A DNA stretch of 64,000 nt from Mucilaginibacter cryoferens (GTDB lineage: Bacteria > Bacteroidota > Bacteroidia > Sphingobacteriales > Sphingobacteriaceae), in assembly GCF_014205845.1 (NCBI RefSeq), contig NZ_JACHCR010000002.1:62001-126000 (forward strand), written 5' to 3'. The notes beneath the pieces are model-generated. The model was not told the origin of the DNA. It did not search any database and saw only the letters and a list, made by a program, of their open reading frames with translations. Shown here piece after piece: positions 1 to 64,000 of this stretch. Made by a program: the position numbers and the translations under genes. Position 1 is the first letter of the stretch; each line of letters begins with the position of its first letter.

Positions 1-433
1 GGATGTTATTGTGCAGTTCCAAACTACCAAGTTGAGCAAGGGATGTATTGTGCAGCCAGATGTTGATCCGTACTAAACACGATTTAAGGGTTTGGCGATT
101 TTGAATGGGAAGATTTCGCGAAATTCTAAAGGGGAATGACAATATAAAACTATGTCCTTGCGAGCGCAGCAATTACGTAGCCATGCTTATTCACCCTGTA
201 GAGTTACGAGATTGCCGCGCTGCGCTCAATTACAACTGTTTTTAAACGTGTCATGGGTAGAAACGAAGAATCTATTCGCCTACATACGTAGCCATAAAGA
301 AAGTTGGCGAATAGGTCCTTCTTATCCCAAGTATCACAGGCGAGAAATTTAATGCTTAACGCATAAGTGTTTACCTTATGACCAGCTATTACATCGCCCA
401 AAATCACCGAAATCCTGCTAACTTTACAGCGTA
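1..433. other. Intergenic region upstream of pcm, no gene seen
   Basis: I see no convincing gene here. The open frames on both strands are short or lie antisense to pcm. Two near-identical 15-16 base words (core ATTGTGCAG) lie at 1-16 and about 40-55. A REP-like inverted pair follows at about 158-173 and 211-229, with arms sharing GAGCGCAGC and its complement. The right end carries the probable pcm promoter. Confidence 0.6.
419..426 (+). promoter_or_regulatory. Probable -7 element of pcm
   Basis: TAACTTTA differs from the Bacteroidota -7 consensus TAnnTTTG only in the last base. It ends 7 bases before the pcm ATG, so the message would have almost no leader. Confidence 0.45.
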
Positions 434-1093
434 ATGGCTCAGAAATATATAGATAATTACCGCGAAAAGGGTGCCCGTAAACGACTGGTGGATATTCTGG
501 AAAAAAAGGGAATCCAGGATAGGGAAGTGTTAAACGCCATAGGTAAAGTACCCCGTCATTACTTTTTTGCCGAAACTTTCTGGAACCAGGCTTATAAAGA
601 TATCGCTTTCCCGATAGGTGAGGGGCAAACCATATCGCAACCCTACACCGTTGCTTATCAAACAGAACTGCTGCACATTCGCAAGGGCGATAAAGTATTG
701 GAAATTGGCACAGGCTCGGGCTATCAAACCTGTGTGTTGTTAGAGATGGGCGCAACCGTTTATACTATTGAGCGGCAGGAGAAGCTTTACGAAAAAACAA
801 AACATGTGCTGCCCGAAAAGATGGGCTACAACGCTCACTTTTTTTGTGGCGATGGCTCTATCGGCATAGCGCAATACGCGCCTTATGATAAGATTATTGT
901 AACCGCTGGAGCACCAACCGTTCCCGAAATTTTGCTGAAACAACTCCGCATAGGAGGCATTTTAGTGATCCCCGTTGGCGACGAAGAGACCCAAAAGATG
1001 GTTACCATTTTGAAAGTAGCCGAGCACGATTATGAAAAAATTGTGTTGGATACTTTTAGGTTTGTACCATTGGTAGGTGATAAGGCCTGGTAA
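434..1093 (+). CDS. pcm: Protein-L-isoaspartate O-methyltransferase
   Basis: This enzyme transfers a methyl group from S-adenosylmethionine to isoaspartyl residues in aged proteins, starting their repair in the cytosol. The 219-residue product has the usual length. It shows the family motif GQTISQPY near residue 65 and the SAM-binding loop LEIGTGSGYQT near residue 90. The C-terminal part holds the conserved stretch around ILVIPVG. The ATG at 434 is the first start in frame after a TAACTTTA -7 element. The gene converges on smpB, with a palindromic repeat pair between them. Confidence 0.95.
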   Translation: MAQKYIDNYREKGARKRLVDILEKKGIQDREVLNAIGKVPRHYFFAETFWNQAYKDIAFPIGEGQTISQPYTVAYQTELLHIRKGDKVLEIGTGSGYQTCVLLEMGATVYTIERQEKLYEKTKHVLPEKMGYNAHFFCGDGSIGIAQYAPYDKIIVTAGAPTVPEILLKQLRIGGILVIPVGDEETQKMVTILKVAEHDYEKIVLDTFRFVPLVGDKAW

Positions 1094-1100
1094 AACAGCG

Positions 1101-1183
1101 AAGCCCCCTAACCCGCTGAAGGGGGAACTTTTTGATTTGCATTTGCTACTTTTTACTACCCCTTTAGGGGGTCGGGGGGGCTT
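1101..1183. repeat. Paired palindromic repeat, family AAGCCCC, copy A
   Basis: Left arm 1101-1128 begins AAGCCCCCTAACCC and contains a small internal hairpin. Right arm 1157-1183 is its inverted relative, ending GGGGGGGCTT. Together they could fold into a long hairpin between the convergent pcm and smpB genes and may act as a two-way terminator. Related copies lie at 4999-5121, 10747-10840, 33338-33377 and 42957-43095. Confidence 0.8.
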
Positions 1184-1189
1184 TGTGGC

Positions 1190-1642
1190 TTAACGCTTCA
1201 TCGCTCTATCCATCTCTATCTTGGTATCCCGTTCCTTCATGGTATCGCGTTTATCAAAGGTTTTTTTACCTTGTGCTAAACCGATTTCTAATTTGGCAAA
1301 GCCTCGTTCGCTAATGAAGAGGGCGAGGGGAATAATGGTTAATCCTTTTTCTTCGCCACGGGTAAGGAGTTTTTTGAGCTCTTTTTTGTTAAGTAGCAGT
1401 ACACGGTCGCGTTTAGCTTCGTGGTTATAGAACGAGCCATACGAGTATTCAGAGATATGCAGGTTACGCACATATAGCTGGTTGCTTATAAAGGTGCAAA
1501 AGGCATCATTAATGTTGGCTTTCCCCTCACGGATGGATTTAATTTCGGTACCCAGTAGTTTAATGCCGGCCGTGTATTTGTCCAGTACGTGGTATTCAAA
1601 GTAAGCTTTTTTGTTTTTAATGTATATTTTATCCTCGGCCAT
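1190..1642 (-). CDS. smpB: SsrA-binding protein SmpB
   Basis: SmpB binds tmRNA and brings it to stalled ribosomes for trans-translation. The 150-residue product is typical in length. It contains the N-terminal KNKKAYFEYHVLDKYTAGI segment, the central GTEIKSIREGK segment, and a C-terminal basic tail (KKTFDKRDTMKERD) that occupies the decoding centre in this family. I chose the ATG at 1642 because the longer reading frame opens with a TTG and adds eight residues unlike the family. The tmRNA gene itself is not in the window. Confidence 0.95.
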   Translation of the reverse strand: MAEDKIYIKNKKAYFEYHVLDKYTAGIKLLGTEIKSIREGKANINDAFCTFISNQLYVRNLHISEYSYGSFYNHEAKRDRVLLLNKKELKKLLTRGEEKGLTIIPLALFISERGFAKLEIGLAQGKKTFDKRDTMKERDTKIEMDRAMKR

Positions 1643-1746
1643 TTTATCCAGATGTAAAGCTTGCAAACTTACATAAAATTTTAATTGCGAAATTTAATAC
1701 AATCGTCATTGCTTCGTACCTATCCATGACAAGTTGTAGATTTCCA

Positions 1747-1775
1747 AACTTGCGAAGTTTTTAAAACTTCGCAAG
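1747..1775. terminator. Hairpin between mntH and smpB
   Basis: A near-perfect stem of ACTTGCGAAGTTTT against AAAACTTCGCAAGT has a loop of about one base. Five T follow on the plus strand and three on the minus strand. It lies just downstream of the mntH stop on the minus strand and may end that operon. The T-run favours the plus direction, so it may instead be a dispersed palindrome. Confidence 0.5.
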
Positions 1776-1856
1776 TTTTTCGCCGATCTGTCATTCCCTC
1801 TTCAAAAAGTCGTGAAATTTCACCACTCGCAATCATGAGTTTTGAAGAGTGAGGGA

Positions 1857-3752
1857 CTATCCTCTTTGAGGCTTCACAATAAGCACCGGTACATTAACCA
1901 TGTGCCTTACCGAATTTACGGTGGTGCCAAATATCAGATCTTTTAATGCTTTGTGGCCGTGCGATCCCATCACAATAAAATCTATCCCGGTTTTGTTTAC
2001 TATTTCGGCAATGGCTCCGGCCGGGCTTCCATAGCCTATTTCGGCGCTTGCATTATAGCCTAGTTTTTGCATGGCCTGTACGTATTTATCCAGGTTGTCT
2101 GCGTCACTTTGGGTTTCGTTGTCCATTACCTGGCCGCCGTAGTAGCGCGCACCGGCAGTTTCTACCACGTGGATGAGCGTGTAAGTGGCTTGTTTGCCTC
2201 CCTGCATTATGGCATGGCGCAGGCAATCGTTATCGTTTTTAGAAAAATCAATAGTGATTGCCAGGTGCTTATAAGTTACCGCATCCAACTCGGTAATGGC
2301 GTTTGCAATGCCATGTGGAATGTAGGCAGGGTGATCTGCATGTTTGTACAACATTGGCCTTAAAAAAACATATATGAGCAATAGGACAATAGCAATAACA
2401 ATTGGCACAACAATAGTATATATCCAGATATCGGCCGATGGATTTCCTTTTAGCCAATCGCCAATTTGCTCGTAAACCAGCTTGCCGTTTAGGGCAACTA
2501 TTAAAGCGGCGCTTGCCCAGGCCAATATTTTTACTTTAAGGCTGATGGCAAAATTACCCATCCGTTTTTTATCAGATGTAAAATGAATCAACGGTATTAC
2601 CGCGAATCCCAATTGCAAACTCAATACCACCTGGCTTAGTATAATAAGGCTGCCTAAGGCATCTTCACCATAGTAAAGGATTGTGAATACAGCCGGCGTA
2701 ATGGCCAGTACACGTGTAAGCAAACGCCTTAACCATGGCTCTATACGCAGGTTAATGTGGCCCTCCATAATAATTTGCCCGGCAAGTGTACCCGTAATGG
2801 TTGAGCTTTGGCCCGATGCGATGAGCGCTATGGCAAACAGCACCGGTGCTGTGCGCCCAAAAATATGTTCCAGTAATTTATAGGCATCCTGTATCTCGGC
2901 AACTTTAAAATAACCATTGTTGAAAAAGGCGGCAGCAGCAAGTATAAGGATGGCCGCGTTTACAAAAAAAGCAAGGTTTAGCGCAATAACGGTATCAAAC
3001 AGGTTGAATTTTATAGCCGATTTAAGTCCTTGTTCTGTACGGGTAATTTTACGGGTTTGTACCAGGGATGAGTGTAAATACAGGTTATGAGGCATTACGG
3101 TAGCCCCGATTATGCCGATGGCTATATACAAACCCTCGCCCGATAAATTGCCGGGTATAAAGCCCTTGGCAACATCAACAAAATTTGGCTCAACAATAAA
3201 CATCTCTACCAGGAACGATACCCCGATAATAAAGATCATCGATATAATAAAACCTTCCAGCTTGCGCATGCCCTTATTCATTAAATAAAGCATCAGCACG
3301 GTATCGGTAATGGTGAGCGATACGCCCCAGATAAGCGGCAGGTGAAACAGTAATTTTAAGCCGATAGCCATACCAATAATCTCGGCTAAATCGCAGGCTA
3401 CAATGGCTACCTGGGCCAGTATATAAAGCCAAAAGTTTACAAAGCGGGGGTAGGCGTTTTTGGAAGCCTGCGCCAGATCGAGCCCGCGAACGATACCCAG
3501 CCTGGCCGCCAGTGATTGGAGTAATAAAGCGATCAGGTTAGATGCAAACAGTATCCAGATAAGTTTATAACCAAACGCGCTGCCGCCGGCAATATCAGTT
3601 GCCCAATTGCCCGGGTCCATATAGCCTACACTTACCAGGTAAGCCGGGCCCAAAAAAGCCATGATTTTGCGCCAGCCGGTAAGGTTTTCGGGATTAACCG
3701 AGCCGTGTACATTACCTAATGAGTGATTATCTTTTGTGTTATCGTTGATCAT
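1857..3752 (-). CDS. mntH: Nramp-type Mn2+/Fe2+ transporter fused to a universal stress domain
   Basis: The first ~470 residues form an Nramp proton-coupled divalent metal importer of the inner membrane. The metal-site motif DPGN is in the first membrane segment (near residue 46) and MPHN in the sixth (near 223), with about eleven hydrophobic segments in all. From about residue 477 to 631 a cytosolic UspA domain follows. It carries the ATP-binding pattern GSHG, nine residues, then GT near its end. Classical MntH proteins stop at about 410-450 residues, so the fusion is notable. The start overlaps the mntR stop by 4 bases (ATGA), so the two are translationally coupled. Manganese is the likely substrate, given the regulator. 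Confidence 0.92.
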   Translation of the reverse strand: MINDNTKDNHSLGNVHGSVNPENLTGWRKIMAFLGPAYLVSVGYMDPGNWATDIAGGSAFGYKLIWILFASNLIALLLQSLAARLGIVRGLDLAQASKNAYPRFVNFWLYILAQVAIVACDLAEIIGMAIGLKLLFHLPLIWGVSLTITDTVLMLYLMNKGMRKLEGFIISMIFIIGVSFLVEMFIVEPNFVDVAKGFIPGNLSGEGLYIAIGIIGATVMPHNLYLHSSLVQTRKITRTEQGLKSAIKFNLFDTVIALNLAFFVNAAILILAAAAFFNNGYFKVAEIQDAYKLLEHIFGRTAPVLFAIALIASGQSSTITGTLAGQIIMEGHINLRIEPWLRRLLTRVLAITPAVFTILYYGEDALGSLIILSQVVLSLQLGFAVIPLIHFTSDKKRMGNFAISLKVKILAWASAALIVALNGKLVYEQIGDWLKGNPSADIWIYTIVVPIVIAIVLLLIYVFLRPMLYKHADHPAYIPHGIANAITELDAVTYKHLAITIDFSKNDNDCLRHAIMQGGKQATYTLIHVVETAGARYYGGQVMDNETQSDADNLDKYVQAMQKLGYNASAEIGYGSPAGAIAEIVNKTGIDFIVMGSHGHKALKDLIFGTTVNSVRHMVNVPVLIVKPQRG

Positions 3753-4402
3753 AGGGCTATCAGTAAATTATTGGCAACCTCACGGCTGATGTGTATTTCT
3801 TTGTTTGCTTCCAGTTTTAGGGCTACCGAATGGTCGTATTCAATAATATCGGTAATGGTTATTGTTTTGCCAATGGTGAGCTGTTGTTTTTCGAGGTACT
3901 GCAAAAATGGGGAAGAGTGATCGCGCACGCCCGAAATAACCCCGCATTGGTTAACCGTTAACGTGGAAAGCGGCTTCAACTCGGCCGATTTGAATTTGCC
4001 GTTACAATCGGGTATCGGATCGCCATGGGGATCATGTTTGGGGTGCCCCATAAATTCGTCGAGCCGGTCTATCAATTCTTCAGATGAGATATGCTCCATC
4101 TCTTCGGCCATATCATGTACCTGGTCCCATTTAAAATTTAGCTTCTCTACCAAAAAGTACTCCCAAAGCCGGTGTTTGCGAATAATGCCAACCGCTATTT
4201 TCTCGCCAGCAGGGGTAAGGCTCACTCCCTGGTAGCGGGTGTAGTTAATGAGCACCTTATCGGCCAGCTTTTTTAGCATGTCGGTAACCGATGATGCCTT
4301 GGTATTTAGCGATGCCGCGATTTGATTTGTACTCACTATTCCGGCATCTGCCGATAGGTGATAAATGCATTTTAAATAGTTTTCCTCGGCTAATGTGTTC
4401 AT
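3749..4402 (-). CDS. mntR: DtxR/MntR-family metal-dependent repressor
   Basis: A 217-residue regulator with an N-terminal winged helix (residues ~1-65, ENYLKCIYHLSADAGIVSTNQIA), a metal-binding dimerisation domain (about 75-140) with the HxxxE-type segment around EEMEHISSEELIDRLDEFMGHP, and a C-terminal FeoA/SH3-like domain (about 145-217). It is the first gene of a two-gene operon with the Nramp transporter, four bases overlapping. In this family the metal-bound dimer represses the importer. A near-palindromic operator over its own promoter suggests autoregulation. Whether it senses Mn or Fe cannot be fixed from sequence; Mn is favoured by the partner. Confidence 0.9.
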   Translation of the reverse strand: MNTLAEENYLKCIYHLSADAGIVSTNQIAASLNTKASSVTDMLKKLADKVLINYTRYQGVSLTPAGEKIAVGIIRKHRLWEYFLVEKLNFKWDQVHDMAEEMEHISSEELIDRLDEFMGHPKHDPHGDPIPDCNGKFKSAELKPLSTLTVNQCGVISGVRDHSSPFLQYLEKQQLTIGKTITITDIIEYDHSVALKLEANKEIHISREVANNLLIAL

Positions 4403-4407
4403 TTATA

Positions 4408-4439
4408 CAAATCTAATAAAAAATTTAGACTAATCTAAA
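4408..4439 (-). promoter_or_regulatory. mntR-mntH promoter with DtxR-type operator
   Basis: On the minus strand TAGATTTG (4415 to 4408) matches the -7 consensus exactly and ends 5 bases before the mntR ATG. Just upstream, 4424-4439 reads TTTAGACTAATCTAAA, a near-palindrome of the type bound by DtxR/MntR proteins. It lies between the -7 and -33 positions, where a bound repressor would block RNA polymerase. Confidence 0.7.
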
Positions 4440-4515
4440 ATATGGAGGTGTGAGAAATATATTTTTGTTTTACACGTTTTAACTAAAATTTAATTTCGTG
4501 AAATGCGGAATATAT

Positions 4516-4523
4516 TATATTTG
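4516..4523 (+). promoter_or_regulatory. -7 element of the Lrp-type gene
   Basis: TATATTTG matches TAnnTTTG fully and ends 7 bases before the ATG at 4531. Transcription should start about 2-4 bases before the start codon, giving a practically leaderless message. Confidence 0.65.
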
Positions 4524-4530
4524 CAACACT

Positions 4531-5001
4531 ATGGGCGCTGAATTAGATAAAATAGACTTACAGATACTGAAGATATTACAGGAAAACGGAAGGATAACCA
4601 ATCTCCAATTATCCAACGAAATTGGCCTTTCGCCGGCACCTACGCTTGAACGTGTACGTAAACTGGAGAATGCCGAGTACATAAAAAGCTATCATGCCCT
4701 GGTAGACGAAGAAAAATTGGGCCTGGGTATCAAAACCTTTATCCAGATATCGTTAGATTTTCATCAAAAAAACACCATCCAAACATTTTTGGATGAGATT
4801 AAAACCATTAAAGAAGTTACCGAGTGCCACCACGTAACCGGCCAGTGCGATTTTTTGCTGAAAGTTTATGTACGCGACATTAAATCGTACGAGCAACTGA
4901 TCATGGAAAAGATTAGCCGTATCACGGTTGTTAAAACTTTTCAAACCATGATGATCATGTCTACCAGTAAAAAGGAGCCGATAGTGCCATTGGAATATTA
5001 G
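4531..5001 (+). CDS. Lrp/AsnC-family transcription regulator
   Basis: A 156-residue protein with the Lrp layout: N-terminal helix-turn-helix (DKIDLQILKILQENGRITN through LSPAPTLERVRKLE) and a C-terminal ligand-binding RAM domain (about residues 65-140, including VTGQCDFLLKVYV). Such proteins sense amino acids and act as octamers. I set the start at ATG 4531: the longer frame opens with GTG at 4498, upstream of the -7 element, and its extra residues do not resemble the family. The gene converges on ung, and a repeat pair with a nested terminator fills the gap. Target and ligand cannot be deduced. Confidence 0.9.
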   Translation: MGAELDKIDLQILKILQENGRITNLQLSNEIGLSPAPTLERVRKLENAEYIKSYHALVDEEKLGLGIKTFIQISLDFHQKNTIQTFLDEIKTIKEVTECHHVTGQCDFLLKVYVRDIKSYEQLIMEKISRITVVKTFQTMMIMSTSKKEPIVPLEY

Positions 5002-5121
5002 CCCCCCGGCCCTCTGAAGGGGGGAGTTTGAAATTTACGAAGCCTGTTTTATCATAGATGAAACAGGCTTCGTGTTTTTGCAGGTAAAAAAGTTCCCCCT
5101 TTAGGGGGGTAGGGGGCTTAG
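4999..5121. repeat. Paired palindromic repeat, family AAGCCCC, copy B
   Basis: The left arm begins within the stop codon of the Lrp-type gene (TAG-CCCCCC at 4999). The right arm (5090-5121) runs up to the stop of ung, which reads TAAGCCCCC on the minus strand. The pair fills the whole gap between the two convergent genes, with a separate terminator hairpin in its centre. Confidence 0.8.
5037..5079. terminator. Bidirectional terminator between Lrp-type gene and ung
   Basis: The stem ACGAAGCCTGTTT (5037-5049) pairs with AAACAGGCTTCGT (5061-5073). GTTTTTG follows on the plus side and an A-rich tract precedes it. It is nested inside repeat copy B and would serve both convergent genes. Confidence 0.85.
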
Positions 5122-5795
5122 CTTATTTGCCAATCTATCTCCTGCTTCCCTTCTTTCCTCAATATCTCGTTAGTTTTTGAAAATGGCTTGCTGCCAAAAA
5201 AACCGCGGTCTGCCGAGAATGGTGAGGGGTGTGGGCTTTTGATGATGAAATGTTTTTTTACATCTATCAATACCGCTTTTGATTGCGCGAAGGCTCCCCA
5301 CAGGATAAATACTATGCCTTCTTTTTTATCAGATATAGTTTTGATCACTTCGTCGGTAAACTCTTCCCAGCCTTGTTTTTGGTGCGATGCGGGTGCGCTT
5401 GCCCTAACGGTAAGGGTGGCGTTTAAAAGCAGTACGCCTTGTTTGGCCCATTCTTCGAGGTTGCCATGGGCAGGAAGGGTAAAGCCGGGGATATCTGTTT
5501 TTAACTCTTTATAAATATTAGCAAGCGAGCGGGGGATGGCAATACCTTTTTGTACCGAAAAGGATAGTCCGTGTGCCTGGTGCGCGCCATGGTAGGGATC
5601 TTGCCCTAATATCACCACTTTAACATCATCAAAATGGGTAATGTTAAAAGCGTTAAAAATGTCGGCATTTTTGGGATATACTATTTGCCCTGCTTCTTTC
5701 TCCTGCTGTAAAAAATGTTTCAGTTTTACCATGTAGGGCTTATCAAATAAGGGTTGTAAAACAGCCAGCCACGATGGATCTAATGAATTAGCCAT
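5118..5795 (-). CDS. ung: Uracil-DNA glycosylase, family 1
   Basis: Ung removes uracil from DNA, the first step of base excision repair. The 225-residue product has the water-activating motif GQDPYHG (Asp66) and the C-terminal HPSPFSA motif that inserts into the helix; both are intact. The start is taken at ATG 5795, since the longer frame begins with TTG inside what looks like the promoter. The stop codon is supplied by the edge of the neighbouring repeat (copy B). Confidence 0.96.
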   Translation of the reverse strand: MANSLDPSWLAVLQPLFDKPYMVKLKHFLQQEKEAGQIVYPKNADIFNAFNITHFDDVKVVILGQDPYHGAHQAHGLSFSVQKGIAIPRSLANIYKELKTDIPGFTLPAHGNLEEWAKQGVLLLNATLTVRASAPASHQKQGWEEFTDEVIKTISDKKEGIVFILWGAFAQSKAVLIDVKKHFIIKSPHPSPFSADRGFFGSKPFSKTNEILRKEGKQEIDWQIS

Positions 5796-5868
5796 AAATA
5801 TTTTTATAGATGTTGATTTAGCGTACAAATAAACAGATATTTGCGCTTAATATATAGTAAAGTAAATT

Positions 5869-6417
5869 ATGTCAAATATTGTTCGTTTAGTTGTGGCGTG
5901 TGTGTTCTTTGGTGCAGCCGTTGCGCTTAGTGCTTTTGGCTTTTGGGGCTGGGGCATTTTGGTATTGCTATTTGGTGGTATCACCCTGTTGAGTTTCTTC
6001 TTTAATGAAAATATGATCATATCTCAGTATTTTTTACGTAAAGAGAACTCCGAAAAGGCTGAAGCCTGGTTATTGAAAATAACCGATTACGAAAAACAAT
6101 TACACAAAAATCAGCATGGCTATTATAACCTGTTGATAGGTTTGATAGAATCGCGTAAGGCGCCGATGAAATCTGAAAAGTATTTTAAGAAATCGTTGCA
6201 GCTGGGCATGAAAATGTCGCACAACATAGCTTTAGCCAAATTAAGCCTCGCCGGCATTTCAATGGCAAAACGTAACAAGCGCGAAGCACAAATGTATTTG
6301 TCTGAAGCTGCAAAAGAAGATAAGAATAAATTACTTGCCGACCAGATAAAAATGATGAAAGGCCAACTGGCTCAAATGGATAAGCAAGTAGTAAGAGGCG
6401 GATATCGCCAGTTTTAA
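5869..6417 (+). CDS. Membrane-anchored TPR-like protein of unknown function
   Basis: A 182-residue protein with two closely spaced hydrophobic segments at residues ~4-45, followed by a soluble helical part. That part has TPR-like alternation (EKAEAWLLKITDYEKQLHKNQHGYY; KYFKKSLQLGMKMSHNIALAKLSLAGISMAKRNKREAQMYL). It is probably anchored in the inner membrane with the helical domain in the cytosol, perhaps a protein-interaction scaffold. No catalytic motif is visible. It is divergent from ung and ends before a strong terminator at 6501-6535. I do not recognise a named family. Confidence 0.75.
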   Translation: MSNIVRLVVACVFFGAAVALSAFGFWGWGILVLLFGGITLLSFFFNENMIISQYFLRKENSEKAEAWLLKITDYEKQLHKNQHGYYNLLIGLIESRKAPMKSEKYFKKSLQLGMKMSHNIALAKLSLAGISMAKRNKREAQMYLSEAAKEDKNKLLADQIKMMKGQLAQMDKQVVRGGYRQF

Positions 6418-6500
6418 TATAGAAAAAAGATTTTTGGAGTAAAGATCAAGGATAACTTCTTAGTTGAAAGATAGATCTTTAAGGAAAAAAAGAGTAAAAA

Positions 6501-6535
6501 ATAAAAGGGACCCAAAAATGGGTCCCTTTTATTTT
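6501..6535. terminator. Bidirectional terminator
   Basis: The stem AAAAGGGACCC (6503-6513) pairs perfectly with GGGTCCCTTTT (6520-6530) around loop AAAAAT, with A-rich and T-rich flanks. It serves the TPR-like gene on the plus strand and the small gene on the minus strand. The stop codon of the latter (6529-6531) lies inside the stem. Confidence 0.9.
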
Positions 6536-6744
6536 TCGTCGATAGCGCTAAAATAATCGGCAGTTGCAGAATGATTTTGGTAGGGGGTAACTACGCGGTC
6601 GCTATAAGTGTAATCGCTGTCTTCGGTTGGGTTTGATACTTCAACCATTTTTAACAAACTTCTGATAAACGACAGGTTGAAGTTGCTCCTGTTTAGTTTT
6701 ATCAGGTATTCATTTTCGGTTATTTCCAGAATTGAATTAGTCAT
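6529..6744 (-). CDS. Small hypothetical protein, 71 residues
   Basis: An acidic 71-residue product with a plausible short helix-strand N-terminus (ILEITENEYLIKLNRSNFNLSFIRSLL) and a polar C-terminal tail. It has an ATG start, an AT-rich leader typical of real genes here, and its own terminator. No signal peptide, membrane segment or catalytic motif is present. I do not recognise a family. It is probably a real cytosolic protein of a Sphingobacteriaceae-specific type. Confidence 0.6.
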   Translation of the reverse strand: MTNSILEITENEYLIKLNRSNFNLSFIRSLLKMVEVSNPTEDSDYTYSDRVVTPYQNHSATADYFSAIDEK

Positions 6745-6849
6745 AACATTTATAATTATTGTTTATTGCAATTATAACCATCATTATTAAAAGCAAAGTT
6801 GTATTTGGTTTAAGCTTTCATTAACAAATTGTTATGAAGTTTTTTTGCC

Positions 6850-7064
6850 GGCACACCCGGGCACTATATCACCATATTGGGTAGCGGTAGCATTATAAGT
6901 CGGTTGGCCGATGAGGGGCTGATAGATGGTTTTCAATTAATGATAGATCGGTTGCATTAGGTAGTGGCACAAACTTATTTAGTGGCTTAAGTAAACAACT
7001 ACACCTTAAACTAACAGATAGTAAGATATTTAAAAGCTGGGCCATTAGAAATGTTGTAAATTGA
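6850..7064 (+). pseudogene. Remnant of a RibD C-terminal/dihydrofolate-reductase-like gene
   Basis: One frame from about 6850 to 6958 reads PGHYITILGSGSIISRLAD and continues with EGLIDGFQLMIDR before a stop. A second frame from about 6961 reads GSGTNLFSGLSKQLHLKLTD and continues to IFKSWAIRNVV with a stop at 7062-7064. Together these match the C-terminal half of RibD-C/DHFR-like proteins (LGSGSIVSQL, ADEGLIDEYQL, GSGTPLFKGL, LKLTDTKTFKSG), with a frameshift near 6955. No start codon or N-terminal half remains, so this is a degraded fragment. Confidence 0.7.
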
Positions 7065-7123
7065 AGGAGGATTAAACCAAAGGGCCCAATGCCTGTCATA
7101 CCAGCTCAAAAAAACATTAAAAA

Positions 7124-7525
7124 ATGAAAAAGTTATTATTGGTAGTTACCCTTATTGCTGGTTTTGGTATACTGGCAAACGCCCAGCAAAAAGCACCTAA
7201 AAGCCCCGAATTAAAGGCTGCCAAGCAAACCAAGGCATTAACCAAACAGTTAAACCTAAGCAATAACCAGGTAGCCAAAGTGAACGCCGTTTTATTGGAA
7301 CAGGATAAAAGCCTTGATAGCTTAAAGGCCCTTAAAGCTACAAACGATAAAAAGGAACAAAAATATTCGCATAAACTGATCCGTGATCAGGCCGGGGCTA
7401 AGCTGAATGCGATTTTAACACCCGATCAAAAAGCAAAGTTCGCGGCTTTAGAAACTGCTAAAAAGGAAAAGAAGGCGGCAAGGAAAAAAGCCGATGCCGC
7501 GCCGACACCAGTGGGGCAAAACTAA
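7124..7525 (+). CDS. Secreted Spy/LTxxQ-like periplasmic protein
   Basis: A 133-residue protein with a clear signal peptide (KKLLLVVTLIAGFGILANA, cleavage before QQK). The mature part is lysine- and alanine-rich and helical: TKALTKQLNLSNNQVAKVNAVL and LNAILTPDQKAKFAALE. The two L-T/S-xx-Q segments resemble Spy/CpxP-like proteins, which bind unfolded clients in the periplasm. The function is inferred from this pattern only. It stands alone between a pseudogene and a divergent-looking regulatory gene. Confidence 0.75.
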   Translation: MKKLLLVVTLIAGFGILANAQQKAPKSPELKAAKQTKALTKQLNLSNNQVAKVNAVLLEQDKSLDSLKALKATNDKKEQKYSHKLIRDQAGAKLNAILTPDQKAKFAALETAKKEKKAARKKADAAPTPVGQN

Positions 7526-7653
7526 TATAGCGATAGAAGTGGCAGCTGCTTAAAGGGCTATCCTTCCGCAAAGCATTTGAAAGTATAAAAGCTGTTTCGA
7601 TATATCGGGGCGGCTTTTACATTTTTAATACAATGGGCTTTAACTACATTGCT

Positions 7654-7661
7654 TACTTTTG
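7654..7661 (+). promoter_or_regulatory. -7 element of the Crp-like gene
   Basis: TACTTTTG matches TAnnTTTG. It ends 9 bases before the ATG at 7671, again leaving almost no leader. Confidence 0.55.
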
Positions 7662-7670
7662 TTTGGCTCC

Positions 7671-8270
7671 ATGCTTATGAATCAGAAACACGATGCGCTA
7701 AACGAAGTATTAAAAAGCTTTGCCAATTTAACAGATAATGATATTGCCGTTGGCGGAAGCTTTTGGCGTACCCGCAGGATAGGCAAAGGAGACTTTTTTA
7801 ATATGCAAAGCTTTGTTTGTACCGATCTGGCACTTATAACCAAAGGTATTTTTAGGGTTTATTATGTACACCCCGAAACGCAGGAGGAAAAAAATGTGTT
7901 CTTTTTTTCGGAGCGCCAGTTTTTGGTGTCGTTTCGCAGCTTTATTAACCAGTACCCATGTTACTACTATATTCAGGCGTTGGAGGATGCCGAGATCATT
8001 AGTATCAATTATAAAGATCTGCAATATTTATATACGACGCCTACAGGTTGGGAAAAATTTGGCCGCCTGGTAGCCGAGTTGTTCTTTAACTACTCGCAGG
8101 CGCGTGCCGAAGAATTTTTGTTCAATACTGCCGAAGAGCGCTATGTTAAGCTCAGCAACGAGCATCCAAATATCGTCAATCGTATTCCGGCCTATCACAT
8201 ATCATCTTACCTGGGTATTAAAAATCCATCCTTAACCCGCATTAAAAAGCGATTGCTTGGTCAGAAGTAA
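7671..8270 (+). CDS. Crp/Fnr-family cyclic-nucleotide-binding-domain regulator
   Basis: A protein of about 199 residues with an N-terminal jelly-roll domain (GDFFNMQSFVCTDLALITKGIFRVYYV ... SERQFLVSFRSF) and a C-terminal helical part ending in a short DNA-binding helix pair (IPAYHISSYLGIKNPSLTRIKKRLL). Bacteroidota have many such Crp-like proteins that lack the residues for cAMP binding; I see no clear phosphate-binding RxS motif. The reading frame can be extended to a TTG at 7659, but this overlaps the -7 element. ATG 7671 or 7677 are both possible. It is upstream of a DUF308-type membrane gene, which it may control. Confidence 0.82.
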   Translation: MLMNQKHDALNEVLKSFANLTDNDIAVGGSFWRTRRIGKGDFFNMQSFVCTDLALITKGIFRVYYVHPETQEEKNVFFFSERQFLVSFRSFINQYPCYYYIQALEDAEIISINYKDLQYLYTTPTGWEKFGRLVAELFFNYSQARAEEFLFNTAEERYVKLSNEHPNIVNRIPAYHISSYLGIKNPSLTRIKKRLLGQK

Positions 8271-8408
8271 ATAGTCTGCTGCGTTAGCAACCCAATATTA
8301 AAATATTTTACAAAACATTGCCGGATTTTCACTTAGGTGAAAATTTGCTGCTTTTATTGTGCCCAACTTTGTGCTATCAAATTAAAAACAACACAAAAAA
8401 ATAACACA

Positions 8409-8999
8409 ATGAAAACTAATCAAACCGCCACCAATAACGCAATTGCAAAGCTCGGTGTAGCAAAAGCAATGCGCACGCTTTACTTTACCCGTGTGGCATT
8501 TTCGGTAATATGGGTAACGCTTGTTGCCGTTTACGCACCTACATCGCCCCAGGTAGCTGCTGTATTATTAATTATTTATCCGGCTTGGGATGTTGTTGGT
8601 ACATTTTGGGATATCAAGATCAACCGCCAAAGTAATTCGTTAAAGCCACAATATACCAACGCTGTTATTAGCGTAGCTACAACCTTTGCCGTGGGCTTAG
8701 CTTTAAATTATGGTGTGCCGGCTGCGCTTATAGTGTTTGGTGTATGGGCTGGCTTAACGGGTATTATACAATTGATACTGGGCGTGCAACGCCGTAAAGA
8801 GTTTGGTGGTCAATGGCCTATGATATTAAGCGGGGGCCAATCATTAATTGCGGGTGTTACATTTGCGGTTTTGGCACATCAGCCAACTATGGGTATTGCC
8901 AGCCTGGCAGGGTACTCGGGCTTTGGCGCATTTTATTATGTTTTGGCGGCAATTCGTCTAACTAAAAGTACACAAGCTGTACATGTTCAAACAGTGTAA
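8409..8999 (+). CDS. DUF308-like membrane protein
   Basis: An approximately 196-residue integral membrane protein with about six hydrophobic segments (for example VAFSVIWVTLVAVYA, VAAVLLIIYPAWDVVGTFW, AALIVFGVWAGLTGIIQLILG). This layout matches the DUF308/HdeD-like family of acid-stress-associated membrane proteins, whose molecular role is unclear. The ATG at 8409 is preferred over the upstream in-frame start at 8337, whose extra residues are not membrane-like. It lies 138 bases after the Crp-like gene and has its own terminator at 9050-9093. Confidence 0.75.
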   Translation: MKTNQTATNNAIAKLGVAKAMRTLYFTRVAFSVIWVTLVAVYAPTSPQVAAVLLIIYPAWDVVGTFWDIKINRQSNSLKPQYTNAVISVATTFAVGLALNYGVPAALIVFGVWAGLTGIIQLILGVQRRKEFGGQWPMILSGGQSLIAGVTFAVLAHQPTMGIASLAGYSGFGAFYYVLAAIRLTKSTQAVHVQTV

Positions 9000-9049
9000 G
9001 AAACTTGTAAGCTAAAATAGTATCGGGTTTTTAATAAATAGTATCATCT

Positions 9050-9093
9050 TCTGCAAGCTTTGTAATATTTTGCACAAAGTTTGCAGAACTTTT
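9050..9093 (+). terminator. Terminator after the DUF308-like gene
   Basis: TCTGCAAGCTTTGT (9050-9063) pairs with ACAAAGTTTGCAGA (9074-9087) with one G-U pair, followed by ACTTTT. Confidence 0.75.
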
Positions 9094-9251
9094 AATAGAA
9101 GAGTGTTATTGGTATCATTATTGTTAAGTATAATCATATTGATACACAGGTAAATAAGATGTTTAAACGACAATTATATTATTGCCATTATTGTATGCAA
9201 ACAAGTTCTATGTTATCAAATTGTTAATACTTAAGTTTTAAGCTTAAAATA

Positions 9252-9282
9252 TTTGTAAAATAAAAGATGTATTGTATATTTG
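9252..9282 (+). promoter_or_regulatory. Consensus Bacteroidota promoter of a small RNA
   Basis: TTTG at 9252-9255 and TATATTTG at 9275-9282 are 19 bases apart, the textbook -33/-7 arrangement for this phylum. No gene starts within 200 bases downstream. The predicted start is at about 9287-9288. Confidence 0.8.
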
Positions 9283-9287
9283 CAGTG

Positions 9288-9415
9288 TAATAATTGTAAG
9301 GCGCTGATCGGCAGCACCAAATGGTTCGAGACCTCCCTTACAAACTCTTCTCATAATTTAGGTTTATAATTGGTTAGAACGCGCCCCTGCCCATCAGAGG
9401 GCGCTTCTTGTTTCT
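9288..9415 (+). ncRNA. Candidate small non-coding RNA
   Basis: Downstream of the consensus promoter lies a structured ~125-base segment. TTGTAAGG (9294-9301) pairs with CCTTACAA (9336-9343) and encloses two small hairpins, GCTG/CAGC and GGT/ACC. The 3' end is a GC-rich hairpin, GCGCCC (9381-9386) with GGGCGC (9399-9404) plus inner CTG/CAG, followed by TTCTTGTTTCT, which looks like an intrinsic terminator. No reading frame of note is present. It does not match the SRP RNA, tmRNA, RNase P or 6S signatures I know. It could also be a leader of the gene at 9489, but the terminator argues for an independent transcript. Confidence 0.65.
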
Positions 9416-9488
9416 AAAGGTTTTGTAAACGCTATTCCACAAACAATATCGCCAGCCCTTTGTATTATTCTATGAAAATTATACCCTT

Positions 9489-9806
9489 ATGAAAAATCCG
9501 CTCTATGTAGATCTAAGGCATGCCGACGGCAGTTCGAGAAATATTATTATTGAGCCTATATTACAGCATAACCTGGCCGATACCGGTGTTTATAAGATCT
9601 ACAAAACCTCGATAGATAATCAATCGGGCCTGTTTACCGAGGACCTTGAAATAGACGAAAGCCGCCCGGTATTAGCTGATGGCGATAATCCGGATTTCCT
9701 GGGTATCATCAAGTTTCCGCAAGCAGGCCCCTGGGAATATGAGGGCGATTTGCTCACCAATGGCGAGCAGCAGCAAATTATTTCTATACTACAACAAAAG
9801 GCTTAA
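9489..9806 (+). CDS. Conserved small hypothetical protein, 105 residues
   Basis: An acidic cytosolic protein without signal peptide or membrane segment. It opens with a beta-rich part (NPLYVDLRHADGSSRNIIIEPI) and ends in a short helix (GEQQQIISILQQ). I do not recognise a family. Codon use resembles its neighbours and the ATG is clear. It converges on the SMP-30-like gene and the two stop codons overlap in the 4-base palindrome TTAA (9803-9806), with no terminator between. Confidence 0.65.
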   Translation: MKNPLYVDLRHADGSSRNIIIEPILQHNLADTGVYKIYKTSIDNQSGLFTEDLEIDESRPVLADGDNPDFLGIIKFPQAGPWEYEGDLLTNGEQQQIISILQQKA

Positions 9807-10696
9807 TCACTTCCCTTTACCCTCATTTGAAAAGTATATACGGCCTTTGAGGCCGTTATAAACAGCATATCCCTGTTTTTTCCGCCGAAACAGATATTGG
9901 CCGTCCACGGTTCGTTGATATCAATGTGGGCTATTTTTTCGCCTTTGGGATTAAATATGGTTACACCTTTGCCGGTGAGATAGATATTGCCCAATACATC
10001 AATCGTCATTCCGTCTGATCCCTGCGCGGTAAACAATATTTTGTTGCTCAGTGAGCCATCTTTATTAATATCATAACGATAGGTTTTATTATCGCCAATA
10101 TCGGCTACAAATAAATATTTTCCATCCGGCGTGCCTACTATGCCATTAGGTTGTTTCAGTTTATCATCAACCATTATAACCTGGTGTTTGCCTTTGGGCA
10201 GGTAATAAACCTTTTGGCCATCAAGCTCGGGCTTGGTGTGCGTCCAATAATCGCGTTGGTAATATGGGTCGGTAATATAAAGGCCACCATCCGGGCGCAC
10301 CCAAACATCATTGGGTCCGTTAAATATTTTGCCCTCATAACCGGTAAGCAAAACCTCCACTTTTCCTTTCGGGCTTATAGACCATAGCTCATTTTTCGCG
10401 TCGGCACAGCTAATCAAATTGCCTTTACTATCAAAATCCATCCCGTTACTACGACCGGCACTATCTAAAAAAATAGAGAGCTTGCCGTTTGTGTCGTACT
10501 TCCATATCTTATTATTAGGCTGATCTGTAAAAAATACGTTGCCTTTTTTATCAACCGCCGGGCCTTCTGTAAAAGAAAACTGTTTAGAAACCAACACCGG
10601 TTTGGTGTCCTCCGCATATAATTTGGCGGCATCTTGGGCAAATACGTTGCATGTTGCAGCTATCAGGCTAAATAATATTAAAGGCAGTTTTTTCAT
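9803..10696 (-). CDS. SMP-30/gluconolactonase-family secreted protein
   Basis: A 297-residue protein with a signal peptide (KKLPLILFSLIAATCNVFA, cleavage before QDA) followed by a six-bladed beta-propeller of the SMP-30/gluconolaconase/LRE type. Typical metal-ligand segments are FTEGPAVDKKGNVFFTDQ, the NG and PND of FNGPNDVWV, and LKQPNGIVGTPDGKYLFVAD. Family members hydrolyse sugar lactones with a divalent metal, here in the periplasm. The substrate is unknown. The ATG at 10696 is chosen over a TTG at 10708. It is divergent from lysS. Confidence 0.85.
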   Translation of the reverse strand: MKKLPLILFSLIAATCNVFAQDAAKLYAEDTKPVLVSKQFSFTEGPAVDKKGNVFFTDQPNNKIWKYDTNGKLSIFLDSAGRSNGMDFDSKGNLISCADAKNELWSISPKGKVEVLLTGYEGKIFNGPNDVWVRPDGGLYITDPYYQRDYWTHTKPELDGQKVYYLPKGKHQVIMVDDKLKQPNGIVGTPDGKYLFVADIGDNKTYRYDINKDGSLSNKILFTAQGSDGMTIDVLGNIYLTGKGVTIFNPKGEKIAHIDINEPWTANICFGGKNRDMLFITASKAVYTFQMRVKGSD

Positions 10697-10746
10697 ATTT
10701 AAAGGCAAAAATTGGTTGGCTAATGTAAGTTGTTTTGGATGAGAAA

Positions 10747-10840
10747 AAAAGCCTCCTCTAAATCTCTACCGGTAGGGGAGACTTTTTTTTGCATTTTTTT
10801 AAAAGTCCTCCCCTCCGGGGAGGATTTAGGTGGGGCTTTT
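10747..10840. repeat. Paired palindromic repeat, family AAGCCCC, copy C
   Basis: Left arm 10747-10790 (AAAGCCTCCTCTAAATCTC ... GGGGAGACTTTT) and right arm 10798-10840 (AAGTCCTCCCCTCCGGGGAGG ... GGGGCTTTT) are inverted relatives and lie between the divergent SMP-30-like gene and lysS. Unlike the other copies this one is at 5' ends. Confidence 0.75.
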
Positions 10841-10853
10841 CCATTAAAAACGC

Positions 10854-10861
10854 TATTTTTG
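10854..10861 (+). promoter_or_regulatory. -7 element of lysS
   Basis: TATTTTTG matches TAnnTTTG; it ends 28 bases before the lysS ATG and immediately follows repeat copy C. Confidence 0.55.
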
Positions 10862-10889
10862 CACCTTTATTAAAAATACCGTTCAAAAC

Positions 10890-12611
10890 ATGAGTATTGC
10901 ACTATCCGAACAGGAAATTATCCGCCGCGAATCTTTACAACAATTAAGGGCATTGGGCATTAACCCATATCCTGCCGAAGCATTTGATGTTAACGCCTGG
11001 GCACAGGATATTACCGATAATTTTGCAAGCAAACCCGAGGCCTACCAAAATGTAGTGATCGCGGGCCGTATCATGACCCGCCGTATTATGGGCAGCGCAT
11101 CATTTGCCGAGATCCAGGACTCAACCGGTCGGGTACAGATTTATCTAAAACGCGATGATATTTGCCCCGATGAGGATAAAACGCTTTACAATACCGTATT
11201 TAAAAAATTGCTGGATATTGGCGATTATATCGGCATTAAAGGCTACGTGTTTTTAACCCAAACCGGCGAGATATCGGTTCACGTACGGGAACTAATTATT
11301 CTTTCCAAGTCGCTTAAACCGCTGCCCGTTGTTAAACGCGAGGAGGATGGTACCATTCACGATGGCTTTACCGATCCTGAGCTGCGTTACCGCCAGCGCT
11401 ATGTTGACTTAACAGTTAACCCGGCATACAAGCAAATTTTCATCAACCGGTCTAAAGTGATCAGCAGCATGCGTAACTATTTTAACGCGCAGGGCTGGAT
11501 GGAAGTAGAGACTCCAATATTACAACCCGTACATGGTGGTGCCGCGGCTCGTCCGTTTGCTACACACCATAATACACTTGATATGCCTTTGTTTTTACGT
11601 ATAGCTAACGAGCTTTACTTAAAACGTTTAATAGTGGCCGGTTTTGATGGCGTATATGAGTTTGGTAAAATGTTCCGTAATGAAGGTATGGATCGTACCC
11701 ACAACCCGGAGTTTACCGCCATGGAGATCTATGTGGCTTACAAAGACTATATATGGATGATGGCCATGGTTGAAGAATGTTTAGAAACCGTTGCCAAAGC
11801 CGTTCATGGAATTGCTGTTGTACAGGCGGGTAGTAACGAGATAAACTTTGCCGGGCCGTACGAGAAATTATCGATGTACGATTCTATTCTGAAATATACG
11901 GGTATTGATGTATCTGCTATGGATGAAGCCGCTTTACGCGCAACCTGTGCCGAACTGAAGATTGAAGTTAACCCTACCATGGGTAAAGGTAAATTGATTG
12001 ATGAGATCTTTAGCGCCAAAGTGGAGCACAACCTTATTCAGCCTACTTATATTACCGATTATCCTATAGAGATGACTCCGCTTGCCAAAAAGCATCGTAC
12101 CAAAGATGGCCTGGTAGAGCGTTTTGAGTTATTTGTAAATGGAAAAGAAATAGCTAATGCATACTCGGAGTTAAATGACCCTATTGATCAGCGTGAGCGT
12201 TTAGAAGAACAATTAATACTGGCCGGGCGTGGTGATGATGAGGCAATGGCCATGGACGACGACTTTTTACGCGCCCTGGAATATGGTATGCCGCCAACAT
12301 CCGGCCTTGGTATTGGAATCGATCGTTTGGTGATGCTAATGACCAATCAAAGCACCATACAGGAAGTGCTGTTCTTCCCGCAGATGCGTCCCGAGAAAAA
12401 AGCTAAAGTTGTTACTGCCGAAGATTTTATAAACATCGGTGTACCTGTCGAGTGGGTGCCTGTATTGAATAAAATGGGCTTTAATACCGTTGAAGAACTA
12501 AAAGCCGCAAACCCTAACAAGGTATTTAATGACCTTGGCGGAATGCGTAAAAAAATGAAACTGGATATAACCATGCCTACTAAAGAAGAGGTAATGAAGT
12601 GGTTTGAATAA
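10890..12611 (+). CDS. lysS: Lysyl-tRNA synthetase, class II
   Basis: It charges tRNA-Lys in the cytosol. The 573-residue product has the N-terminal OB-fold anticodon-binding domain (about residues 55-160) and the class II core: motif 1 around [21 protein letters not shown], motif 2 around [21 protein letters not shown], and motif 3 [15 protein letters not shown] near residue 475. About 75 residues follow the usual end. They include [22 protein letters not shown], which resembles a helix-hairpin-helix or SAM-like nucleic-acid-binding unit. A strong terminator follows at 12661-12700. Confidence 0.96.
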
Positions 12612-12660
12612 GCAAAAGTTGTCGCTTGGGTAGTACCTATTTTAGATGACAATAAATATG

Positions 12661-12700
12661 AGCCTTACAAAGATTTTAAAACTTTGTAAGGCTTTTTTTT
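12661..12700 (+). terminator. Terminator of lysS
   Basis: AGCCTTACAAAG (12661-12672) pairs with CTTTGTAAGGCT (12682-12693), followed by a run of T to 12700. Confidence 0.92.
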
Positions 12701-12751
12701 GCAAGCTTTCATAATGGAGGTGCGAAACAACGACAGATTGTGCTTGTTTCC

Positions 12752-12800
12752 ACTAATGACTAATGACTAATGACTAATGACTAATGACTAATGACTAATG
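12752..12800. repeat. Seven perfect tandem copies of ACTAATG
   Basis: The 7-base unit ACTAATG is repeated seven times without error. A degenerate continuation (ATGACCAATGACTAAT) lies at about 12814-12829, reaching the stop of the histidine kinase. The number of units is likely to vary between strains. Confidence 0.97.
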
Positions 12801-12828
12801 ACAGCGTAGCGAAATGACCAATGACTAA

Positions 12829-14160
12829 TTACCCTACCGGCAGCTTCACCACAAAAACAGATCCTTTACCCTCCGTGCTTTCTACGTGAATAGTACCGTT
12901 ATGGCTTTCCACAATTTGGTGCACAATACTAAGGCCCAGGCCAGTTGATTTTTCACCACGTAAACCGGTACGGCCAGCTTTAGTAAAGCGTGTAAATATA
13001 TCGGGGAGCATTTCTGCCGGGATGCCCATGCCGTAATCCTGCACCTCAATCATAATTTTGTTTTCAACTTTACTTAGGCGAACGTCAACGCGGTCGTAGT
13101 CTTTTGAAAACTTAACGGCGTTGCTCACCAGGTTATCAACTACCCTGAAAAATTTTTCTTTGTTTATTAAGGCATAAGCAGGGTTTACGCCGCTGGTAAA
13201 CACCACATTTGCATTTAGTTTGCCCTGGCTTTGCCACGAGCTTACTGCTGCCTTTAATAGTTGATTAACTTCTGTTCTTTCGGTTTCAATAGTTACCGTG
13301 TTTTCGTTACGGGCGGCTTCAAGCAGGTCGTCTATAATAGAACGCGCCTTGGCGCATGATGCCTTTATCATATCCAGGTTATCCTGGGTATCGGGTGTAA
13401 CCTCGTCCAGTTCCATGATCATAGCAATAGATTCAACCGATGCAATGGGGTTGCGCAAATCATGGGCTACCATGCCCAGTACCTGGTTTTTAAAAACGTT
13501 GGCTTTTTCAATTTGTTCGTTTTTCTCCCGTATTTGCAATACCTGTTGGTAGCTGTTGGCTTTATAAGTAAAAAAGTACCTGGATGTTAAGTAAAAAGCC
13601 GAAAGCAGTATTACCGATATTAGCTGATTATAAACCATTTGCGTGGGCGATGTTTGGCTGTATAATAATAAAGCCGTAAAAAACAGCTCCATGGCTATAA
13701 TCAGTATAAAGGTTTCATAATATTCAAACACCACAATGGCACTTATAAGGCATAGTGCTATCAGGTACAGTGTAAGCGAGTTGCTGGGATCTGATGTGGC
13801 AATAAAGCTGGAGTACATGCCACAGGTAATAATATACAACGAAAATAAAAACACGGTAAACGCCATAAGCTGAGTGCCTTTTCTCCGCTTCTTGTAATCA
13901 TGTATCAACAGATTGCTGGCTATCAGGAAAAATGGTGTTATAATAAGAAATACCCAGTTACTTGTGTTAAATTCAGGGAAATTTTGAGCACGGGTAAGGC
14001 TCTGCGGAAAAACAAAGTAGAGTATCCTTATTATTACATTCAATAATAAAAATATCATACTGGCTGCCCTTATGGCAACCAAATTTTGATAGGTGTAAAA
14101 ATCGCGGTACAATGATCTGTACTTAACAGGCAAGCTATTGAAAAAGAAGTGCGTGTTCAA
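12829..14160 (-). CDS. Membrane sensor histidine kinase
   Basis: A 443-residue orphan kinase. Residues ~30-195 hold about six hydrophobic segments without a large periplasmic loop, suggesting that it senses within or near the membrane. A short coiled coil (205-222) leads to the HisKA domain with the phosphorylated His233 in MVAHDLRNPIAS. The ATPase domain has the N-box FFRVVDNLVSNAVKFS, the G1 box DYGMGIP and the G2 box GEKSTGLGLSIVHQI. No response regulator gene is adjacent, so the partner is elsewhere. The stimulus cannot be inferred. Confidence 0.9.
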   Translation of the reverse strand: MNTHFFFNSLPVKYRSLYRDFYTYQNLVAIRAASMIFLLLNVIIRILYFVFPQSLTRAQNFPEFNTSNWVFLIITPFFLIASNLLIHDYKKRRKGTQLMAFTVFLFSLYIITCGMYSSFIATSDPSNSLTLYLIALCLISAIVVFEYYETFILIIAMELFFTALLLYSQTSPTQMVYNQLISVILLSAFYLTSRYFFTYKANSYQQVLQIREKNEQIEKANVFKNQVLGMVAHDLRNPIASVESIAMIMELDEVTPDTQDNLDMIKASCAKARSIIDDLLEAARNENTVTIETERTEVNQLLKAAVSSWQSQGKLNANVVFTSGVNPAYALINKEKFFRVVDNLVSNAVKFSKDYDRVDVRLSKVENKIMIEVQDYGMGIPAEMLPDIFTRFTKAGRTGLRGEKSTGLGLSIVHQIVESHNGTIHVESTEGKGSVFVVKLPVG

Positions 14161-14313
14161 TATTGATCTATTATAAGGTTATGGCAAAAATATCAAAAAT
14201 TACCAAGAATCCTTCTAAATAATAAAATGTCAAAATGACGTTTAGGTCTGTTTTTATATGACTTTTTATCATGCCGCGACAACTGGCAGGGGATTTGACT
14301 AACAATAATCACT

Positions 14314-16929
14314 ATGAATTTTAACAACTTTACAATTAAAGCCCAGGAAGCTGTTCAAAAAGCTTCGGAAATTGCCACTGGCAACCAACAGCAGGCAATA
14401 GAACCAGCGCACCTGTTAAAAGGTTTGCTGCTGGTTGATGAAAATGTTATATCGTACTTATTAAAAAAGCTAAACGTTAATCTTAACCGCCTTAACGATA
14501 CGCTGGATACCCAGATAGCATCGTTCCCTAAAGTAAGCGGCAGTAATGTTTATTTATCATCAGACAGCAACTCGGCCCTGCAAAAAGCACAGGGGTATTT
14601 AAAAGAATTTAAGGATGAGTTTGTATCTGTTGAACATATATTATTAGGCATTTTAGCCGCCGGCGGCAAAGTAAGTGGCGCTCTTAAAGATTTTGGCGTA
14701 AACGAAAAAGATCTTAAAAAAGCTATCACCAGTTTACGCGGCGATAGCAAGGTAACCGATCAAAATGCAGAAGCTACCTATAATGCCCTTAATAAATATG
14801 CCCGTAATTTGAACGAATATGCCGAAAGTGGCAAGCTCGATCCGGTTATAGGCAGAGACGAGGAGATTCGTCGTGTTATCCAGATACTGTCGCGCCGTAC
14901 CAAAAATAACCCGATATTGGTTGGTGAGCCGGGCGTTGGTAAAACAGCCATTGCCGAAGGGATTGCCTTCCGGATTATCAAAGGCGATGTGCCCGAAAGT
15001 TTAAAAACCAAAGTGGTTTACTCGCTGGATATGGGCGCGCTGATAGCCGGTGCCAAATATAAGGGCGAGTTTGAAGAACGCCTTAAAGCCGTTATAAAAG
15101 AAGTTACACAAAGCGATGGCGAGATCATTTTATTTATAGATGAAATTCACACGCTGGTAGGTGCCGGTGGTGGCGAAGGTGCCATGGATGCTGCCAATAT
15201 ATTAAAACCGGCGTTGGCCCGTGGCGAACTACGGTCTATAGGTGCTACAACGCTTAACGAGTACCAAAAATATTTAGAGAAAGATAAAGCACTCGAACGT
15301 CGCTTTCAAAAAGTAATGGTTGAGGAGCCGGATACTGCCGATGCTATATCGATATTGCGTGGTTTAAAAGAACGTTACGAAACGCACCACAAGGTGAGGA
15401 TCAAAGACGAAGCTATTATAGCCGCGGTAGAAATGTCGCAGCGTTATATAGCCGATAGGTTTTTACCGGATAAGGCTATCGACCTGATGGACGAAGCAGC
15501 ATCGAAACTTCGCCTGGAAATGGATTCGGTACCAGAAGTGGTAGATGAGTTGGAACGCCGTATTATGCAGTTGGAAATTGAACGTGAAGCAATCAAACGC
15601 GAACACGATGATCGCAAGGTTGCCGAACTGAGCGAAGAAATTGCCAATTTATCGGCCCAGAGAGATTCGTTACGTGCCAAATGGCAGGGCGAAAAGGACC
15701 TGGTTGATGGTATAAACATAAAAGTAGAACTGATTGAAAGCTACAAACTGGAAGCCGAGCAGGCCGAGCGTGCCGGGGATTACGGTAAAGTGGCCGAATT
15801 ACGCTACGGTACCATTGTGGAGGCGCAGGCCGAAGTTGAAAAACTAAAGGCTGCACTTTTAGAGAATCAAAGCGATAGCCGCATGCTTAAAGAGGAAGTT
15901 ACCGCCGACGATATTGCCGGTGTGGTAGCCCGCTGGACAGGCATCCCGGTGAGCAAAATGATACAAAGCGAAAGAGAAAAACTATTAAATCTTGAAGGTG
16001 AGCTGCACAAACGTGTTGCGGGGCAGGAGGAAGCGATAGAGGCGATAAGTGATGCCATACGCCGCAGCCGTGCCGGTTTACAGGATAAACGCAAGCCAAT
16101 AGGCTCGTTCATTTTTCTGGGAACAACAGGTGTGGGTAAAACCGAGCTGGCAAAGGCCCTGGCCGAGTACCTGTTTAATGACGAAGCTGCCCTAATACGG
16201 ATAGATATGAGCGAATACCAGGAACGCCATTCTGTTTCCAGGCTGATAGGAGCGCCTCCGGGTTATGTAGGTTATGATGAAGGCGGGCAATTGACCGAGG
16301 CTGTACGTCGTAAACCATATAGTGTAGTGTTGCTGGATGAGATAGAGAAAGCACATCCCGATGTATTTAACATTCTGTTGCAGGTGTTGGATGATGGCCG
16401 CTTAACCGATAACAAAGGCCGGGTGGTTAACTTTAAAAATACCATCATCATCATGACATCTAATATAGGCTCCAATATTATCCAGGAAAATTTTCAATCG
16501 TTAGAAGATCAGAACCGCGATGAGTTGATAGCTAAAACCAAAAACGAATTGTTTAACCTGCTAAGGGCAACTATTCGTCCCGAGTTTTTGAACAGGATAG
16601 ATGAGATTATTATGTTTACTCCGTTAAGCAGGAGCGAGATTCATGATATTGTGAAGCTACAGTTTGCCCAGGTACAACAAACCCTGGCCGAAATGGGTAT
16701 AAGCATGGAAGCAACAGACGAAGCGCTGGATTGGTTGGCTCAGTTAGGATACGATCCGCAATTTGGTGCCCGGCCGTTAAAACGCGTTATTCAGAAAAAG
16801 ATCCTGAATGAGCTTTCGAAACAGATACTGGCTGGTACGGTAGATAAAGACAGCACCATTAAGGTGGATGTGTTTGATAACAACTTTGTATTTCTTAATA
16901 CGCCAAAGGTTAGCGAAGTGATTGATTAA
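14314..16929 (+). CDS. clpB: ATP-dependent disaggregase ClpB
   Basis: ClpB is a hexameric AAA+ chaperone that pulls proteins out of aggregates together with DnaK. The 871-residue length is normal. It has the N-terminal Clp_N repeats (about 1-150), first ATPase domain with GEPGVGKT (near residue 209) and Walker [16 protein letters not shown], a long coiled-coil M-domain (about 400-530), and second ATPase domain with GTTGVGKT (near 608) and [14 protein letters not shown]. The IGF/IGL tripeptide used by ClpA/ClpX to dock ClpP is not evident. It is monocistronic with a terminator at 17004-17036. No obvious heat-shock element was identified. Confidence 0.97.
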
Positions 16930-17003
16930 GCGGGTAGTTGATTAGGTTTTTAACTACACTACCAACTTAAACAGGTTTATAATATAATTAACGCCATTTT
17001 ATA

Positions 17004-17036
17004 AAAAATAGCTGCCCTGTTTCGGGTGGCTATTTT
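17004..17036 (+). terminator. Terminator of clpB
   Basis: AAATAGC-T-GCCC pairs with GGGT-G-GCTATTT around TGTTTC, with one internal mismatch, followed by TTGGTTG. The T-run is short. Confidence 0.65.
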
Positions 17037-17174
17037 GGTTGATAACCTACTGTTGGTTAATGGTATTTAACAATAAGTTAATATATTGGCAATATAATAT
17101 TGTGAAAATATAATCAAGTTTGATGTGTAGTTAATAATTATAAACTCATACATAAATAACCTAAAAAACACACT

Positions 17175-18794
17175 ATGCGTAAATTTACTAATCCGAGGCT
17201 ACTTTTCGTAGCCTTAGCTTTTGCCGGCACACTTGCAGCCGGTTGCAAAAAAGATCTTGCAACACCGGCCCAAAGCGCTGTCGACCCAACTTCAGTTTCA
17301 AAACTTAAAACAGAAGCGGTATCGCTTACCCAGGGTTTCGAGGTTGGTTCAACAAGCCCCAAAACGGCTTATGATGTTTCTCCCACTGGCTCAAGCAGCG
17401 GCGATAATGTTACTTTATCTGGCAATTCGTGGAATATGTACGATGCTCTTATAGGCAACCTTGCCGGCGATCTTAAAGCCGGTTCATGGGCAGGCCGTAT
17501 CCGTAACACGGGTAAAATTACCATGTTGTTTGATGTTACTACCGGCATTAGTTCGGTTACTATAAAAAGCGGCACCTACAGCGGCGACGCGGCAAGTACC
17601 TGGGGCCTGTTTTACTCTGTAGACGGCGGCACCAGCTGGACACAGGCAGGATCAACTATAACTACTACTTCAACCTTAACCTTATCAACTTTTACCATCA
17701 CAGGTGTAACCGGAACTGCCCGCCTCGAAATTCGTAAGCTAAGCGGCGGCACCAACCGTATTGATATCGACGATATCACCATTAACGATAACGCGGGTAC
17801 AGGCGGCGGAACCGGTGGTGGCGGTACCGTATTAACAGGTAAAAAATTCCTGTTTGATGCCAGTCACCTCGAAAACGCTGGCAGCGCCGATTGGCAGATT
17901 GATGCCGATGGTACCGAAAATGTACCGATCTACACCGGTGGTACTACTGTAGAAACTAAAGCACAACGTATACCAACCCCATCTTACACCGGTATTACCT
18001 CAACCACTGCCGAAACTTATTGGAGAGGTGCCCTTTCGTCGTGGGCCATTGAACTGGTTAAGCGTGGCGAGTTGGTAGAGTCGTTGCCAAGCGGATCGAC
18101 CATTACTTATGGTACATCTGCCGCGCAGGATCTGAGCAACTACGATGTATTTGTGGTAGTTGAACCTAACCGCTTATTTACTGCGGCCGAAAAAACAGCG
18201 TTGATAAATTTTGTAGCCAACGGTGGTGGCCTGTTTATGATTGCCGACCATACCGCTGCCACAACAGCGGGTACCGATGCAAACGGCTATAACCCATCAG
18301 ACAGGGATGGCGATGGTTACGATTCGCCGCGTGTGTGGAACGATCTGATGACCAACAACGGTATCAACAATAATAACCCTTTCGGTTTCAATATCAATTA
18401 TGTTGATATCAACGAAAGTCCATCAACCAATGTTTACACCGGCACAAATACCAACGCGCAGATTGTATTGAACGGTGCGGCAGGTACAGCTTCTAAACTG
18501 GCTTTTTATGATGGTTCTACGGCTACCTTGTTCCCGGCCAATAATTCAAGTGTGCAGGGCTTGTTCTGGCGTAACAGCGCTACCAACGGCGGCACGGCAA
18601 ATGCTATGGCTTTGTTGGCCACTTACGGCACAGGTCGCATAGTTTGGATAGGGGATAGCTCCGACGCTGATGACGGCACCGGAGATCCTAACGATAGCCT
18701 GTTCAATGGCTGGTCTGGCGATGCACCATCTGGTTACACTTCACATCCAGCTTTGCATTTAAATGCTTCGCTTTGGTTGGCTAAGGCGCAGTAA
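17175..18794 (+). CDS. Two-domain surface lipoprotein with a glutamine-amidotransferase-like fold
   Basis: A 539-residue lipoprotein: the signal ends in a lipobox AAGCKK (Cys24). Residues ~50-205 form a beta-sandwich of the kind attached to secreted Bacteroidota nucleases and proteases (GLFYSVDGGTSWTQAGS, ARLEIRKLSGGTNRIDIDDITI). A glycine-threonine linker (GTGGGTGGGG) follows. Residues ~220-539 look like a DUF4350/ThuA-like type 1 amidotransferase fold (KKFLFDASH, YDVFVVVEPN, VANGGGLFMIADH, GRIVWIGDSSDADDG). No catalytic Cys nucleophile is evident. A calcium-binding-like run DRDGDGYDSP is present. Function unknown, probably at the outer surface. Confidence 0.7.
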   Translation: MRKFTNPRLLFVALAFAGTLAAGCKKDLATPAQSAVDPTSVSKLKTEAVSLTQGFEVGSTSPKTAYDVSPTGSSSGDNVTLSGNSWNMYDALIGNLAGDLKAGSWAGRIRNTGKITMLFDVTTGISSVTIKSGTYSGDAASTWGLFYSVDGGTSWTQAGSTITTTSTLTLSTFTITGVTGTARLEIRKLSGGTNRIDIDDITINDNAGTGGGTGGGGTVLTGKKFLFDASHLENAGSADWQIDADGTENVPIYTGGTTVETKAQRIPTPSYTGITSTTAETYWRGALSSWAIELVKRGELVESLPSGSTITYGTSAAQDLSNYDVFVVVEPNRLFTAAEKTALINFVANGGGLFMIADHTAATTAGTDANGYNPSDRDGDGYDSPRVWNDLMTNNGINNNNPFGFNINYVDINESPSTNVYTGTNTNAQIVLNGAAGTASKLAFYDGSTATLFPANNSSVQGLFWRNSATNGGTANAMALLATYGTGRIVWIGDSSDADDGTGDPNDSLFNGWSGDAPSGYTSHPALHLNASLWLAKAQ

Positions 18795-18844
18795 AAGCCT
18801 AAGCTCAAGCCTCTCCAAACGGGACGGCTTGAAGTAGTAAACTG

Positions 18845-18880
18845 AAAACGTCCGGGTGCCAATAAGCGCCCGGACGTTTT
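18845..18880 (+). terminator. Terminator of the two-domain lipoprotein gene
   Basis: AAAACGTCCGGG (18845-18856) pairs with CCCGGACGTTTT (18869-18880), loop of about 12 bases, T-run at the end of the stem. Confidence 0.88.
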
Positions 18881-18981
18881 GTTCAATAATCAAATTAAAA
18901 TCCAAACAACATCATGGGTAGTTGGTTATATAAATGCAGGCAGCGATGAGCTGTTAATACCTCAAACAAAACATCATCACC

Positions 18982-19326
18982 ATGAAAAATTATGAAACTT
19001 TAGTGGATGCCACCAACGACCTTTTAAAAAGGGGATACACGGCCAATCTTACCTTAGATGGCGATACTATAAACGATAACAAACAAGGCATTCATATGGG
19101 TGGCGATGACTTTGAAATTGACGAATTTTATAGGTTTGAAGGTGCCAGTAACCCCGATGATACCTCCATAATTTATGCCGTATCATCAACCAGGTATAAG
19201 TTGAAAGGTATTTTAATAAACGCCTACGGCGCTTATGCAGATAATAGCTCATCGGCTATTGTGGCCAAGCTGCACCATGGCCAGGTAAGCCATCATTTGC
19301 ACAGGGAAGATAAGCCAGACGCGTAG
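18982..19326 (+). CDS. Conserved 114-residue hypothetical protein
   Basis: A small acidic protein opening with MKNYETLVDATNDLLKRGY. Similar Bacteroidota proteins have, as I recall, been labelled phosphoribosylpyrophosphate synthetase in databases. At 114 residues it cannot be that enzyme and has none of its PRPP or ATP motifs. The sequence is mixed alpha/beta with a histidine-rich end (LHHGQVSHHLHRED). No signal peptide. Single gene, followed by a repeat block. Confidence 0.7.
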   Translation: MKNYETLVDATNDLLKRGYTANLTLDGDTINDNKQGIHMGGDDFEIDEFYRFEGASNPDDTSIIYAVSSTRYKLKGILINAYGAYADNSSSAIVAKLHHGQVSHHLHREDKPDA

Positions 19327-19333
19327 TTTATTT

Positions 19334-19450
19334 AGATGTGCAGATTTTAAATTTCAGATGTGCAGATGATTGATTTGATAATGGTTTATTTCATCATTTG
19401 AAATCTGCACATCGTTTTTAAATCATTTGCACATCTGAAATCTGCATATC
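19334..19450. repeat. Inverted repeat block built on GATGTGCAGAT
   Basis: The words GATGTGCAGAT and TTTCAGATGTGCAGATGAT on the left are mirrored by ATCATTTGCACATCTGAAAT and CTGCACATC on the right. The block occupies the gap between two convergent small genes and can fold into a long imperfect hairpin, so it may terminate both. Confidence 0.8.
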
Positions 19451-19460
19451 TTTTTTCAAT

Positions 19461-20009
19461 TTACAATTCTTTCAATATCTTCTTCCCTCCCGATTGTATC
19501 GCTGCGCTGCCATTACGCATTAAAAACTGCATCTGGTTGCCAAGTTCTTCTTTTACCCAGGGAAAGGTGTCTTTAAGATTAAACAGTGCATAGCCTGCAA
19601 ATATCTTCACTGCAACCTTAGTACCGGGGTTTATCATCCAATCAAACAATTGTTCAACAACCGGTTCCAAATTAATTTCTTTCAGTTTTAGCTGTATGGA
19701 TGATAGTGCTTTGGCATCTGTTATGTGCATTGTTATTTTTGCATAATGCCGCATGCAACCCTGGTGTTTTACTTCTTTAAACCGCGAGATCATGTAGTAT
19801 AGGTCTGGCAGATAACTTTCCGCATCTTTTAAAAATACATTTTCCAGTAACCAGGCCGCGCGGAAAGCGACAGCTTTATTGGTGTGAAATGTAATATCTA
19901 TTAAATCGCGCAGTGCAAATTGTTGCTCCTTCAATATCCGGCTCAGTTCAAGCACCTTTAATTTGCCAATGGTATTGGCTATTTGCCCAATGAGTTCTGC
20001 CTGCGTCAT
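19461..20009 (-). CDS. HEAT-repeat-like helical protein
   Basis: A 182-residue all-helical protein with paired amphipathic helices of HEAT/ARM character: NKAVAFRAAWLLENVFL, YLPDLYYMISRFKEV, and PGTKVAVKIFAGYALFNL. No catalytic motif, signal or membrane segment. Likely a cytosolic protein-interaction module. It is divergent from the M16 peptidase gene. Related proteins in this phylum are unnamed as far as I know. Confidence 0.7.
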   Translation of the reverse strand: MTQAELIGQIANTIGKLKVLELSRILKEQQFALRDLIDITFHTNKAVAFRAAWLLENVFLKDAESYLPDLYYMISRFKEVKHQGCMRHYAKITMHITDAKALSSIQLKLKEINLEPVVEQLFDWMINPGTKVAVKIFAGYALFNLKDTFPWVKEELGNQMQFLMRNGSAAIQSGGKKILKEL

Positions 20010-20095
20010 AGTTAAAGTTAATAAGGAATTTTTTTATTTTCTTGATTCTTAACTCTTGATTCTTGCATCTTTCCGCCCATTGTCGGCAAAAGTTT

Positions 20096-20103
20096 TACAT
20101 TTG
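20096..20103 (+). promoter_or_regulatory. -7 element of the M16 peptidase operon
   Basis: TACATTTG matches TAnnTTTG and lies 22 bases before the ATG at 20126. Confidence 0.55.
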
Positions 20104-20125
20104 CTTTGTTTAAACGTAACTATTC

Positions 20126-21406
20126 ATGGTTAAATTCAACCGATTTACACTGGATAATGGCCTTAGGGTTATTGTTCACGAAGATAATACTACGCCTATG
20201 GCAGTGCTCAACATTCTATACGATGTTGGCGCACGTGACGAAGACCCCGGGCAAACCGGCTTTGCCCACTTATTTGAGCACCTGATGTTTGGTGGCTCTG
20301 TAAATATCCCAAGCTATGATGAACCTCTGCAAAGGGTAGGCGGCGAAAACAATGCTTTTACCAGCAACGATATCACCAACTATTACATCACCCTGCCGTC
20401 GGCCAATATAGAGACCGCCTTTTGGCTCGAAAGTGATCGTATGCTAAGTCTTGCCTTTAGCGAGAAAAGTCTGGAGGTGCAGCGCAACGTGGTAATAGAG
20501 GAGTTTAAGCAGCGTTACCTTAACCAGCCTTACGGCGATGTTTGGTTAAAACTGCGCCCGCTGGTTTATAAGGAGCATTCGTACCGTTGGGCAACCATAG
20601 GTAAAACTATTAAGCATATTGAGGATGCTAAAATTGAGGATGTAAAGGCGTTCTTTAAAAAGCACTACAATCCGCAAAATGCCATTATGGTAGTAGGCGG
20701 TAATATCACTACCGAAGAAGTAAAACAACTCTCCGAAAAATGGTTTGGATCTATCCCGGCAGGTGAAAAATACACCCGTAACTTGCCACAGGAGCCCGAG
20801 CAACACGAAGAGCGCCGCGAAACAGTAACCGCCAAAGTGCCCTTGAATGATGTATATATCGCTTTCCAGATGGGAGCCCGCCTGGATGACGATTATTACC
20901 CGGTTGAGTTATTGAGCGATATTCTTTCGCGCGGTCATTCATCACGCCTTTACCGCAGTTTGGTGCAGGATAAACAGATTTTTAGCGAAGTGCATGCCTA
21001 TATTACCAGCAGCCTGGATAAGGGTATGTTTGTGTTGGAGGGTAAGCCGCTGGAAAACATCAGCATTGAACAAGCCGAAGCTGCCCTTTGGGAAGAGTTG
21101 GAAAAAGTAAAAGATACCGAAATTCCGGCCGATGAGCTTACCAAGGTACAAAACAAAACCGAATCTACCATGGTGTTTTCCGAAATGTCGTTGCTGGATA
21201 AAGCCATGAACCTGGCCTCGTTTGAGCTTTTGGGCGATGCCGACCTGCTAAACCAGGAAACCGCCAAATACCTGGCAGTTACTGCTGCGCAGATAAAACA
21301 AGCTGCCAACAAGATATTCAGAAAAGATAATTCGTCAACACTGATTTATCTTGCCGAGCAAGCAGAGATAATGTCTGAATCAGCGTTTTCAGAATTAGAG
21401 AATTAA
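20126..21406 (+). CDS. M16-family zinc peptidase, catalytic subunit
   Basis: A 426-residue inverzincin. The inverted zinc motif HxxEH is intact (His48, Glu51, His52 in AHLFEHLMFGG), and the distal glutamate is expected in the segment around RNVVIEEFKQR. Both M16 halves (about 15-165 and 170-350) are recognisable. No signal peptide, so it acts in the cytosol, probably on peptides. The next gene, 63 bases on, encodes an M16 homologue without the zinc motif. Such pairs form active heterodimers of the mitochondrial-processing-peptidase type. Confidence 0.92.
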   Translation: MVKFNRFTLDNGLRVIVHEDNTTPMAVLNILYDVGARDEDPGQTGFAHLFEHLMFGGSVNIPSYDEPLQRVGGENNAFTSNDITNYYITLPSANIETAFWLESDRMLSLAFSEKSLEVQRNVVIEEFKQRYLNQPYGDVWLKLRPLVYKEHSYRWATIGKTIKHIEDAKIEDVKAFFKKHYNPQNAIMVVGGNITTEEVKQLSEKWFGSIPAGEKYTRNLPQEPEQHEERRETVTAKVPLNDVYIAFQMGARLDDDYYPVELLSDILSRGHSSRLYRSLVQDKQIFSEVHAYITSSLDKGMFVLEGKPLENISIEQAEAALWEELEKVKDTEIPADELTKVQNKTESTMVFSEMSLLDKAMNLASFELLGDADLLNQETAKYLAVTAAQIKQAANKIFRKDNSSTLIYLAEQAEIMSESAFSELEN

Positions 21407-21462
21407 CAGAATCAAAAGTAAATGGACAGGATTCTGAAAATTATTGAATCCTGTAAATTCTG
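21407..21462. repeat. Short inverted repeat between the two M16 genes
   Basis: CAGGATTCTG (21427-21436) and GAATCCTG (21446-21453) plus flanking CAGAATC/AATTCTG words form a compact palindromic unit. It may trim or stabilise the operon mRNA. Confidence 0.6.
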
Positions 21463-21469
21463 AGCACCA

Positions 21470-22753
21470 ATGACCACAATAGACAGAACATTAGCCCCCG
21501 ATTTTAAGGCTATAGATAATATAACGCTGATAAGGCCCGAGCATAAAAAGCTGGATAACGGTTGCAATATTTATTGCTTTAACTCCGGCGACCAGGAGTT
21601 GGTACGTATAGAGTGGATTTTTTGTAATCTGCGTTTTAACGTTAATAAGCCACTGTTAAACATGGCGGTTAATACCATGCTTACCGAGGGTACCACTACT
21701 TTAACGGCCGCCCAAATTGCCGATAAGGTAGATTTTTATGGCGCTTTTTTGCAAGTGGACTACGGGTACGAGTACTCGCAGGTAACCCTGTACAGCCTAA
21801 ACAAACACCTGCACCATACGCTGCCCGTTATTGTTGATATTTTAACCAATTCTACCTTCCCCGAAAAGGAACTCGAAACGTTTAAGCGTAACCAACAGCA
21901 AAAATTGCAGGTTAGTTTGCAAAAGAACGATATAGTTGGTCGCCGTAATTTTAACAAGGCTATATATGGCGATACCATTTATGGCGTTGGAGCAAGCTTT
22001 GATAATTACAAGGCTTTGCAGCGCGATGAGCTAATTGCTCACTACAGGGAGCAATACCAGCCATCAAATTGTACCATTGTAATTGCCGGTAAAATAGAAC
22101 CGGGAACATTAACACTTATCAACGATACCTTTGATAAAAACTGGACTAACGGCAATACCCCTGCCGATATTACCCAGCCAGAAATTGTACCAGCTAAAGA
22201 ATTGTTTTATTTAACCGAAAAGGCAGATGCACTACAATCGGCCATTAGGATAGGCAGGCCAATAGTAAACCGTAACCATCCCGATTTTCAGCCATTACAG
22301 GTTTTAAACACTGTTCTGGGCGGATATTTCGGATCGAGGCTGATGGCTAATATTCGCGAGGATAAAGGTTATACCTATGGTATAGGCTCGGGCTTAGGCT
22401 CATTTAAGCAAGGTGGTTCGTTCTCTATAGCTACCGAAGTAGGGGCTGATGTTTGTAAAGCCGCCCTGGCCGAAGTTGAAAAGGAGATCAATATCCTTAA
22501 AACAGAACTGATACCAGATGAAGAGCTATCGCTGGTGCGTAACTACATGCTGGGCTCGCTGTTAGGCAGCCTGGAGAACGTTTTCTCGCATGCCGATAAG
22601 TTTAAAAGCATCTATTTTGCTGGTTTAGATTATGATTATTACGACAGGTATGCTGCTACGGTAAAAAGTGTAGGCGCTGCAAGGTTGCAGGAATTGGCCA
22701 ATCAGTATTTAAACTTTGATGAGTTTTATAAAGTGATTGTAGGGAAATATTAA
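21470..22753 (+). CDS. M16-family peptidase, non-catalytic partner subunit
   Basis: A 427-residue M16 protein aligned in layout with its upstream neighbour but lacking HxxEH; the equivalent region reads LNMAVNTMLTEGTTTL. The C-terminal substrate-binding signature is kept (NIREDKGYTYGIGSGLGSF with the R and Y of the R-Y pair). In known two-subunit M16 enzymes one chain carries zinc and the other supplies the R-Y element, which fits this pair. Cytosolic, no signal peptide. Cotranscribed with the catalytic subunit. Confidence 0.9.
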   Translation: MTTIDRTLAPDFKAIDNITLIRPEHKKLDNGCNIYCFNSGDQELVRIEWIFCNLRFNVNKPLLNMAVNTMLTEGTTTLTAAQIADKVDFYGAFLQVDYGYEYSQVTLYSLNKHLHHTLPVIVDILTNSTFPEKELETFKRNQQQKLQVSLQKNDIVGRRNFNKAIYGDTIYGVGASFDNYKALQRDELIAHYREQYQPSNCTIVIAGKIEPGTLTLINDTFDKNWTNGNTPADITQPEIVPAKELFYLTEKADALQSAIRIGRPIVNRNHPDFQPLQVLNTVLGGYFGSRLMANIREDKGYTYGIGSGLGSFKQGGSFSIATEVGADVCKAALAEVEKEINILKTELIPDEELSLVRNYMLGSLLGSLENVFSHADKFKSIYFAGLDYDYYDRYAATVKSVGAARLQELANQYLNFDEFYKVIVGKY

Positions 22754-22756
22754 TTT

Positions 22757-22893
22757 TTGATTTCGGATTTCGGAATTGAGACTTTGGATTTTTATTTCTA
22801 AATCCGAAATTGAACATCCGAAATCCGAACTTTCTCCAATTATCACAGTAAGGCAATTTTTAAATAATTTCGGAATCGAACATTCGAAATCTC
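22757..22893. repeat. Inverted repeats of ATTTCGGAT type
   Basis: GATTTCGGATTTCGGA (22759-22774) is mirrored by ATCCGAAATCCGAA (22816-22829), with further degenerate copies (TTTCGGAATCGAACATTCGAA) to 22893. The block could end the M16 operon before guaB. Confidence 0.75.
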
Positions 22894-22904
22894 AAATAAT
22901 TTAT

Positions 22905-22912
22905 TACCTTTG
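22905..22912 (+). promoter_or_regulatory. -7 element of guaB
   Basis: TACCTTTG matches TAnnTTTG exactly; the ATG follows 36 bases later, leaving a leader of about 31 bases. Confidence 0.6.
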
Positions 22913-22938
22913 CCCGGCAAATAATAACTCCAAAATAA

Positions 22939-24423
<1,485 letters not shown>

Positions 24424-24469
24424 TTTTAGGTGGAGTAGGTGAGTGGTTTAAACAGATAAAGTATAACAA

Positions 24470-24520
24470 AGCCTGTTAGGTTACAAGTTTTTTACTTTTA
24501 ACCTAACAGGCTTTTATTTT
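24470..24520. terminator. Bidirectional terminator after guaB
   Basis: AGCCTGTTAGGTTA (24470-24483) pairs with TAACCTAACAGGCT (24499-24512), followed by a T-rich tract. It serves guaB and the convergent gene at 24531. Confidence 0.9.
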
Positions 24521-24530
24521 TATAGGTGTT

Positions 24531-25298
24531 TTATTGCCCGTTAACTGATGTTGACTTTGGAATTAGGCTATTGGAGGTTATTATTTTTATGGCCTGGTCC
24601 ATTGCAAAACCTTCTTTTAAAAGCGCATCGTAATATTTTTTGTTCAGTTTAGCGATCTCTGCTATTTTACCAGGCTGCTGATAGTACGCCAATTGCGCAT
24701 CCAGAATACTTTTGGCCATAGAAGCATACATGGGTACTACCGAGCTCATGGCACTTGCCATGTCATTAGCGCCGTTTAAAGATTGTCCGGGTCCATTAAC
24801 CGGTGGGGGAGGCAGTAACACAACATCTGTTACCTTTACACGCTGTTCTCCGGGCGATGAGTGTATAAGATCTACGTTGTAGAAATTTAAAAATGTTACG
24901 CCATCGGTTCTTTTGCCGGCGCGTTCAATAATGTCGATGCTTTTTGTATTGGCAGGTATCTTTTTAAAATATATCTTAAACGATAGTTTATCTCCTGCTT
25001 TTTTAAAAATATACCGGGTTTCGGGTGCTACGGCAACGTTTTCAGATTTTACATAGTCATAGTGCTTATTGTCAACATCGGTTTGAATATAGATTTCCTT
25101 ATTCAATATGAGCCAGGCATTATCGGTGGTGGCATACTGGTCTAAACTTACAATAGTATATTGCTTATCGGTTTCAATTTTGGTTATAATGCTGGCTGCA
25201 CTTTCTGTAACTTCTACCTGGGGATTTACAACGTTTTGAGCGAAAGAGGTGAGGCCGGTTGCAGCTAGTACGACAGTCAGGAATAAGGCTTTTTTCAT
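24531..25298 (-). CDS. Secreted protein of unknown function, 255 residues
   Basis: The signal peptide (KKALFLTVVLAATGLTSFA, cleavage before QNV) leads to a beta-rich domain of about 140 residues (DNAWLILNKEIYIQTDVDNKHY, TRYIFKKAGDKLSFKIYFKKIP). A proline-rich hinge (LLPPPPVNGPG) and a helical C-terminal tail (about 190-255) follow. Probably periplasmic or outer-membrane-facing. I do not recognise a family and see no catalytic motif. Confidence 0.7.
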   Translation of the reverse strand: MKKALFLTVVLAATGLTSFAQNVVNPQVEVTESAASIITKIETDKQYTIVSLDQYATTDNAWLILNKEIYIQTDVDNKHYDYVKSENVAVAPETRYIFKKAGDKLSFKIYFKKIPANTKSIDIIERAGKRTDGVTFLNFYNVDLIHSSPGEQRVKVTDVVLLPPPPVNGPGQSLNGANDMASAMSSVVPMYASMAKSILDAQLAYYQQPGKIAEIAKLNKKYYDALLKEGFAMDQAIKIITSNSLIPKSTSVNGQ

Positions 25299-25422
25299 AT
25301 GGCATTTGGTTTAAAAGGTTAGGATAAATGTATATCTACAATAATACCTTTTAAATGGATAAACCGGTTAACTTAATGGATAATAATATCGGTTTTTGCT
25401 GCGAAATGATTACCTGTAAAAT

Positions 25423-25430
25423 TATATTTG
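25423..25430 (+). promoter_or_regulatory. -7 element of the LOG-family gene, directly at its start codon
   Basis: TATATTTG matches TAnnTTTG and ends only 4 bases before ATG 25435. The transcription start should coincide with the A of the start codon, a leaderless arrangement. Confidence 0.65.
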
Positions 25431-25434
25431 CGGT

Positions 25435-26013
25435 ATGAAAGCTATCTGCGTATTCTGTGGTGCCAACTTTAATGGCGATCCTTTATTGAAACAGGCTATT
25501 GAACAATTGGCAGAAGTAATGGTAAGCCGGGAGATAACCCTGGTTTACGGCGGTGGTAAAGTTGGCGTAATGGGGCTTATTGCTGATGCTGTTTTAAGCA
25601 GAGGAGGTAAAGCAATAGGGGTGATCCCTCAGTTTTTGCTGGATAAAGAAGTTGGCCACACCGGTTTAACCCAGCTGCACATTGTACAAAACATGCACCA
25701 GCGCAAGCAAATGATGAGCGATCTGTGCGATGGCATTATAACCCTGCCCGGCGGACTGGGTACCCTCGAAGAGTTTTTTGAAGTACTCACCTGGTTGCAA
25801 TTAGGTTTACATACCCACCCAATAGGTTTACTAAATACCGGTGGCTATTACGATTCTTTATTGAAACAACTGGATGTAATGGTAGACCAAAAATTTTTGA
25901 AACCCACCAACCGCGAGCTGGTAATAACCTCCGGCGACCCCATAGAACTGGTAAGCCTGATGGACGGCTTCAACGCCACCCCGGCCGAAGTGTGGTTTAA
26001 AGACAGATTTTAG
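25435..26013 (+). CDS. LOG-family nucleotide 5'-monophosphate phosphoribohydrolase
   Basis: A 192-residue protein of the TIGR00730/LOG family, which splits ribose 5-phosphate from nucleoside monophosphates, in plants and some bacteria from cytokinin ribotides. The Rossmann-like start CVFCGAN, the phosphate loop YGGGKVGVMG (38-47) and the signature PGGLGTLEE (105-113) are all present. The natural substrate in this bacterium is unknown; AMP or cytokinin precursors are possible. A terminator follows at 26115-26145. Confidence 0.9.
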   Translation: MKAICVFCGANFNGDPLLKQAIEQLAEVMVSREITLVYGGGKVGVMGLIADAVLSRGGKAIGVIPQFLLDKEVGHTGLTQLHIVQNMHQRKQMMSDLCDGIITLPGGLGTLEEFFEVLTWLQLGLHTHPIGLLNTGGYYDSLLKQLDVMVDQKFLKPTNRELVITSGDPIELVSLMDGFNATPAEVWFKDRF

Positions 26014-26026
26014 GAGGAAGGATTTT

Positions 26027-26330
26027 TGGAGCAAGGAATAAGGATTTTGGGAGTAAGGTTTTTTGGATGTTCGGACTATCGGACAAGGAGATCTTTTAAC
26101 TACGATATATAAAAAGGCGATTGATAGCAATCGCCTCCTTTTATTTCCGGATGGTGTCAAAAAATGAGATCCCTGGGATCAGATATGCAACAATCATGTT
26201 TCTCTTTGAATCCACTCGTAAACTTGCCCCTTTTGTTGAAAAGACTGAACGTCCGAATATCCAAACATCCGAACGTTCAATCGTCCCAAGGTCCTTATTC
26301 CTTGCTACTACAAAAAACCTTACTCCCTAA
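26027..26330. repeat. Long imperfect inverted repeat with a nested terminator
   Basis: The left arm (about 26027-26090) contains AGCAAGGAATAAGGA, GGGAGTAAGGTTTTTTG and GATGTTCGGA. The right arm (about 26240-26330) contains their complements TCCTTATTCCTTGCT, CAAAAAACCTTACTCCC and TCCGAACG, but in shuffled order. Inside it, 26115-26123 and 26128-26136 form a terminator stem (AGGCGATTG/CAATCGCCT, loop ATAG) followed by CCTTTTATTT. No gene in this block. Confidence 0.75.
26115..26145 (+). terminator. Terminator of the LOG-family gene
   Basis: AGGCGATTG pairs perfectly with CAATCGCCT around ATAG, then CCTTTTATTT. Confidence 0.88.
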
Positions 26331-26331
26331 A

Positions 26332-27108
26332 CTAATTAACCTGGCTAATGGTCCAAAAATCGTCGGCAAGGTCGGTGCTGGTAATATAATCGTATGGCAT
26401 ATAAAAATAACCTTGTAAACCCCAGGCGCTACCCCAGCTGTTGCGGATAATGAAAGCGTTTTTGCTATCGTCGTAACCGGCAGCCATAACGGCATGGCCA
26501 CCTAAAACGCTTTCTGTTTTTGCGGGCATATTGAGTACCCCGCTTTGGGCAACAGCACTGCTTTCAAAGCTTTGGTAAACGGTAAAACCAAAAACAAAGG
26601 GATTGCCGGATGCCAGGCACGATTTTAACTCGTTGATGTTCATGTTGTTTAGCCTGGTATACTGTATAGCAAGATTTTTCTTAGCTGCTGTATATAAAGT
26701 TTTGGTAGGTTTTTTGGCAAATTTGGTAATATCATAAGGCCAAAGGGTTTCGTCGCAAACACCCAGGGTTGACACCGTTTTTACACCATCGCGCAGCTGT
26801 GCGCCGCTATCCTGGCTTACATGGCCTTCCAATGCGCGTTCGTTATAATAAATAAACAGGCGCGAAGGGTTAAATACAGCCAGTTTCTGCCTCATAAGCT
26901 CAAACTGAAATGCGCCGCCTATGGCGTTGGCTGTGCATGAGCCCAGCTGTCCCTGGTCATAAACCGGGGGGCATTGTGGTCGTAAATCTACCAATGGCGG
27001 TAAAGCAACGGCTAAAGCCAGTGGACTAACTATCGAATATCTTAAATCGCGGTGATCGGGCAGGTCGGGGGTCCAGCCGTAGTGTTTGGTTTGCTGAATC
27101 ATTGTCAT
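26332..27108 (-). CDS. Papain-like C1A cysteine peptidase
   Basis: A 258-residue cysteine peptidase with a complete active site: Cys58 in QGQLGSCTAN, His205 in GGHAVMAAGYDD and Asn223 in RNSWG. The oxyanion Gln is in DQGQLGS. No signal peptide and no long inhibitory propeptide are visible; only about 40 residues precede the core. It may therefore be cytosolic or exported by an unusual route. No adjacent inhibitor gene. Substrate unknown. Confidence 0.9.
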   Translation of the reverse strand: MTMIQQTKHYGWTPDLPDHRDLRYSIVSPLALAVALPPLVDLRPQCPPVYDQGQLGSCTANAIGGAFQFELMRQKLAVFNPSRLFIYYNERALEGHVSQDSGAQLRDGVKTVSTLGVCDETLWPYDITKFAKKPTKTLYTAAKKNLAIQYTRLNNMNINELKSCLASGNPFVFGFTVYQSFESSAVAQSGVLNMPAKTESVLGGHAVMAAGYDDSKNAFIIRNSWGSAWGLQGYFYMPYDYITSTDLADDFWTISQVN

Positions 27109-27430
27109 AATAAAGGAGGCTAAGTATTTGTTTGGTAAAGCTATATTGTTTGAGGTTAATACGTATACGTGTTTTTACGTTAATTAAAACGTATTGCTAC
27201 TGTATTATATTTAGCTAAAAGTAGAATGGATAAAGCCTAAAGCTAATGGATTGATTTTTAGCATTATTACTTTGGATTACGTGAGATTTATTAACAGATG
27301 CTATATATTACAGGTAGAAGCACCAGCAACCTGCCGATTAAAATTTAAGCTGCCAACAGAAAACTGCAAACTAAAAATTAGCTTTGCCAAAGTAATTATC
27401 CCTAAATTACGTTTCCTATATAAACCAATT
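27109..27430. other. Divergent intergenic region
   Basis: Between the divergent peptidase and carboxylase genes. It contains the 10-base palindrome ACGTATACGT (27161-27170) and a second palindrome-like stretch ACGTTAATTAAAACGT (27177-27192). A candidate weak -7 element TACGTTTC lies near 27406. An open frame continues upstream from the carboxylase ATG to 27251, but its residues do not resemble the family. Confidence 0.55.
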
Positions 27431-29059
27431 ATGGATCTGGCATTCAATATAAATGAAGATATAAACAAACAGCTTGTTTATGAGCTTAATACCCGGCTAA
27501 AAAAAGTATACCTGGGTGGCGGCGAAAAGGCTGCGGCAAAGCAAAAAGAAAAAGGCAAAATGCTGGCCCGCGAACGGGTGGCTTATTTGGTAGATAAGGA
27601 TAAGCCCTGGTTAGAGATTGGTGCTTTTACTGCCGATGGCATGTATGCCGAGCACGGCGGCTGCCCATCGGGCGGGGTTGTTTGCGGTATAGGTTATGTA
27701 TCTGGCAGGCAATGTGTAGTTGTTGCCAACGATGCCACCGTAAAGGCCGGCGCATGGTTCCCCATAACGGCTAAAAAGAACCTGCGCGCCCAGGAGATAG
27801 CGATGGAAAATCGTCTGCCTATTATTTACCTGGTAGATTCGGCCGGGGTATATCTGCCTTTGCAGGACGAGATATTTCCCGATAAAGAACATTTTGGCCG
27901 CATCTTTCGCAACAACGCCATGATGAGCAGCATGGGTATTGTACAGATCTCGGCCATCATGGGATCGTGTGTGGCAGGTGGCGCTTATTTGCCTATTATG
28001 AGCGATGAGGCTATGATTGTGGAAGGAACAGGATCGGTTTTCCTGGCGGGATCATACCTGGTAAAATCGGCCATTGGCGAAGATGTGGATAACGAAACCC
28101 TGGGTGGCGCTACCACCCATTGCGAAATATCTGGCGTTACAGATTATAAACAACCTAATGATCAGGCTTGTTTAGATTCTATCCGCAACATCATGAGCAT
28201 GACGGGCGACTATAATAAGGCCGGGTTCGACAGGATAAAACCCGTTACTCCTAAATTAGATCCCAAAGATATTTACGGTATTTTACCCGATAACCGCGAG
28301 AAGGCTTACGACATGCGCGAGATCATCCTCAGGTTATTAGACGATTCTGCTTTGGAGGAATACAAAGAGGGTTATGGCCAATCCATCATCTGTGGCCTGG
28401 GCAGGATTGATGGCTGGGCGGTGGGTATAGTAGCCAACCAGCGCAAAGTTATCAAATCTAAAAAAGGCGAGATGCAGTTTGGGGGCGTTATATACTCTGA
28501 TTCGGCCGATAAAGCAACCCGCTTTATTATGAACTGTAACCAAAAGAAAATTCCGCTGGTGTTTTTGCAGGATGTAACCGGCTTTATGGTAGGTAGCCGC
28601 AGCGAACAGGGGGGTATTATTAAAGACGGCGCCAAAATGGTAAACGCGGTAGCCAATTCGGTTGTGCCTAAATTTACCATTGTAATAGGCAACTCATACG
28701 GTGCTGGCAACTATGCCATGTGCGGTAAAGCTTACGACCCAAGGTTAATTTATGCCTGGCCATCGGCCAAAATAGCCGTTATGGGTGGCGCGCAGGCGGC
28801 AAAGGTATTGGTACAAATGCAGTCGGCCGGGTTAAAAGCCAAAGGCGAAGAAGTAGATGCGGTAAAAGAGCAGGAACTGCTAAAGCAAACTACCGACAGG
28901 TATAATAGCCAAACCACTCCATACTATGCAGCCGCAAGGCTTTGGGTTGATGGTATTATAGATCCGCTGGAAACCCGTAAGGTGATATCTATCGGGATTG
29001 AAGCGGCTAACCATGCGCCGATAGAAAAAGCATTTAATGTGGGAGTGATACAAACTTAG
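27431..29059 (+). CDS. Acyl-CoA carboxylase beta (carboxyltransferase) subunit, methylcrotonyl-CoA type
   Basis: It transfers carboxyl from carboxybiotin to an acyl-CoA. The 542-residue product has both crotonase-like halves, with CoA-binding and oxyanion segments GSCVAGGAYLPIMSDE (N half) and GNSYGAGNYAMCGKAYDPR (C half). The AGGAYLPIMSDE pattern is closest to 3-methylcrotonyl-CoA carboxylase (leucine breakdown) among families I know; geranyl- or propionyl-CoA carboxylase are alternatives. The ATG at 27431 is preferred because the 60-residue upstream extension is unlike any family member. The biotin-carrying subunit is not in the window. Confidence 0.9.
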   Translation: MDLAFNINEDINKQLVYELNTRLKKVYLGGGEKAAAKQKEKGKMLARERVAYLVDKDKPWLEIGAFTADGMYAEHGGCPSGGVVCGIGYVSGRQCVVVANDATVKAGAWFPITAKKNLRAQEIAMENRLPIIYLVDSAGVYLPLQDEIFPDKEHFGRIFRNNAMMSSMGIVQISAIMGSCVAGGAYLPIMSDEAMIVEGTGSVFLAGSYLVKSAIGEDVDNETLGGATTHCEISGVTDYKQPNDQACLDSIRNIMSMTGDYNKAGFDRIKPVTPKLDPKDIYGILPDNREKAYDMREIILRLLDDSALEEYKEGYGQSIICGLGRIDGWAVGIVANQRKVIKSKKGEMQFGGVIYSDSADKATRFIMNCNQKKIPLVFLQDVTGFMVGSRSEQGGIIKDGAKMVNAVANSVVPKFTIVIGNSYGAGNYAMCGKAYDPRLIYAWPSAKIAVMGGAQAAKVLVQMQSAGLKAKGEEVDAVKEQELLKQTTDRYNSQTTPYYAAARLWVDGIIDPLETRKVISIGIEAANHAPIEKAFNVGVIQT

Positions 29060-29111
29060 CTTTGAAGTCAAAATTCAAAATTAAAAAGTCAAAAAAGTAC
29101 GCTGTCAATCT

Positions 29112-29149
29112 GCCTCCCGCTAGGTTAGCGTAGCGTAACTCGTGGGTAA
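29112..29149 (+). repeat. Dispersed repeat with core TTAGCGTAGCGTAACTCG, copy 1
   Basis: The 18-base core is shared with 29850-29884. Here CCCGC and GTGGG flank it and could pair. It sits just after the carboxylase gene. Confidence 0.8.
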
Positions 29150-29318
29150 ACCTGGAGTAAGCTTTCAGCTTACGTACAACAATAATAAAGATCGACTAAA
29201 AGCAGCAATCATATTCTCTACGAGTGATAAGCTCGAGGAAAATATCCCTGAATTAGTAAGCTATATACAAGTTGGGAGTGGTTTTTATTTGGAATATTTA
29301 TTTGTAATCGGTAGGTTG

Positions 29319-29708
29319 TTATGTTTTAGGCCGTCCAAAAAACAAAATATAACCATCGGCATCAGCTACTTCAAAACCGCGCAGCCCGTCGTCATCGTCC
29401 CGGAGGGATTGGTGAAATGTTAAACCACCAGCACTGTATTCCTCAAATAAGGCATCCGGTTCTGCAGCGTAAATAAATGCATCCAATCGGGCCCATGGAT
29501 GCCGGGTATTATTGGGTATCGGTTTTATGTCATCGGCAATAGCCTTCAACATAATGGAGATATGCTCGCGGCCCACAATGGCAAAAAACGGGTTATCGTC
29601 GGGGGCAATATACCGTACTTCAAATCCAAGTTTATTTATATAAAATGATACCGAGTCTTTTATGTTTGAAACAATAAAAGAAGGCGAAATATAGGTGAGA
29701 TTTGCCAT
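29319..29708 (-). CDS. VOC/glyoxalase-superfamily protein
   Basis: A 129-residue protein of the vicinal-oxygen-chelate fold. It opens with ISPSFIVSNIKDSVSFYINKLGFEV and ends with LRGFEVADADGYILFFGRP, the usual first and last strands with a metal-ligand Glu. Family members include glyoxalase I, bleomycin-binding proteins and dioxygenases. The ligand is unknown. The stand-alone gene is flanked on both sides by copies of the same dispersed repeat. Confidence 0.82.
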   Translation of the reverse strand: MANLTYISPSFIVSNIKDSVSFYINKLGFEVRYIAPDDNPFFAIVGREHISIMLKAIADDIKPIPNNTRHPWARLDAFIYAAEPDALFEEYSAGGLTFHQSLRDDDDGLRGFEVADADGYILFFGRPKT

Positions 29709-29849
29709 TGTTTACGTTTTGATGATGAGAAAAGCAGCCATATAACCCCGGGCTATTACAAATATCAGTAGTTCAAATAAAGAAAGCAAATTGCAAATCT
29801 TTGTGCACAGTACTATTGGTCTGTTAACGAATAAAGCTTAAACTTTAAC

Positions 29850-29884
29850 TCTCGCGGGATTAGCGTAGCGTAACTCGCGAGTAA
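29850..29884 (+). repeat. Dispersed repeat with core TTAGCGTAGCGTAACTCG, copy 2
   Basis: Second copy, flanked by CTCGCG and CGCGAG, which pair perfectly. It lies 705 bases after copy 1 in the same orientation, so the VOC gene is bracketed by a direct repeat. Confidence 0.8.
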
Positions 29885-29972
29885 GGCAGCTGAAAGCCGC
29901 AACTATATTACCCACGAACTGCAAGCTCAAAAAAAATATAAAAAACCGACCTTAAAATTTATATCTTGATGC

Positions 29973-31145
29973 ATGAAAAAACTGCTACTCCTTTTATCGC
30001 TGTTTTCACTAAAGCTATCTGCGCAAAACGCTTAACAGATTCATCAGAAAGCCATTTTGATAGATACCCATAACGATGTGTTATCTAACGAGCTGATCAC
30101 TAAATTTGATTTAGGCAAACGGCAAACCGAGGGTAACTTCGATCTGGTACGCGCCAAAGAAGGCGGTTTGGATGCTCAGATATTTTCTATCTGGTGTGGA
30201 GAAAACTATGGTAAGGGTACCGCCTTTGCTTTCGCAAACCGCGAGATAGATTCGTTATATGCCCTTATTAAACGTTATCCCGATAAAATAACTTTGGTAC
30301 ACAACAGCGCCGAATTAAAAAAAGCGGTTGATCAAAAAAAGTTGGCAGCGCTGATAGGTGTGGAGGGCGGCCACATGATTGAAGACCGGATGGATTATAT
30401 TGACAGCCTGGCCAAACGGGGCATGAATTATTTAACCCTCACCTGGAACAACAGCACCTCATGGGCAACCTCGGCCCGCGATGAGGTGACCCAAAAAGGC
30501 AGTCTTAAATTTTTAGGATTGACAGATTATGGTAAGCAGATAGTAAAGCACCTGAATCAATTGGGCGTTATGGTTGATGTATCGCACGTAGGCGAGCGCA
30601 CTTTTTACGATGTGCTGGCTACTACCACCAAGCCTGTAATAGCATCGCATAGCTGCGCCTGGAGCATAGACCCCAACAGGCGTAATTTAAAAGACGACCA
30701 ACTTAAAGCCCTTGCCAAAAATGGGGGAGTAGTTTGTGTTAATTTTTACAGCGGGTTTGTAGATAGTAGCTACTCATCAAAAGTAGCTGTGTTTTTACAT
30801 CAGCATAAAGCTGAGCTGGATTCGCTTACCAAAATTTATAATGACGGCGACTTGGCCAATATCAGGCTTAATGTGCTGTATAAGGCAGAGTCGGATAAAA
30901 TCAGGCCTCCGCTGAGCTTGCTTATTCATCATATAGATTATATTGTGAAACTGATTGGGGTTGACTACGTAGGCATTGGATCAGACTTTGATGGTGCCGA
31001 ATCGTATCCCCTTGGGCTTGATAGCGTGAGTGACTACCCTAAGATAACCGAAGAATTGTTGAAGCTTAACTATAGCGAAAAGGATATTGATAAAATTTTA
31101 GGTGGTAATGTGATGCGGGTTTTGAAGGCTAATACGGGTAAATGA
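29973..31145 (+). pseudogene. M19 membrane dipeptidase interrupted by one in-frame TAA
   Basis: From ATG 29973 the frame encodes a good signal peptide (MKKLLLLLSLFSLKLSAQNA). It meets TAA at 30033-30035 and then continues in the same frame as QIHQKAILIDTHNDVLSNEL through a full M19 dipeptidase to 31145. The zinc-site segments IDTHND, GVEGGHM, DVSHVGE, ASHS and GIGSDFDG are intact. The family cleaves dipeptides, usually as an exported enzyme. A single change of CAA to TAA explains the break. A TTG at 30057 could start a cytosolic form, but without export. Real nonsense mutation, readthrough or sequencing error are all possible. Confidence 0.8.
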
Positions 31146-31163
31146 TGGTAGCTATATAAGATT

Positions 31164-32195
31164 ATGAAATATTTCCTTTCTTTTTTTTTAATAATTTCTG
31201 CATTGCATTCAAAAGCTCAGTTTTATAAAACTTATCTAACGGCAAATGGAACGTATGCTTCAAATCCCGCGAAGGCGGTATCTTATGTATTATATAAAAA
31301 ACTTGAAACGGATTCTGGCTGGGCGATGTATCAGTATAATATGCAAGATTCAATAATGGTCTCTGGTACTTTTAAAGATGAGCATTTAAGTATACAACAT
31401 GGTAAGTTTATATTTTATAAGCTTATACCTTATAGCAAGCATGTTATTTACAATCAAAACCCTGCCATAAAAGAATCTGCTGTTGATTTGGGTGGGAATT
31501 TTATAGATGAGGAAGGAGTTTACTTAAACGGTAAAAAAAACGGGATTTGGAAAAAATATACCAGGGGTAAAATTACTTCCGTCACCACTTATGAAAATGA
31601 TATCGAAAATGGGCTATACCAAACTTATAGCTTTGATACCGGCAAAGTGTTAATACAAGGGACTATTATTAACAATGTAAGAGAAGGGGGCTGGGATATT
31701 CTATCGTATGAAGGCGACACTTTAAGAACGGATATTTTTAAAAATGGTGTACTTGTTAAAACTATCTCTTTTATGAATAATGATAAATTTAGATTTGGCA
31801 GTGATGATAGTAAGGCTAAATACGATTTGTTGGCATTTGTAAATTCCAGGTTGGCAAATACAAAGTTTAGCAAACATGGCAAATTACATAGCCAATTTGC
31901 GTTTAACTTGACGAGGAAAGGAAAACTCGTAAACCCTTCAATTTTAAAATCTGCAGATAAGGAAATTGATAGCGCAATAATAAGCCAGTTAGTTGCTGCG
32001 CCTGATTGGTCCCCTAATTTGCGTACTGATGCCACCAAAGTGTTTTTGCTTACTTCTAAACCTATTCCGAACCTCAACGAGGAGAATAGTTCACAAAAGC
32101 AACAGTATATTCCGTTTGAATTAGATATTAATGTTGATAAGAACGGAAGGATCACTATATCATATCCCAAAAATGAGGTGTTTACATATAATTAG
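31164..32195 (+). CDS. Secreted MORN-repeat-like protein with TonB-C-like end
   Basis: The signal peptide (KYFLSFFLIISALHSKA, cleavage before QFY) is followed by MORN_2-like repeats in residues ~105-200 (GVYLNGKKNGIWKKYTRGK, ENGLYQTYSFDTGKV, GGWDILSYEGDTL). A TonB-C-like domain follows at about 225-290 (FAFNLTRKGKLVNPSILKSAD ... DWSPNL). Bacteroidota use such combinations in periplasmic proteins of unknown role. It starts 18 bases after the dipeptidase stop and may be cotranscribed. Its base composition is more AT-rich than its neighbours. Confidence 0.75.
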   Translation: MKYFLSFFLIISALHSKAQFYKTYLTANGTYASNPAKAVSYVLYKKLETDSGWAMYQYNMQDSIMVSGTFKDEHLSIQHGKFIFYKLIPYSKHVIYNQNPAIKESAVDLGGNFIDEEGVYLNGKKNGIWKKYTRGKITSVTTYENDIENGLYQTYSFDTGKVLIQGTIINNVREGGWDILSYEGDTLRTDIFKNGVLVKTISFMNNDKFRFGSDDSKAKYDLLAFVNSRLANTKFSKHGKLHSQFAFNLTRKGKLVNPSILKSADKEIDSAIISQLVAAPDWSPNLRTDATKVFLLTSKPIPNLNEENSSQKQQYIPFELDINVDKNGRITISYPKNEVFTYN

Positions 32196-32358
32196 TATCA
32201 AAAATACCTTAGCTCAATTGCTTATGTTCAAATTGTTTAAAAGAAGTTACAGCACTTCTTAGAATTGTAGTTTAGTTTTCTGCCAGAATGTAATTTTTAA
32301 AGAGGTGTAAGCCAGTAAATAGTTACGCTTGGTTGACCCATTCTTTTGACTTTTTTCA

Positions 32359-32366
32359 TAGATTTG
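32359..32366 (+). promoter_or_regulatory. -7 element of trxB
   Basis: TAGATTTG matches TAnnTTTG; the ATG follows at 32384. Confidence 0.6.
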
Positions 32367-32383
32367 TGCTTCATTTATAACAA

Positions 32384-33340
32384 ATGTCTGAAGAATTAGA
32401 ACACGTAAAATGCCTGATCATTGGTTCAGGTCCGGCAGGATATACTGCTGCTATATATGCCTCAAGGGCCGATCTTAAACCGGTTATGTACACCGGTTTA
32501 TTAGCCGGAGGGCAACTTACACAAACTACTGATGTAGAAAATTTCCCCGGCTATCCCGAAGGGATCATGGGCCCCGAAATGATGGAAGATTTCAGGAAAC
32601 AGGCCGAACGCCTGGGTACTGAGATTCGTTTTGGTTACGTAAGTTCGGTTGATTTTACCAGTTTGCCGCACAGAGTAGTAGTTGATGAAGTAAAAACCAT
32701 TTTGGCCGATACCGTTATCATTTCAACAGGTGCTTCGGCAAAATGGCTGGGTTTACCATCAGAGCAAAAATATAGCGGCTTTGGCGTTTCTGCCTGTGCT
32801 GTTTGCGATGGCTTTTTTTTTAAAGGCCAGGATGTAGCTATTGTTGGCGCCGGCGATACCGCTGCCGAAGAAGCTACTTATCTTGCCAAATTGTGCCGTA
32901 AGGTTTATATGATTGTTCGTCGCGATGAGTTCCGTGCATCAAAAGCTATGGTTCATCGCGTAAAGAATACCCCAAATATCGAGATCCTTTACAATACCGA
33001 AACCAAAGAGATTTTGGGCGATGGCCAAAGTGTTAACGCTGTTAAAGTGATCAACAACGAAACCAATGTAGAAACTGATCTTGATGTTACCGGGTTTTTT
33101 GTAGCGATAGGCCATCACCCCAACACCGATATTTTTAAAGGCTGGTTAAATATGGACGAGACCGGATATATCATCACCCGTCCCGGATCAACAGAAACCA
33201 ATGTAGAAGGTGTGTTTTGCTGCGGCGACGCGCAGGATCACATCTACCGCCAGGCTGTTACAGCAGCAGGCACAGGCTGTATGGCCGCTATTGATGCCGA
33301 GCGTTACCTGGCAGCAAAAGAGCATGTAGTAACGGCGTAA
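32384..33340 (+). CDS. trxB: Thioredoxin-disulfide reductase
   Basis: A cytosolic flavoenzyme that reduces thioredoxin with NADPH. The 318-residue protein has the FAD-binding GSGPAGY (15-20), the redox-active pair Cys138-Ala-Val-Cys141, the NADPH-binding GAGDTAAEEA, and the C-terminal FAD motif GVFCCGDAQD. Normal length. Its stop TAA runs directly into repeat copy D (TAAGCCCC). Confidence 0.96.
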   Translation: MSEELEHVKCLIIGSGPAGYTAAIYASRADLKPVMYTGLLAGGQLTQTTDVENFPGYPEGIMGPEMMEDFRKQAERLGTEIRFGYVSSVDFTSLPHRVVVDEVKTILADTVIISTGASAKWLGLPSEQKYSGFGVSACAVCDGFFFKGQDVAIVGAGDTAAEEATYLAKLCRKVYMIVRRDEFRASKAMVHRVKNTPNIEILYNTETKEILGDGQSVNAVKVINNETNVETDLDVTGFFVAIGHHPNTDIFKGWLNMDETGYIITRPGSTETNVEGVFCCGDAQDHIYRQAVTAAGTGCMAAIDAERYLAAKEHVVTA

Positions 33341-33377
33341 GCCCCACCCAAACCCTCCCCTGAAGGGAGAGGGTTTG
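33338..33377 (+). repeat. Palindromic repeat, family AAGCCCC, copy D (single)
   Basis: TAAGCCCCACCCAAACCC starts with the trxB stop codon, then CTCCCCTGAAGGGAGAGGG. No inverted partner is seen nearby. A terminator-like GCC-ATCTG/CAG-GCGGC hairpin followed by TTTTTT lies at about 33392-33421. Confidence 0.75.
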
Positions 33378-33815
33378 AATAACATATTAGAGAGCCATCT
33401 GTTTTACAGGCGGCTTTTTTGTTGCACTTGAAATGTTTTTTTCTGCGGAAGTTACCGTTTGTAAACATCCCATTTTTGGCGAGAGGCCGAAAATTTTGAC
33501 TTTGGATACCTTACTCTTTTTTCCCTTGCTGTTGCGGTTTTGTTGCGCTTTGTAAATTATGATAATTAGTAATTTGTTGGTTATTAGATAGGTAATGTAT
33601 TTTACTGTTTCACTTCTTGCACAACAGCTACAGCTTTTGGAGAATATTAAAAATCTAAAAAATGTGTATAGGTAGTAATTTGCCGAATGGGGCGGCTGGC
33701 AATGCGCACGGGTTTCTGCGTCATACTATCTACCATGTTTGTTACAAACAAAAACTTCTTATATTTTTTTAAAAAGTTCTATATTCACAACTTAGTACCA
33801 ACTTTAAACTAAACT
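33378..33815. other. Intergenic region before the GH20 gene
   Basis: No gene seen. It holds a probable trxB terminator near 33392-33421 and a small palindrome GTTTGTTACAAAC near 33738-33750. No exact TAnnTTTG was identified with confidence. The stretch is AT-rich, as expected for a promoter region. Confidence 0.5.
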
Positions 33816-36119
33816 ATGTTGAAAAAAGCTTCCCTGATGTTGTTTGCGCTGCTTACATCATTTACTATTGTTGTTAATGCCCAGGATACTAATCCTTATG
33901 CCGGTATCATCCCTGCACCGGTATCACTAAAAAAGGCCCCCGGCGAATTTATATTAAGCCAGGAAACTACTATTCAGGCCGATACGCCATCAAACAAAGC
34001 CGTGGTGTTTTTTAAGGAATATTTGGCTAATAACCAGGCTTATAATAAAGCCATCAAATTAAAAAGCGCTGGTACTCTTTCAAACGTAATTACCCTAACA
34101 TCTGCCGGTACCGATAATTTGCCTGCCGAGGGGTATCGCTTAACCATTACCCCACAACAAATTACCGTTGCCGGTAAAGGAGCTGGTTTGTTTTATGGTG
34201 TGCAAACCCTTATTCAGTTGTTTCCCGCCGATAGGGCTGCTACCGCTAAACTGCCTTGTGTACAGGTAGAAGATTATCCCCGTTTTGGCTACCGTGGCGC
34301 TATGCTTGATGTTGGCCGCCATTTTTTCTCGGTGCAAATGGTTAAAAAATATATCGATCTGCTGGCCGCTTATAAGCTAAACAATTTTCACTGGCATCTA
34401 ACCGAAGACCAGGGCTGGCGTATTGAGATAAAAAAATATCCAAAACTTACCCAAATTAGCAGCATGCGCGCGCAAACCCTTATTGGTGGCTACCGCGATA
34501 AAACGCCGCAACAATTTGATGGTACTCCTTACGGAGGCTTTTACACCCAGGATCAGATTCGTGATGTAGTGAAATATGCTGCAGAAAGATATATCAACAT
34601 TATACCGGAAATTGAAATGCCGGGCCACTCGCAAGCCGCCCTTGCTGCCTATCCGGAATTGAGCTGCGACCCTTCTAAAACCTACAAAGCCGCCGAAACC
34701 TGGGGCGTTTTTAGCGATATTTACTGCCCCTCTGATAAAACATTCGCTTTTATTCAGGATGTTTTAACCGAGGTAATGGCGTTGTTCCCAAGTAAGTACA
34801 TTCATATTGGTGGTGATGAGGCCCCTAAGGATGCCTGGAAAAATTCACCGTTTTGCCAGCAGCTCATCAAAAAGTTAAAACTGAAAGATGAGAACGAATT
34901 GCAAAGCTATTTTATCCAACGGATAGAAAAATTTGTAAATTCTAAAGGTCGTAACATTATTGGATGGGACGAGATTTTAGAAGGCGGACTTGCCCCAAAT
35001 GCGGCTGTAATGAGCTGGAGAGGCGAGGAGGGCGGAATTGCCGCTGCCCAGCAAAAACATAACGTAATAATGACCCCCGGTAGCCACGGTCTTTATATAG
35101 ACCATGGTCAGGGTAAACCAAGTCAGGAGCCTTTAAGCATTGGCGGTAACGAGCCATTATCGAAAATTTACAGCTACGATCCAACCCCAGAGGCTTTAAC
35201 TGCCGAGCAAAAGAAATACATTATGGGCGTACAGGCTAACTTATGGACAGAGTATGTTGCAACTGATGCTAAAGTAGAATTTATGTTGCTGCCGCGATTA
35301 ATGGCGCTATCAGAAATTGCCTGGTCGCCGTTGGCAAACAAAAATTTTAAGGATTTTAGCGAAGAGCGGTTACCATCGCACTTAGCGTGGCTGGATAAAA
35401 ATAACCTAAATTATCACGTTCCGGTAGCTATTGGCGCTAAAGATACGGTGATGATAGGCTCGCAATTGAGCGTAAGCCTTAAATCGCCTGTTGACGGTGC
35501 AAAAGTTTACTATAGCATTGACGGTTATACCCCTCGCGAAACCGATTTGGAATACCATATCCCGATGACGTATGATGTACCGGTTGATCAATACCGCGAG
35601 TTACAAACCATTGTAATAACTCCATCTGGCAAGCGTAGCAACGTTACCCGCACGTTGGTTTACAATAAAGCACCTTTTGCAGCCGTTAATTATGCAGGTA
35701 ACACAAGCGGACTTAAATACCAATTATTTACAGGCACTTTTGGTAGTACAAGTCAGCTGATAGGCCTGGCGAGTGATAGCGGGATAGCGAAAACTTTTAA
35801 AATCGCAGATTTTAAGGAAAGTAAGGGTAAGTTTGGTGTAATTTACAACGGATTTATTAATATTGATGCTGATGGGAGCTATGGCTTCTCAACGCTATCG
35901 GCCAACGGTTCGGTTTTATTGATCGATGACCAGGTGGTGACTGATAATGAGGGTAAACATAGCGACAATGAGCAATTTGGAGTAGCTCCTTTACTGAAAG
36001 GGTATCACAAATTCACGTTAAGATATGTGGATGCGGGTGGTAACAGAGCCTTTAAAGTGTTTATAACTGCCCCAGGTAAAACCAAAACCGAGCTAACGCC
36101 CGACGTACTGAAAAACTAA
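33816..36119 (+). CDS. GH20 beta-N-acetylhexosaminidase with C-terminal PA14-like domain
   Basis: It removes terminal N-acetylglucosamine or N-acetylgalactosamine by substrate-assisted catalysis. The 767-residue protein has a signal peptide (residues 1-22, cleavage before QDT) and a GH20b domain (about 28-155). The catalytic barrel (about 157-510) carries HWHLTEDQGW and the catalytic pair Asp334-Glu335 in HIGGDEAPKDAW. A small beta domain (about 555-620) and a PA14-like module (about 635-767, YQLFTGTFGS ... GSVLLIDDQVV) follow. Periplasmic or outer-membrane enzyme. A lipoprotein gene follows after 19 bases. Confidence 0.95.
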   Translation: MLKKASLMLFALLTSFTIVVNAQDTNPYAGIIPAPVSLKKAPGEFILSQETTIQADTPSNKAVVFFKEYLANNQAYNKAIKLKSAGTLSNVITLTSAGTDNLPAEGYRLTITPQQITVAGKGAGLFYGVQTLIQLFPADRAATAKLPCVQVEDYPRFGYRGAMLDVGRHFFSVQMVKKYIDLLAAYKLNNFHWHLTEDQGWRIEIKKYPKLTQISSMRAQTLIGGYRDKTPQQFDGTPYGGFYTQDQIRDVVKYAAERYINIIPEIEMPGHSQAALAAYPELSCDPSKTYKAAETWGVFSDIYCPSDKTFAFIQDVLTEVMALFPSKYIHIGGDEAPKDAWKNSPFCQQLIKKLKLKDENELQSYFIQRIEKFVNSKGRNIIGWDEILEGGLAPNAAVMSWRGEEGGIAAAQQKHNVIMTPGSHGLYIDHGQGKPSQEPLSIGGNEPLSKIYSYDPTPEALTAEQKKYIMGVQANLWTEYVATDAKVEFMLLPRLMALSEIAWSPLANKNFKDFSEERLPSHLAWLDKNNLNYHVPVAIGAKDTVMIGSQLSVSLKSPVDGAKVYYSIDGYTPRETDLEYHIPMTYDVPVDQYRELQTIVITPSGKRSNVTRTLVYNKAPFAAVNYAGNTSGLKYQLFTGTFGSTSQLIGLASDSGIAKTFKIADFKESKGKFGVIYNGFINIDADGSYGFSTLSANGSVLLIDDQVVTDNEGKHSDNEQFGVAPLLKGYHKFTLRYVDAGGNRAFKVFITAPGKTKTELTPDVLKN

Positions 36120-36138
36120 CAGAAGGATATAACATATA

Positions 36139-36909
36139 ATGATCAGGAGATTTTATTATATAACTTTTTTAATAGCTGCCGTAGTCTCTATTACAGGCTG
36201 CGGCAGTAACAATACAAAACCCGTAGCTACAGCTTCGGTTGCAAAGGCTCCGGAGCTGATGCGCCCTTTTCGCTTTCATAAGCTGATAGAGGTTTCGCCG
36301 GGGCAAAGTTATGATGTATTGAGCTGGGGGCGTGGCTCACAGGAGGCCGGGGCATTTATGATACTGCACTCCGATTCATCGGGTATAAAGTATACCACCA
36401 CTACCGGGGACCTTGATGGCAAGATTATCGATGTTTACAATGCCGATATGGATTTGGATGGCAACCCCGAAATACTAATAGAAACCCAATCAAAGGATAC
36501 TATTAGCCGCGCCAATATTTATGCCTACGAGTTTAATAACGATAATAGCAAGGCTAATAAACTCGATTTTCCTAAGCTGAATAACTCCCAGCGTAAAGGT
36601 TACCGGGGCGATGATAATTTCTATATCCGCGATGGTAAGCTGATTCGTGAGTTTCCAATTTATAAGGGAACCGGTAAAGATGCCAAACCCACTGGGGCCA
36701 AACGCCAGCTGCAATATGGTTTAAGCGGCAACGAGTTTACTGTAAAGCAACTAAGCAAGGATTCTGTTGATGTGGCCGATAAAACGGCGGTGGTAGTTCC
36801 TGTAAAGAAACCGGAGAATAAAAAGAGCACTTCTAAATCGGAAAAGAAAAAGTCGTCGAAATTGAGCAAGAAGAAAAAGCATAAACACAGAAGGCATAGC
36901 GACGAATAA
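36139..36909 (+). CDS. Lipoprotein of unknown function with lysine-rich tail
   Basis: A 256-residue lipoprotein (lipobox SITGCGS, Cys21). The central part (about 45-215) is beta-rich and contains a DLDGNPEILIE segment typical of FG-GAP/VCBS-like calcium-binding repeats. The last ~30 residues are almost entirely Lys, Ser, His and Arg (SEKKKSSKLSKKKKHKHRRH), unusual for an outer-membrane lipoprotein and perhaps used to bind LPS or nucleic acids. Cotranscribed with the GH20 gene. Confidence 0.72.
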   Translation: MIRRFYYITFLIAAVVSITGCGSNNTKPVATASVAKAPELMRPFRFHKLIEVSPGQSYDVLSWGRGSQEAGAFMILHSDSSGIKYTTTTGDLDGKIIDVYNADMDLDGNPEILIETQSKDTISRANIYAYEFNNDNSKANKLDFPKLNNSQRKGYRGDDNFYIRDGKLIREFPIYKGTGKDAKPTGAKRQLQYGLSGNEFTVKQLSKDSVDVADKTAVVVPVKKPENKKSTSKSEKKKSSKLSKKKKHKHRRHSDE

Positions 36910-37126
36910 ACTATGTTGATTAAGGTGTTCGCTTTTTTGGAGATATAAGTGGGGTGTATTTTAGCCGAACACTTATTTAGTTGAATATTAGTTTGTTAGG
37001 TGTTCGCTTTGCTTTATTGCTTGAAATGGATGCTTAATGTATGGTATTGATAGTCAGTATTTTGAATTTTTATAGTATTTAAGCCCGAACACCCGGTTTT
37101 AGAAAATCCGAACGCCGGGGCTGGTT
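36910..37126. repeat. Intergenic cluster of GGTGTTCG words
   Basis: GGTGTTCG occurs at about 36923 and 36999 and its complement CGAACAC at about 36967 and 37087, so several alternative hairpins are possible. No gene seen. It adjoins the terminator at 37127. Confidence 0.6.
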
Positions 37127-37165
37127 AAAGAGCTTACGATCTTGAAAATATCGTAAGCTCTTTTG
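37127..37165. terminator. Bidirectional terminator between lipoprotein and GH92 genes
   Basis: AAAGAGCTTACGAT (37127-37140) pairs perfectly with ATCGTAAGCTCTTT (37150-37163), with short A- and T-runs on the two sides. It separates two convergent genes. Confidence 0.92.
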
Positions 37166-37177
37166 CATTATAAAAAT

Positions 37178-39463
37178 TTACTTGCCGGGCCTGTCGGTAA
37201 GTTTGGTACCCCATTGCAGGTTGGGCTTTGGGCCCATCACAAACTCGAGTGTGCCTCCGTTTATGATTTCTTGTTGAGTGATATAGGTATGCGTAAACGG
37301 TTTACCATTAAGCGCCGCCGACTGAATATAAATGTTTTTGGGCGAGCTGTTAGGTGCCAGCACCGTAAAGGTTTTATTTAAGGGGAGTTGCATTACCGAT
37401 TTTTTCATCACCGGTGTCCCTATCACATAAATACCACCGGCCGGGTTAACCGGGTAAAACCCCATGGCGCTAAAAACATACCAGGCCGACATCTGTCCGC
37501 AGTCCTCATTACCTGCATAGCCAGATGAGGAAGTATTATACAATTCGCTGCAAATTTTGGCTACATAAAATTGTGTTTTCCAGGACTGGCCGGCATAATT
37601 ATACAAATAAGATATGTGGTGACTTGGCTCGTTGCCATGTGCATATTGCCCAATAAAGCCCGACGCATTGCCATTTACCTCACCAGGCTTACTGTTGAGG
37701 GTAAAGAAAGTGTCGAGTTTGGCCGTAAAATTATCATCTCCACCAGTTAAGGCTATCAGTCCTTTAACATCCTGTGGTACATACCAATAATATTGCCAGG
37801 CATTGCCTTCGGTATATGGGTTGCCCCCGTTACCTCCGTATTGTAGCGGGTTAAATGGCGAAAGCCATTTGCCATCGGTGTTTTTAGCCCTAAAAAAGCC
37901 GCTTTGCGCATCGTAGAGATTTTTGAAATATTGCGAGCGCTGTATAAAATGTGCGTAGTCGGCAGTTTTATGAAGCTTTTTGGCCAATTGAGCTACACAC
38001 CAATCGTCGTATGCCATTTCCAGTGTAAGTGATACCGATTGCGATTGCACATTTTCTGGCATATAGCCATATTTTTCCCAGGCCTTAAGCGGCGAACCGG
38101 GATGGTCTGTAACCGACGAGTTTTTAACCGCCTCGTAAGCCTGGTTAATATCAATGCCCGGTGTTCCCTTAAGCACGGCATCAACAATAACCGGAATGGC
38201 GTGGTTGCCTATCATACAGTAATTCTCTTGCCCCCACAATTGCCATATGGGCAGGTAACCATAAGCTTTGTACTGGCTTATCATACTGTTAGCAAACCCT
38301 GCGCTCCGTTCGGGTTGTACAAGCGTATATAGGGGATGCGCTGCGCGATAGGTATCCCACAAAGAGAAAGTGCTGTAAAACCCGCCTTTGCTATGGTGTA
38401 CCGTATAGTCGATAGCTGTATAATCTCCGTTCACATCGGCGTAATTATTGGGTTGGATGAAAGTGTGGTACAATGCAGTGTAAAATATTTGCTTTTGTTG
38501 CTCGGTGCCGTCAACTCTTATTTTCTCCAGTTCCTTTTCCCATTTGGCATCGGCCTGCGCAACGGTTTTATTAAAATCCCAGCCAGGGATCTCGGTTACC
38601 AGGTTTAATCTGGCATTTTGAGTGCTCACGGTAGATAAGGCTACTTTGGCCAGTACAGGGCTGCCGTCTGAAGTATCAAAATCAAGAACAGCCCGCAGAT
38701 CGGTACCGTTTAACAGCGCCTGATTAAAGTATTGACTGCCACCATCTACCAGATCATTGTTTTTGATCGCTTTATTAAACTCGGCATAAAAATAAACCTT
38801 CCTTAACTTTGCCCAGCCGGTTATCACCCTAAAACCTTCAATAGTATGCTCATTCACCATATGAAACTGGGCTGCAATAACTTTACAGCCAAAGTTTGGT
38901 TTTTTAAGCGAATGGTTAAGATCGATAACTACTTTGGCATTACCATTTTTGGGGAATGTGTATTTATGAAAGCCGGCATGCTCTGTAGCTGTAAGTTCTA
39001 CATTTACATTATAATCATCCAGCTTAACCTGGTAATAACCCGCCCTTGCCGATTCGTTACTATGCGAAAACCTCGACCCGTAGCCACTGCCAACCTGCTG
39101 CGCATTACCCGCCCTGGTTTTTTCATCGCCGGTGTAAGGCATAAACAGTATATCAAAAAGATCGGGCGCGCCCGTGCCACTTAAATGGGTGTGACTAAAA
39201 CCCGCAATAAAGTTATCGTTATGATCGTACCCACAGGCTGCATCCCACTCGGGTTCGTCGCGTGTATCGGGGCTTAGTTGTACCATGCCAAATGGTACAG
39301 TAGCCCCCGGATAATTATTGCCCGATAAGCTGCCTTTTACAGCGCCTGTGCCAATAAAGGGATTTACGTAAGCGGTGAGTTGTTTTTTTGTTTGAGCTTG
39401 GGTTGTAAGCGAAATAACTAAAAGCACGCCAAAAATGCGTACGCTTTTGTAGATATTGATCAT
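37178..39463 (-). CDS. GH92 alpha-mannosidase
   Basis: A calcium-dependent exo-alpha-mannosidase, typically alpha-1,2. The 761-residue protein has a signal peptide (cleavage after TTQA), the N-terminal beta-sandwich (YVNPFIGTG ... NNYPGATVPFGMVQLSPDT) and the helical catalytic domain. Key segments are HGNEPSHH (catalytic acid Glu), GNEDCGQMSAWYVFSAMGFYP (general base region) and the TYRAAHPLYTLVQP segment. Its promoter carries site S3 of the proposed AraC-type regulon. It belongs to the fucose locus even though it points the other way. Confidence 0.95.
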   Translation of the reverse strand: MINIYKSVRIFGVLLVISLTTQAQTKKQLTAYVNPFIGTGAVKGSLSGNNYPGATVPFGMVQLSPDTRDEPEWDAACGYDHNDNFIAGFSHTHLSGTGAPDLFDILFMPYTGDEKTRAGNAQQVGSGYGSRFSHSNESARAGYYQVKLDDYNVNVELTATEHAGFHKYTFPKNGNAKVVIDLNHSLKKPNFGCKVIAAQFHMVNEHTIEGFRVITGWAKLRKVYFYAEFNKAIKNNDLVDGGSQYFNQALLNGTDLRAVLDFDTSDGSPVLAKVALSTVSTQNARLNLVTEIPGWDFNKTVAQADAKWEKELEKIRVDGTEQQKQIFYTALYHTFIQPNNYADVNGDYTAIDYTVHHSKGGFYSTFSLWDTYRAAHPLYTLVQPERSAGFANSMISQYKAYGYLPIWQLWGQENYCMIGNHAIPVIVDAVLKGTPGIDINQAYEAVKNSSVTDHPGSPLKAWEKYGYMPENVQSQSVSLTLEMAYDDWCVAQLAKKLHKTADYAHFIQRSQYFKNLYDAQSGFFRAKNTDGKWLSPFNPLQYGGNGGNPYTEGNAWQYYWYVPQDVKGLIALTGGDDNFTAKLDTFFTLNSKPGEVNGNASGFIGQYAHGNEPSHHISYLYNYAGQSWKTQFYVAKICSELYNTSSSGYAGNEDCGQMSAWYVFSAMGFYPVNPAGGIYVIGTPVMKKSVMQLPLNKTFTVLAPNSSPKNIYIQSAALNGKPFTHTYITQQEIINGGTLEFVMGPKPNLQWGTKLTDRPGK

Positions 39464-39515
39464 ATTTTAGGCTGGTATTTTTATTAAACCCAATAACAGG
39501 GTATTTTGAATTTGA

Positions 39516-39571
39516 TAAAAATATGCTTATCCCGCCGGATGTTAAATAGACAATATCTTAAATTGAATGGA
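39516..39571 (-). promoter_or_regulatory. Regulon promoter S3, upstream of GH92
   Basis: On the minus strand TCCAT (39571-39567) is followed 21 bases later by TCTAT (39550-39546). TATTTTTA (39523-39516), a -7 element, starts 27 bases after the second half-site. The geometry is identical to S1, S2 and S4. Confidence 0.75.
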
Positions 39572-39587
39572 CAATTTGCTGAAATAA

Positions 39588-40490
39588 TTACCCGGTATTT
39601 TTTGCAGTAACGCGGTACTGCTCTGGCGATGAGCCAATATATTTTTTGAAAATGCGCGAGAAATAATAGGGGTCTTCGTAACCCAGGTGGGCAGCCACCG
39701 CCTTTATTTTATCGCCATTGGCGTATAATAGCTGGCAGGCTTTCTGCATTTTAAGGTGGATAAAATAGTCGATAGGTGGCATTCCGGTTGCCTTGCGAAA
39801 AAGGTTAGAAAAATGCGATACCGATAAATTATGTTTGCCGGCCATATCTTCAACACTTAGTTTTTTGTTGAGGTTATCGCGCATGTTGTGGATTGTTTTG
39901 GTGATAATGTCGCCTTCATCATCCGTATCGTGCTGAATGTGCCGCTCGGGCATTAAAAAAGTAGCTATAATGTGGTACAGGCAAAAGCAGGCGCTATTGA
40001 TGTTCTCCAGGCTGTAACCCATTTCCAGCGTTTGATAAATATTATGCCAGATAGTTATAGCATTTTCATTAAACGGAATATGTACCGGCCCCCTGGTAAT
40101 GCTTAAATTAAGCGATCTGTTAAATTCATCTATCTTATCGCCGGTAAAATGCACCCAATAAATGGTCCAGGGATCATCATTATCGGCCCAGTAACGTATA
40201 TATTTATCGGTTGCCGGTATTAGTATAAACTGATTGCTGTGTACTTCAAAACGTTTGTTATCAACAATGTAATGGCCTTTGCCTTGCAGGCAATATATTA
40301 ATATGTTGTCTTCGCAGCCTTTACGGCGCTCGCGATAGTGGAACGATGCTTTAGGAAAATAACCTATATGTGTAATGTAGATGTGAAAAAGCTCCGGGTC
40401 GCGTGTTTTGGCATCACGAAGCACTTTTTGAGGAATGCTGATGAATTTTTCACCCTCAAAACCCTGCCGTCTTTTAAAGCTGTTGCTCAT
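39588..40490 (-). CDS. AraC-family regulator with N-terminal cupin sensor
   Basis: A 300-residue activator. Residues ~35-160 form the cupin ligand-binding domain (KGCEDNILIYCLQGKGHYIVDNK ... NDDPWTIYWVHF). Residues ~195-295 hold two helix-turn-helix units (SVEDMAGKHNLSVSHFSNLFRKATG and KIKAVAAHLGYEDPYYFSRIFKKYIG). This type senses a sugar such as rhamnose, arabinose or, here, plausibly fucose. It lies between GH92 and the fucose operon and is the only regulator in the locus; no hybrid two-component or sigma/anti-sigma gene is present. Its likely targets are sites S1-S4. Confidence 0.92.
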   Translation of the reverse strand: MSNSFKRRQGFEGEKFISIPQKVLRDAKTRDPELFHIYITHIGYFPKASFHYRERRKGCEDNILIYCLQGKGHYIVDNKRFEVHSNQFILIPATDKYIRYWADNDDPWTIYWVHFTGDKIDEFNRSLNLSITRGPVHIPFNENAITIWHNIYQTLEMGYSLENINSACFCLYHIIATFLMPERHIQHDTDDEGDIITKTIHNMRDNLNKKLSVEDMAGKHNLSVSHFSNLFRKATGMPPIDYFIHLKMQKACQLLYANGDKIKAVAAHLGYEDPYYFSRIFKKYIGSSPEQYRVTAKNTG

Positions 40491-40631
40491 CTAAAAATAA
40501 TATATGGTGTAATTGGTTTTCAGTTGGATACTACATTTAAGGTAATGTAACATCGCACATAAAGGCTGCTATTATAGGCAAAACAATTTGCAAATACAAT
40601 CATTTATACCCAATTGTTAACGGGGCGCAGT

Positions 40632-40677
40632 ATTATTCTGCTAAATACTAATTCATCATTGTGTTTAGCAGAATAAT
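40632..40677. promoter_or_regulatory. 17-base inverted repeat upstream of the fucose operon
   Basis: ATTATTCTGCTAAATAC (40632-40648) and GTGTTTAGCAGAATAAT (40661-40677) match as inverted arms at 16 of 17 positions with a 12-base spacer. It ends where regulon site S4 begins. It may be a second operator, for instance for the divergent regulator gene. Confidence 0.6.
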
Positions 40678-40732
40678 CCATTAAAAAAAATGTTTTAACT
40701 ATTATAAACTACCAAACAGGGTTTTACTTTTG
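40677..40732 (+). promoter_or_regulatory. Regulon promoter S4, fucose catabolic operon
   Basis: TCCAT (40677-40681), then the weaker half-site ACTAT (40698-40702) 21 bases on, then TACTTTTG (40725-40732), an exact TAnnTTTG, 27 bases after the second half-site. Predicted start at about 40737. Confidence 0.7.
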
Positions 40733-40801
40733 GTTAATTCATAATAACCAAATATAACCGGGTCTGTTGATCCTGCTTTTGAAAAATTTGTTGATTATAA
40801 C

Positions 40802-40843
40802 TTTACAACAGGCGAACCGAAACCGCCTGTTGTAAACTTTTTT
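40802..40843 (+). terminator. Terminator hairpin in the leader of the fucose operon
   Basis: TTTACAACAGGCG (40802-40814) pairs perfectly with CGCCTGTTGTAAA (40824-40836), followed by C and six T. It points along the plus strand, lies after the S4 promoter and before the first gene, and no gene precedes it. It therefore looks like an attenuator or the end of a short leader RNA. Confidence 0.8.
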
Positions 40844-40918
40844 ATAAGGTAAAAGCCTTGAGGTTTAAATATTAAAGCATGGTGTGCTCTTTTTTCGCCG
40901 GCTTCAACTATAACATAT

Positions 40919-41731
40919 ATGCTACTAAAAAACAAAGTGATTTTTTTAACCGGCGGCACCGAAGGTATTGGCTTTGAGTGCGCTAAAATATACCGCGCCG
41001 CGGGGGCTAAGCTCAGTATTATATCTAACTCGGCGCCGAGTATTGAGGCCGCACGATTGAAATTACAATCAGACGAGATCTTGTACCTGAACGCCGACGT
41101 TGCCTCTGCAACGGATGTACAGCAGGCTATTATTAAAACGGTAAGCTACTTTGGCAAAATTGATGTGATCCATAACAACGCCGGTATTAGTAATCCTTCA
41201 AAAGCCCTACACGAAACTACTGAAGATGAATGGAATGCCCTTTTTAACGTAAACGTGAAAGGCATTTTTAACACCACCCGTTTCGGGATTGATGAATTAA
41301 AGAAAACACGGGGCAATATATTAAACACAGGCAGTCTTGTGGGCGATATCGGGCAGGAAATTCATGCCGCGTATAGCGCAACCAAGGGGGCTATCAATAC
41401 GCTAACCAAATCAATGGCATTAGATTACGCGCCTTACGGCATCAGGGTTAATGCCGTTGCACCTGCCGGTGTATGGACACCTATGCTGCGGGTATGGAGC
41501 AAGCAGCAACCCGATGCCAACTCTATTGAAAGCTACCTGGATGATATTCATGCGTTGGGTTATTGCCCCGAGGGAGATGTGGTGGCCGATGTATGTTTGT
41601 TTTTAATATCAGACCAGGCCCGTTTTGTAACCGGCTGTATTTTGCCGGTTACCGGTGGTGCCGAGTTAGGCTATCGCAGGGTTGTAAATCAAACCATTCA
41701 ATCTATCCCGCAAAAAAACAACCTTATATAA
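40919..41731 (+). CDS. Short-chain dehydrogenase, probable L-fucose dehydrogenase
   Basis: A 270-residue classical SDR with TGGTEGIG (11-18) for NAD(P), NNAG (86-89), and catalytic Ser139, Tyr152, Lys156 (YSATK). The C-terminal TGCILPVTGGAELGYR closely resembles the end of human HSD17B14, which oxidises L-fucose to fuconolactone. Together with the fuconate dehydratase one base downstream this points to L-fucose dehydrogenase. Oxidation of 2-keto-3-deoxy-L-fuconate is the main alternative. First gene of the operon, cytosolic. Confidence 0.8.
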   Translation: MLLKNKVIFLTGGTEGIGFECAKIYRAAGAKLSIISNSAPSIEAARLKLQSDEILYLNADVASATDVQQAIIKTVSYFGKIDVIHNNAGISNPSKALHETTEDEWNALFNVNVKGIFNTTRFGIDELKKTRGNILNTGSLVGDIGQEIHAAYSATKGAINTLTKSMALDYAPYGIRVNAVAPAGVWTPMLRVWSKQQPDANSIESYLDDIHALGYCPEGDVVADVCLFLISDQARFVTGCILPVTGGAELGYRRVVNQTIQSIPQKNNLI

Positions 41732-41732
41732 A

Positions 41733-42980
41733 ATGATCAAAAATATACAAGTTGATGATATTCGTTATAAGCTGGATGGTGCAGCCGGCAGCGACGCTAT
41801 ACACACCGATCCGGTTTACTCTTACGCCGTAACCCGTTTATTTGATGATAGCGGCCACACAGGTGTTGGCTTTGCTTTTACTTTGGGCGAGGGTAACAAC
41901 CTGGTTTGCAAAGCGGCGCAGTACTATGCTGATAAAATAAAGGGACGGGATATTGAAGATACGATGGCCAATTTTGGCGATTTATTTAAGAGTTTATCTA
42001 ACGATCAGCAATTTCGTTGGCTTGGGCCGCATAAAGGGGTAGTGCATTTGGCGCTTGCTTCGGTTACCAATGCCTGTTACGATCTTTGGGCCAAAAAACG
42101 AGGTGTTCCGCTTTGGAAATTATTGCTGGATCTATCGCCCGCGCAGATTGTTGCCACGCTCGATCTTTCTTATTTAGAGGATGAGTTGAACGAATATCAG
42201 GCTATAAAAATGCTGGCCTCACAGCAGGCAAGCCGCCCGGTGCGCGAAGGTATACTTACTGCAGGATATCCAGGTTATGATACCTCCATAGGCTGGTTCA
42301 ATTATTCTGATGAGAAAGTTAAGGAAAATTGCAAAATAGCTTTGGCCGAAGGTTTTACAGCTATGAAGTTAAAAGTGGGTTCGGTTAACCCCGAGCGGGA
42401 TATCCGCCGGGCGCATATTGTAAGGGAAGTTGCCGGTAACAATGTAAAGGTAATGCTTGATGCCAATCAGCAATGGAACCTGCCGCAGGCTATATCTATA
42501 TGCAATAAGCTAAAGAGTATGAACCCGTATTGGATAGAAGAACCCACCCATCCGGATGATGTACTGGCTCATAAAACCTTAGCTAACGCGATAGCTCCAT
42601 TAAAGCTTGCTTTGGGCGAGCATGTGCCCAATAAAATCATCTTTAAAAATTACCTGCAAACGGGTTCTGCATCATTTATACAAGTAGATGCGGTAAGAGT
42701 AGGGGGAGTAAGCGAATTTATCACTGTAAGTTTACTGTGTAAAAAATACGGGGTACCCGTTGTGCCGCATGTAGGCGATATGGGCCAGCTGCATCAGCAC
42801 CTGGTATTATTTAACCATATAGCCATGGGGCACGAGGCTTTGTTTTTAGAACATATCCCTCACCTGCAAAAACATTTTGTAAACCCGGTAAATATTAGTG
42901 GCGGCGTATACCAAACCCCACAGGTACCCGGAAGTAGCTGCGATTTGAAAATACTTGCCCCACCCAACCCTCCCCGGTAG
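41733..42980 (+). CDS. Enolase-superfamily L-fuconate dehydratase
   Basis: It dehydrates L-fuconate to 2-keto-3-deoxy-L-fuconate. The 415-residue protein has the acid/base Lys pair in MKLKVG (K212, K214), metal ligands Asp243, Glu269 and Glu296 (MLDANQQW, WIEEPTHPDD, LGEHV) and the His346 base in PHVGDMGQLHQHL. The end LEHIPHLQKHFVNPV is typical of fuconate dehydratases including human ENOSF1. The last seven residues, APPNPPR, and the stop codon are encoded by repeat copy E, so the natural C-terminus has been extended. It starts one base after the dehydrogenase stop. Confidence 0.88.
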   Translation: MIKNIQVDDIRYKLDGAAGSDAIHTDPVYSYAVTRLFDDSGHTGVGFAFTLGEGNNLVCKAAQYYADKIKGRDIEDTMANFGDLFKSLSNDQQFRWLGPHKGVVHLALASVTNACYDLWAKKRGVPLWKLLLDLSPAQIVATLDLSYLEDELNEYQAIKMLASQQASRPVREGILTAGYPGYDTSIGWFNYSDEKVKENCKIALAEGFTAMKLKVGSVNPERDIRRAHIVREVAGNNVKVMLDANQQWNLPQAISICNKLKSMNPYWIEEPTHPDDVLAHKTLANAIAPLKLALGEHVPNKIIFKNYLQTGSASFIQVDAVRVGGVSEFITVSLLCKKYGVPVVPHVGDMGQLHQHLVLFNHIAMGHEALFLEHIPHLQKHFVNPVNISGGVYQTPQVPGSSCDLKILAPPNPPR

Positions 42981-43095
42981 GGAGGGCTTTAAGAAATCTT
43001 ATGCCTCCATTGTAGATGAAGACATAAAAGAAGATTTATAAATAAAAATTTTAATTAATAAAGTCTCCCCTTTAGGGGGAGATTTAGAGGAGGCA
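42957..43095. repeat. Paired palindromic repeat, family AAGCCCC, copy E, overlapping a gene end
   Basis: Left arm 42957-42990 (GCCCCACCCAACCC, then TCCCCGGTAGGGAGGGC) lies partly inside the dehydratase reading frame. Right arm 43060-43095 (AAGTCTCCCCTTTAGGGGGA ... GAGGAGGC) ends 3 bases before the symporter ATG and supplies its GAGGAGG, a Shine-Dalgarno-like purine run (43087-43093). Confidence 0.85.
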
Positions 43096-43098
43096 TAC

Positions 43099-44754
43099 AT
43101 GATACATACACCAGATCTGATAATTAGTGCCTTATATATAGCTGTGATATTTATCATAGGGTTATGGTCGGGTATACGGCATCAGCGCAAAACAAGAAAT
43201 AATAATAACGAGGCTGGTGAGTACTTTCTGGCAGGTAAAAAACTGCGCTGGCCAATGATAGGGCTGGCTTTGTTTGCTACCAATATTTCTTGCGTACACT
43301 TGGTGAGCCTGGCGCAAAGCGGGTTTGATACCGGCTTGCTTAACGGCGATTTTGAATGGATGGCTGCATTTACACTGATATTGCTGGCTCTATTTTTTGC
43401 GCCTTTCTATATCAAATCCGGCGTATCAACATTACCCGATTTTTTGGAGAAACGTTATGACCGTGCCAGTCGCGACTGGCTGGCTATTATATCTGTAGTA
43501 TCGGCCGTATTGATCCATATTGCTTTCTCTTTATTAGCAGGTGGTATTGTATTACATACTTTGTTTGGGGTAGATATGTATACCAGTGTTATAATTATCT
43601 CTGTTATTACTACTATATATACGGTAGTTGGTGGTTTAACCGCTGTAGTGGTAACAGAATCTATTCAAACGGTGGTGCTTTTAGGTGGTGCCATTATTAT
43701 GAGTATTGCCGCCTATACCAAAATGGGGGGCTGGGAGCCTATGGTTGAAGTATTGAAACACAGTGGTCAGCTCAATAAACTATCTATGCTGCGCCCGCAC
43801 GGTGATGCCAGCGGGATGCCCTGGTACGCGGTGTTTTTAGGCTACCCGGTATTAGGTATTTGGTATTGGTGTGCCGATCAAACCATTGTACAGCGTGTTT
43901 TAGGTGCAAAGGATGTGAACCATGCAAGGGTTGGGCCGCTATTTTGCGGGTTTATAAAAATATTGCCTGTTTTTATTTTTGTGATGCCGGGGCTGTTTGC
44001 CTATACACTGGCCCAAAGCGGGCATTTGGATATTTCGGCCTTGAAAAGTGTGGTTAACGGTAAGGAGGTGGTGAACAGTAAAGGTATTTATACCCTCATG
44101 ATCACCCAGCTTATCCCTCCCGGATTGATAGGGGTATTGGTGGCCGCGTTATTGTCGGGCTTAATGAGCCAGATCTCGGGAGCGTTAAACTCTATATCAA
44201 CCATTGTAAGCTACGATATTTACAAACGATACAAGCCCGAGGCTACTGATAAAAAACTGGTGAGTATAGGCAAGATAGCCGCAGGGATAGCACTCATTGT
44301 ATCGTTACTGATGCTGCCCCTGCTTAATAGTTACGAGAGTATATTTAACGGGCTCAACGATATTATTGCCCATATAGCACCGCCTATAACCTGTGTGTTT
44401 TTATTGGGTGTGTTTTGGGATAAAGCATCGGCTATAGCTGCAAAGTATACATTGTGGATAGGCTCGGTAATAGGAGTGGTGGTATTTATAATAGGTAAAG
44501 TTTACCCTGTAAGTGCTATAGGCTCCATACCTTTTATGATGATGGCCTTTTACCTTTTTGTCATCTGCCTGTTTATGCAAATTGTATTATCCTACGTGTA
44601 CCCTGTTGTACATACTAAAGAAAGCGCTGCACTTTATTGGAAATCGCCGTGGGAGCCATTACGTGGAGCGGCCTGGAGTGGCCTGGGCAATTATAAAGTG
44701 CTTTCGGTTTTGCTGATAGGCATAATGGTTGTATTGTTTTACATTTTTAGATAA
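43099..44754 (+). CDS. Sodium/solute symporter (SSS family), probable fucose importer
   Basis: A 551-residue inner-membrane transporter with about 13-14 membrane segments and the SSS pattern, including GEYFLAGKKLRWPMIGLALFATNIS and the signature around WYWCADQTIVQRVLGAKDVNHARVGPLFCGFIKILP. It is related to SGLT-type sugar carriers. Its place between fuconate dehydratase and a mutarotase suggests Na+-driven uptake of L-fucose. Other deoxysugars are possible. The mutarotase gene follows after 6 bases. Confidence 0.88.
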   Translation: MIHTPDLIISALYIAVIFIIGLWSGIRHQRKTRNNNNEAGEYFLAGKKLRWPMIGLALFATNISCVHLVSLAQSGFDTGLLNGDFEWMAAFTLILLALFFAPFYIKSGVSTLPDFLEKRYDRASRDWLAIISVVSAVLIHIAFSLLAGGIVLHTLFGVDMYTSVIIISVITTIYTVVGGLTAVVVTESIQTVVLLGGAIIMSIAAYTKMGGWEPMVEVLKHSGQLNKLSMLRPHGDASGMPWYAVFLGYPVLGIWYWCADQTIVQRVLGAKDVNHARVGPLFCGFIKILPVFIFVMPGLFAYTLAQSGHLDISALKSVVNGKEVVNSKGIYTLMITQLIPPGLIGVLVAALLSGLMSQISGALNSISTIVSYDIYKRYKPEATDKKLVSIGKIAAGIALIVSLLMLPLLNSYESIFNGLNDIIAHIAPPITCVFLLGVFWDKASAIAAKYTLWIGSVIGVVVFIIGKVYPVSAIGSIPFMMMAFYLFVICLFMQIVLSYVYPVVHTKESAALYWKSPWEPLRGAAWSGLGNYKVLSVLLIGIMVVLFYIFR

Positions 44755-44760
44755 GGGCAT

Positions 44761-45234
44761 ATGTTTGGCAAAATAAATCCAGTTACGCTAATTTCTGTTA
44801 TTGCTTTTGTTTGCTGCGCCTACCTCCTGGTTAGTAACGTAAAGCAGCACAATCAGCTAATGCTGCAAAAGAATAGTGCATTTAAATTGCCGCCGGTACA
44901 GCGTTTTGGTATGGTAACCGGCTTAAAGCCCGAAAAGGTGGCGTACTATAAACAATTACATGCCCACGTATGGCCAGGTGTGTTAAAAAAAATAAAGGAG
45001 TGTAACATTCGTAATTACTCCATCTATATTCAAAAAATAGAAGGCAAGTACTTTTTGTTTAGCTATTTTGAGTATGCCGGCAATAATATGAAAGCCGATA
45101 TGGCCAAAATGGCTGCCGATACCACCACCCAACGCTGGTGGAAAGAAACCGATCCTACACAGAACCCGCTTCCGGAAGCCTTAGCTCAAAAAAAGCAATG
45201 GCAAAACATGGAAGAGGTATTTCATACCAACTAG
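44761..45234 (+). CDS. L-rhamnose/L-fucose mutarotase (DUF718 type), membrane-anchored
   Basis: A 157-residue protein. Residues ~50-157 are the RhaM-like mutarotase (FGMVTGLKPEKVAYYKQLHAHVWPGVL, active-site His in LHAHVWP, then IYIQKIEGKYFLFSYFEY and TTQRWWKETDPTQNP). This fold interconverts sugar anomers. The first ~25 residues are a hydrophobic anchor, an addition not found in the cytosolic enterobacterial enzyme. It may thus work at the membrane and feed the symporter or dehydrogenase. Last gene of the fucose operon. Confidence 0.87.
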   Translation: MFGKINPVTLISVIAFVCCAYLLVSNVKQHNQLMLQKNSAFKLPPVQRFGMVTGLKPEKVAYYKQLHAHVWPGVLKKIKECNIRNYSIYIQKIEGKYFLFSYFEYAGNNMKADMAKMAADTTTQRWWKETDPTQNPLPEALAQKKQWQNMEEVFHTN

Positions 45235-45240
45235 TGTTAA

Positions 45241-45320
45241 GTTAATAATACTAAGTCGAAAGTCTTAAGTATATAAAAAAGAAAAATCCGACTTAGGACT
45301 TCTGACTAAAGACTGTTGAT
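45241..45320. repeat. Inverted repeat of AAGTCGAAAGTCTTAAGT type
   Basis: AAGTCGAAAGTCTTAAGT is followed by AAAGAAAAATCC and the mirrored GACTTAGGACTTCTGACT. A degenerate relative lies at about 58100-58185, at the other end of the susC operon. It may terminate the fucose operon. Confidence 0.6.
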
Positions 45321-45572
45321 TTGATACCTTATTAATATATTTTAAGAAGATGATTGTTGTTTGTGAAAAAGATATACCAGTTTTTTTTGCTTTGTAAATT
45401 AATTGAGCAAGCTGTATGGTTTTGATGCACTAATCAACGGCTGTTTTATTGTTAATGTACGATAATCCATCAGGTCGTATTTCGGTGCCTCGTAATTAAG
45501 GCATTTATAGGGCGTTGCGTGTGTTGTGTACAATTATTTTTACATCAAAAAAGGTTAAAAAGAGTAGTATAA

Positions 45573-45628
45573 TCCATCTAATTTAAAGATTTATCCATTT
45601 CAAATACTTGCAAGGTAAATTAGTTTTA
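45573..45628 (+). promoter_or_regulatory. Regulon promoter S1, susC operon
   Basis: TCCAT at 45573-45577 and again at 45594-45598 (21 bases apart), then TAGTTTTA at 45621-45628, 27 bases after the second half-site. The predicted start near 45633 leaves a leader of about 385 bases. Confidence 0.75.
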
Positions 45629-45821
45629 CTAAACCAATAGTAACCAATTAAACTTATTAATATGCAAGAAAATTACTTTCCGTTAAATCCCATCTGATAG
45701 TATTGTTAATTTACCAAAGCCATAAATGGTAATTTAAGCTGATGCCCTTATTAAGTTGTATTACTTAATAGCATGGGTAAAACGTTGTACCATACAGCTT
45801 CGTGATTTTACTTTTCAAAAA

Positions 45822-45865
45822 ATGCTCTTATGAGCCATGGCAACGCTTTGCCGTTTTTTTCGGCA
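45822..45865 (+). promoter_or_regulatory. Terminator-like hairpins in the susC leader
   Basis: GCTC-TTAT-GAGC (45824-45835) is followed by GGCAA-CGCT-TTGCC (45839-45852), G, and seven T. The second arm can alternatively pair as TGCCG (45849-45853) with CGGCA (45861-45865) downstream, so a terminator and an antiterminator form would exclude each other. The stems are short. Confidence 0.45.
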
Positions 45866-46017
45866 GAAATAAATAAACTGTAAAATATACATTAATCAAC
45901 AATCAAAAAACAGCAGGGGGTAAAATATCAGCAAAAGCCTGCTGTGCCAATTAAATCATTAAAATATTACCTCAGTAATCTATTTAACCAATTAGTAAAC
46001 CAATAATTAACCAATTT

Positions 46018-49000
46018 ATGAGAAAATTTTACGATGTATTCAGGCGCCTTTGGGTGTTAAAAATTCCTTATAACTCATTAACAGCCGTAGGTGTGCTGCT
46101 TTTTGTGTTTATGGGTTTTGGCGTTGTTAACAAAGCGGCGGCGCAAACCAAAGTTACCGTAATAGGTACCGTTGTGGATAGCCTTGGTGTACCAATTATT
46201 GGTGCCAATATTGCCCCGGTAAATACAAAAGGCAATAGCACCGCTACAGACGGAAACGGTAAATTCCTTTTAGACGTTGAGGTTGGAGTTGTTTTGAAAA
46301 TAAGCTATATAGGCTATATTCCTAAACAAATAACCATTACCGCAAGCCAAAAGGTATTTAAAATAATATTAAGCGAAACCAAAAGCCAATTTGATGATGT
46401 GGTTGTAACGGCTTACGGCCGTAAGCAGGTTAAAGAAGCCATAGTAGGCTCGGTTACCACCGTAAAACCAGGTAATTTAAAAATACCTGCCAGTAACCTT
46501 ACCAATGCTTTGGCCGGCCAGGTGGCGGGTGTTATTGCATACACGCCAAGCGGACAGCCAGGGCAGGACAATTCTAAATTTTTTATACGGGGTGTAACTA
46601 CATTTGGCTACAAGCAAGATCCACTGATTTTGATAGATAACGTTGAGTTAACCTCAAATGACCTTGCACGTTTAAATGTGGATGATATCGAAAGTTTCTC
46701 GGTATTAAAGGATGCAAGTGCTACCGCGCTGTACGGCGCAAGAGGCGGTAATGGTGTAATTTTGGTAAAAACCAAAGAGGGCAAAGCAGGCAAGGCCCAG
46801 ATCAATTTCAGGGTCGAAAATTCAAGGTCGCAATCAACACAAACGCTTAAGCTGGCCGACCCTGTTACTTACATGAAGCTTTTTGATGAGGCTACACAAA
46901 CACGTTACCCACTAAATCCGTTGCCTTACACTCAAAATCAAATCAATAACACGCAAAATACCTTAAACAATGCACCAGGCAGTAATCAGTACGTTTATCC
47001 GGCTACAAACTGGGTTAATATGCTATTTAAACCGCATACCGATAACCAACGCGGTAATTTAAGTATACAAGGCGGTGGCGGTGTTGCCCGTTATTATGTT
47101 GCAGGCTCCTATAATAATGATAATGGTATATTAAGAACCGATATCAGGAACAACAATAATAACAATGTTAATTATAAAAATTATCAGCTACGATCAAACG
47201 TAAACATTAACGTTACCGCTAAAACCGAATTGATTGTCCGTTTATCAGGCACGTTTAATGAATACAATGGGCCAAGAAGCACAAATGGAGGTTTAGCAAC
47301 CGATTTATATAACCTGGCAGTGCATACCAGTCCGGTTGATTTCCCGGCTTATTATCCTGCCGATTCGGCCAATTTAAAAACCAAGCATATTTTATTTGGT
47401 AATGTACCTGCGGCAGGTGGTGGCGTTGGATCTACCAATTACATTAATCCATACGCGTCTTTACTTTCGGGGCACCAGAATTTTTCGGAGTCGAGAATGC
47501 TGGCCCAGTTGGAGTTAAATCAAAATCTTGATTTTTTAACCAGCGGGTTAAATTTTCATGCCATATTTAGCACCAACCGTTATGCATACTTTCAATCAGA
47601 GATGTATTATCAGCCTTTTTACTATAATGTAGGCAGCTATGATAAGGCAAGCAATCAATATACCTTAAACTGGATAAATTCGCAGCCAGGGCAGGCAACC
47701 GAGTATTTAATTTACAACAGAGATATTGGTTCTGATAACCTGCAAACTCAAACTTACCTGCAGGGTGTATTAGATTATAACAAAACTTTTGGGAAAGATC
47801 ATAACGTAAGCGCCGCTTTAATTGGTACCCAGCAACAACAATTATATTCTAACAACAAAGATCCTAACGGTAATTATACGCTGCAATACTCATTACCTTA
47901 CCGTAATGAAACTGTTGCCGGCCGTTTAACCTATTCATTTAAAAGCAGGTACTTTCTTGAAGGAAACTTTGGATACAATGGATCTGAACGTTTTTCTGCG
48001 AATCACAGGTTTGGATTTTTCCCAACAATTGGCGCATCGTGGATAGTATCCGACGAAAAGTTCTGGGGCAGTCTTTACAATGTGATCGACAGGTTTAAAC
48101 TGCGTGCCAGCTATGGCCTGGTAGGTAACGATCAAATTGGTAGCCAAAGGTTCTTTTATTTATCAGATGTTAATCTTAACGGTGGCAACCCGGCCTCGTT
48201 TGGTACAACTAACGGTTATACCCGCAATGGTGTAAGCGTAAATAGCTACGAAAACGACGATGTAACCTGGGAAACATCAAAGCAAACCAACTTAGGTGTA
48301 GAGTTTACTGTACTTAAGAAAATTAATGTTATTGCCGAGATCTACAAAAATAATAAGTACAACATTTTGCAAAACCGTTCTTCTATACCATCAACAATGG
48401 GTTTAGAAGCACCAATATCTGCTAACATTGGTAAAGCAGAATCGCAGGGTATTGATATTTCTATTGATGGAAAGCAAAACATAGGCCGCGACTTTTCGAT
48501 GGCTGTAAGAGGTAATTTTACTTATTCAACCAACAAATACACACAATACGAAGCGCCGGATTATCCGGAAGCTTACAGAGATCAGGTTGGGCAACCAATT
48601 AACCGTCAGTATGGTTATGTAGCCGAGAGGTTATTTGTAGATGATAATGAAGCAGCAAACTCGCCTTCACAAATTTTTAGTACCGGAGGATTTGCCCCCA
48701 AAGGAGGCGATATAAAATACCGGGATTTAAATGGCGATGGTAAAATTGATGCTGCCGATCAAACATTTATTGGTTACCCAACAGTGCCCGAAATTGTATA
48801 TGGGTTTGGTGTATCCGCTTCTTATAAAAACTTTGATCTTTCGGGCTTTTTCCAGGGCCAGGCTCATGTATCGTTTTTTATTGATCCGGCCCGTACCTCT
48901 CCTTTTATCAAAAGCCCCGATTCATATTATACAAGTAATACCCAATTGCTGCAGGCTTATGCTGATAACCATTGGTCTACAGATAACCAAAACCTGTATG

Positions 49001-49293
49001 CACTTTATCCAAGGCTTGGGCCAGATGGTGCTGTTATTGAAAATAACAGGCAAAACAGTACCTGGTGGCTGCGCGATGGCAGCTTCCTGAGGCTTAAATC
49101 TGTTGAGTTTGGTTACACATTGCCAATACGTATAGCTAAATATATAAGGGTTAAAAACTTAAGGGTTTACTTTAATGGCTTAAACCTGTTTACCTGGAGC
49201 CCTTTCAAATTATGGGACCCCGAGCTTGGCGGCAATGGCTTTGCATATCCAATTCAAAAAGTGTTTAACATAGGTTTAAATGTCAATTTATAA
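46018..49293 (+). CDS. SusC-like TonB-dependent outer-membrane transporter
   Basis: A 1091-residue outer-membrane importer for oligosaccharides. A signal segment ends near AAAQT (about residue 43). A carboxypeptidase-like CNA-B/CarbopepD_reg domain (about 48-125) follows, then the TonB-box region, the plug (about 130-250, ending LYGARGGNGVILVKTK) and the barrel. No STN domain is present, so it is not wired to an anti-sigma factor, in keeping with control by the AraC-type protein. It forms a complex with the SusD partner encoded 24 bases downstream. Confidence 0.96.
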   Translation: MRKFYDVFRRLWVLKIPYNSLTAVGVLLFVFMGFGVVNKAAAQTKVTVIGTVVDSLGVPIIGANIAPVNTKGNSTATDGNGKFLLDVEVGVVLKISYIGYIPKQITITASQKVFKIILSETKSQFDDVVVTAYGRKQVKEAIVGSVTTVKPGNLKIPASNLTNALAGQVAGVIAYTPSGQPGQDNSKFFIRGVTTFGYKQDPLILIDNVELTSNDLARLNVDDIESFSVLKDASATALYGARGGNGVILVKTKEGKAGKAQINFRVENSRSQSTQTLKLADPVTYMKLFDEATQTRYPLNPLPYTQNQINNTQNTLNNAPGSNQYVYPATNWVNMLFKPHTDNQRGNLSIQGGGGVARYYVAGSYNNDNGILRTDIRNNNNNNVNYKNYQLRSNVNINVTAKTELIVRLSGTFNEYNGPRSTNGGLATDLYNLAVHTSPVDFPAYYPADSANLKTKHILFGNVPAAGGGVGSTNYINPYASLLSGHQNFSESRMLAQLELNQNLDFLTSGLNFHAIFSTNRYAYFQSEMYYQPFYYNVGSYDKASNQYTLNWINSQPGQATEYLIYNRDIGSDNLQTQTYLQGVLDYNKTFGKDHNVSAALIGTQQQQLYSNNKDPNGNYTLQYSLPYRNETVAGRLTYSFKSRYFLEGNFGYNGSERFSANHRFGFFPTIGASWIVSDEKFWGSLYNVIDRFKLRASYGLVGNDQIGSQRFFYLSDVNLNGGNPASFGTTNGYTRNGVSVNSYENDDVTWETSKQTNLGVEFTVLKKINVIAEIYKNNKYNILQNRSSIPSTMGLEAPISANIGKAESQGIDISIDGKQNIGRDFSMAVRGNFTYSTNKYTQYEAPDYPEAYRDQVGQPINRQYGYVAERLFVDDNEAANSPSQIFSTGGFAPKGGDIKYRDLNGDGKIDAADQTFIGYPTVPEIVYGFGVSASYKNFDLSGFFQGQAHVSFFIDPARTSPFIKSPDSYYTSNTQLLQAYADNHWSTDNQNLYALYPRLGPDGAVIENNRQNSTWWLRDGSFLRLKSVEFGYTLPIRIAKYIRVKNLRVYFNGLNLFTWSPFKLWDPELGGNGFAYPIQKVFNIGLNVNL

Positions 49294-49317
49294 CATTAAC
49301 TGAATTTAATTCAACAT

Positions 49318-51228
49318 ATGAAATCGTATTATAAATATCTGTTCATGGCAGCGCTCGCAATCTCTTGCGTGTCATGTAAAAAGTACCTGGATGTTACGCC
49401 TGATAACGTAGGTACCATAGATTATGCCTTCAGGAACCGTAACGAAGCAGAAAATTATCTGTTTACCTGCTATGCTACATTGCAGCAATTGATATATCCG
49501 CAAAACAATCCGGGTTTTACCACCTCGGCCGAAATTGTATTTCCAAACGATCTAACGGATTTTCAGGGTATCGATCCAACCGGGTTTAACCTTATAAGGG
49601 GTACACAATCCAGCGCTAACCCAGGACTTAATTACTGGGATGGGGCAAATGGAGGTCAGGCCATGTTCAGGTCTATCAGGAGGTGCAATACCATGCTCGA
49701 AAACATTGACAAGCCTGTTGATTTAAGCGCGGATGAAAAGAAAAGGTGGATAGCCGAGGTTAAATTTCTTAAAGCTTACTATCATTTCATCTTATTCAGA
49801 CTTTACGGTGCAGTGCCAATTACTGATGTAAACTTGCCAATTAACAGCTCAACAGCCGAAGTACAGGTTAAAAGATCGCCGGTTGATTCTGTTGTGAATT
49901 ATATGGTGAGGTTAATAGACGAAGCAACGCCGGATTTACCAGCTATTATCCAAAATCAAACAAAAGAGCTTGGGCGTATAACCCAGCCTATAGCCCTTGC
50001 TGTAAAAGCACAGATACTTACCACAGCAGCAAGCCCCTTGTTTAACGGCAACCCCGATTATATAAGCATCAAAAATAAAGATGGTAAGGCACTTTTTCCT
50101 GCGGCCTACGATGCAACAAAATGGGATAAAGCCGCTGTAGCTACACTTGCAGCCATCACCTCTGCCGAAGCAAATGGTAATAAGCTGCATACATTTATAT
50201 CTCCTGCAAATGTTGGCGTGCTTTCAGATTCGCTGAAAACGGTAATGGATCTGCAAACTGCAATAACCGAAAAATGGGACCTGAACACCGAGATCATCTG
50301 GGCTTTAAATCCATATTTCCCCGGGCAAACCTATTGTGGACCAAGGTTAACAGCTAAGGCAGCTGCAAACCCATCGTTCCAGGGTACATTTGCTGTGCCA
50401 ATTGCCGAGCAGGAATTGTTTTATACCAATAACGGCGTACCTATTAATGAAGATAATACATTTGATTATACAAACCGTTACGGGCTAAGAACCGGTGATA
50501 AAGCAAGCCGGTTTTATATAGGTAACGGCTATACAACCGTTAACGCACACTTTAACCGCGAGCCAAGATTTTATGCCGATTTGGGTTTTGATGGTGGGAT
50601 ATGGTTTGGTAATGGCCTTGTGAGCCAGGAGAGTTTGTATTATATACAAGCCCGTGGCAGCGGTGCGTTAGCAGGCCCTACCGATAACATCAGGATAAAT
50701 ATTACCGGCTGCTGGCCAAAAAAACTGGTTAACTATTTAACAGTTTATGATGATGGCTACACCATAGCAGATTTCAGGATGCCGATAATAAGGCTTGCCG
50801 GCTTATACCTCCAATATGCCGAGGTATTAAATGAGCAGGGAAAATCATACGCAGAAGTTGTGCCATGGCTGGATAAGGTAAGGGCAAGGGCTGGTTTGCC
50901 GGGTGTAGTAAACGCATGGTCGAGCTTCTCTAAAAACCCAACTAAATTTACCACACAAGATGGCATGCGCCAGATAATACACCAGGAAACCCGTATAGAG
51001 CTAGCCTTTGAATGCGAACCAGGCTGGGACCTGCGCCGTTGGAAAGAGCTTCAAGACGTACTTAGCAAGCCATTACAAGGATGGAGCATTTATGAAGCCG
51101 ATGCGATAAACTTCTACCGTCCGCATACAGTAGTGGTACCTGTTTTTAACGTAAGGAATTATTTATGGCCAATAACCAATGATGATTTGGTAATTAATCC
51201 AAATCTTGTTCAAAACTTAAACTGGTAG
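49318..51228 (+). CDS. SusD-like starch-binding-type surface lipoprotein
   Basis: A 636-residue lipoprotein (lipobox SCVSCKK, Cys20) that caps the SusC barrel and binds glycans at the cell surface. TPR-like helices occur in the N half (MFRSIRRCNTMLENID, WIAEVKFLKAYYHFILFRLYGAVPI). The conserved end includes RIELAFECEPGWDLRRWK and FNVRNYLWPI. Length slightly above average. Confidence 0.95.
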   Translation: MKSYYKYLFMAALAISCVSCKKYLDVTPDNVGTIDYAFRNRNEAENYLFTCYATLQQLIYPQNNPGFTTSAEIVFPNDLTDFQGIDPTGFNLIRGTQSSANPGLNYWDGANGGQAMFRSIRRCNTMLENIDKPVDLSADEKKRWIAEVKFLKAYYHFILFRLYGAVPITDVNLPINSSTAEVQVKRSPVDSVVNYMVRLIDEATPDLPAIIQNQTKELGRITQPIALAVKAQILTTAASPLFNGNPDYISIKNKDGKALFPAAYDATKWDKAAVATLAAITSAEANGNKLHTFISPANVGVLSDSLKTVMDLQTAITEKWDLNTEIIWALNPYFPGQTYCGPRLTAKAAANPSFQGTFAVPIAEQELFYTNNGVPINEDNTFDYTNRYGLRTGDKASRFYIGNGYTTVNAHFNREPRFYADLGFDGGIWFGNGLVSQESLYYIQARGSGALAGPTDNIRINITGCWPKKLVNYLTVYDDGYTIADFRMPIIRLAGLYLQYAEVLNEQGKSYAEVVPWLDKVRARAGLPGVVNAWSSFSKNPTKFTTQDGMRQIIHQETRIELAFECEPGWDLRRWKELQDVLSKPLQGWSIYEADAINFYRPHTVVVPVFNVRNYLWPITNDDLVINPNLVQNLNW

Positions 51229-51261
51229 CAGCCAATAATTAACAATCATATAATTGAAAAT

Positions 51262-52503
51262 ATGAAAAATACAAGAAATTACTTATTACTGCTTTATATA
51301 AGCATGATAGTGGCGATAATAGCCTCATGTAAAGCGGATACTGGAAACCATGTACCCATTTCTGCCGATAAAACAAAGCCCGGCGTAATTACCAATATTA
51401 AAATTGATAATTATAATGGGGGAGCATTTATAACGTATACTTTACCTAACTCGGATAATATACTTTATGTATTAGCCAAGTACCAGATAAGGAATGGTGT
51501 TTCGAGAGAAACCAAATCATCGTACTACACTGATACCGTAAATGTAGAAGGTTTTGCCAAAGAGGCCGACTATGATGTTACGCTATACACAGTAAGCAGG
51601 GCCGATGTAATGTCAGACCCGGTTAAAGTTACGGTACATCCTACCATACCTCCTTATATTTCAATAAAGGCAAGTACTACTGTGCAAACTGATTTTGGTG
51701 GGGTTAATGTTCAGGCGTTAAATCCGTTAAAAAAAGAGATAGGTATAATTATAACCGCCTATGATAAATCAACAGGGCTCATGGAGGTTCAGGATCAGCA
51801 TTATACTAAAGCTGATACGATCAATTACTCATTAAGGGGGTATAACACCGACCCCCGCCAGTTTGGAATTTATGTAACTGATAACTTTGGCAATATTTCT
51901 GATACGCTTAAGCAAACAATAACCCCGCTGTTTGAGGAACTGCTAGATAAAAGTCAGTTTAGTGTTTACAATTTACCAAGCGATACGCCGATAGGGTATG
52001 GGTGGGTACTTCCTAACTTCTGGGATGGTAAAACTGACGGTAGCTCGGCAGGGTGGCATACCAACCCTGGCAATAATCCTCCATTTGTGGGTACGTTTAA
52101 TGTGGGTACCAGCTATAAATTAAGCAGGTTTATTTTGTGGGAAAGACCGGACGACGGATCTGATAAATATGCTTTTGGCCATGGTAACCCCAGACTATTT
52201 ACCCTTTGGGGCTCAAACGTAGCATCACCAAAAGATGTTCAGCTACCGGTTTCATCGGCTGTAGGTACAGTGCTTGGCGATTGGGTTAATATCGGAAACT
52301 TTACTTATCCAAACCCACCGTCGGGTTTACCGCCGCTTGCGCATAACGCTGCAGATAATGCTTTTGTACTGGCTGGTGTTAACTTCAATATATCATTAGC
52401 TGCGCCTCCGGTTCACTTTATCCGTTTTGCAACATCGCAGTCATGGTCTGGCGGTAACTTTGCGCACGCTATGGAAATTTCACTTTATGGTAAGCCACAA
52501 TAG
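51262..52503 (+). CDS. Surface glycan-binding lipoprotein (DUF4959/DUF5000-type)
   Basis: A 413-residue lipoprotein with lipobox IIASCKA. Two fibronectin-like beta domains (about 35-125 and 130-225) match the DUF4959/DUF5126 layout, and a C-terminal galactose-binding-like domain (about 240-412, LSRFILWERPDDGSDKYAFG ... RFATSQSWSGGNFAHAMEISLYG) matches DUF5000. Such proteins follow susCD in many loci and assist glycan capture. Exact ligand unknown; a fucosylated glycan is inferred from context. Confidence 0.82.
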   Translation: MKNTRNYLLLLYISMIVAIIASCKADTGNHVPISADKTKPGVITNIKIDNYNGGAFITYTLPNSDNILYVLAKYQIRNGVSRETKSSYYTDTVNVEGFAKEADYDVTLYTVSRADVMSDPVKVTVHPTIPPYISIKASTTVQTDFGGVNVQALNPLKKEIGIIITAYDKSTGLMEVQDQHYTKADTINYSLRGYNTDPRQFGIYVTDNFGNISDTLKQTITPLFEELLDKSQFSVYNLPSDTPIGYGWVLPNFWDGKTDGSSAGWHTNPGNNPPFVGTFNVGTSYKLSRFILWERPDDGSDKYAFGHGNPRLFTLWGSNVASPKDVQLPVSSAVGTVLGDWVNIGNFTYPNPPSGLPPLAHNAADNAFVLAGVNFNISLAAPPVHFIRFATSQSWSGGNFAHAMEISLYGKPQ

Positions 52504-52536
52504 GTACATTGTTTATCATCAAAAATTAAAAGAAAC

Positions 52537-53760
52537 ATGAAAAAGCTTATATATATACTCATTGGCTGTATTGCATTGGCCACGTGGTATGGTTGCTCGA
52601 AAACTAACCTGGCAAACGACTACAATAAATTTTATAACGGCCACGAAATTACTTATACCGGAGCCGTAGGCGCGGCAATTGTGCAACCGGGTAATTTAGA
52701 AATAGGACTTAAATGGAAAGCAAGCAGTGATCCAAGCATTGTTAAGTATGTGGTATATTATAACAACGGTGCCGATTCGCAGATAGTAAGTGTTACCGGT
52801 AAGCCCGATTCTATCAAAACAGTAATCAAAGGACTTGCCGAGTATACTTATTCATTTACCATATACTCGTATGATGTAAAAGGTAATAAATCTATACCTA
52901 CAGAGGTTAATAATGCCAAAGTTTATGGTCCGTATTACATTGCTACCTTATTAAACAGAGCCTATAATGCGGTTACGCCTTATACGGTTAGTACAAATGG
53001 TTATGTAACACTTAACTTTATAACACCAGATACCATTAACGTGGGTACAACTATTAAGTATACCAACAGAAACGGACAATCGGTAGTAAAGGTGCTTAAT
53101 GCAGATAGTACCTCAATTACGCTTAAAGATTTTAAATCAGGTACAGATGTTACTTATAACTCTGGTTATATCCCCCAACGTACAGCTATCGACACTTTTT
53201 ATGCTCCTAAAACCGATGTGTTCCCTAAAATATTTGGTTATGCACCATGCGACAAATCACTATTTAAAAAGGTAAAGTTACCTAATGACATGAACCCGTA
53301 TGAAAGTGATACAGATATTGACAGGCTTTGGAACGGTAATACAACTCCACAAGGTTTTCCAAACATATTCCATAGTGATGGTGCGCACTCTTTGCCGCAA
53401 ACGCTTACGTTTGATATGGGTAAGGTATATTCAAAACTAACTCAGGTAGAAGAAATTGGTCGTAACTGCTGCCATAACCCAGATGATTTTGAGGTGTGGG
53501 GAATTGCAGATATTACCAATGCCGCAACAACTTTGCAGCCTAATGATGCAGGGTGGAAAGCCGAAGCTATTTCAAAAGGCTGGAAACTGTTAAAGGAAGT
53601 AAAAAGAAGCGACGACGGACAGGCACCATACAAAGTTGATCTGGATAATACTTCATCACCTGTGCGTTATATCCGTATAAGAGTGATACATAATTCGGAT
53701 AACGAAGGAAGTTACACCAACATGACCCAGGTAACCATGTTTTACGATGTGCTTAATTAG
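52537..53760 (+). CDS. Surface glycan-binding lipoprotein (DUF4998 plus discoidin-like)
   Basis: A 407-residue lipoprotein (lipobox TWYGCSK). Residues ~30-215 are a DUF4998-like pair of fibronectin domains (LEIGLKWKASSDPSIVKYVVYYNNG). Residues ~235-407 form a discoidin/F5-8C-like beta-sandwich (LPQTLTFDMGKVYSKLTQVEEIGR ... PVRYIRIRVIHNSDNEGSYTNMTQVTMF). Last gene before a strong terminator. It pairs with its neighbour as a second capture protein. Confidence 0.82.
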   Translation: MKKLIYILIGCIALATWYGCSKTNLANDYNKFYNGHEITYTGAVGAAIVQPGNLEIGLKWKASSDPSIVKYVVYYNNGADSQIVSVTGKPDSIKTVIKGLAEYTYSFTIYSYDVKGNKSIPTEVNNAKVYGPYYIATLLNRAYNAVTPYTVSTNGYVTLNFITPDTINVGTTIKYTNRNGQSVVKVLNADSTSITLKDFKSGTDVTYNSGYIPQRTAIDTFYAPKTDVFPKIFGYAPCDKSLFKKVKLPNDMNPYESDTDIDRLWNGNTTPQGFPNIFHSDGAHSLPQTLTFDMGKVYSKLTQVEEIGRNCCHNPDDFEVWGIADITNAATTLQPNDAGWKAEAISKGWKLLKEVKRSDDGQAPYKVDLDNTSSPVRYIRIRVIHNSDNEGSYTNMTQVTMFYDVLN

Positions 53761-53796
53761 TAGTTGTATAATTTGAGTAGTAATATGTGAATAGAA

Positions 53797-53835
53797 AAGC
53801 TCCCGGTTACGCAAGTAACCGGGGTTTTCTTTTTG
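53797..53835 (+). terminator. Terminator after the surface lipoprotein genes
   Basis: CCCGGTTAC (53802-53810) pairs with GTAACCGGG (53815-53823) around a GCAA tetraloop, extended by AAAAGCT/GTTTTC, followed by TTTTT. It would limit transcription of the downstream GH95 gene, giving the capture proteins higher expression than the enzymes. Confidence 0.9.
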
Positions 53836-53951
53836 TGGGCTTATTTGCAATTAGCGGGCACATGCTGTAATAACATAATAATTTGCTAAGATTGCTGTTT
53901 TGTAACGGCTGTTTTATGCAGATATTTAGCTCATCCGATTTTACCTGAAAC

Positions 53952-56237
53952 ATGATCAAAAAGATTTTTTTTATTAGCGCAATTACATTGCGGGTAGCGC
54001 TTACCTGCACCCTTAGCGCCCAAACACGCACACATACATCCAAACCCAATAACCTGATAGTGTGGGATAATAAACCCGCGAAAGAATGGATGACCGAGGC
54101 TTACCCTATGGGGAACGGCCGCTTTGGCGGGATGGTTTTTGGAGGACTTGTGCAAGAACATATCCAGTTTAACGAAATAAGCCTTTGGACAGGCGATGAA
54201 GAGGAGACGGGTTCCTACCAGGCTTTTGGCGATCTGTTTATTGATTTTAAAGGTAAGGATAGTACCCAGGCTGTGCCGGCAAATTATCGCCGCCAGGTTG
54301 ATATAAGCAAAGCTGTGCAACAGATCAGCTATAACGATAATGGCGTTAATTACAAACGGGAATACTTTTGCAGCCTGCCGGATAAAGTAATGGTATTGCA
54401 TTTTACTGCCGATAAAAGAGGAGCCTATTCGGCAATTATCAGCCTTAAGGATGCGCACGATTCAAAAATTACCGGTAGTGGTAATTCATTACAGTTTGAG
54501 GGCAAGCTGAATAATGGTTTGGCTTACAATGCAGCTATCACCATAAAAACAACAGGCGGTACCGCAACGGTTGAAAGTGATGGCAAGGGCGGCTCGCAGT
54601 TAAATATTAACCAAGCCGATGGTTTTACCATATTACTTTCGGCTGCAACAGATTACAGCAACAAACGCGAACAGCGCTGGCGTGGTGAGGCTCCCGGTAT
54701 TAAGGTGAAGCAAAGCCTGGATGCGGCATCAGCCAAAATATACCAGCAACTACTAAATACCCACGTAGCAGATTATTCGGCTCTTTTTGGCAGAGTTGCC
54801 ATAAATTTGGGTACAACACCGCCGCCAATGGCCGCAGAGCCAACCTATAAACGCCTCATCAACTACAAAATAGCGGCCGATCCGCAATTAGAAGCATTGC
54901 TGTATCAATATGGCAGGTATTTGCTTATCAATTCTTCACGTAAAGGAGGATTACCGGCCAACTTGCAAGGACTTTGGAACAACAGTAACAATCCGCCATG
55001 GCGAAGTGATTATCACTCCAACATCAACATACAAATGAATTACTGGCTGGCCGAGCCAACCAACTTGTCTGAGTGCCATATTCCGTACCTGGATTATATA
55101 AACAGTATGCGCGAGGTGAAAAAGGTAAGCACCCAAAAAGAATATCCCGGCGTACGTGGCTGGACAGTGAAAACCGAGAACGGTATTTACGGCGGCAGCA
55201 GCTTTTTGTGGAACACGCCCGGCAGCGCCTGGTATGCACAGGGCATTTGGGAACATTATGCTTTTACAAAAGATAAAGCCTACCTGCAAACTTTTGCTTA
55301 TCCTATTTTAAAAGAGATTGTAGAGTTTTGGGACGATCATTTAAAGCACCGCCCCGATGGTACACTGGTGTCGCCATTGGGCTGGTCGCCAGAGCATGGG
55401 CCAACAGAGGATGGGGTAACTTATGATCAGGAAATTGTTTATGACCTGTTCACCAATTACATTGCGGCGGCTGATGTTTTAAACGCAGATAAAAGCTATC
55501 GCGATCATGTGGCCGATATGCGTGACCATTTGCTGAAACCCAAAATTGGCAAATGGGGCCAGCTGCAGGAGTGGGAAACCGATAGGGACGATCCGAAAGA
55601 TACACATCGCCACTCGTCGAATCTTTTTGGTTTGCATCCCGGCAAGCGTATCAGCACTATAAAAACACCAGAGTTGGCGCAAGCAGCAAAGGTGAGTTTA
55701 TTGGCCCGTGGCGATGTATCAACAGGCTGGTCTATGGCCTGGAAAATGAACTTTTGGGCACGCTTACAGGATGGCGACCATGCCTATAAAATTCTGAATA
55801 ATTTTATCACCCTGGCCGGTGGCTCCGGTGTAAATTACAATGAAGGTGGCGGCGTATACGCTAATCTTTTCTGCGCGCATCCGCCGTTTCAGATAGATGG
55901 TAATTTTGGCTATACTGCCGGGGTTACAGAAATGCTGCTACAAAGCCAAACCGACGAAATTCAGTTATTACCGGCTTTACCAAAAGCCTGGCAAAAAGGT
56001 GATGTACAGGGCTTGCACGCCCGTGGTGATTTTGAGATAACAGATATGGAGTGGAAAGACGGTAAAATTACAAAGCTTGTTATTAAATCATTAGCAGGTG
56101 GCGCTTGTAGTTTAAGATCGCCCAATGCTTTGGCAGCTAATGCTGCTAATGTATCGGGTACAAAATTGAATAGCGACTTTAAATACCAGTTTGACACATT
56201 TGCAGGTAAAACTTATGTTTTTAACGGGGTTAACTAA
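53952..56237 (+). CDS. GH95 alpha-L-fucosidase
   Basis: An inverting exo-enzyme that removes alpha-1,2-linked L-fucose; some family members act on alpha-L-galactose. The 761-residue protein has a signal peptide (cleavage after TLSA), the N-terminal beta domain (about 35-270) and the (alpha/alpha)6 barrel (about 300-700). Conserved segments are HSNINIQMNYW (N357, N359), LGWSPEHGP (Glu481), HRHSSNLFGLHPG and RGDVSTGWSMAWK (Asp588). Probably periplasmic. The next gene starts 4 bases after its stop. Confidence 0.93.
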   Translation: MIKKIFFISAITLRVALTCTLSAQTRTHTSKPNNLIVWDNKPAKEWMTEAYPMGNGRFGGMVFGGLVQEHIQFNEISLWTGDEEETGSYQAFGDLFIDFKGKDSTQAVPANYRRQVDISKAVQQISYNDNGVNYKREYFCSLPDKVMVLHFTADKRGAYSAIISLKDAHDSKITGSGNSLQFEGKLNNGLAYNAAITIKTTGGTATVESDGKGGSQLNINQADGFTILLSAATDYSNKREQRWRGEAPGIKVKQSLDAASAKIYQQLLNTHVADYSALFGRVAINLGTTPPPMAAEPTYKRLINYKIAADPQLEALLYQYGRYLLINSSRKGGLPANLQGLWNNSNNPPWRSDYHSNINIQMNYWLAEPTNLSECHIPYLDYINSMREVKKVSTQKEYPGVRGWTVKTENGIYGGSSFLWNTPGSAWYAQGIWEHYAFTKDKAYLQTFAYPILKEIVEFWDDHLKHRPDGTLVSPLGWSPEHGPTEDGVTYDQEIVYDLFTNYIAAADVLNADKSYRDHVADMRDHLLKPKIGKWGQLQEWETDRDDPKDTHRHSSNLFGLHPGKRISTIKTPELAQAAKVSLLARGDVSTGWSMAWKMNFWARLQDGDHAYKILNNFITLAGGSGVNYNEGGGVYANLFCAHPPFQIDGNFGYTAGVTEMLLQSQTDEIQLLPALPKAWQKGDVQGLHARGDFEITDMEWKDGKITKLVIKSLAGGACSLRSPNALAANAANVSGTKLNSDFKYQFDTFAGKTYVFNGVN

Positions 56238-56241
56238 AAGT

Positions 56242-58095
56242 ATGCGGCGTAACTACAGGTATTTAGTTTTTTTGTTGCTGGTAGCTGCTTTTCATATAAC
56301 CTTACCTGCTTGCGCTGCTATACAATATACCGGTGTTAACGGGCGAATTATATCTCCCGGAAACACCGGCTATTATGTTGATGCCGCAAAAGGTGATGAT
56401 GCCAATACAGGAACAAGTAGGTACAAAGCCTGGAAAACGCTAAAACAAGTAAACAGCAGGATTTTTTCGGCCGGCGACAGGATTACAATTATTGGCCCTG
56501 CGGAGTTTAAAGAATCCTTATTCCTGGTGGCTCGGGGCAATAGTGAAAAACATATTAAGCTCACTTTTTTAAAGGGGACTTATGATTTTTATACTGAAAC
56601 AAGCTTTAAAAGGCAGTTTTTTATATCGAACACCAATGATGATGCCTATACGCCAAAGGCAATAGCAATATATATAGATAGTTCCCGGTATGTAGATATC
56701 GAAGCCGGGGGCGCGAAAATGGTGATGCGTGGTAAGATGATAGAAACCTGTATCGATCATAGCGAAAATATCATTATCCATGGCGCTACCTATGATTATC
56801 ATCGCCCAACGGTATCCGAATTACAGGTGCTTAAAACCGGGGATAATTTCGCGGAGCTAAAGATCCATCCCGATTCTAAATACAGCATCAAAGATAGTAT
56901 GCTTACGTGGGAAGGAGAGAGCTGGCGTTATAACTCCATTTCGTTATGGCAGGTGTTTAACCCGGCAACAGGTAACTTACAACGTACCAACATCAATATG
57001 GATGGGCTTAAATATGCAGAAACCGGCAACAACCTGGTGAGGGTATATTTTAAAAGCAACCCCGGTTTTAAAACCGGCCTTATTTATCAAAACAGGGATA
57101 TAACCCGAGATTGTACCGGAATATTTTTGTTGCGCAGTAAAAATTTACGGTTAAAAAATGTGCATATCAATTTTATGCACGGTATGGGCGTGGTAAGCCA
57201 GTTTTGCCAAAACATTACTATTGATTCGGTTTTTGTACGGCCAGCCTTAAACTCTGGCCGTACCTCTGCCGCTTGGGCCGACGTTTTACATTTTTCGGGT
57301 TGCAGGGGCAAAATAGTTATTACAAATTCATATTTATCGGGGGCAAATGATGATGCCGTTAATATACACGGCACTTATTTACGTATTATAAATAAGCCAC
57401 TGGCTAATCAGCTATTGGTTAGGTTTATGCATAACCAAACCTTCGGTTTCGAGGCTTTTGAGCAGGGAGATAGTATTGCACTTATTCATGCTAAAAGCCT
57501 GTTACAATATGGTACTAATGTGGTATCCCGGGTTGAAAAGATAAATGACAAAGATGTTCTGCTAACCTTTAAAAAGCCCGTAACAGAAACTATGGAACTA
57601 AATGACGTTATAGAAAATGTTACCTGGACGCCCGAGGTGTATATTGCTCACGATACTATTGCCCGCATCCCTACACGGGGTGTTTTAGTTACTACCCGCC
57701 GCAAGGCAATTATCGAAAAGAATGTATTTGAGGGTACCAATAATAGTGCGATAAGCATAGCCGATGATGCCGCAAGCTGGTATGAGTCTGGTATGATTAG
57801 TAACCTGCTTATCAGGTACAATAAATTTAATTTATGCGGAGAGCCTGCTATCGTGATAGCTCCCGAAAACACCCAAAGCAGTACACAAAAGGTACATAAC
57901 CATATTGTGATCACTCAAAACATTTTTAATCTATCATCGCCTGTAGCTATAGCTGCAAAAAGTTCTGCAGATATCAGCGTAGTAAATAACTATTTTAACT
58001 TACCCGGTGTAGCCGTAAAAGAAACCGACATAGTGAAATTTGAGGATTGTGCGGATATTCATTTATCCGGCAACAAAATTTCGGTAAAAAAGTAA
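56242..58095 (+). CDS. Right-handed beta-helix glycosidase, GH110-like alpha-1,3-galactosidase
   Basis: A 617-residue secreted protein (signal about 1-27). GYYVDAAKGDDANTGTSRYK opens the beta-helix domain. The segments CIDHSENIIIHGATYDYHRPTVSE, GMGVVSQFCQNITIDSV, LHFSGCRGKIVI and NDDAVNIHGTYLR correspond to what I remember of GH110, which removes alpha-1,3-galactose, including the blood-group-B galactose. Aspartates in ADVLHF and NDDAVN are candidate catalytic residues. The start is ATG 56242, 4 bases after the GH95 stop; an open frame extends further upstream inside the GH95 gene. Other beta-helix families cannot be excluded. Confidence 0.72.
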   Translation: MRRNYRYLVFLLLVAAFHITLPACAAIQYTGVNGRIISPGNTGYYVDAAKGDDANTGTSRYKAWKTLKQVNSRIFSAGDRITIIGPAEFKESLFLVARGNSEKHIKLTFLKGTYDFYTETSFKRQFFISNTNDDAYTPKAIAIYIDSSRYVDIEAGGAKMVMRGKMIETCIDHSENIIIHGATYDYHRPTVSELQVLKTGDNFAELKIHPDSKYSIKDSMLTWEGESWRYNSISLWQVFNPATGNLQRTNINMDGLKYAETGNNLVRVYFKSNPGFKTGLIYQNRDITRDCTGIFLLRSKNLRLKNVHINFMHGMGVVSQFCQNITIDSVFVRPALNSGRTSAAWADVLHFSGCRGKIVITNSYLSGANDDAVNIHGTYLRIINKPLANQLLVRFMHNQTFGFEAFEQGDSIALIHAKSLLQYGTNVVSRVEKINDKDVLLTFKKPVTETMELNDVIENVTWTPEVYIAHDTIARIPTRGVLVTTRRKAIIEKNVFEGTNNSAISIADDAASWYESGMISNLLIRYNKFNLCGEPAIVIAPENTQSSTQKVHNHIVITQNIFNLSSPVAIAAKSSADISVVNNYFNLPGVAVKETDIVKFEDCADIHLSGNKISVKK

Positions 58096-58099
58096 CTGG

Positions 58100-58190
58100 T
58101 GTTAAGTCAGTAGTCATTAGCTGGAAGTCATAAGTTGGATTTTTTTTCTTTTCTATATTTGGAACTAAAGACTTGGAGCCTATTTAAAAA
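58100..58190. repeat. Degenerate relative of the 45241 repeat
   Basis: GTTAAGTCAGTAGTCATTAG, then GGAAGTCATAAGT and AACTAAAGACTTGG, resemble the block at 45241-45320 in word content and order. Probably an old copy. Confidence 0.45.
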
Positions 58191-58207
58191 CAAATAAACA
58201 GATCGTC

Positions 58208-58544
58208 ATTGCTTCGTTGTACTTTCTTATAATGACAGGCTTTTAAAGTATTGATTATCAATATGTAATTTTAAAACACAGCACCATCGCCGCCGTCATT
58301 GAGGCACGAAGCAATCCCCGACTTACAGAGTAGTTGTTCAAATCCGCCCTGTAAGTAGGGGATTGCTTCGTCGTACCTCCTCGCAATGACATGGTTGTAA
58401 AGTGTTGATTTTCAGCATCTATCTTTTAAATACAAACCCCTCGCCACCGTCATTGAGGTACGAAGCAATCCCCGATTTACAGAGTAGCTGTGCAAATCCG
58501 CCCTGTAAGTAGGGGATTGCTTCGTCGTACCTCCTCGCAAGGAC
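58208..58544. repeat. Two tandem 154-base units plus a partial unit, each with a long hairpin
   Basis: Units 58231-58384 and 58385-58538 align along their whole length, and a partial third copy precedes them (58208-58236). Each unit contains GTCATTGAGG ... CGAAGCAATCCCC mirrored by GGGGATTGCTTCG ... CAATGAC (58295-58390 and 58449-58544), a 96-base imperfect palindrome. A further fragment of the same family lies at about 1704-1733. No gene here. Confidence 0.88.
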
Positions 58545-58894
58545 GGTTTTTTTTTAAGATGTCATTACTGTTTTTTCTGGGTTACCCCCGGTTGTCACTC
58601 AATGACGGCTGTATAAGGGCTTAATGGAGTGTGTAAAATGTCCTCGAAAACGTTTAAACAGGCTTTTAGTCCAATTAACTTTCTATAAACCATTGACGAA
58701 AACAGGATACAGACGTTTTTTGGTCTTAGCTGATGTGAAGTGTTTTCTCCATTTCTACATAACAAAATTGATACAAAGCATATTGCCGATGTAATAAGTA
58801 TATCAATGATTTAGCGATAGTATTGGTCATAAATGAGTTATCATAGCATAGTTCATATTTGTTTTATTTTACCATGATATATATCAGTGTATTG
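58545..58894. other. Intergenic region upstream of promoter S2
   Basis: No gene seen. AT-rich sequence between the tandem repeats and the regulon promoter. No strong hairpin or further regulon site was recognised. Confidence 0.5.
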
Positions 58895-58950
58895 TCCATC
58901 TTTTTAAAAGGTTTATCCATTTTTTAAAAAGTAATAAGCAGATACATTTA
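58895..58950 (+). promoter_or_regulatory. Regulon promoter S2, esterase-GH29-GH95 operon
   Basis: TCCAT at 58895-58899 and 58916-58920 (21 bases apart), then TACATTTA at 58943-58950, 27 bases after the second half-site. Leader of about 145 bases. Confidence 0.75.
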
Positions 58951-59098
58951 CGCTAACCAATACAAAACACATCAATTGAATGCCGCATTTTTTTAATACA
59001 TGTGCACAGCCATGCTTTGGAGTTACAGGTAACTTTTTAGTTTATAAAAACATCAATACATATAAACTTAAAAACTAACATTCTAAAGCTGATAACCG

Positions 59099-61036
59099 AT
59101 GCTGAAAACTAAGTACTTAATCATTTTATTGCTTTCAACGGTTGCCTTTTTTAGCGCAAAGGCACAGGATAAAACCATCCTTTGGAAAGGCTTCGAAAAA
59201 GTGCAACTTAAATTGGAGGGGCATGATGCCTATTATGTAAAACCTGCTCACCCATTGCCAGGCAATCCCTGGGTTTGGCGTACATCTTTTCCAGACTGGC
59301 ATACCGATATAGACAGCATTTTGCTGGCAAAAGGTTTTTATGTGGCGTTTATTAATGTAGATAACCAATATGGTGCACCCAGCGCCATGAATTTTTACGA
59401 TGTATTTTACACTTACCTTACCACGCAACTGGCCTTTGCGCCAAAAGTGGCATTGGAGGCGGTAAGCAGAGGAGGTTTATATGCTTATGCCTGGGCCAAG
59501 CGCAACCCCGATAAGATTACCTGTATTTATGCCGAAACTCCGGTTTGCGATATTAAAAGCTGGCCGGGTGGTAAGCTGAAAAGCCCGGGCGATGCCACTT
59601 CATGGGCCGAGTTGAAAAAGGTTTACAACTTTACAGAAGAGCAGGCCGTTGCTTTTAATGATAACCCTATTGATAATTTAGAAGGCCTTGCATCTTTTAG
59701 GGTGCCAATTTTGCACACTATTGGCCTGGAGGATAAACTGGCCCCGCCTGCCGAGAATAGCGACGTTTTAGCAAAGCGTTACATCGCCTTGGGTGGCCCT
59801 ATCAGCATCCATCCGGTAACACAGGGCCCGATGGAATTGCAGGGGCATCATTTTACGGTTGATCGCCCGGCTTACTATGCCCAGTTTATCTACAACAACT
59901 CGTACCCCGTACAAAAAGTACTGCCCTATACAGATTACGTTAAAACCGCGGGCGGATTAAATAACTTTTATTACGCGGTAACGGTAAAAAAGAAAGCTAC
60001 TGTTTCTTTTTTAGGCGGCTCTATCACCTTTAATCCGGGCTGGCGCGATAAAGTATGTAAGTATCTTAAAGAAACCTATCCCGAAACCGATTTTCATTTT
60101 ATCGCCGCGGGTATTCCATCTTTAGGTAGTTTGCCACACGCTTTCAGGCTGCAGAGGGATATTCTGGATTCTGGTAAAACAGATCTGTTATTTGTTGAAG
60201 CGGCTGTGAACGATAGGGGCACAGATAGCACCACCCAGGTGCGCGCTTTGGAGGGTATAGTAAGGCACGCTAAACTGAGCAACCCGATGATGGATGTAAT
60301 TATGATGGCGTTTGTTGATCCTCAAAAAATGGAGAACTACGCCAAAGGCAAGGTATCGCCGGAGTTATTGAACCATCAGCTGGTAGCTACTCATTACAAT
60401 CTGCCCTACGTAAACCTGGCGTTGGAGGTAAATGATAAGATAGCAAATAAGGAGCTTACCTGGGCCGACGATTTTAAAGATATTCACCCATGGTATCACG
60501 GGCAGGAGATATATTTTGAAACCATAAAAGCACTTTTACAGGCTAATATTGCTGCCAATTATAAACAGCCCTTTAAAGCTGTTTTACCAAAGCCAATTGA
60601 TAAGGCAAACTATAATAATGGCAGCTATTACAACATCACCAATGCCAAGCTGGACAAAGGCTGGGCCATCGACCCGAAATGGAACCCTAAGGATGGACTA
60701 TCTACCCGCCCCGGTTTTGTTGATGTGCCCATGCTAAATGCTACCGAGCCAGGCAGCCAATTTACGCTGCCGTTTAAAGGTACTGCCGTGGGCATTGCCG
60801 TAGTTGCTGGACCCGATGCGGGTATTATATCCTACGCTATTGATAACGGAGCTTACAAAGAGCTGGATCTGCTAACCGAGTTTTACAGCTGGATTCATCT
60901 AGGCGTTTACCATTTACTGGGCGATAACCTGAGCAACGGTAATCACATTTTAAAAGTTAAAATAAGCGATAAAAAGAACACTGCAAGCAAAGGTAACGCC
61001 TGCCGCATAGTTAACTTTTTTGTGAACAACAAGTAA
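59099..61036 (+). CDS. Double-domain esterase: alpha/beta-hydrolase plus SGNH hydrolase
   Basis: A 645-residue secreted protein (signal cleavage after AKA, about residue 22). Residues ~25-270 form an alpha/beta-hydrolase with nucleophile Ser123 in EAVSRGGLYAYAWA, candidate acid Asp212 and His250/251. Residues ~300-475 are an SGNH hydrolase with Ser308 (FLGGSIT), Asn371 (AAVNDRG) and the Asp461-x-His463 pair (DIHPW). A C-terminal beta-sandwich (about 510-645) completes it. Both active sites look intact. It probably removes acetyl or other esters from the glycan so that the fucosidases can act. First gene of the S2 operon. Confidence 0.82.
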   Translation: MLKTKYLIILLLSTVAFFSAKAQDKTILWKGFEKVQLKLEGHDAYYVKPAHPLPGNPWVWRTSFPDWHTDIDSILLAKGFYVAFINVDNQYGAPSAMNFYDVFYTYLTTQLAFAPKVALEAVSRGGLYAYAWAKRNPDKITCIYAETPVCDIKSWPGGKLKSPGDATSWAELKKVYNFTEEQAVAFNDNPIDNLEGLASFRVPILHTIGLEDKLAPPAENSDVLAKRYIALGGPISIHPVTQGPMELQGHHFTVDRPAYYAQFIYNNSYPVQKVLPYTDYVKTAGGLNNFYYAVTVKKKATVSFLGGSITFNPGWRDKVCKYLKETYPETDFHFIAAGIPSLGSLPHAFRLQRDILDSGKTDLLFVEAAVNDRGTDSTTQVRALEGIVRHAKLSNPMMDVIMMAFVDPQKMENYAKGKVSPELLNHQLVATHYNLPYVNLALEVNDKIANKELTWADDFKDIHPWYHGQEIYFETIKALLQANIAANYKQPFKAVLPKPIDKANYNNGSYYNITNAKLDKGWAIDPKWNPKDGLSTRPGFVDVPMLNATEPGSQFTLPFKGTAVGIAVVAGPDAGIISYAIDNGAYKELDLLTEFYSWIHLGVYHLLGDNLSNGNHILKVKISDKKNTASKGNACRIVNFFVNNK

Positions 61037-61064
61037 AAAGCACCTAACTAATTTAAACTATACA

Positions 61065-62378
61065 ATGAAAACAAAAACAGGACTTTTAATAGCTCTTGTA
61101 TTAAGTACATGCGTTGCTATGGCACAGCAGGCAACAACGGCCGTGCCGGTTAAAACCCCTAAAGCAGTTATGGATCAGTTTATGGATAAGCGCTTTGGCA
61201 TGTTTATCCATTTCGGTCCGGTTACGCAACGTGGTACCGAAATTGGCTGGAGCCGGAACGACCAGGTACCCGAAGAGGAATATGATAACCTGTATCACGA
61301 ATTTAATCCCACCTTATTTAATGCTGATGAATGGGTAAAAGCAGCTAAAGATGCCGGCATGAAATATCTTACCATTACAGCTAAGCACCACGATGGTTTC
61401 CTGCTATGGCCAAGCGCGTTTTCTGATTATAATGTATCTAAATCTCCATTTAAAAGAGATATAGTTGGCGAGCTTGCCAAAGCTTGCAAAAAAGAAGGTA
61501 TCACCTTTTGCATCTATTGCACCGTGCTGGATTGGCACGATAAAGATTATCCTATTGATAACCCGCATCACCCCGAAATAAACGCCCGCAAAGGCGATAT
61601 GGCCGCTTTTAAAACCCGTATGAAAAACGAACTAAAGGAAGTGATAACCAAATATCATCCCTTTATGCTTTGGTTTGATGGTTATTGGGAAACCCCGTGG
61701 ACAACTGCCGATGGGCAGGAAATTTACAACTACATTAAAAGTGTTGATGTAAATGTAATTACCAATAACCGCCTGGGTAAAGTAACAGATAAATTAAGCG
61801 GCGATGCCGTGGGCGATTTTTTAACCCCTGAACAAACTATAGGTAAACTGAATATGGCTGAACCCTGGGAAAGCTGTATCACCATTTGCAATCAATGGGC
61901 CTGGAAACCAAACGACCAGATGAAATCACTAAAGCAATGCATCCAAACTTTGGTTACAACGGCATCGGGCAACGGTAATTTGTTGTTTAACGTTGGTCCG
62001 GCTATGGATGGCCATATAGAAGCCCGGCAGGTGGCCCGCTTAAAAGAAATGGGGAGTTGGTTAAAGCAAAACGGCGAAGCTATTTATGGTACTAAAGGCG
62101 GTCCGTATTTACCAACTGCAGAGTATGGTGCTACACGCAAAGGCAATAAGGTATACATTAATGTTTTTGAGCGGAAAGACAGTACCTTGAACATCCCGTT
62201 GATTCCCAATGCCCAGGTTCTGAAATCGTATTTCCTTAACGGGAACACGGTGGCTATAAAATCTGATAGCAAAGGCTATAAGATAGAGCTGCCTGCTACT
62301 TTACCCGATGAAAATTGCTCTGTAATAGTACTAGAACTGGATGTTGACGCTACGGAGATCCCCGTAATAAAATCATAA
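61065..62378 (+). CDS. GH29 alpha-L-fucosidase
   Basis: A retaining alpha-L-fucosidase of 437 residues with signal peptide (cleavage after AMA, residue 20). The barrel holds FGMFIHFGP, the AKHHDGF loop (107-112) and the nucleophile Asp205 in FMLWFDGYWE. The acid/base is not conserved in position within GH29 and cannot be assigned. The short C-terminal beta domain fits the 1,3/1,4-preferring subgroup, but linkage specificity is uncertain. It lies 28 bases after the esterase gene and 7 bases before the second GH95. Confidence 0.94.
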   Translation: MKTKTGLLIALVLSTCVAMAQQATTAVPVKTPKAVMDQFMDKRFGMFIHFGPVTQRGTEIGWSRNDQVPEEEYDNLYHEFNPTLFNADEWVKAAKDAGMKYLTITAKHHDGFLLWPSAFSDYNVSKSPFKRDIVGELAKACKKEGITFCIYCTVLDWHDKDYPIDNPHHPEINARKGDMAAFKTRMKNELKEVITKYHPFMLWFDGYWETPWTTADGQEIYNYIKSVDVNVITNNRLGKVTDKLSGDAVGDFLTPEQTIGKLNMAEPWESCITICNQWAWKPNDQMKSLKQCIQTLVTTASGNGNLLFNVGPAMDGHIEARQVARLKEMGSWLKQNGEAIYGTKGGPYLPTAEYGATRKGNKVYINVFERKDSTLNIPLIPNAQVLKSYFLNGNTVAIKSDSKGYKIELPATLPDENCSVIVLELDVDATEIPVIKS

Positions 62379-62385
62379 TATAAGC

Positions 62386-64000
62386 ATGAATTTAAAGAGT
62401 TTTATACCCGCCACAACGGCTCTGTTATTTGTATCTGCCATTTGTTTGGGGCAGCAAAAGCCGCTAACGCTGCATTACGATAAACCAGCCTCGCGCTGGG
62501 AAGAAACCCTTGCACTAGGTAACGGCCGTTTAGGAATGATGCCAGATGGCGGAGTAAGCAACGAGAAAATTGTACTCAATGATATTACTTTATGGTCGGG
62601 CTCGGTGCAGGATGCCAATAATTATGATGCTTATAAAAAGCTGCCAGAGATAAAGGCGCTTTTATTAGCCGGTAAAAATGTAGAAGCACAGGCACTGATA
62701 GATAAAGATTTTGTGTGCAAAGGCCCCGGCTCTGGCGGCAGGCAATGGGGCTGTTTCCAAACCCTCGGCAACCTGAACCTGAAGTTTGATTACAATGGTG
62801 CCGATGCATCAGCATTTACCAATTATCAACGGGAGTTATCACTTGATAATGCCATTGCCAAAAGCACTTACACCGTTAATGGTGTTACCTACAGGCGCGA
62901 GTACTTTACCAGCTTTGGCGATGATGTGGATATGATTCGTTTAACTGCCGATAAACCGGGGCGGTTGAATTTTAGTATTGATTTAAACCGGGCCGAGCGC
63001 TCTAAAACCAGTACCATTGGCAATACCCTGCAAATGGAAGGCCGGTTGGATAACGGCACAGATGGTAATGGCATGCAATACATTGCCAATGTTAAAGCAA
63101 AACTTACAGGTGGCACATTAACTGCAACGGATAATACCCTGGTAATAAAGGGTGCTACAGAGGTTGTTATTTATGTATCGGCAACAACCGATTTTAAAAG
63201 CCCGGGCTTTAAAGCAAAAATGGAGCAAGCCCTGGCTGCTGCAATTACAAAGCCTTACGCTTTGCAAAAACAACAGCATACAGCCAAATTTCAAAAACTG
63301 TTTAACAGGGTGAGCATCAATTTAGGTGATGATAACGCTACAGAAACTACAGATCAACGCCTCATCAGTTTTCATAAATCACCTGCGGACGATAAGGGGC
63401 TACCGGTATTATTTTACCAGTTTGGCCGGTATTTAAGCATTTGCAGCACAAGGATTGGTTTATTACCGCCAAATTTACAAGGGCTTTGGGCCAATGAGGT
63501 ACATACACCCTGGAATGGCGACTATCACCTGGATGTGAACGTGCAGATGAACCATTTTCCGGTGGAGGTTTCTAATTTATCAGAATTAAATCTGCCATTG
63601 GTTGAATTGGTGCGCGGCCTGGTTAAAAATGGCGAACGTACCGCAAAAGCCTACTACGATGCCGACGGGTGGGTAGCCCACGTAATTACCAATGTTTGGG
63701 GATGGACAGAGCCGGGCGAAAGTGCTTCATGGGGAGTAACCAAAGGTGGTTCGGGCTGGTTGTGCAGCAATATATGGGATCATTATGCATTTACCAACGA
63801 TAAAAGCTTTCTGAAAAGCGTGTATCCTATTTTAAAGGGATCGGCACAGTTTTACAATAGCATTCTGGTTAAAGACCCTAAAAGCGGCTATATGGTAACA
63901 GCTCCATCTTCATCGCCCGAGAATAGTTTTGTGATGCCGGATGGCAGCGGCAACCACGCCAGTATTTGCATAGGTGCAACGTTCGATAACCAGATCATGC
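62386..64000 (+). CDS. Second GH95-family fucosidase (truncated by window end)
   Basis: An open frame of 538 codons runs from ATG 62386 to the window end. Signal peptide (FIPATTALLFVSAICLG, cleavage before QQK), then TLALGNGRLGMMPDGGV, the N-terminal beta domain, and the barrel start LLPPNLQGLWANEVHTPWNG. The usual N-x-N of the family (HSNINIQMN in the neighbour) reads YHLDVNVQMNHF here, so the first Asn is Asp. APSSSPEN matches the Glu segment. The change may mean another substrate, such as L-galactose. The operon continues beyond the window. Confidence 0.9.
   Translation, partial: MNLKSFIPATTALLFVSAICLGQQKPLTLHYDKPASRWEETLALGNGRLGMMPDGGVSNEKIVLNDITLWSGSVQDANNYDAYKKLPEIKALLLAGKNVEAQALIDKDFVCKGPGSGGRQWGCFQTLGNLNLKFDYNGADASAFTNYQRELSLDNAIAKSTYTVNGVTYRREYFTSFGDDVDMIRLTADKPGRLNFSIDLNRAERSKTSTIGNTLQMEGRLDNGTDGNGMQYIANVKAKLTGGTLTATDNTLVIKGATEVVIYVSATTDFKSPGFKAKMEQALAAAITKPYALQKQQHTAKFQKLFNRVSINLGDDNATETTDQRLISFHKSPADDKGLPVLFYQFGRYLSICSTRIGLLPPNLQGLWANEVHTPWNGDYHLDVNVQMNHFPVEVSNLSELNLPLVELVRGLVKNGERTAKAYYDADGWVAHVITNVWGWTEPGESASWGVTKGGSGWLCSNIWDHYAFTNDKSFLKSVYPILKGSAQFYNSILVKDPKSGYMVTAPSSSPENSFVMPDGSGNHASICIGATFDNQIM

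Follow-up and report, generated by a model that had tools for sequence, protein, structure and literature searches.

Genes of the probable fucose locus

The window analyzed here is a 64,000-nucleotide stretch of the Mucilaginibacter cryoferens genome, in which genes for an AraC-type regulator, a putative sugar pathway, a SusCD-type importer and several glycan-active enzymes lie close together. These genes, and one distant orphan gene that is considered with them, are as follows.

24531..25298, minus strand: orphan protein of 255 aa, downstream of site S5; start signal-peptide-like by eye
37178..39463, minus strand: GH92 protein (Pfam), under site S3
39588..40490, minus strand: AraC-type regulator, 300 aa, with PF02311, PF00165 and PF12833
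40919..41731, plus strand: SDR dehydrogenase, L-fucose dehydrogenase by context
41733..42980, plus strand: enolase-superfamily protein, L-fuconate dehydratase-like
43099..44754, plus strand: sodium/solute symporter, SSF (Pfam)
44761..45234, plus strand: RhaM-type mutarotase (Pfam)
46018..49293, plus strand: SusC-like TonB-dependent receptor (Pfam), under site S1
49318..51228, plus strand: SusD-like protein (Pfam)
53952..56237, plus strand: GH95 protein, a fucosidase family (Pfam)
59099..61036, plus strand: SGNH/GDSL-like esterase (Pfam), under site S2
61065..62378, plus strand: GH29-type alpha-L-fucosidase (PF01120)

The enolase-superfamily protein scores 340 bits to the L-fuconate dehydratases 2hne and 1yey of the PDB, and 363 bits to the human-type ENOSF1 entry 4a35. 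The SDR scores 143.6 bits with the FucosDh model, short of its cut-off of 300, and gets higher scores from other SDR models; among the best 25 of 223 models none reaches its cut-off, so that the role of this protein is assigned from context. Its closest relative among solved structures is 17-beta-HSD14. The human enzymes HSD17B14 and ENOSF1 have fucose and fuconate as substrates. Judged by similarity, an L-fuconate dehydratase probably lies beside a sugar dehydrogenase, as in the oxidative L-fucose pathway; a lactonase and the last enzymes of that pathway were not found by Pfam among the four genes of this operon. With GH95 and GH29 proteins alongside the enolase and the SDR, the likeliest candidate for the sugar involved is L-fucose.

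Five sites with one promoter layout

Five places in the window carry two head-to-tail half-sites with a period of about 21 bp, adjoining a putative core promoter, which is the layout of an AraC-type operator made of direct repeats.

S1, 45573..45628, plus strand: TCCAT-N16-TCCAT with the -7-like TAGTTTTA; putative promoter of the susC operon
S2, 58895..58950, plus strand: paired half-sites with TACATTTA; putative promoter of the SGNH-esterase and GH29 genes
S3, 39516..39571, minus strand: TCCAT-N16-TCTAT with TATTTTTA; putative GH92 promoter
S4, 40677..40732, plus strand: TCCAT-N16-ACTAT with TACTTTTG; putative promoter for the fucose operon (SDR, enolase, SSF, mutarotase), which diverges from araC
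S5, 25325..25380, minus strand: TCCAT-N16-TCCAT with TACATTTA; fifth site, new in this analysis

The first-pass annotation had described S1 to S4. When the window was read directly, all four elements were present letter for letter at their coordinates and spacing, and the second half-sites of S1, S2, S3 and S4 are TCCAT, TCCAT, TCTAT and ACTAT, respectively, each 16 bases past the first TCCAT. The distance of 27 bases to the -7-like octamer, which had been given as lying after the second half-site, holds when counted from its start; 22 bases lie in between. The total of four fell short, since the window has five sites and the genome at least nine. The added site, S5, matches the pattern without a mismatch and ends 26 bases upstream of the 255-aa ORF, the orphan protein, which has no Pfam or NCBIfam match; 110 proteins, itself included, were listed for it.

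With up to 3 mismatches allowed, the full pattern (second half TCCAT) has 7 matches in the window against a shuffle mean of 1.79, and none of 100 shuffles reached 7. The matches at 10121 and 41443 look like chance and were not counted as sites. The second half-site of S4 is weak, and S4 scores 19.9 in the weight matrix used here, for which the 150 listed sites described below served as training set. In an alignment of orthologous intergenic regions this half-site reads [ACGT]CTATTATA or near it and is kept as such. An Rfam scan of window positions 37000-64000 gave no match at gathering thresholds.

Occurrence in the genome

The genome (6.95 Mb, 64 contigs) was scanned with the pattern that the first-pass annotation had put forward, TCCAT-N16-TCYAT-N22-TANNTTTR, and the same pattern read backwards served as control. 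There were seven matches for the pattern and none for its reverse. S1, S2, S3 and S5 are the matches within the window; S4 is missing from the seven because its second half-site is ACTAT. The exact matches elsewhere, and the sites that adjoin regulator paralogues, are listed here.

C1:416033: exact pattern, 45 bp upstream of a GH2-type gene (L068:7034-9988)
C8:191273: exact pattern, upstream of a second SusC gene, followed by SusD, DUF4959 and DUF4998 genes
C39:23150: exact pattern, upstream of a TonB-receptor-like gene
L071:16536: inexact match (score 22.8), adjoining the 43% regulator paralogue
L072:6273: site adjoining the 35% regulator paralogue

The genome total of at least nine is made up of the five window sites, the three other exact matches and L071:16536, weak sites having been sought in selected stretches. 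The half-site pair TCCAT-N16-TCCAT by itself is not enriched genome-wide (44 matches against 43 for the reversed pair) and was discarded as useless for a genome scan. As the pair alone is unenriched and the whole pattern is enriched, the signal comes from the promoter half and its spacing.

Spacing and half-site consensus

The spacing was varied in a search for TCCAT-N14to18-TCCAT-N20to24-TAnnTTTR in 14 genomes picked as site-rich. Out of 70 matches, 61 have the combination N16/N22 and 3 have N16/N21, with 6 spread over six other combinations; the reversed control gave 7 matches in all (hand count). The same distances stand out around the regulator itself, in the best 80 of 337 loci surrounding regulator homologues (40 from Mucilaginibacter, including MAGs grouped there, and 40 from others). 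Pairs of TCCAT with a period of 21 number 32 in the Mucilaginibacter loci and 21 in the others, against maxima of 11 and 9 for the other periods from 5 to 45. An offset of 27 to TAnnTTTR occurs 29 and 17 times, respectively, against maxima of 5 and 7 for the other offsets from 20 to 35. Triples with both distances (21,27) make up 25/28 in Mucilaginibacter loci and 13/19 in the others.

Among 127 distinct sites, the 89 strong ones (score >=28) have half-sites that read A-T-W-R-TCCAT-Y and T-T-W-R-TCCAT-T-T. In these 89 sites the second TCCAT is also preceded by TT at 12 and 11 bases and by AAG at 8 to 6 bases. The 105 regulator-linked sites (see below) show the same half-site picture.

The AraC-type regulator and its relatives

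The first-pass annotation had tentatively assigned the sites to the AraC-type gene at 39588-40490. The PF12833 and PF00165 matches of its product exceed the cut-off, as expected for an AraC-type DNA-binding domain, and the AraC_binding domain PF02311 reaches 37.2 bits (cut-off 21.1). Against the E. coli AraC equivalog PRK10572.1, the best NCBIfam AraC score of 89 bits stays below the cut-off of 208; the regulator may work like AraC, yet it is not filed as AraC. A hybrid two-component system (HTCS) would join a sensor, a kinase and an AraC domain, and in this 300-aa protein Pfam found no kinase.

Thirty-two matches to the regulator were obtained in the genome at E 1e-5 or better. Four of them, the regulator included, span nearly the full length (100, 75, 43, and 35% identity), and the others are weaker and partial. 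The 75% copy lies at G000:C2:4033, the 43 and 35% copies on C8. The alignment of the regulator comprises 8 clade sequences. As the 43 and 35% copies adjoin sites of this kind, the box belongs to the regulator clade, and the paralogues apparently recognize a common box. With four clade members in the genome, it is conceivable, if somewhat unlikely, that the sites are read by another paralogue (the 75% copy, or the 43 or 35% copies) or by several, with the gene in the window controlling only part of them. S4, however, lies within the intergenic region of the window's own regulator gene, as does such a site in 16/16 loci compared, and there is no matrix match >=18 in C2:1-40000 around the 75% copy (the contig starts 4 kb before this copy).

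Co-occurrence of site and regulator

Within the genus, 120 genomes were drawn evenly from a larger group, and a homologue of the regulator was defined by E 1e-40 or better. The exact site occurs in 62 of 78 genomes with a homologue and in 0 of 42 without (Fisher p 1.9e-19, on raw genome counts that ignore kinship), which leaves 16 regulator-bearing genomes out of 78 without an exact site. The reversed control gave 15 matches in the same 120 genomes (hand count), two of which fell in genomes lacking the regulator, so that some single sites are due to chance. Of 150 listed sites out of a larger number, 105 have a clade gene within 25 kb on their contig; the remaining 45 have none at that distance.

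For the family outside the genus, the scan used TCCAT in both halves. Sites were found in 27 of 166 genomes, namely in 23/55 with a homologue and 4/111 without (p 1.4e-9, again on raw genome counts irrespective of kinship), with a homologue no more than 25 kb away at 22 of the 37 places. The family-wide reversed control gave 4 matches in 166 genomes (hand count). The co-occurrence, together with the sites near regulator homologues in other genera (described below) and the rigid spacing, argues for the AraC-type assignment.

Conservation of the sites

Conservation was followed in the window and 15 orthologous loci, taken from the closest homologues among 77 other regulator-bearing genomes of the genus. 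An S4-type site is present in 16/16 aligned intergenic regions, including the window (matrix scores 11.5 to 21.6, threshold 9); it precedes the SDR gene in 15/16 loci and a GH95 gene in G080. The S2 site is found upstream of the SGNH gene in 14/16 loci, window included; in G043 and G067 there is a site between the SGNH gene and a GH95-like gene. The S3 site is kept at 5/5 close GH92 orthologs, counting the window (scores 17.4 to 35.7), and an S3-type site also occurs at 4/5 GH92 relatives of 37-38% identity. The place of S5 is kept in G103, G119 and G025, 26-28 (as coordinate difference) before the orthologs of the orphan gene.

S1 is upstream of susC in only 6/9 susC-bearing loci, the window among them. 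In the other three, G103, G102 and G020, the best-scoring stretch has a negative score, and susC is preceded by two ORFs of roughly 195 and 331 aa. In G103, the one that was scanned, these encode an ECF sigma factor and a FecR protein, and control of the importer seems to have changed hands where S1 was lost. This observation bears on whether the sites are read by an ECF sigma factor or by an HTCS. In G103 the ECF/FecR pair precedes susC where S1 is lost, the sites track the AraC clade, and a reader of either type is very unlikely. The motifs of Bacteroides HTCSs are also direct repeats, with an average distance of 21 bp (PMC3878776, excerpt), and the window has a histidine-kinase-like protein at 12829-14160; however, Pfam scans of 29 out of the 46 ORFs (>=120 aa) in the window found no HTCS.

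In the 40 loci from other genera, 29 matrix sites (18 bits) were found in 27 loci, compared with 0 in the reversed sequences, and 13/40 loci show no matrix site. These loci come from Pedobacter, Dyadobacter, Siphonobacter, Arcticibacter, Desertivirga, Sphingobacterium, Chitinophaga, Flavobacterium, Niabella, Bacteroides sp. 51, and unnamed Chitinophagales. None of the 29 sites is inside an ORF >=80 aa. The next gene is susC-like for 9 sites, GH95-like for 4, an SDR for 3, an enolase for 1 and, at a distance of 3.3 kb, SusD-like for 1; for 11 it has no BLAST match to window proteins. In the Mucilaginibacter loci, a set that overlaps the training data, there are 56 matrix sites against 0 in reverse. 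One might take the pattern for a common promoter feature or an accidental collection, given that TCCAT pairs at N16, once the promoter half is left off, occur as often as the reversed pairs. This reading is scarcely credible in the face of seven matches to none genome-wide, 0/42 genomes lacking the regulator, and 29 sites to none in other genera.

Proposed regulon and mechanism

The sites, their rigid spacing, their conservation and their co-occurrence with the regulator clade are read directly from the sequences. They suggest, with a probability of roughly 0.8, that S1 to S5 are operators of one regulon of the AraC-type activator encoded at 39588-40490, serving a fucose pathway and glycan uptake. 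The predicted inducer is L-fucose or a derivative. A dimer of the regulator would bind the two head-to-tail half-sites, approximately [AT]T[AT][AG]TCCAT[TC], and as these are 21 bp apart, both monomers would sit on the same face of the helix. The proximal half-site would occupy the position of the Bacteroidota -33 box, 27 bp before the -7 element TAnnTTTR. At this position a bound protein could hold polymerase where a good -33 box is lacking, and the proximal monomer may contact polymerase and so activate transcription, as at E. coli araI1-I2. With operon extents as predicted, S4 would switch on the oxidative L-fucose pathway and S1 the SusCD importer along with downstream genes such as GH95, while S2 would control the esterase and the GH29 fucosidase, S3 GH92, and S5 the orphan protein.

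The same position could also serve a repressor that is relieved by fucose: with the proximal half-site overlapping the -33 region, bound protein might obstruct polymerase. This is improbable: the fixed distance to the -7 element suggests polymerase contact, and E. coli AraC activates from the same arrangement at araI1-I2 (PMC4760080, excerpt).

A further element lies upstream of S4.

40568..40577, plus strand: GCTATTATAG element, conserved in the alignment, about 129 bp upstream of the second half-site of S4

By script, a CTATTATA element was found 128-130 bp upstream of the second half-site of S4 in 14/16 orthologs. G014 becomes the fifteenth once its S4 is read by hand, and in G067 the script found none. 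The element is a candidate for a distal half-site or for a part of the araC promoter.

Relation to known regulators

The closest parallel is found at araI1-araI2 of the E. coli PBAD promoter, for which the K-12 sequence was used. There, too, the araI1 half-site contains TCCAT (box B TCCATA), the head-to-tail period is 21 bp, and the proximal half-site is the weaker one, as in S4. The proximal box is 26 bases from what we take to be the bases of the -10, and the corresponding distance here is 27 to the -7. Compared with the E. coli half-site TAGC-N7-TCCATA, box B agrees and box A does not (TAGC there; TT..AAG here). HTH2 reportedly reads box B, and the HTH2 stretches of the two proteins are alike (GFDDQLYFSRVFKK against GYEDPYYFSRIFKK; alignment rows read on the wrong strand or out of frame, G049 among them, were disregarded). 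This stretch lies close to the general AraC family consensus, which makes the likeness a weak one. In contrast, only the DNA-binding domain aligns significantly with E. coli AraC (34% over 76 aa, BLASTP), and the other promoter boxes and the operons differ. E. coli AraC activates from araI1-I2 and also forms a loop to araO2 (PMC4760080, excerpt). It may be that an old box-B TCCAT code and the araI1-I2 geometry were kept between Proteobacteria and Bacteroidota despite a changed core promoter and box A, and that an AraC-like DNA loop between S4 and the CTATTATA element about 129 bp upstream also represses the S4 operon; this combined proposal is speculative and rather unlikely to hold.

Within Bacteroidota, comparison was made with three kinds of regulator, as described in excerpts of the papers cited. 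RhaR of Bacteroides is likewise an AraC-family regulator of deoxyhexose use with a 21-bp direct-repeat motif (PMC3870299), but it serves rhamnose and has a single target operon (PMC3878776), and the comparison of the two motifs covers their periodicity. The HTCSs of Bacteroides PULs share an AraC-type DNA-binding domain, repeats of 21 bp on average, and SusCD targets, but are hybrids with periplasmic sensor, kinase and receiver domains (PMC3878776), unlike the 300-aa window protein with its AraC_binding domain. FucR of B. thetaiotaomicron (BT1272) also regulates L-fucose use, but belongs to the GntR family and has a single target operon (PMC3878776). The period of 21 bases, which the first-pass annotation had likened to AraC-family direct repeats, is thus indeed the one at araI1-I2, at RhaR and, on average, at HTCS sites in these excerpts, and the kind of site is already known from AraC-family and HTCS regulators, with their 21-bp direct repeats.

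In the portions of the open-licence literature that were covered, no description of this regulon, with an AraC-type fucose regulator in Bacteroidota, was found. The excerpts of PMC5507952, on oxidative fucose loci of Halomonas and others, and of PMC12125979, on XylRA, contain nothing on it, nor do those of PMC4850484 and PMC10105728, where AraC appears in general terms or inside other words.

Biological meaning

The layout provides a fully specified, testable candidate operator for an AraC-type clade with members across Bacteroidota, linked here to the use of fucose and glycans. The -33 box is hard to find in this phylum; none could be recognized in Flavobacterium johnsoniae (PMC7366714, excerpt). 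The fixed 21/27 layout places such an activator relative to this unusual promoter. It would ease the prediction of a sugar-inducible promoter for Mucilaginibacter and its relatives, and S5 would add an unknown protein to the fucose regulon.

A short open reading frame in the predicted susC leader

From S1 (45573-45628, plus strand), the predicted operator upstream of susC, the susC mRNA would carry a leader of about 390 bases (window 45628-46018), which contains a short reading frame:

45662 (start), within the susC leader: short ORF (MQENYFPLNPI), its ATG 41 bases past the TA of the S1 -7 element

An ATG lies at the equal position in six aligned S1-type leaders of the genus, and comparable starts (MQHNYFQLKPI, MQKIYLHR, MKHFYKNQ...) recur at 36-43 bases. 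Under the loose rule M..Y for ORF starts, 32 of the 127 distinct sites scored by weight matrix match, some of them by chance. The ORF may encode a leader peptide.

Related sites and their neighbors

Sites also lie elsewhere in the genome that holds the window:

C8:180503-205000 (L071, L072): sister locus, in which two additional regulators of the clade lie with another SusCD set and with sites of their own
C39:23150-23205 (L073): site upstream of a TonB-receptor-like gene

On contig C39, a FecR gene comes next after the TonB-receptor-like gene, and a gene for an ECF sigma factor is close by; sites resembling this one, as judged by their letters, are arranged as divergent pairs in three other genomes of the genus (G056, G102, and G080).

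The orphan protein under site S5 (24531-25298, minus strand) had no match in Pfam or NCBIfam. Its family numbers 110 proteins among the matches listed, itself included, and most named members are from Mucilaginibacter.

In five Flavobacterium loci (L219, L214, L222, L224, and L225), an ORF of about 327 a.a. lies 290-299 bp downstream of the site. The only one scanned, L219:8252-9235, matched Pfam RE_BstXI (227 bits), an odd neighbor for a sugar regulator.

A susC locus without S1

In genome G103, S1 is missing from the susC locus, and other regulatory genes lie upstream of susC:

L137:3759-6342: ECF sigma factor and FecR genes

Similar-sized ORFs occupy the corresponding place in G102 and G020, the ECF/FecR assignment coming from the scan of G103 alone. 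Because ECF sigma factor and FecR genes precede susC where S1 is missing, the G103 importer appears to have exchanged its regulator.
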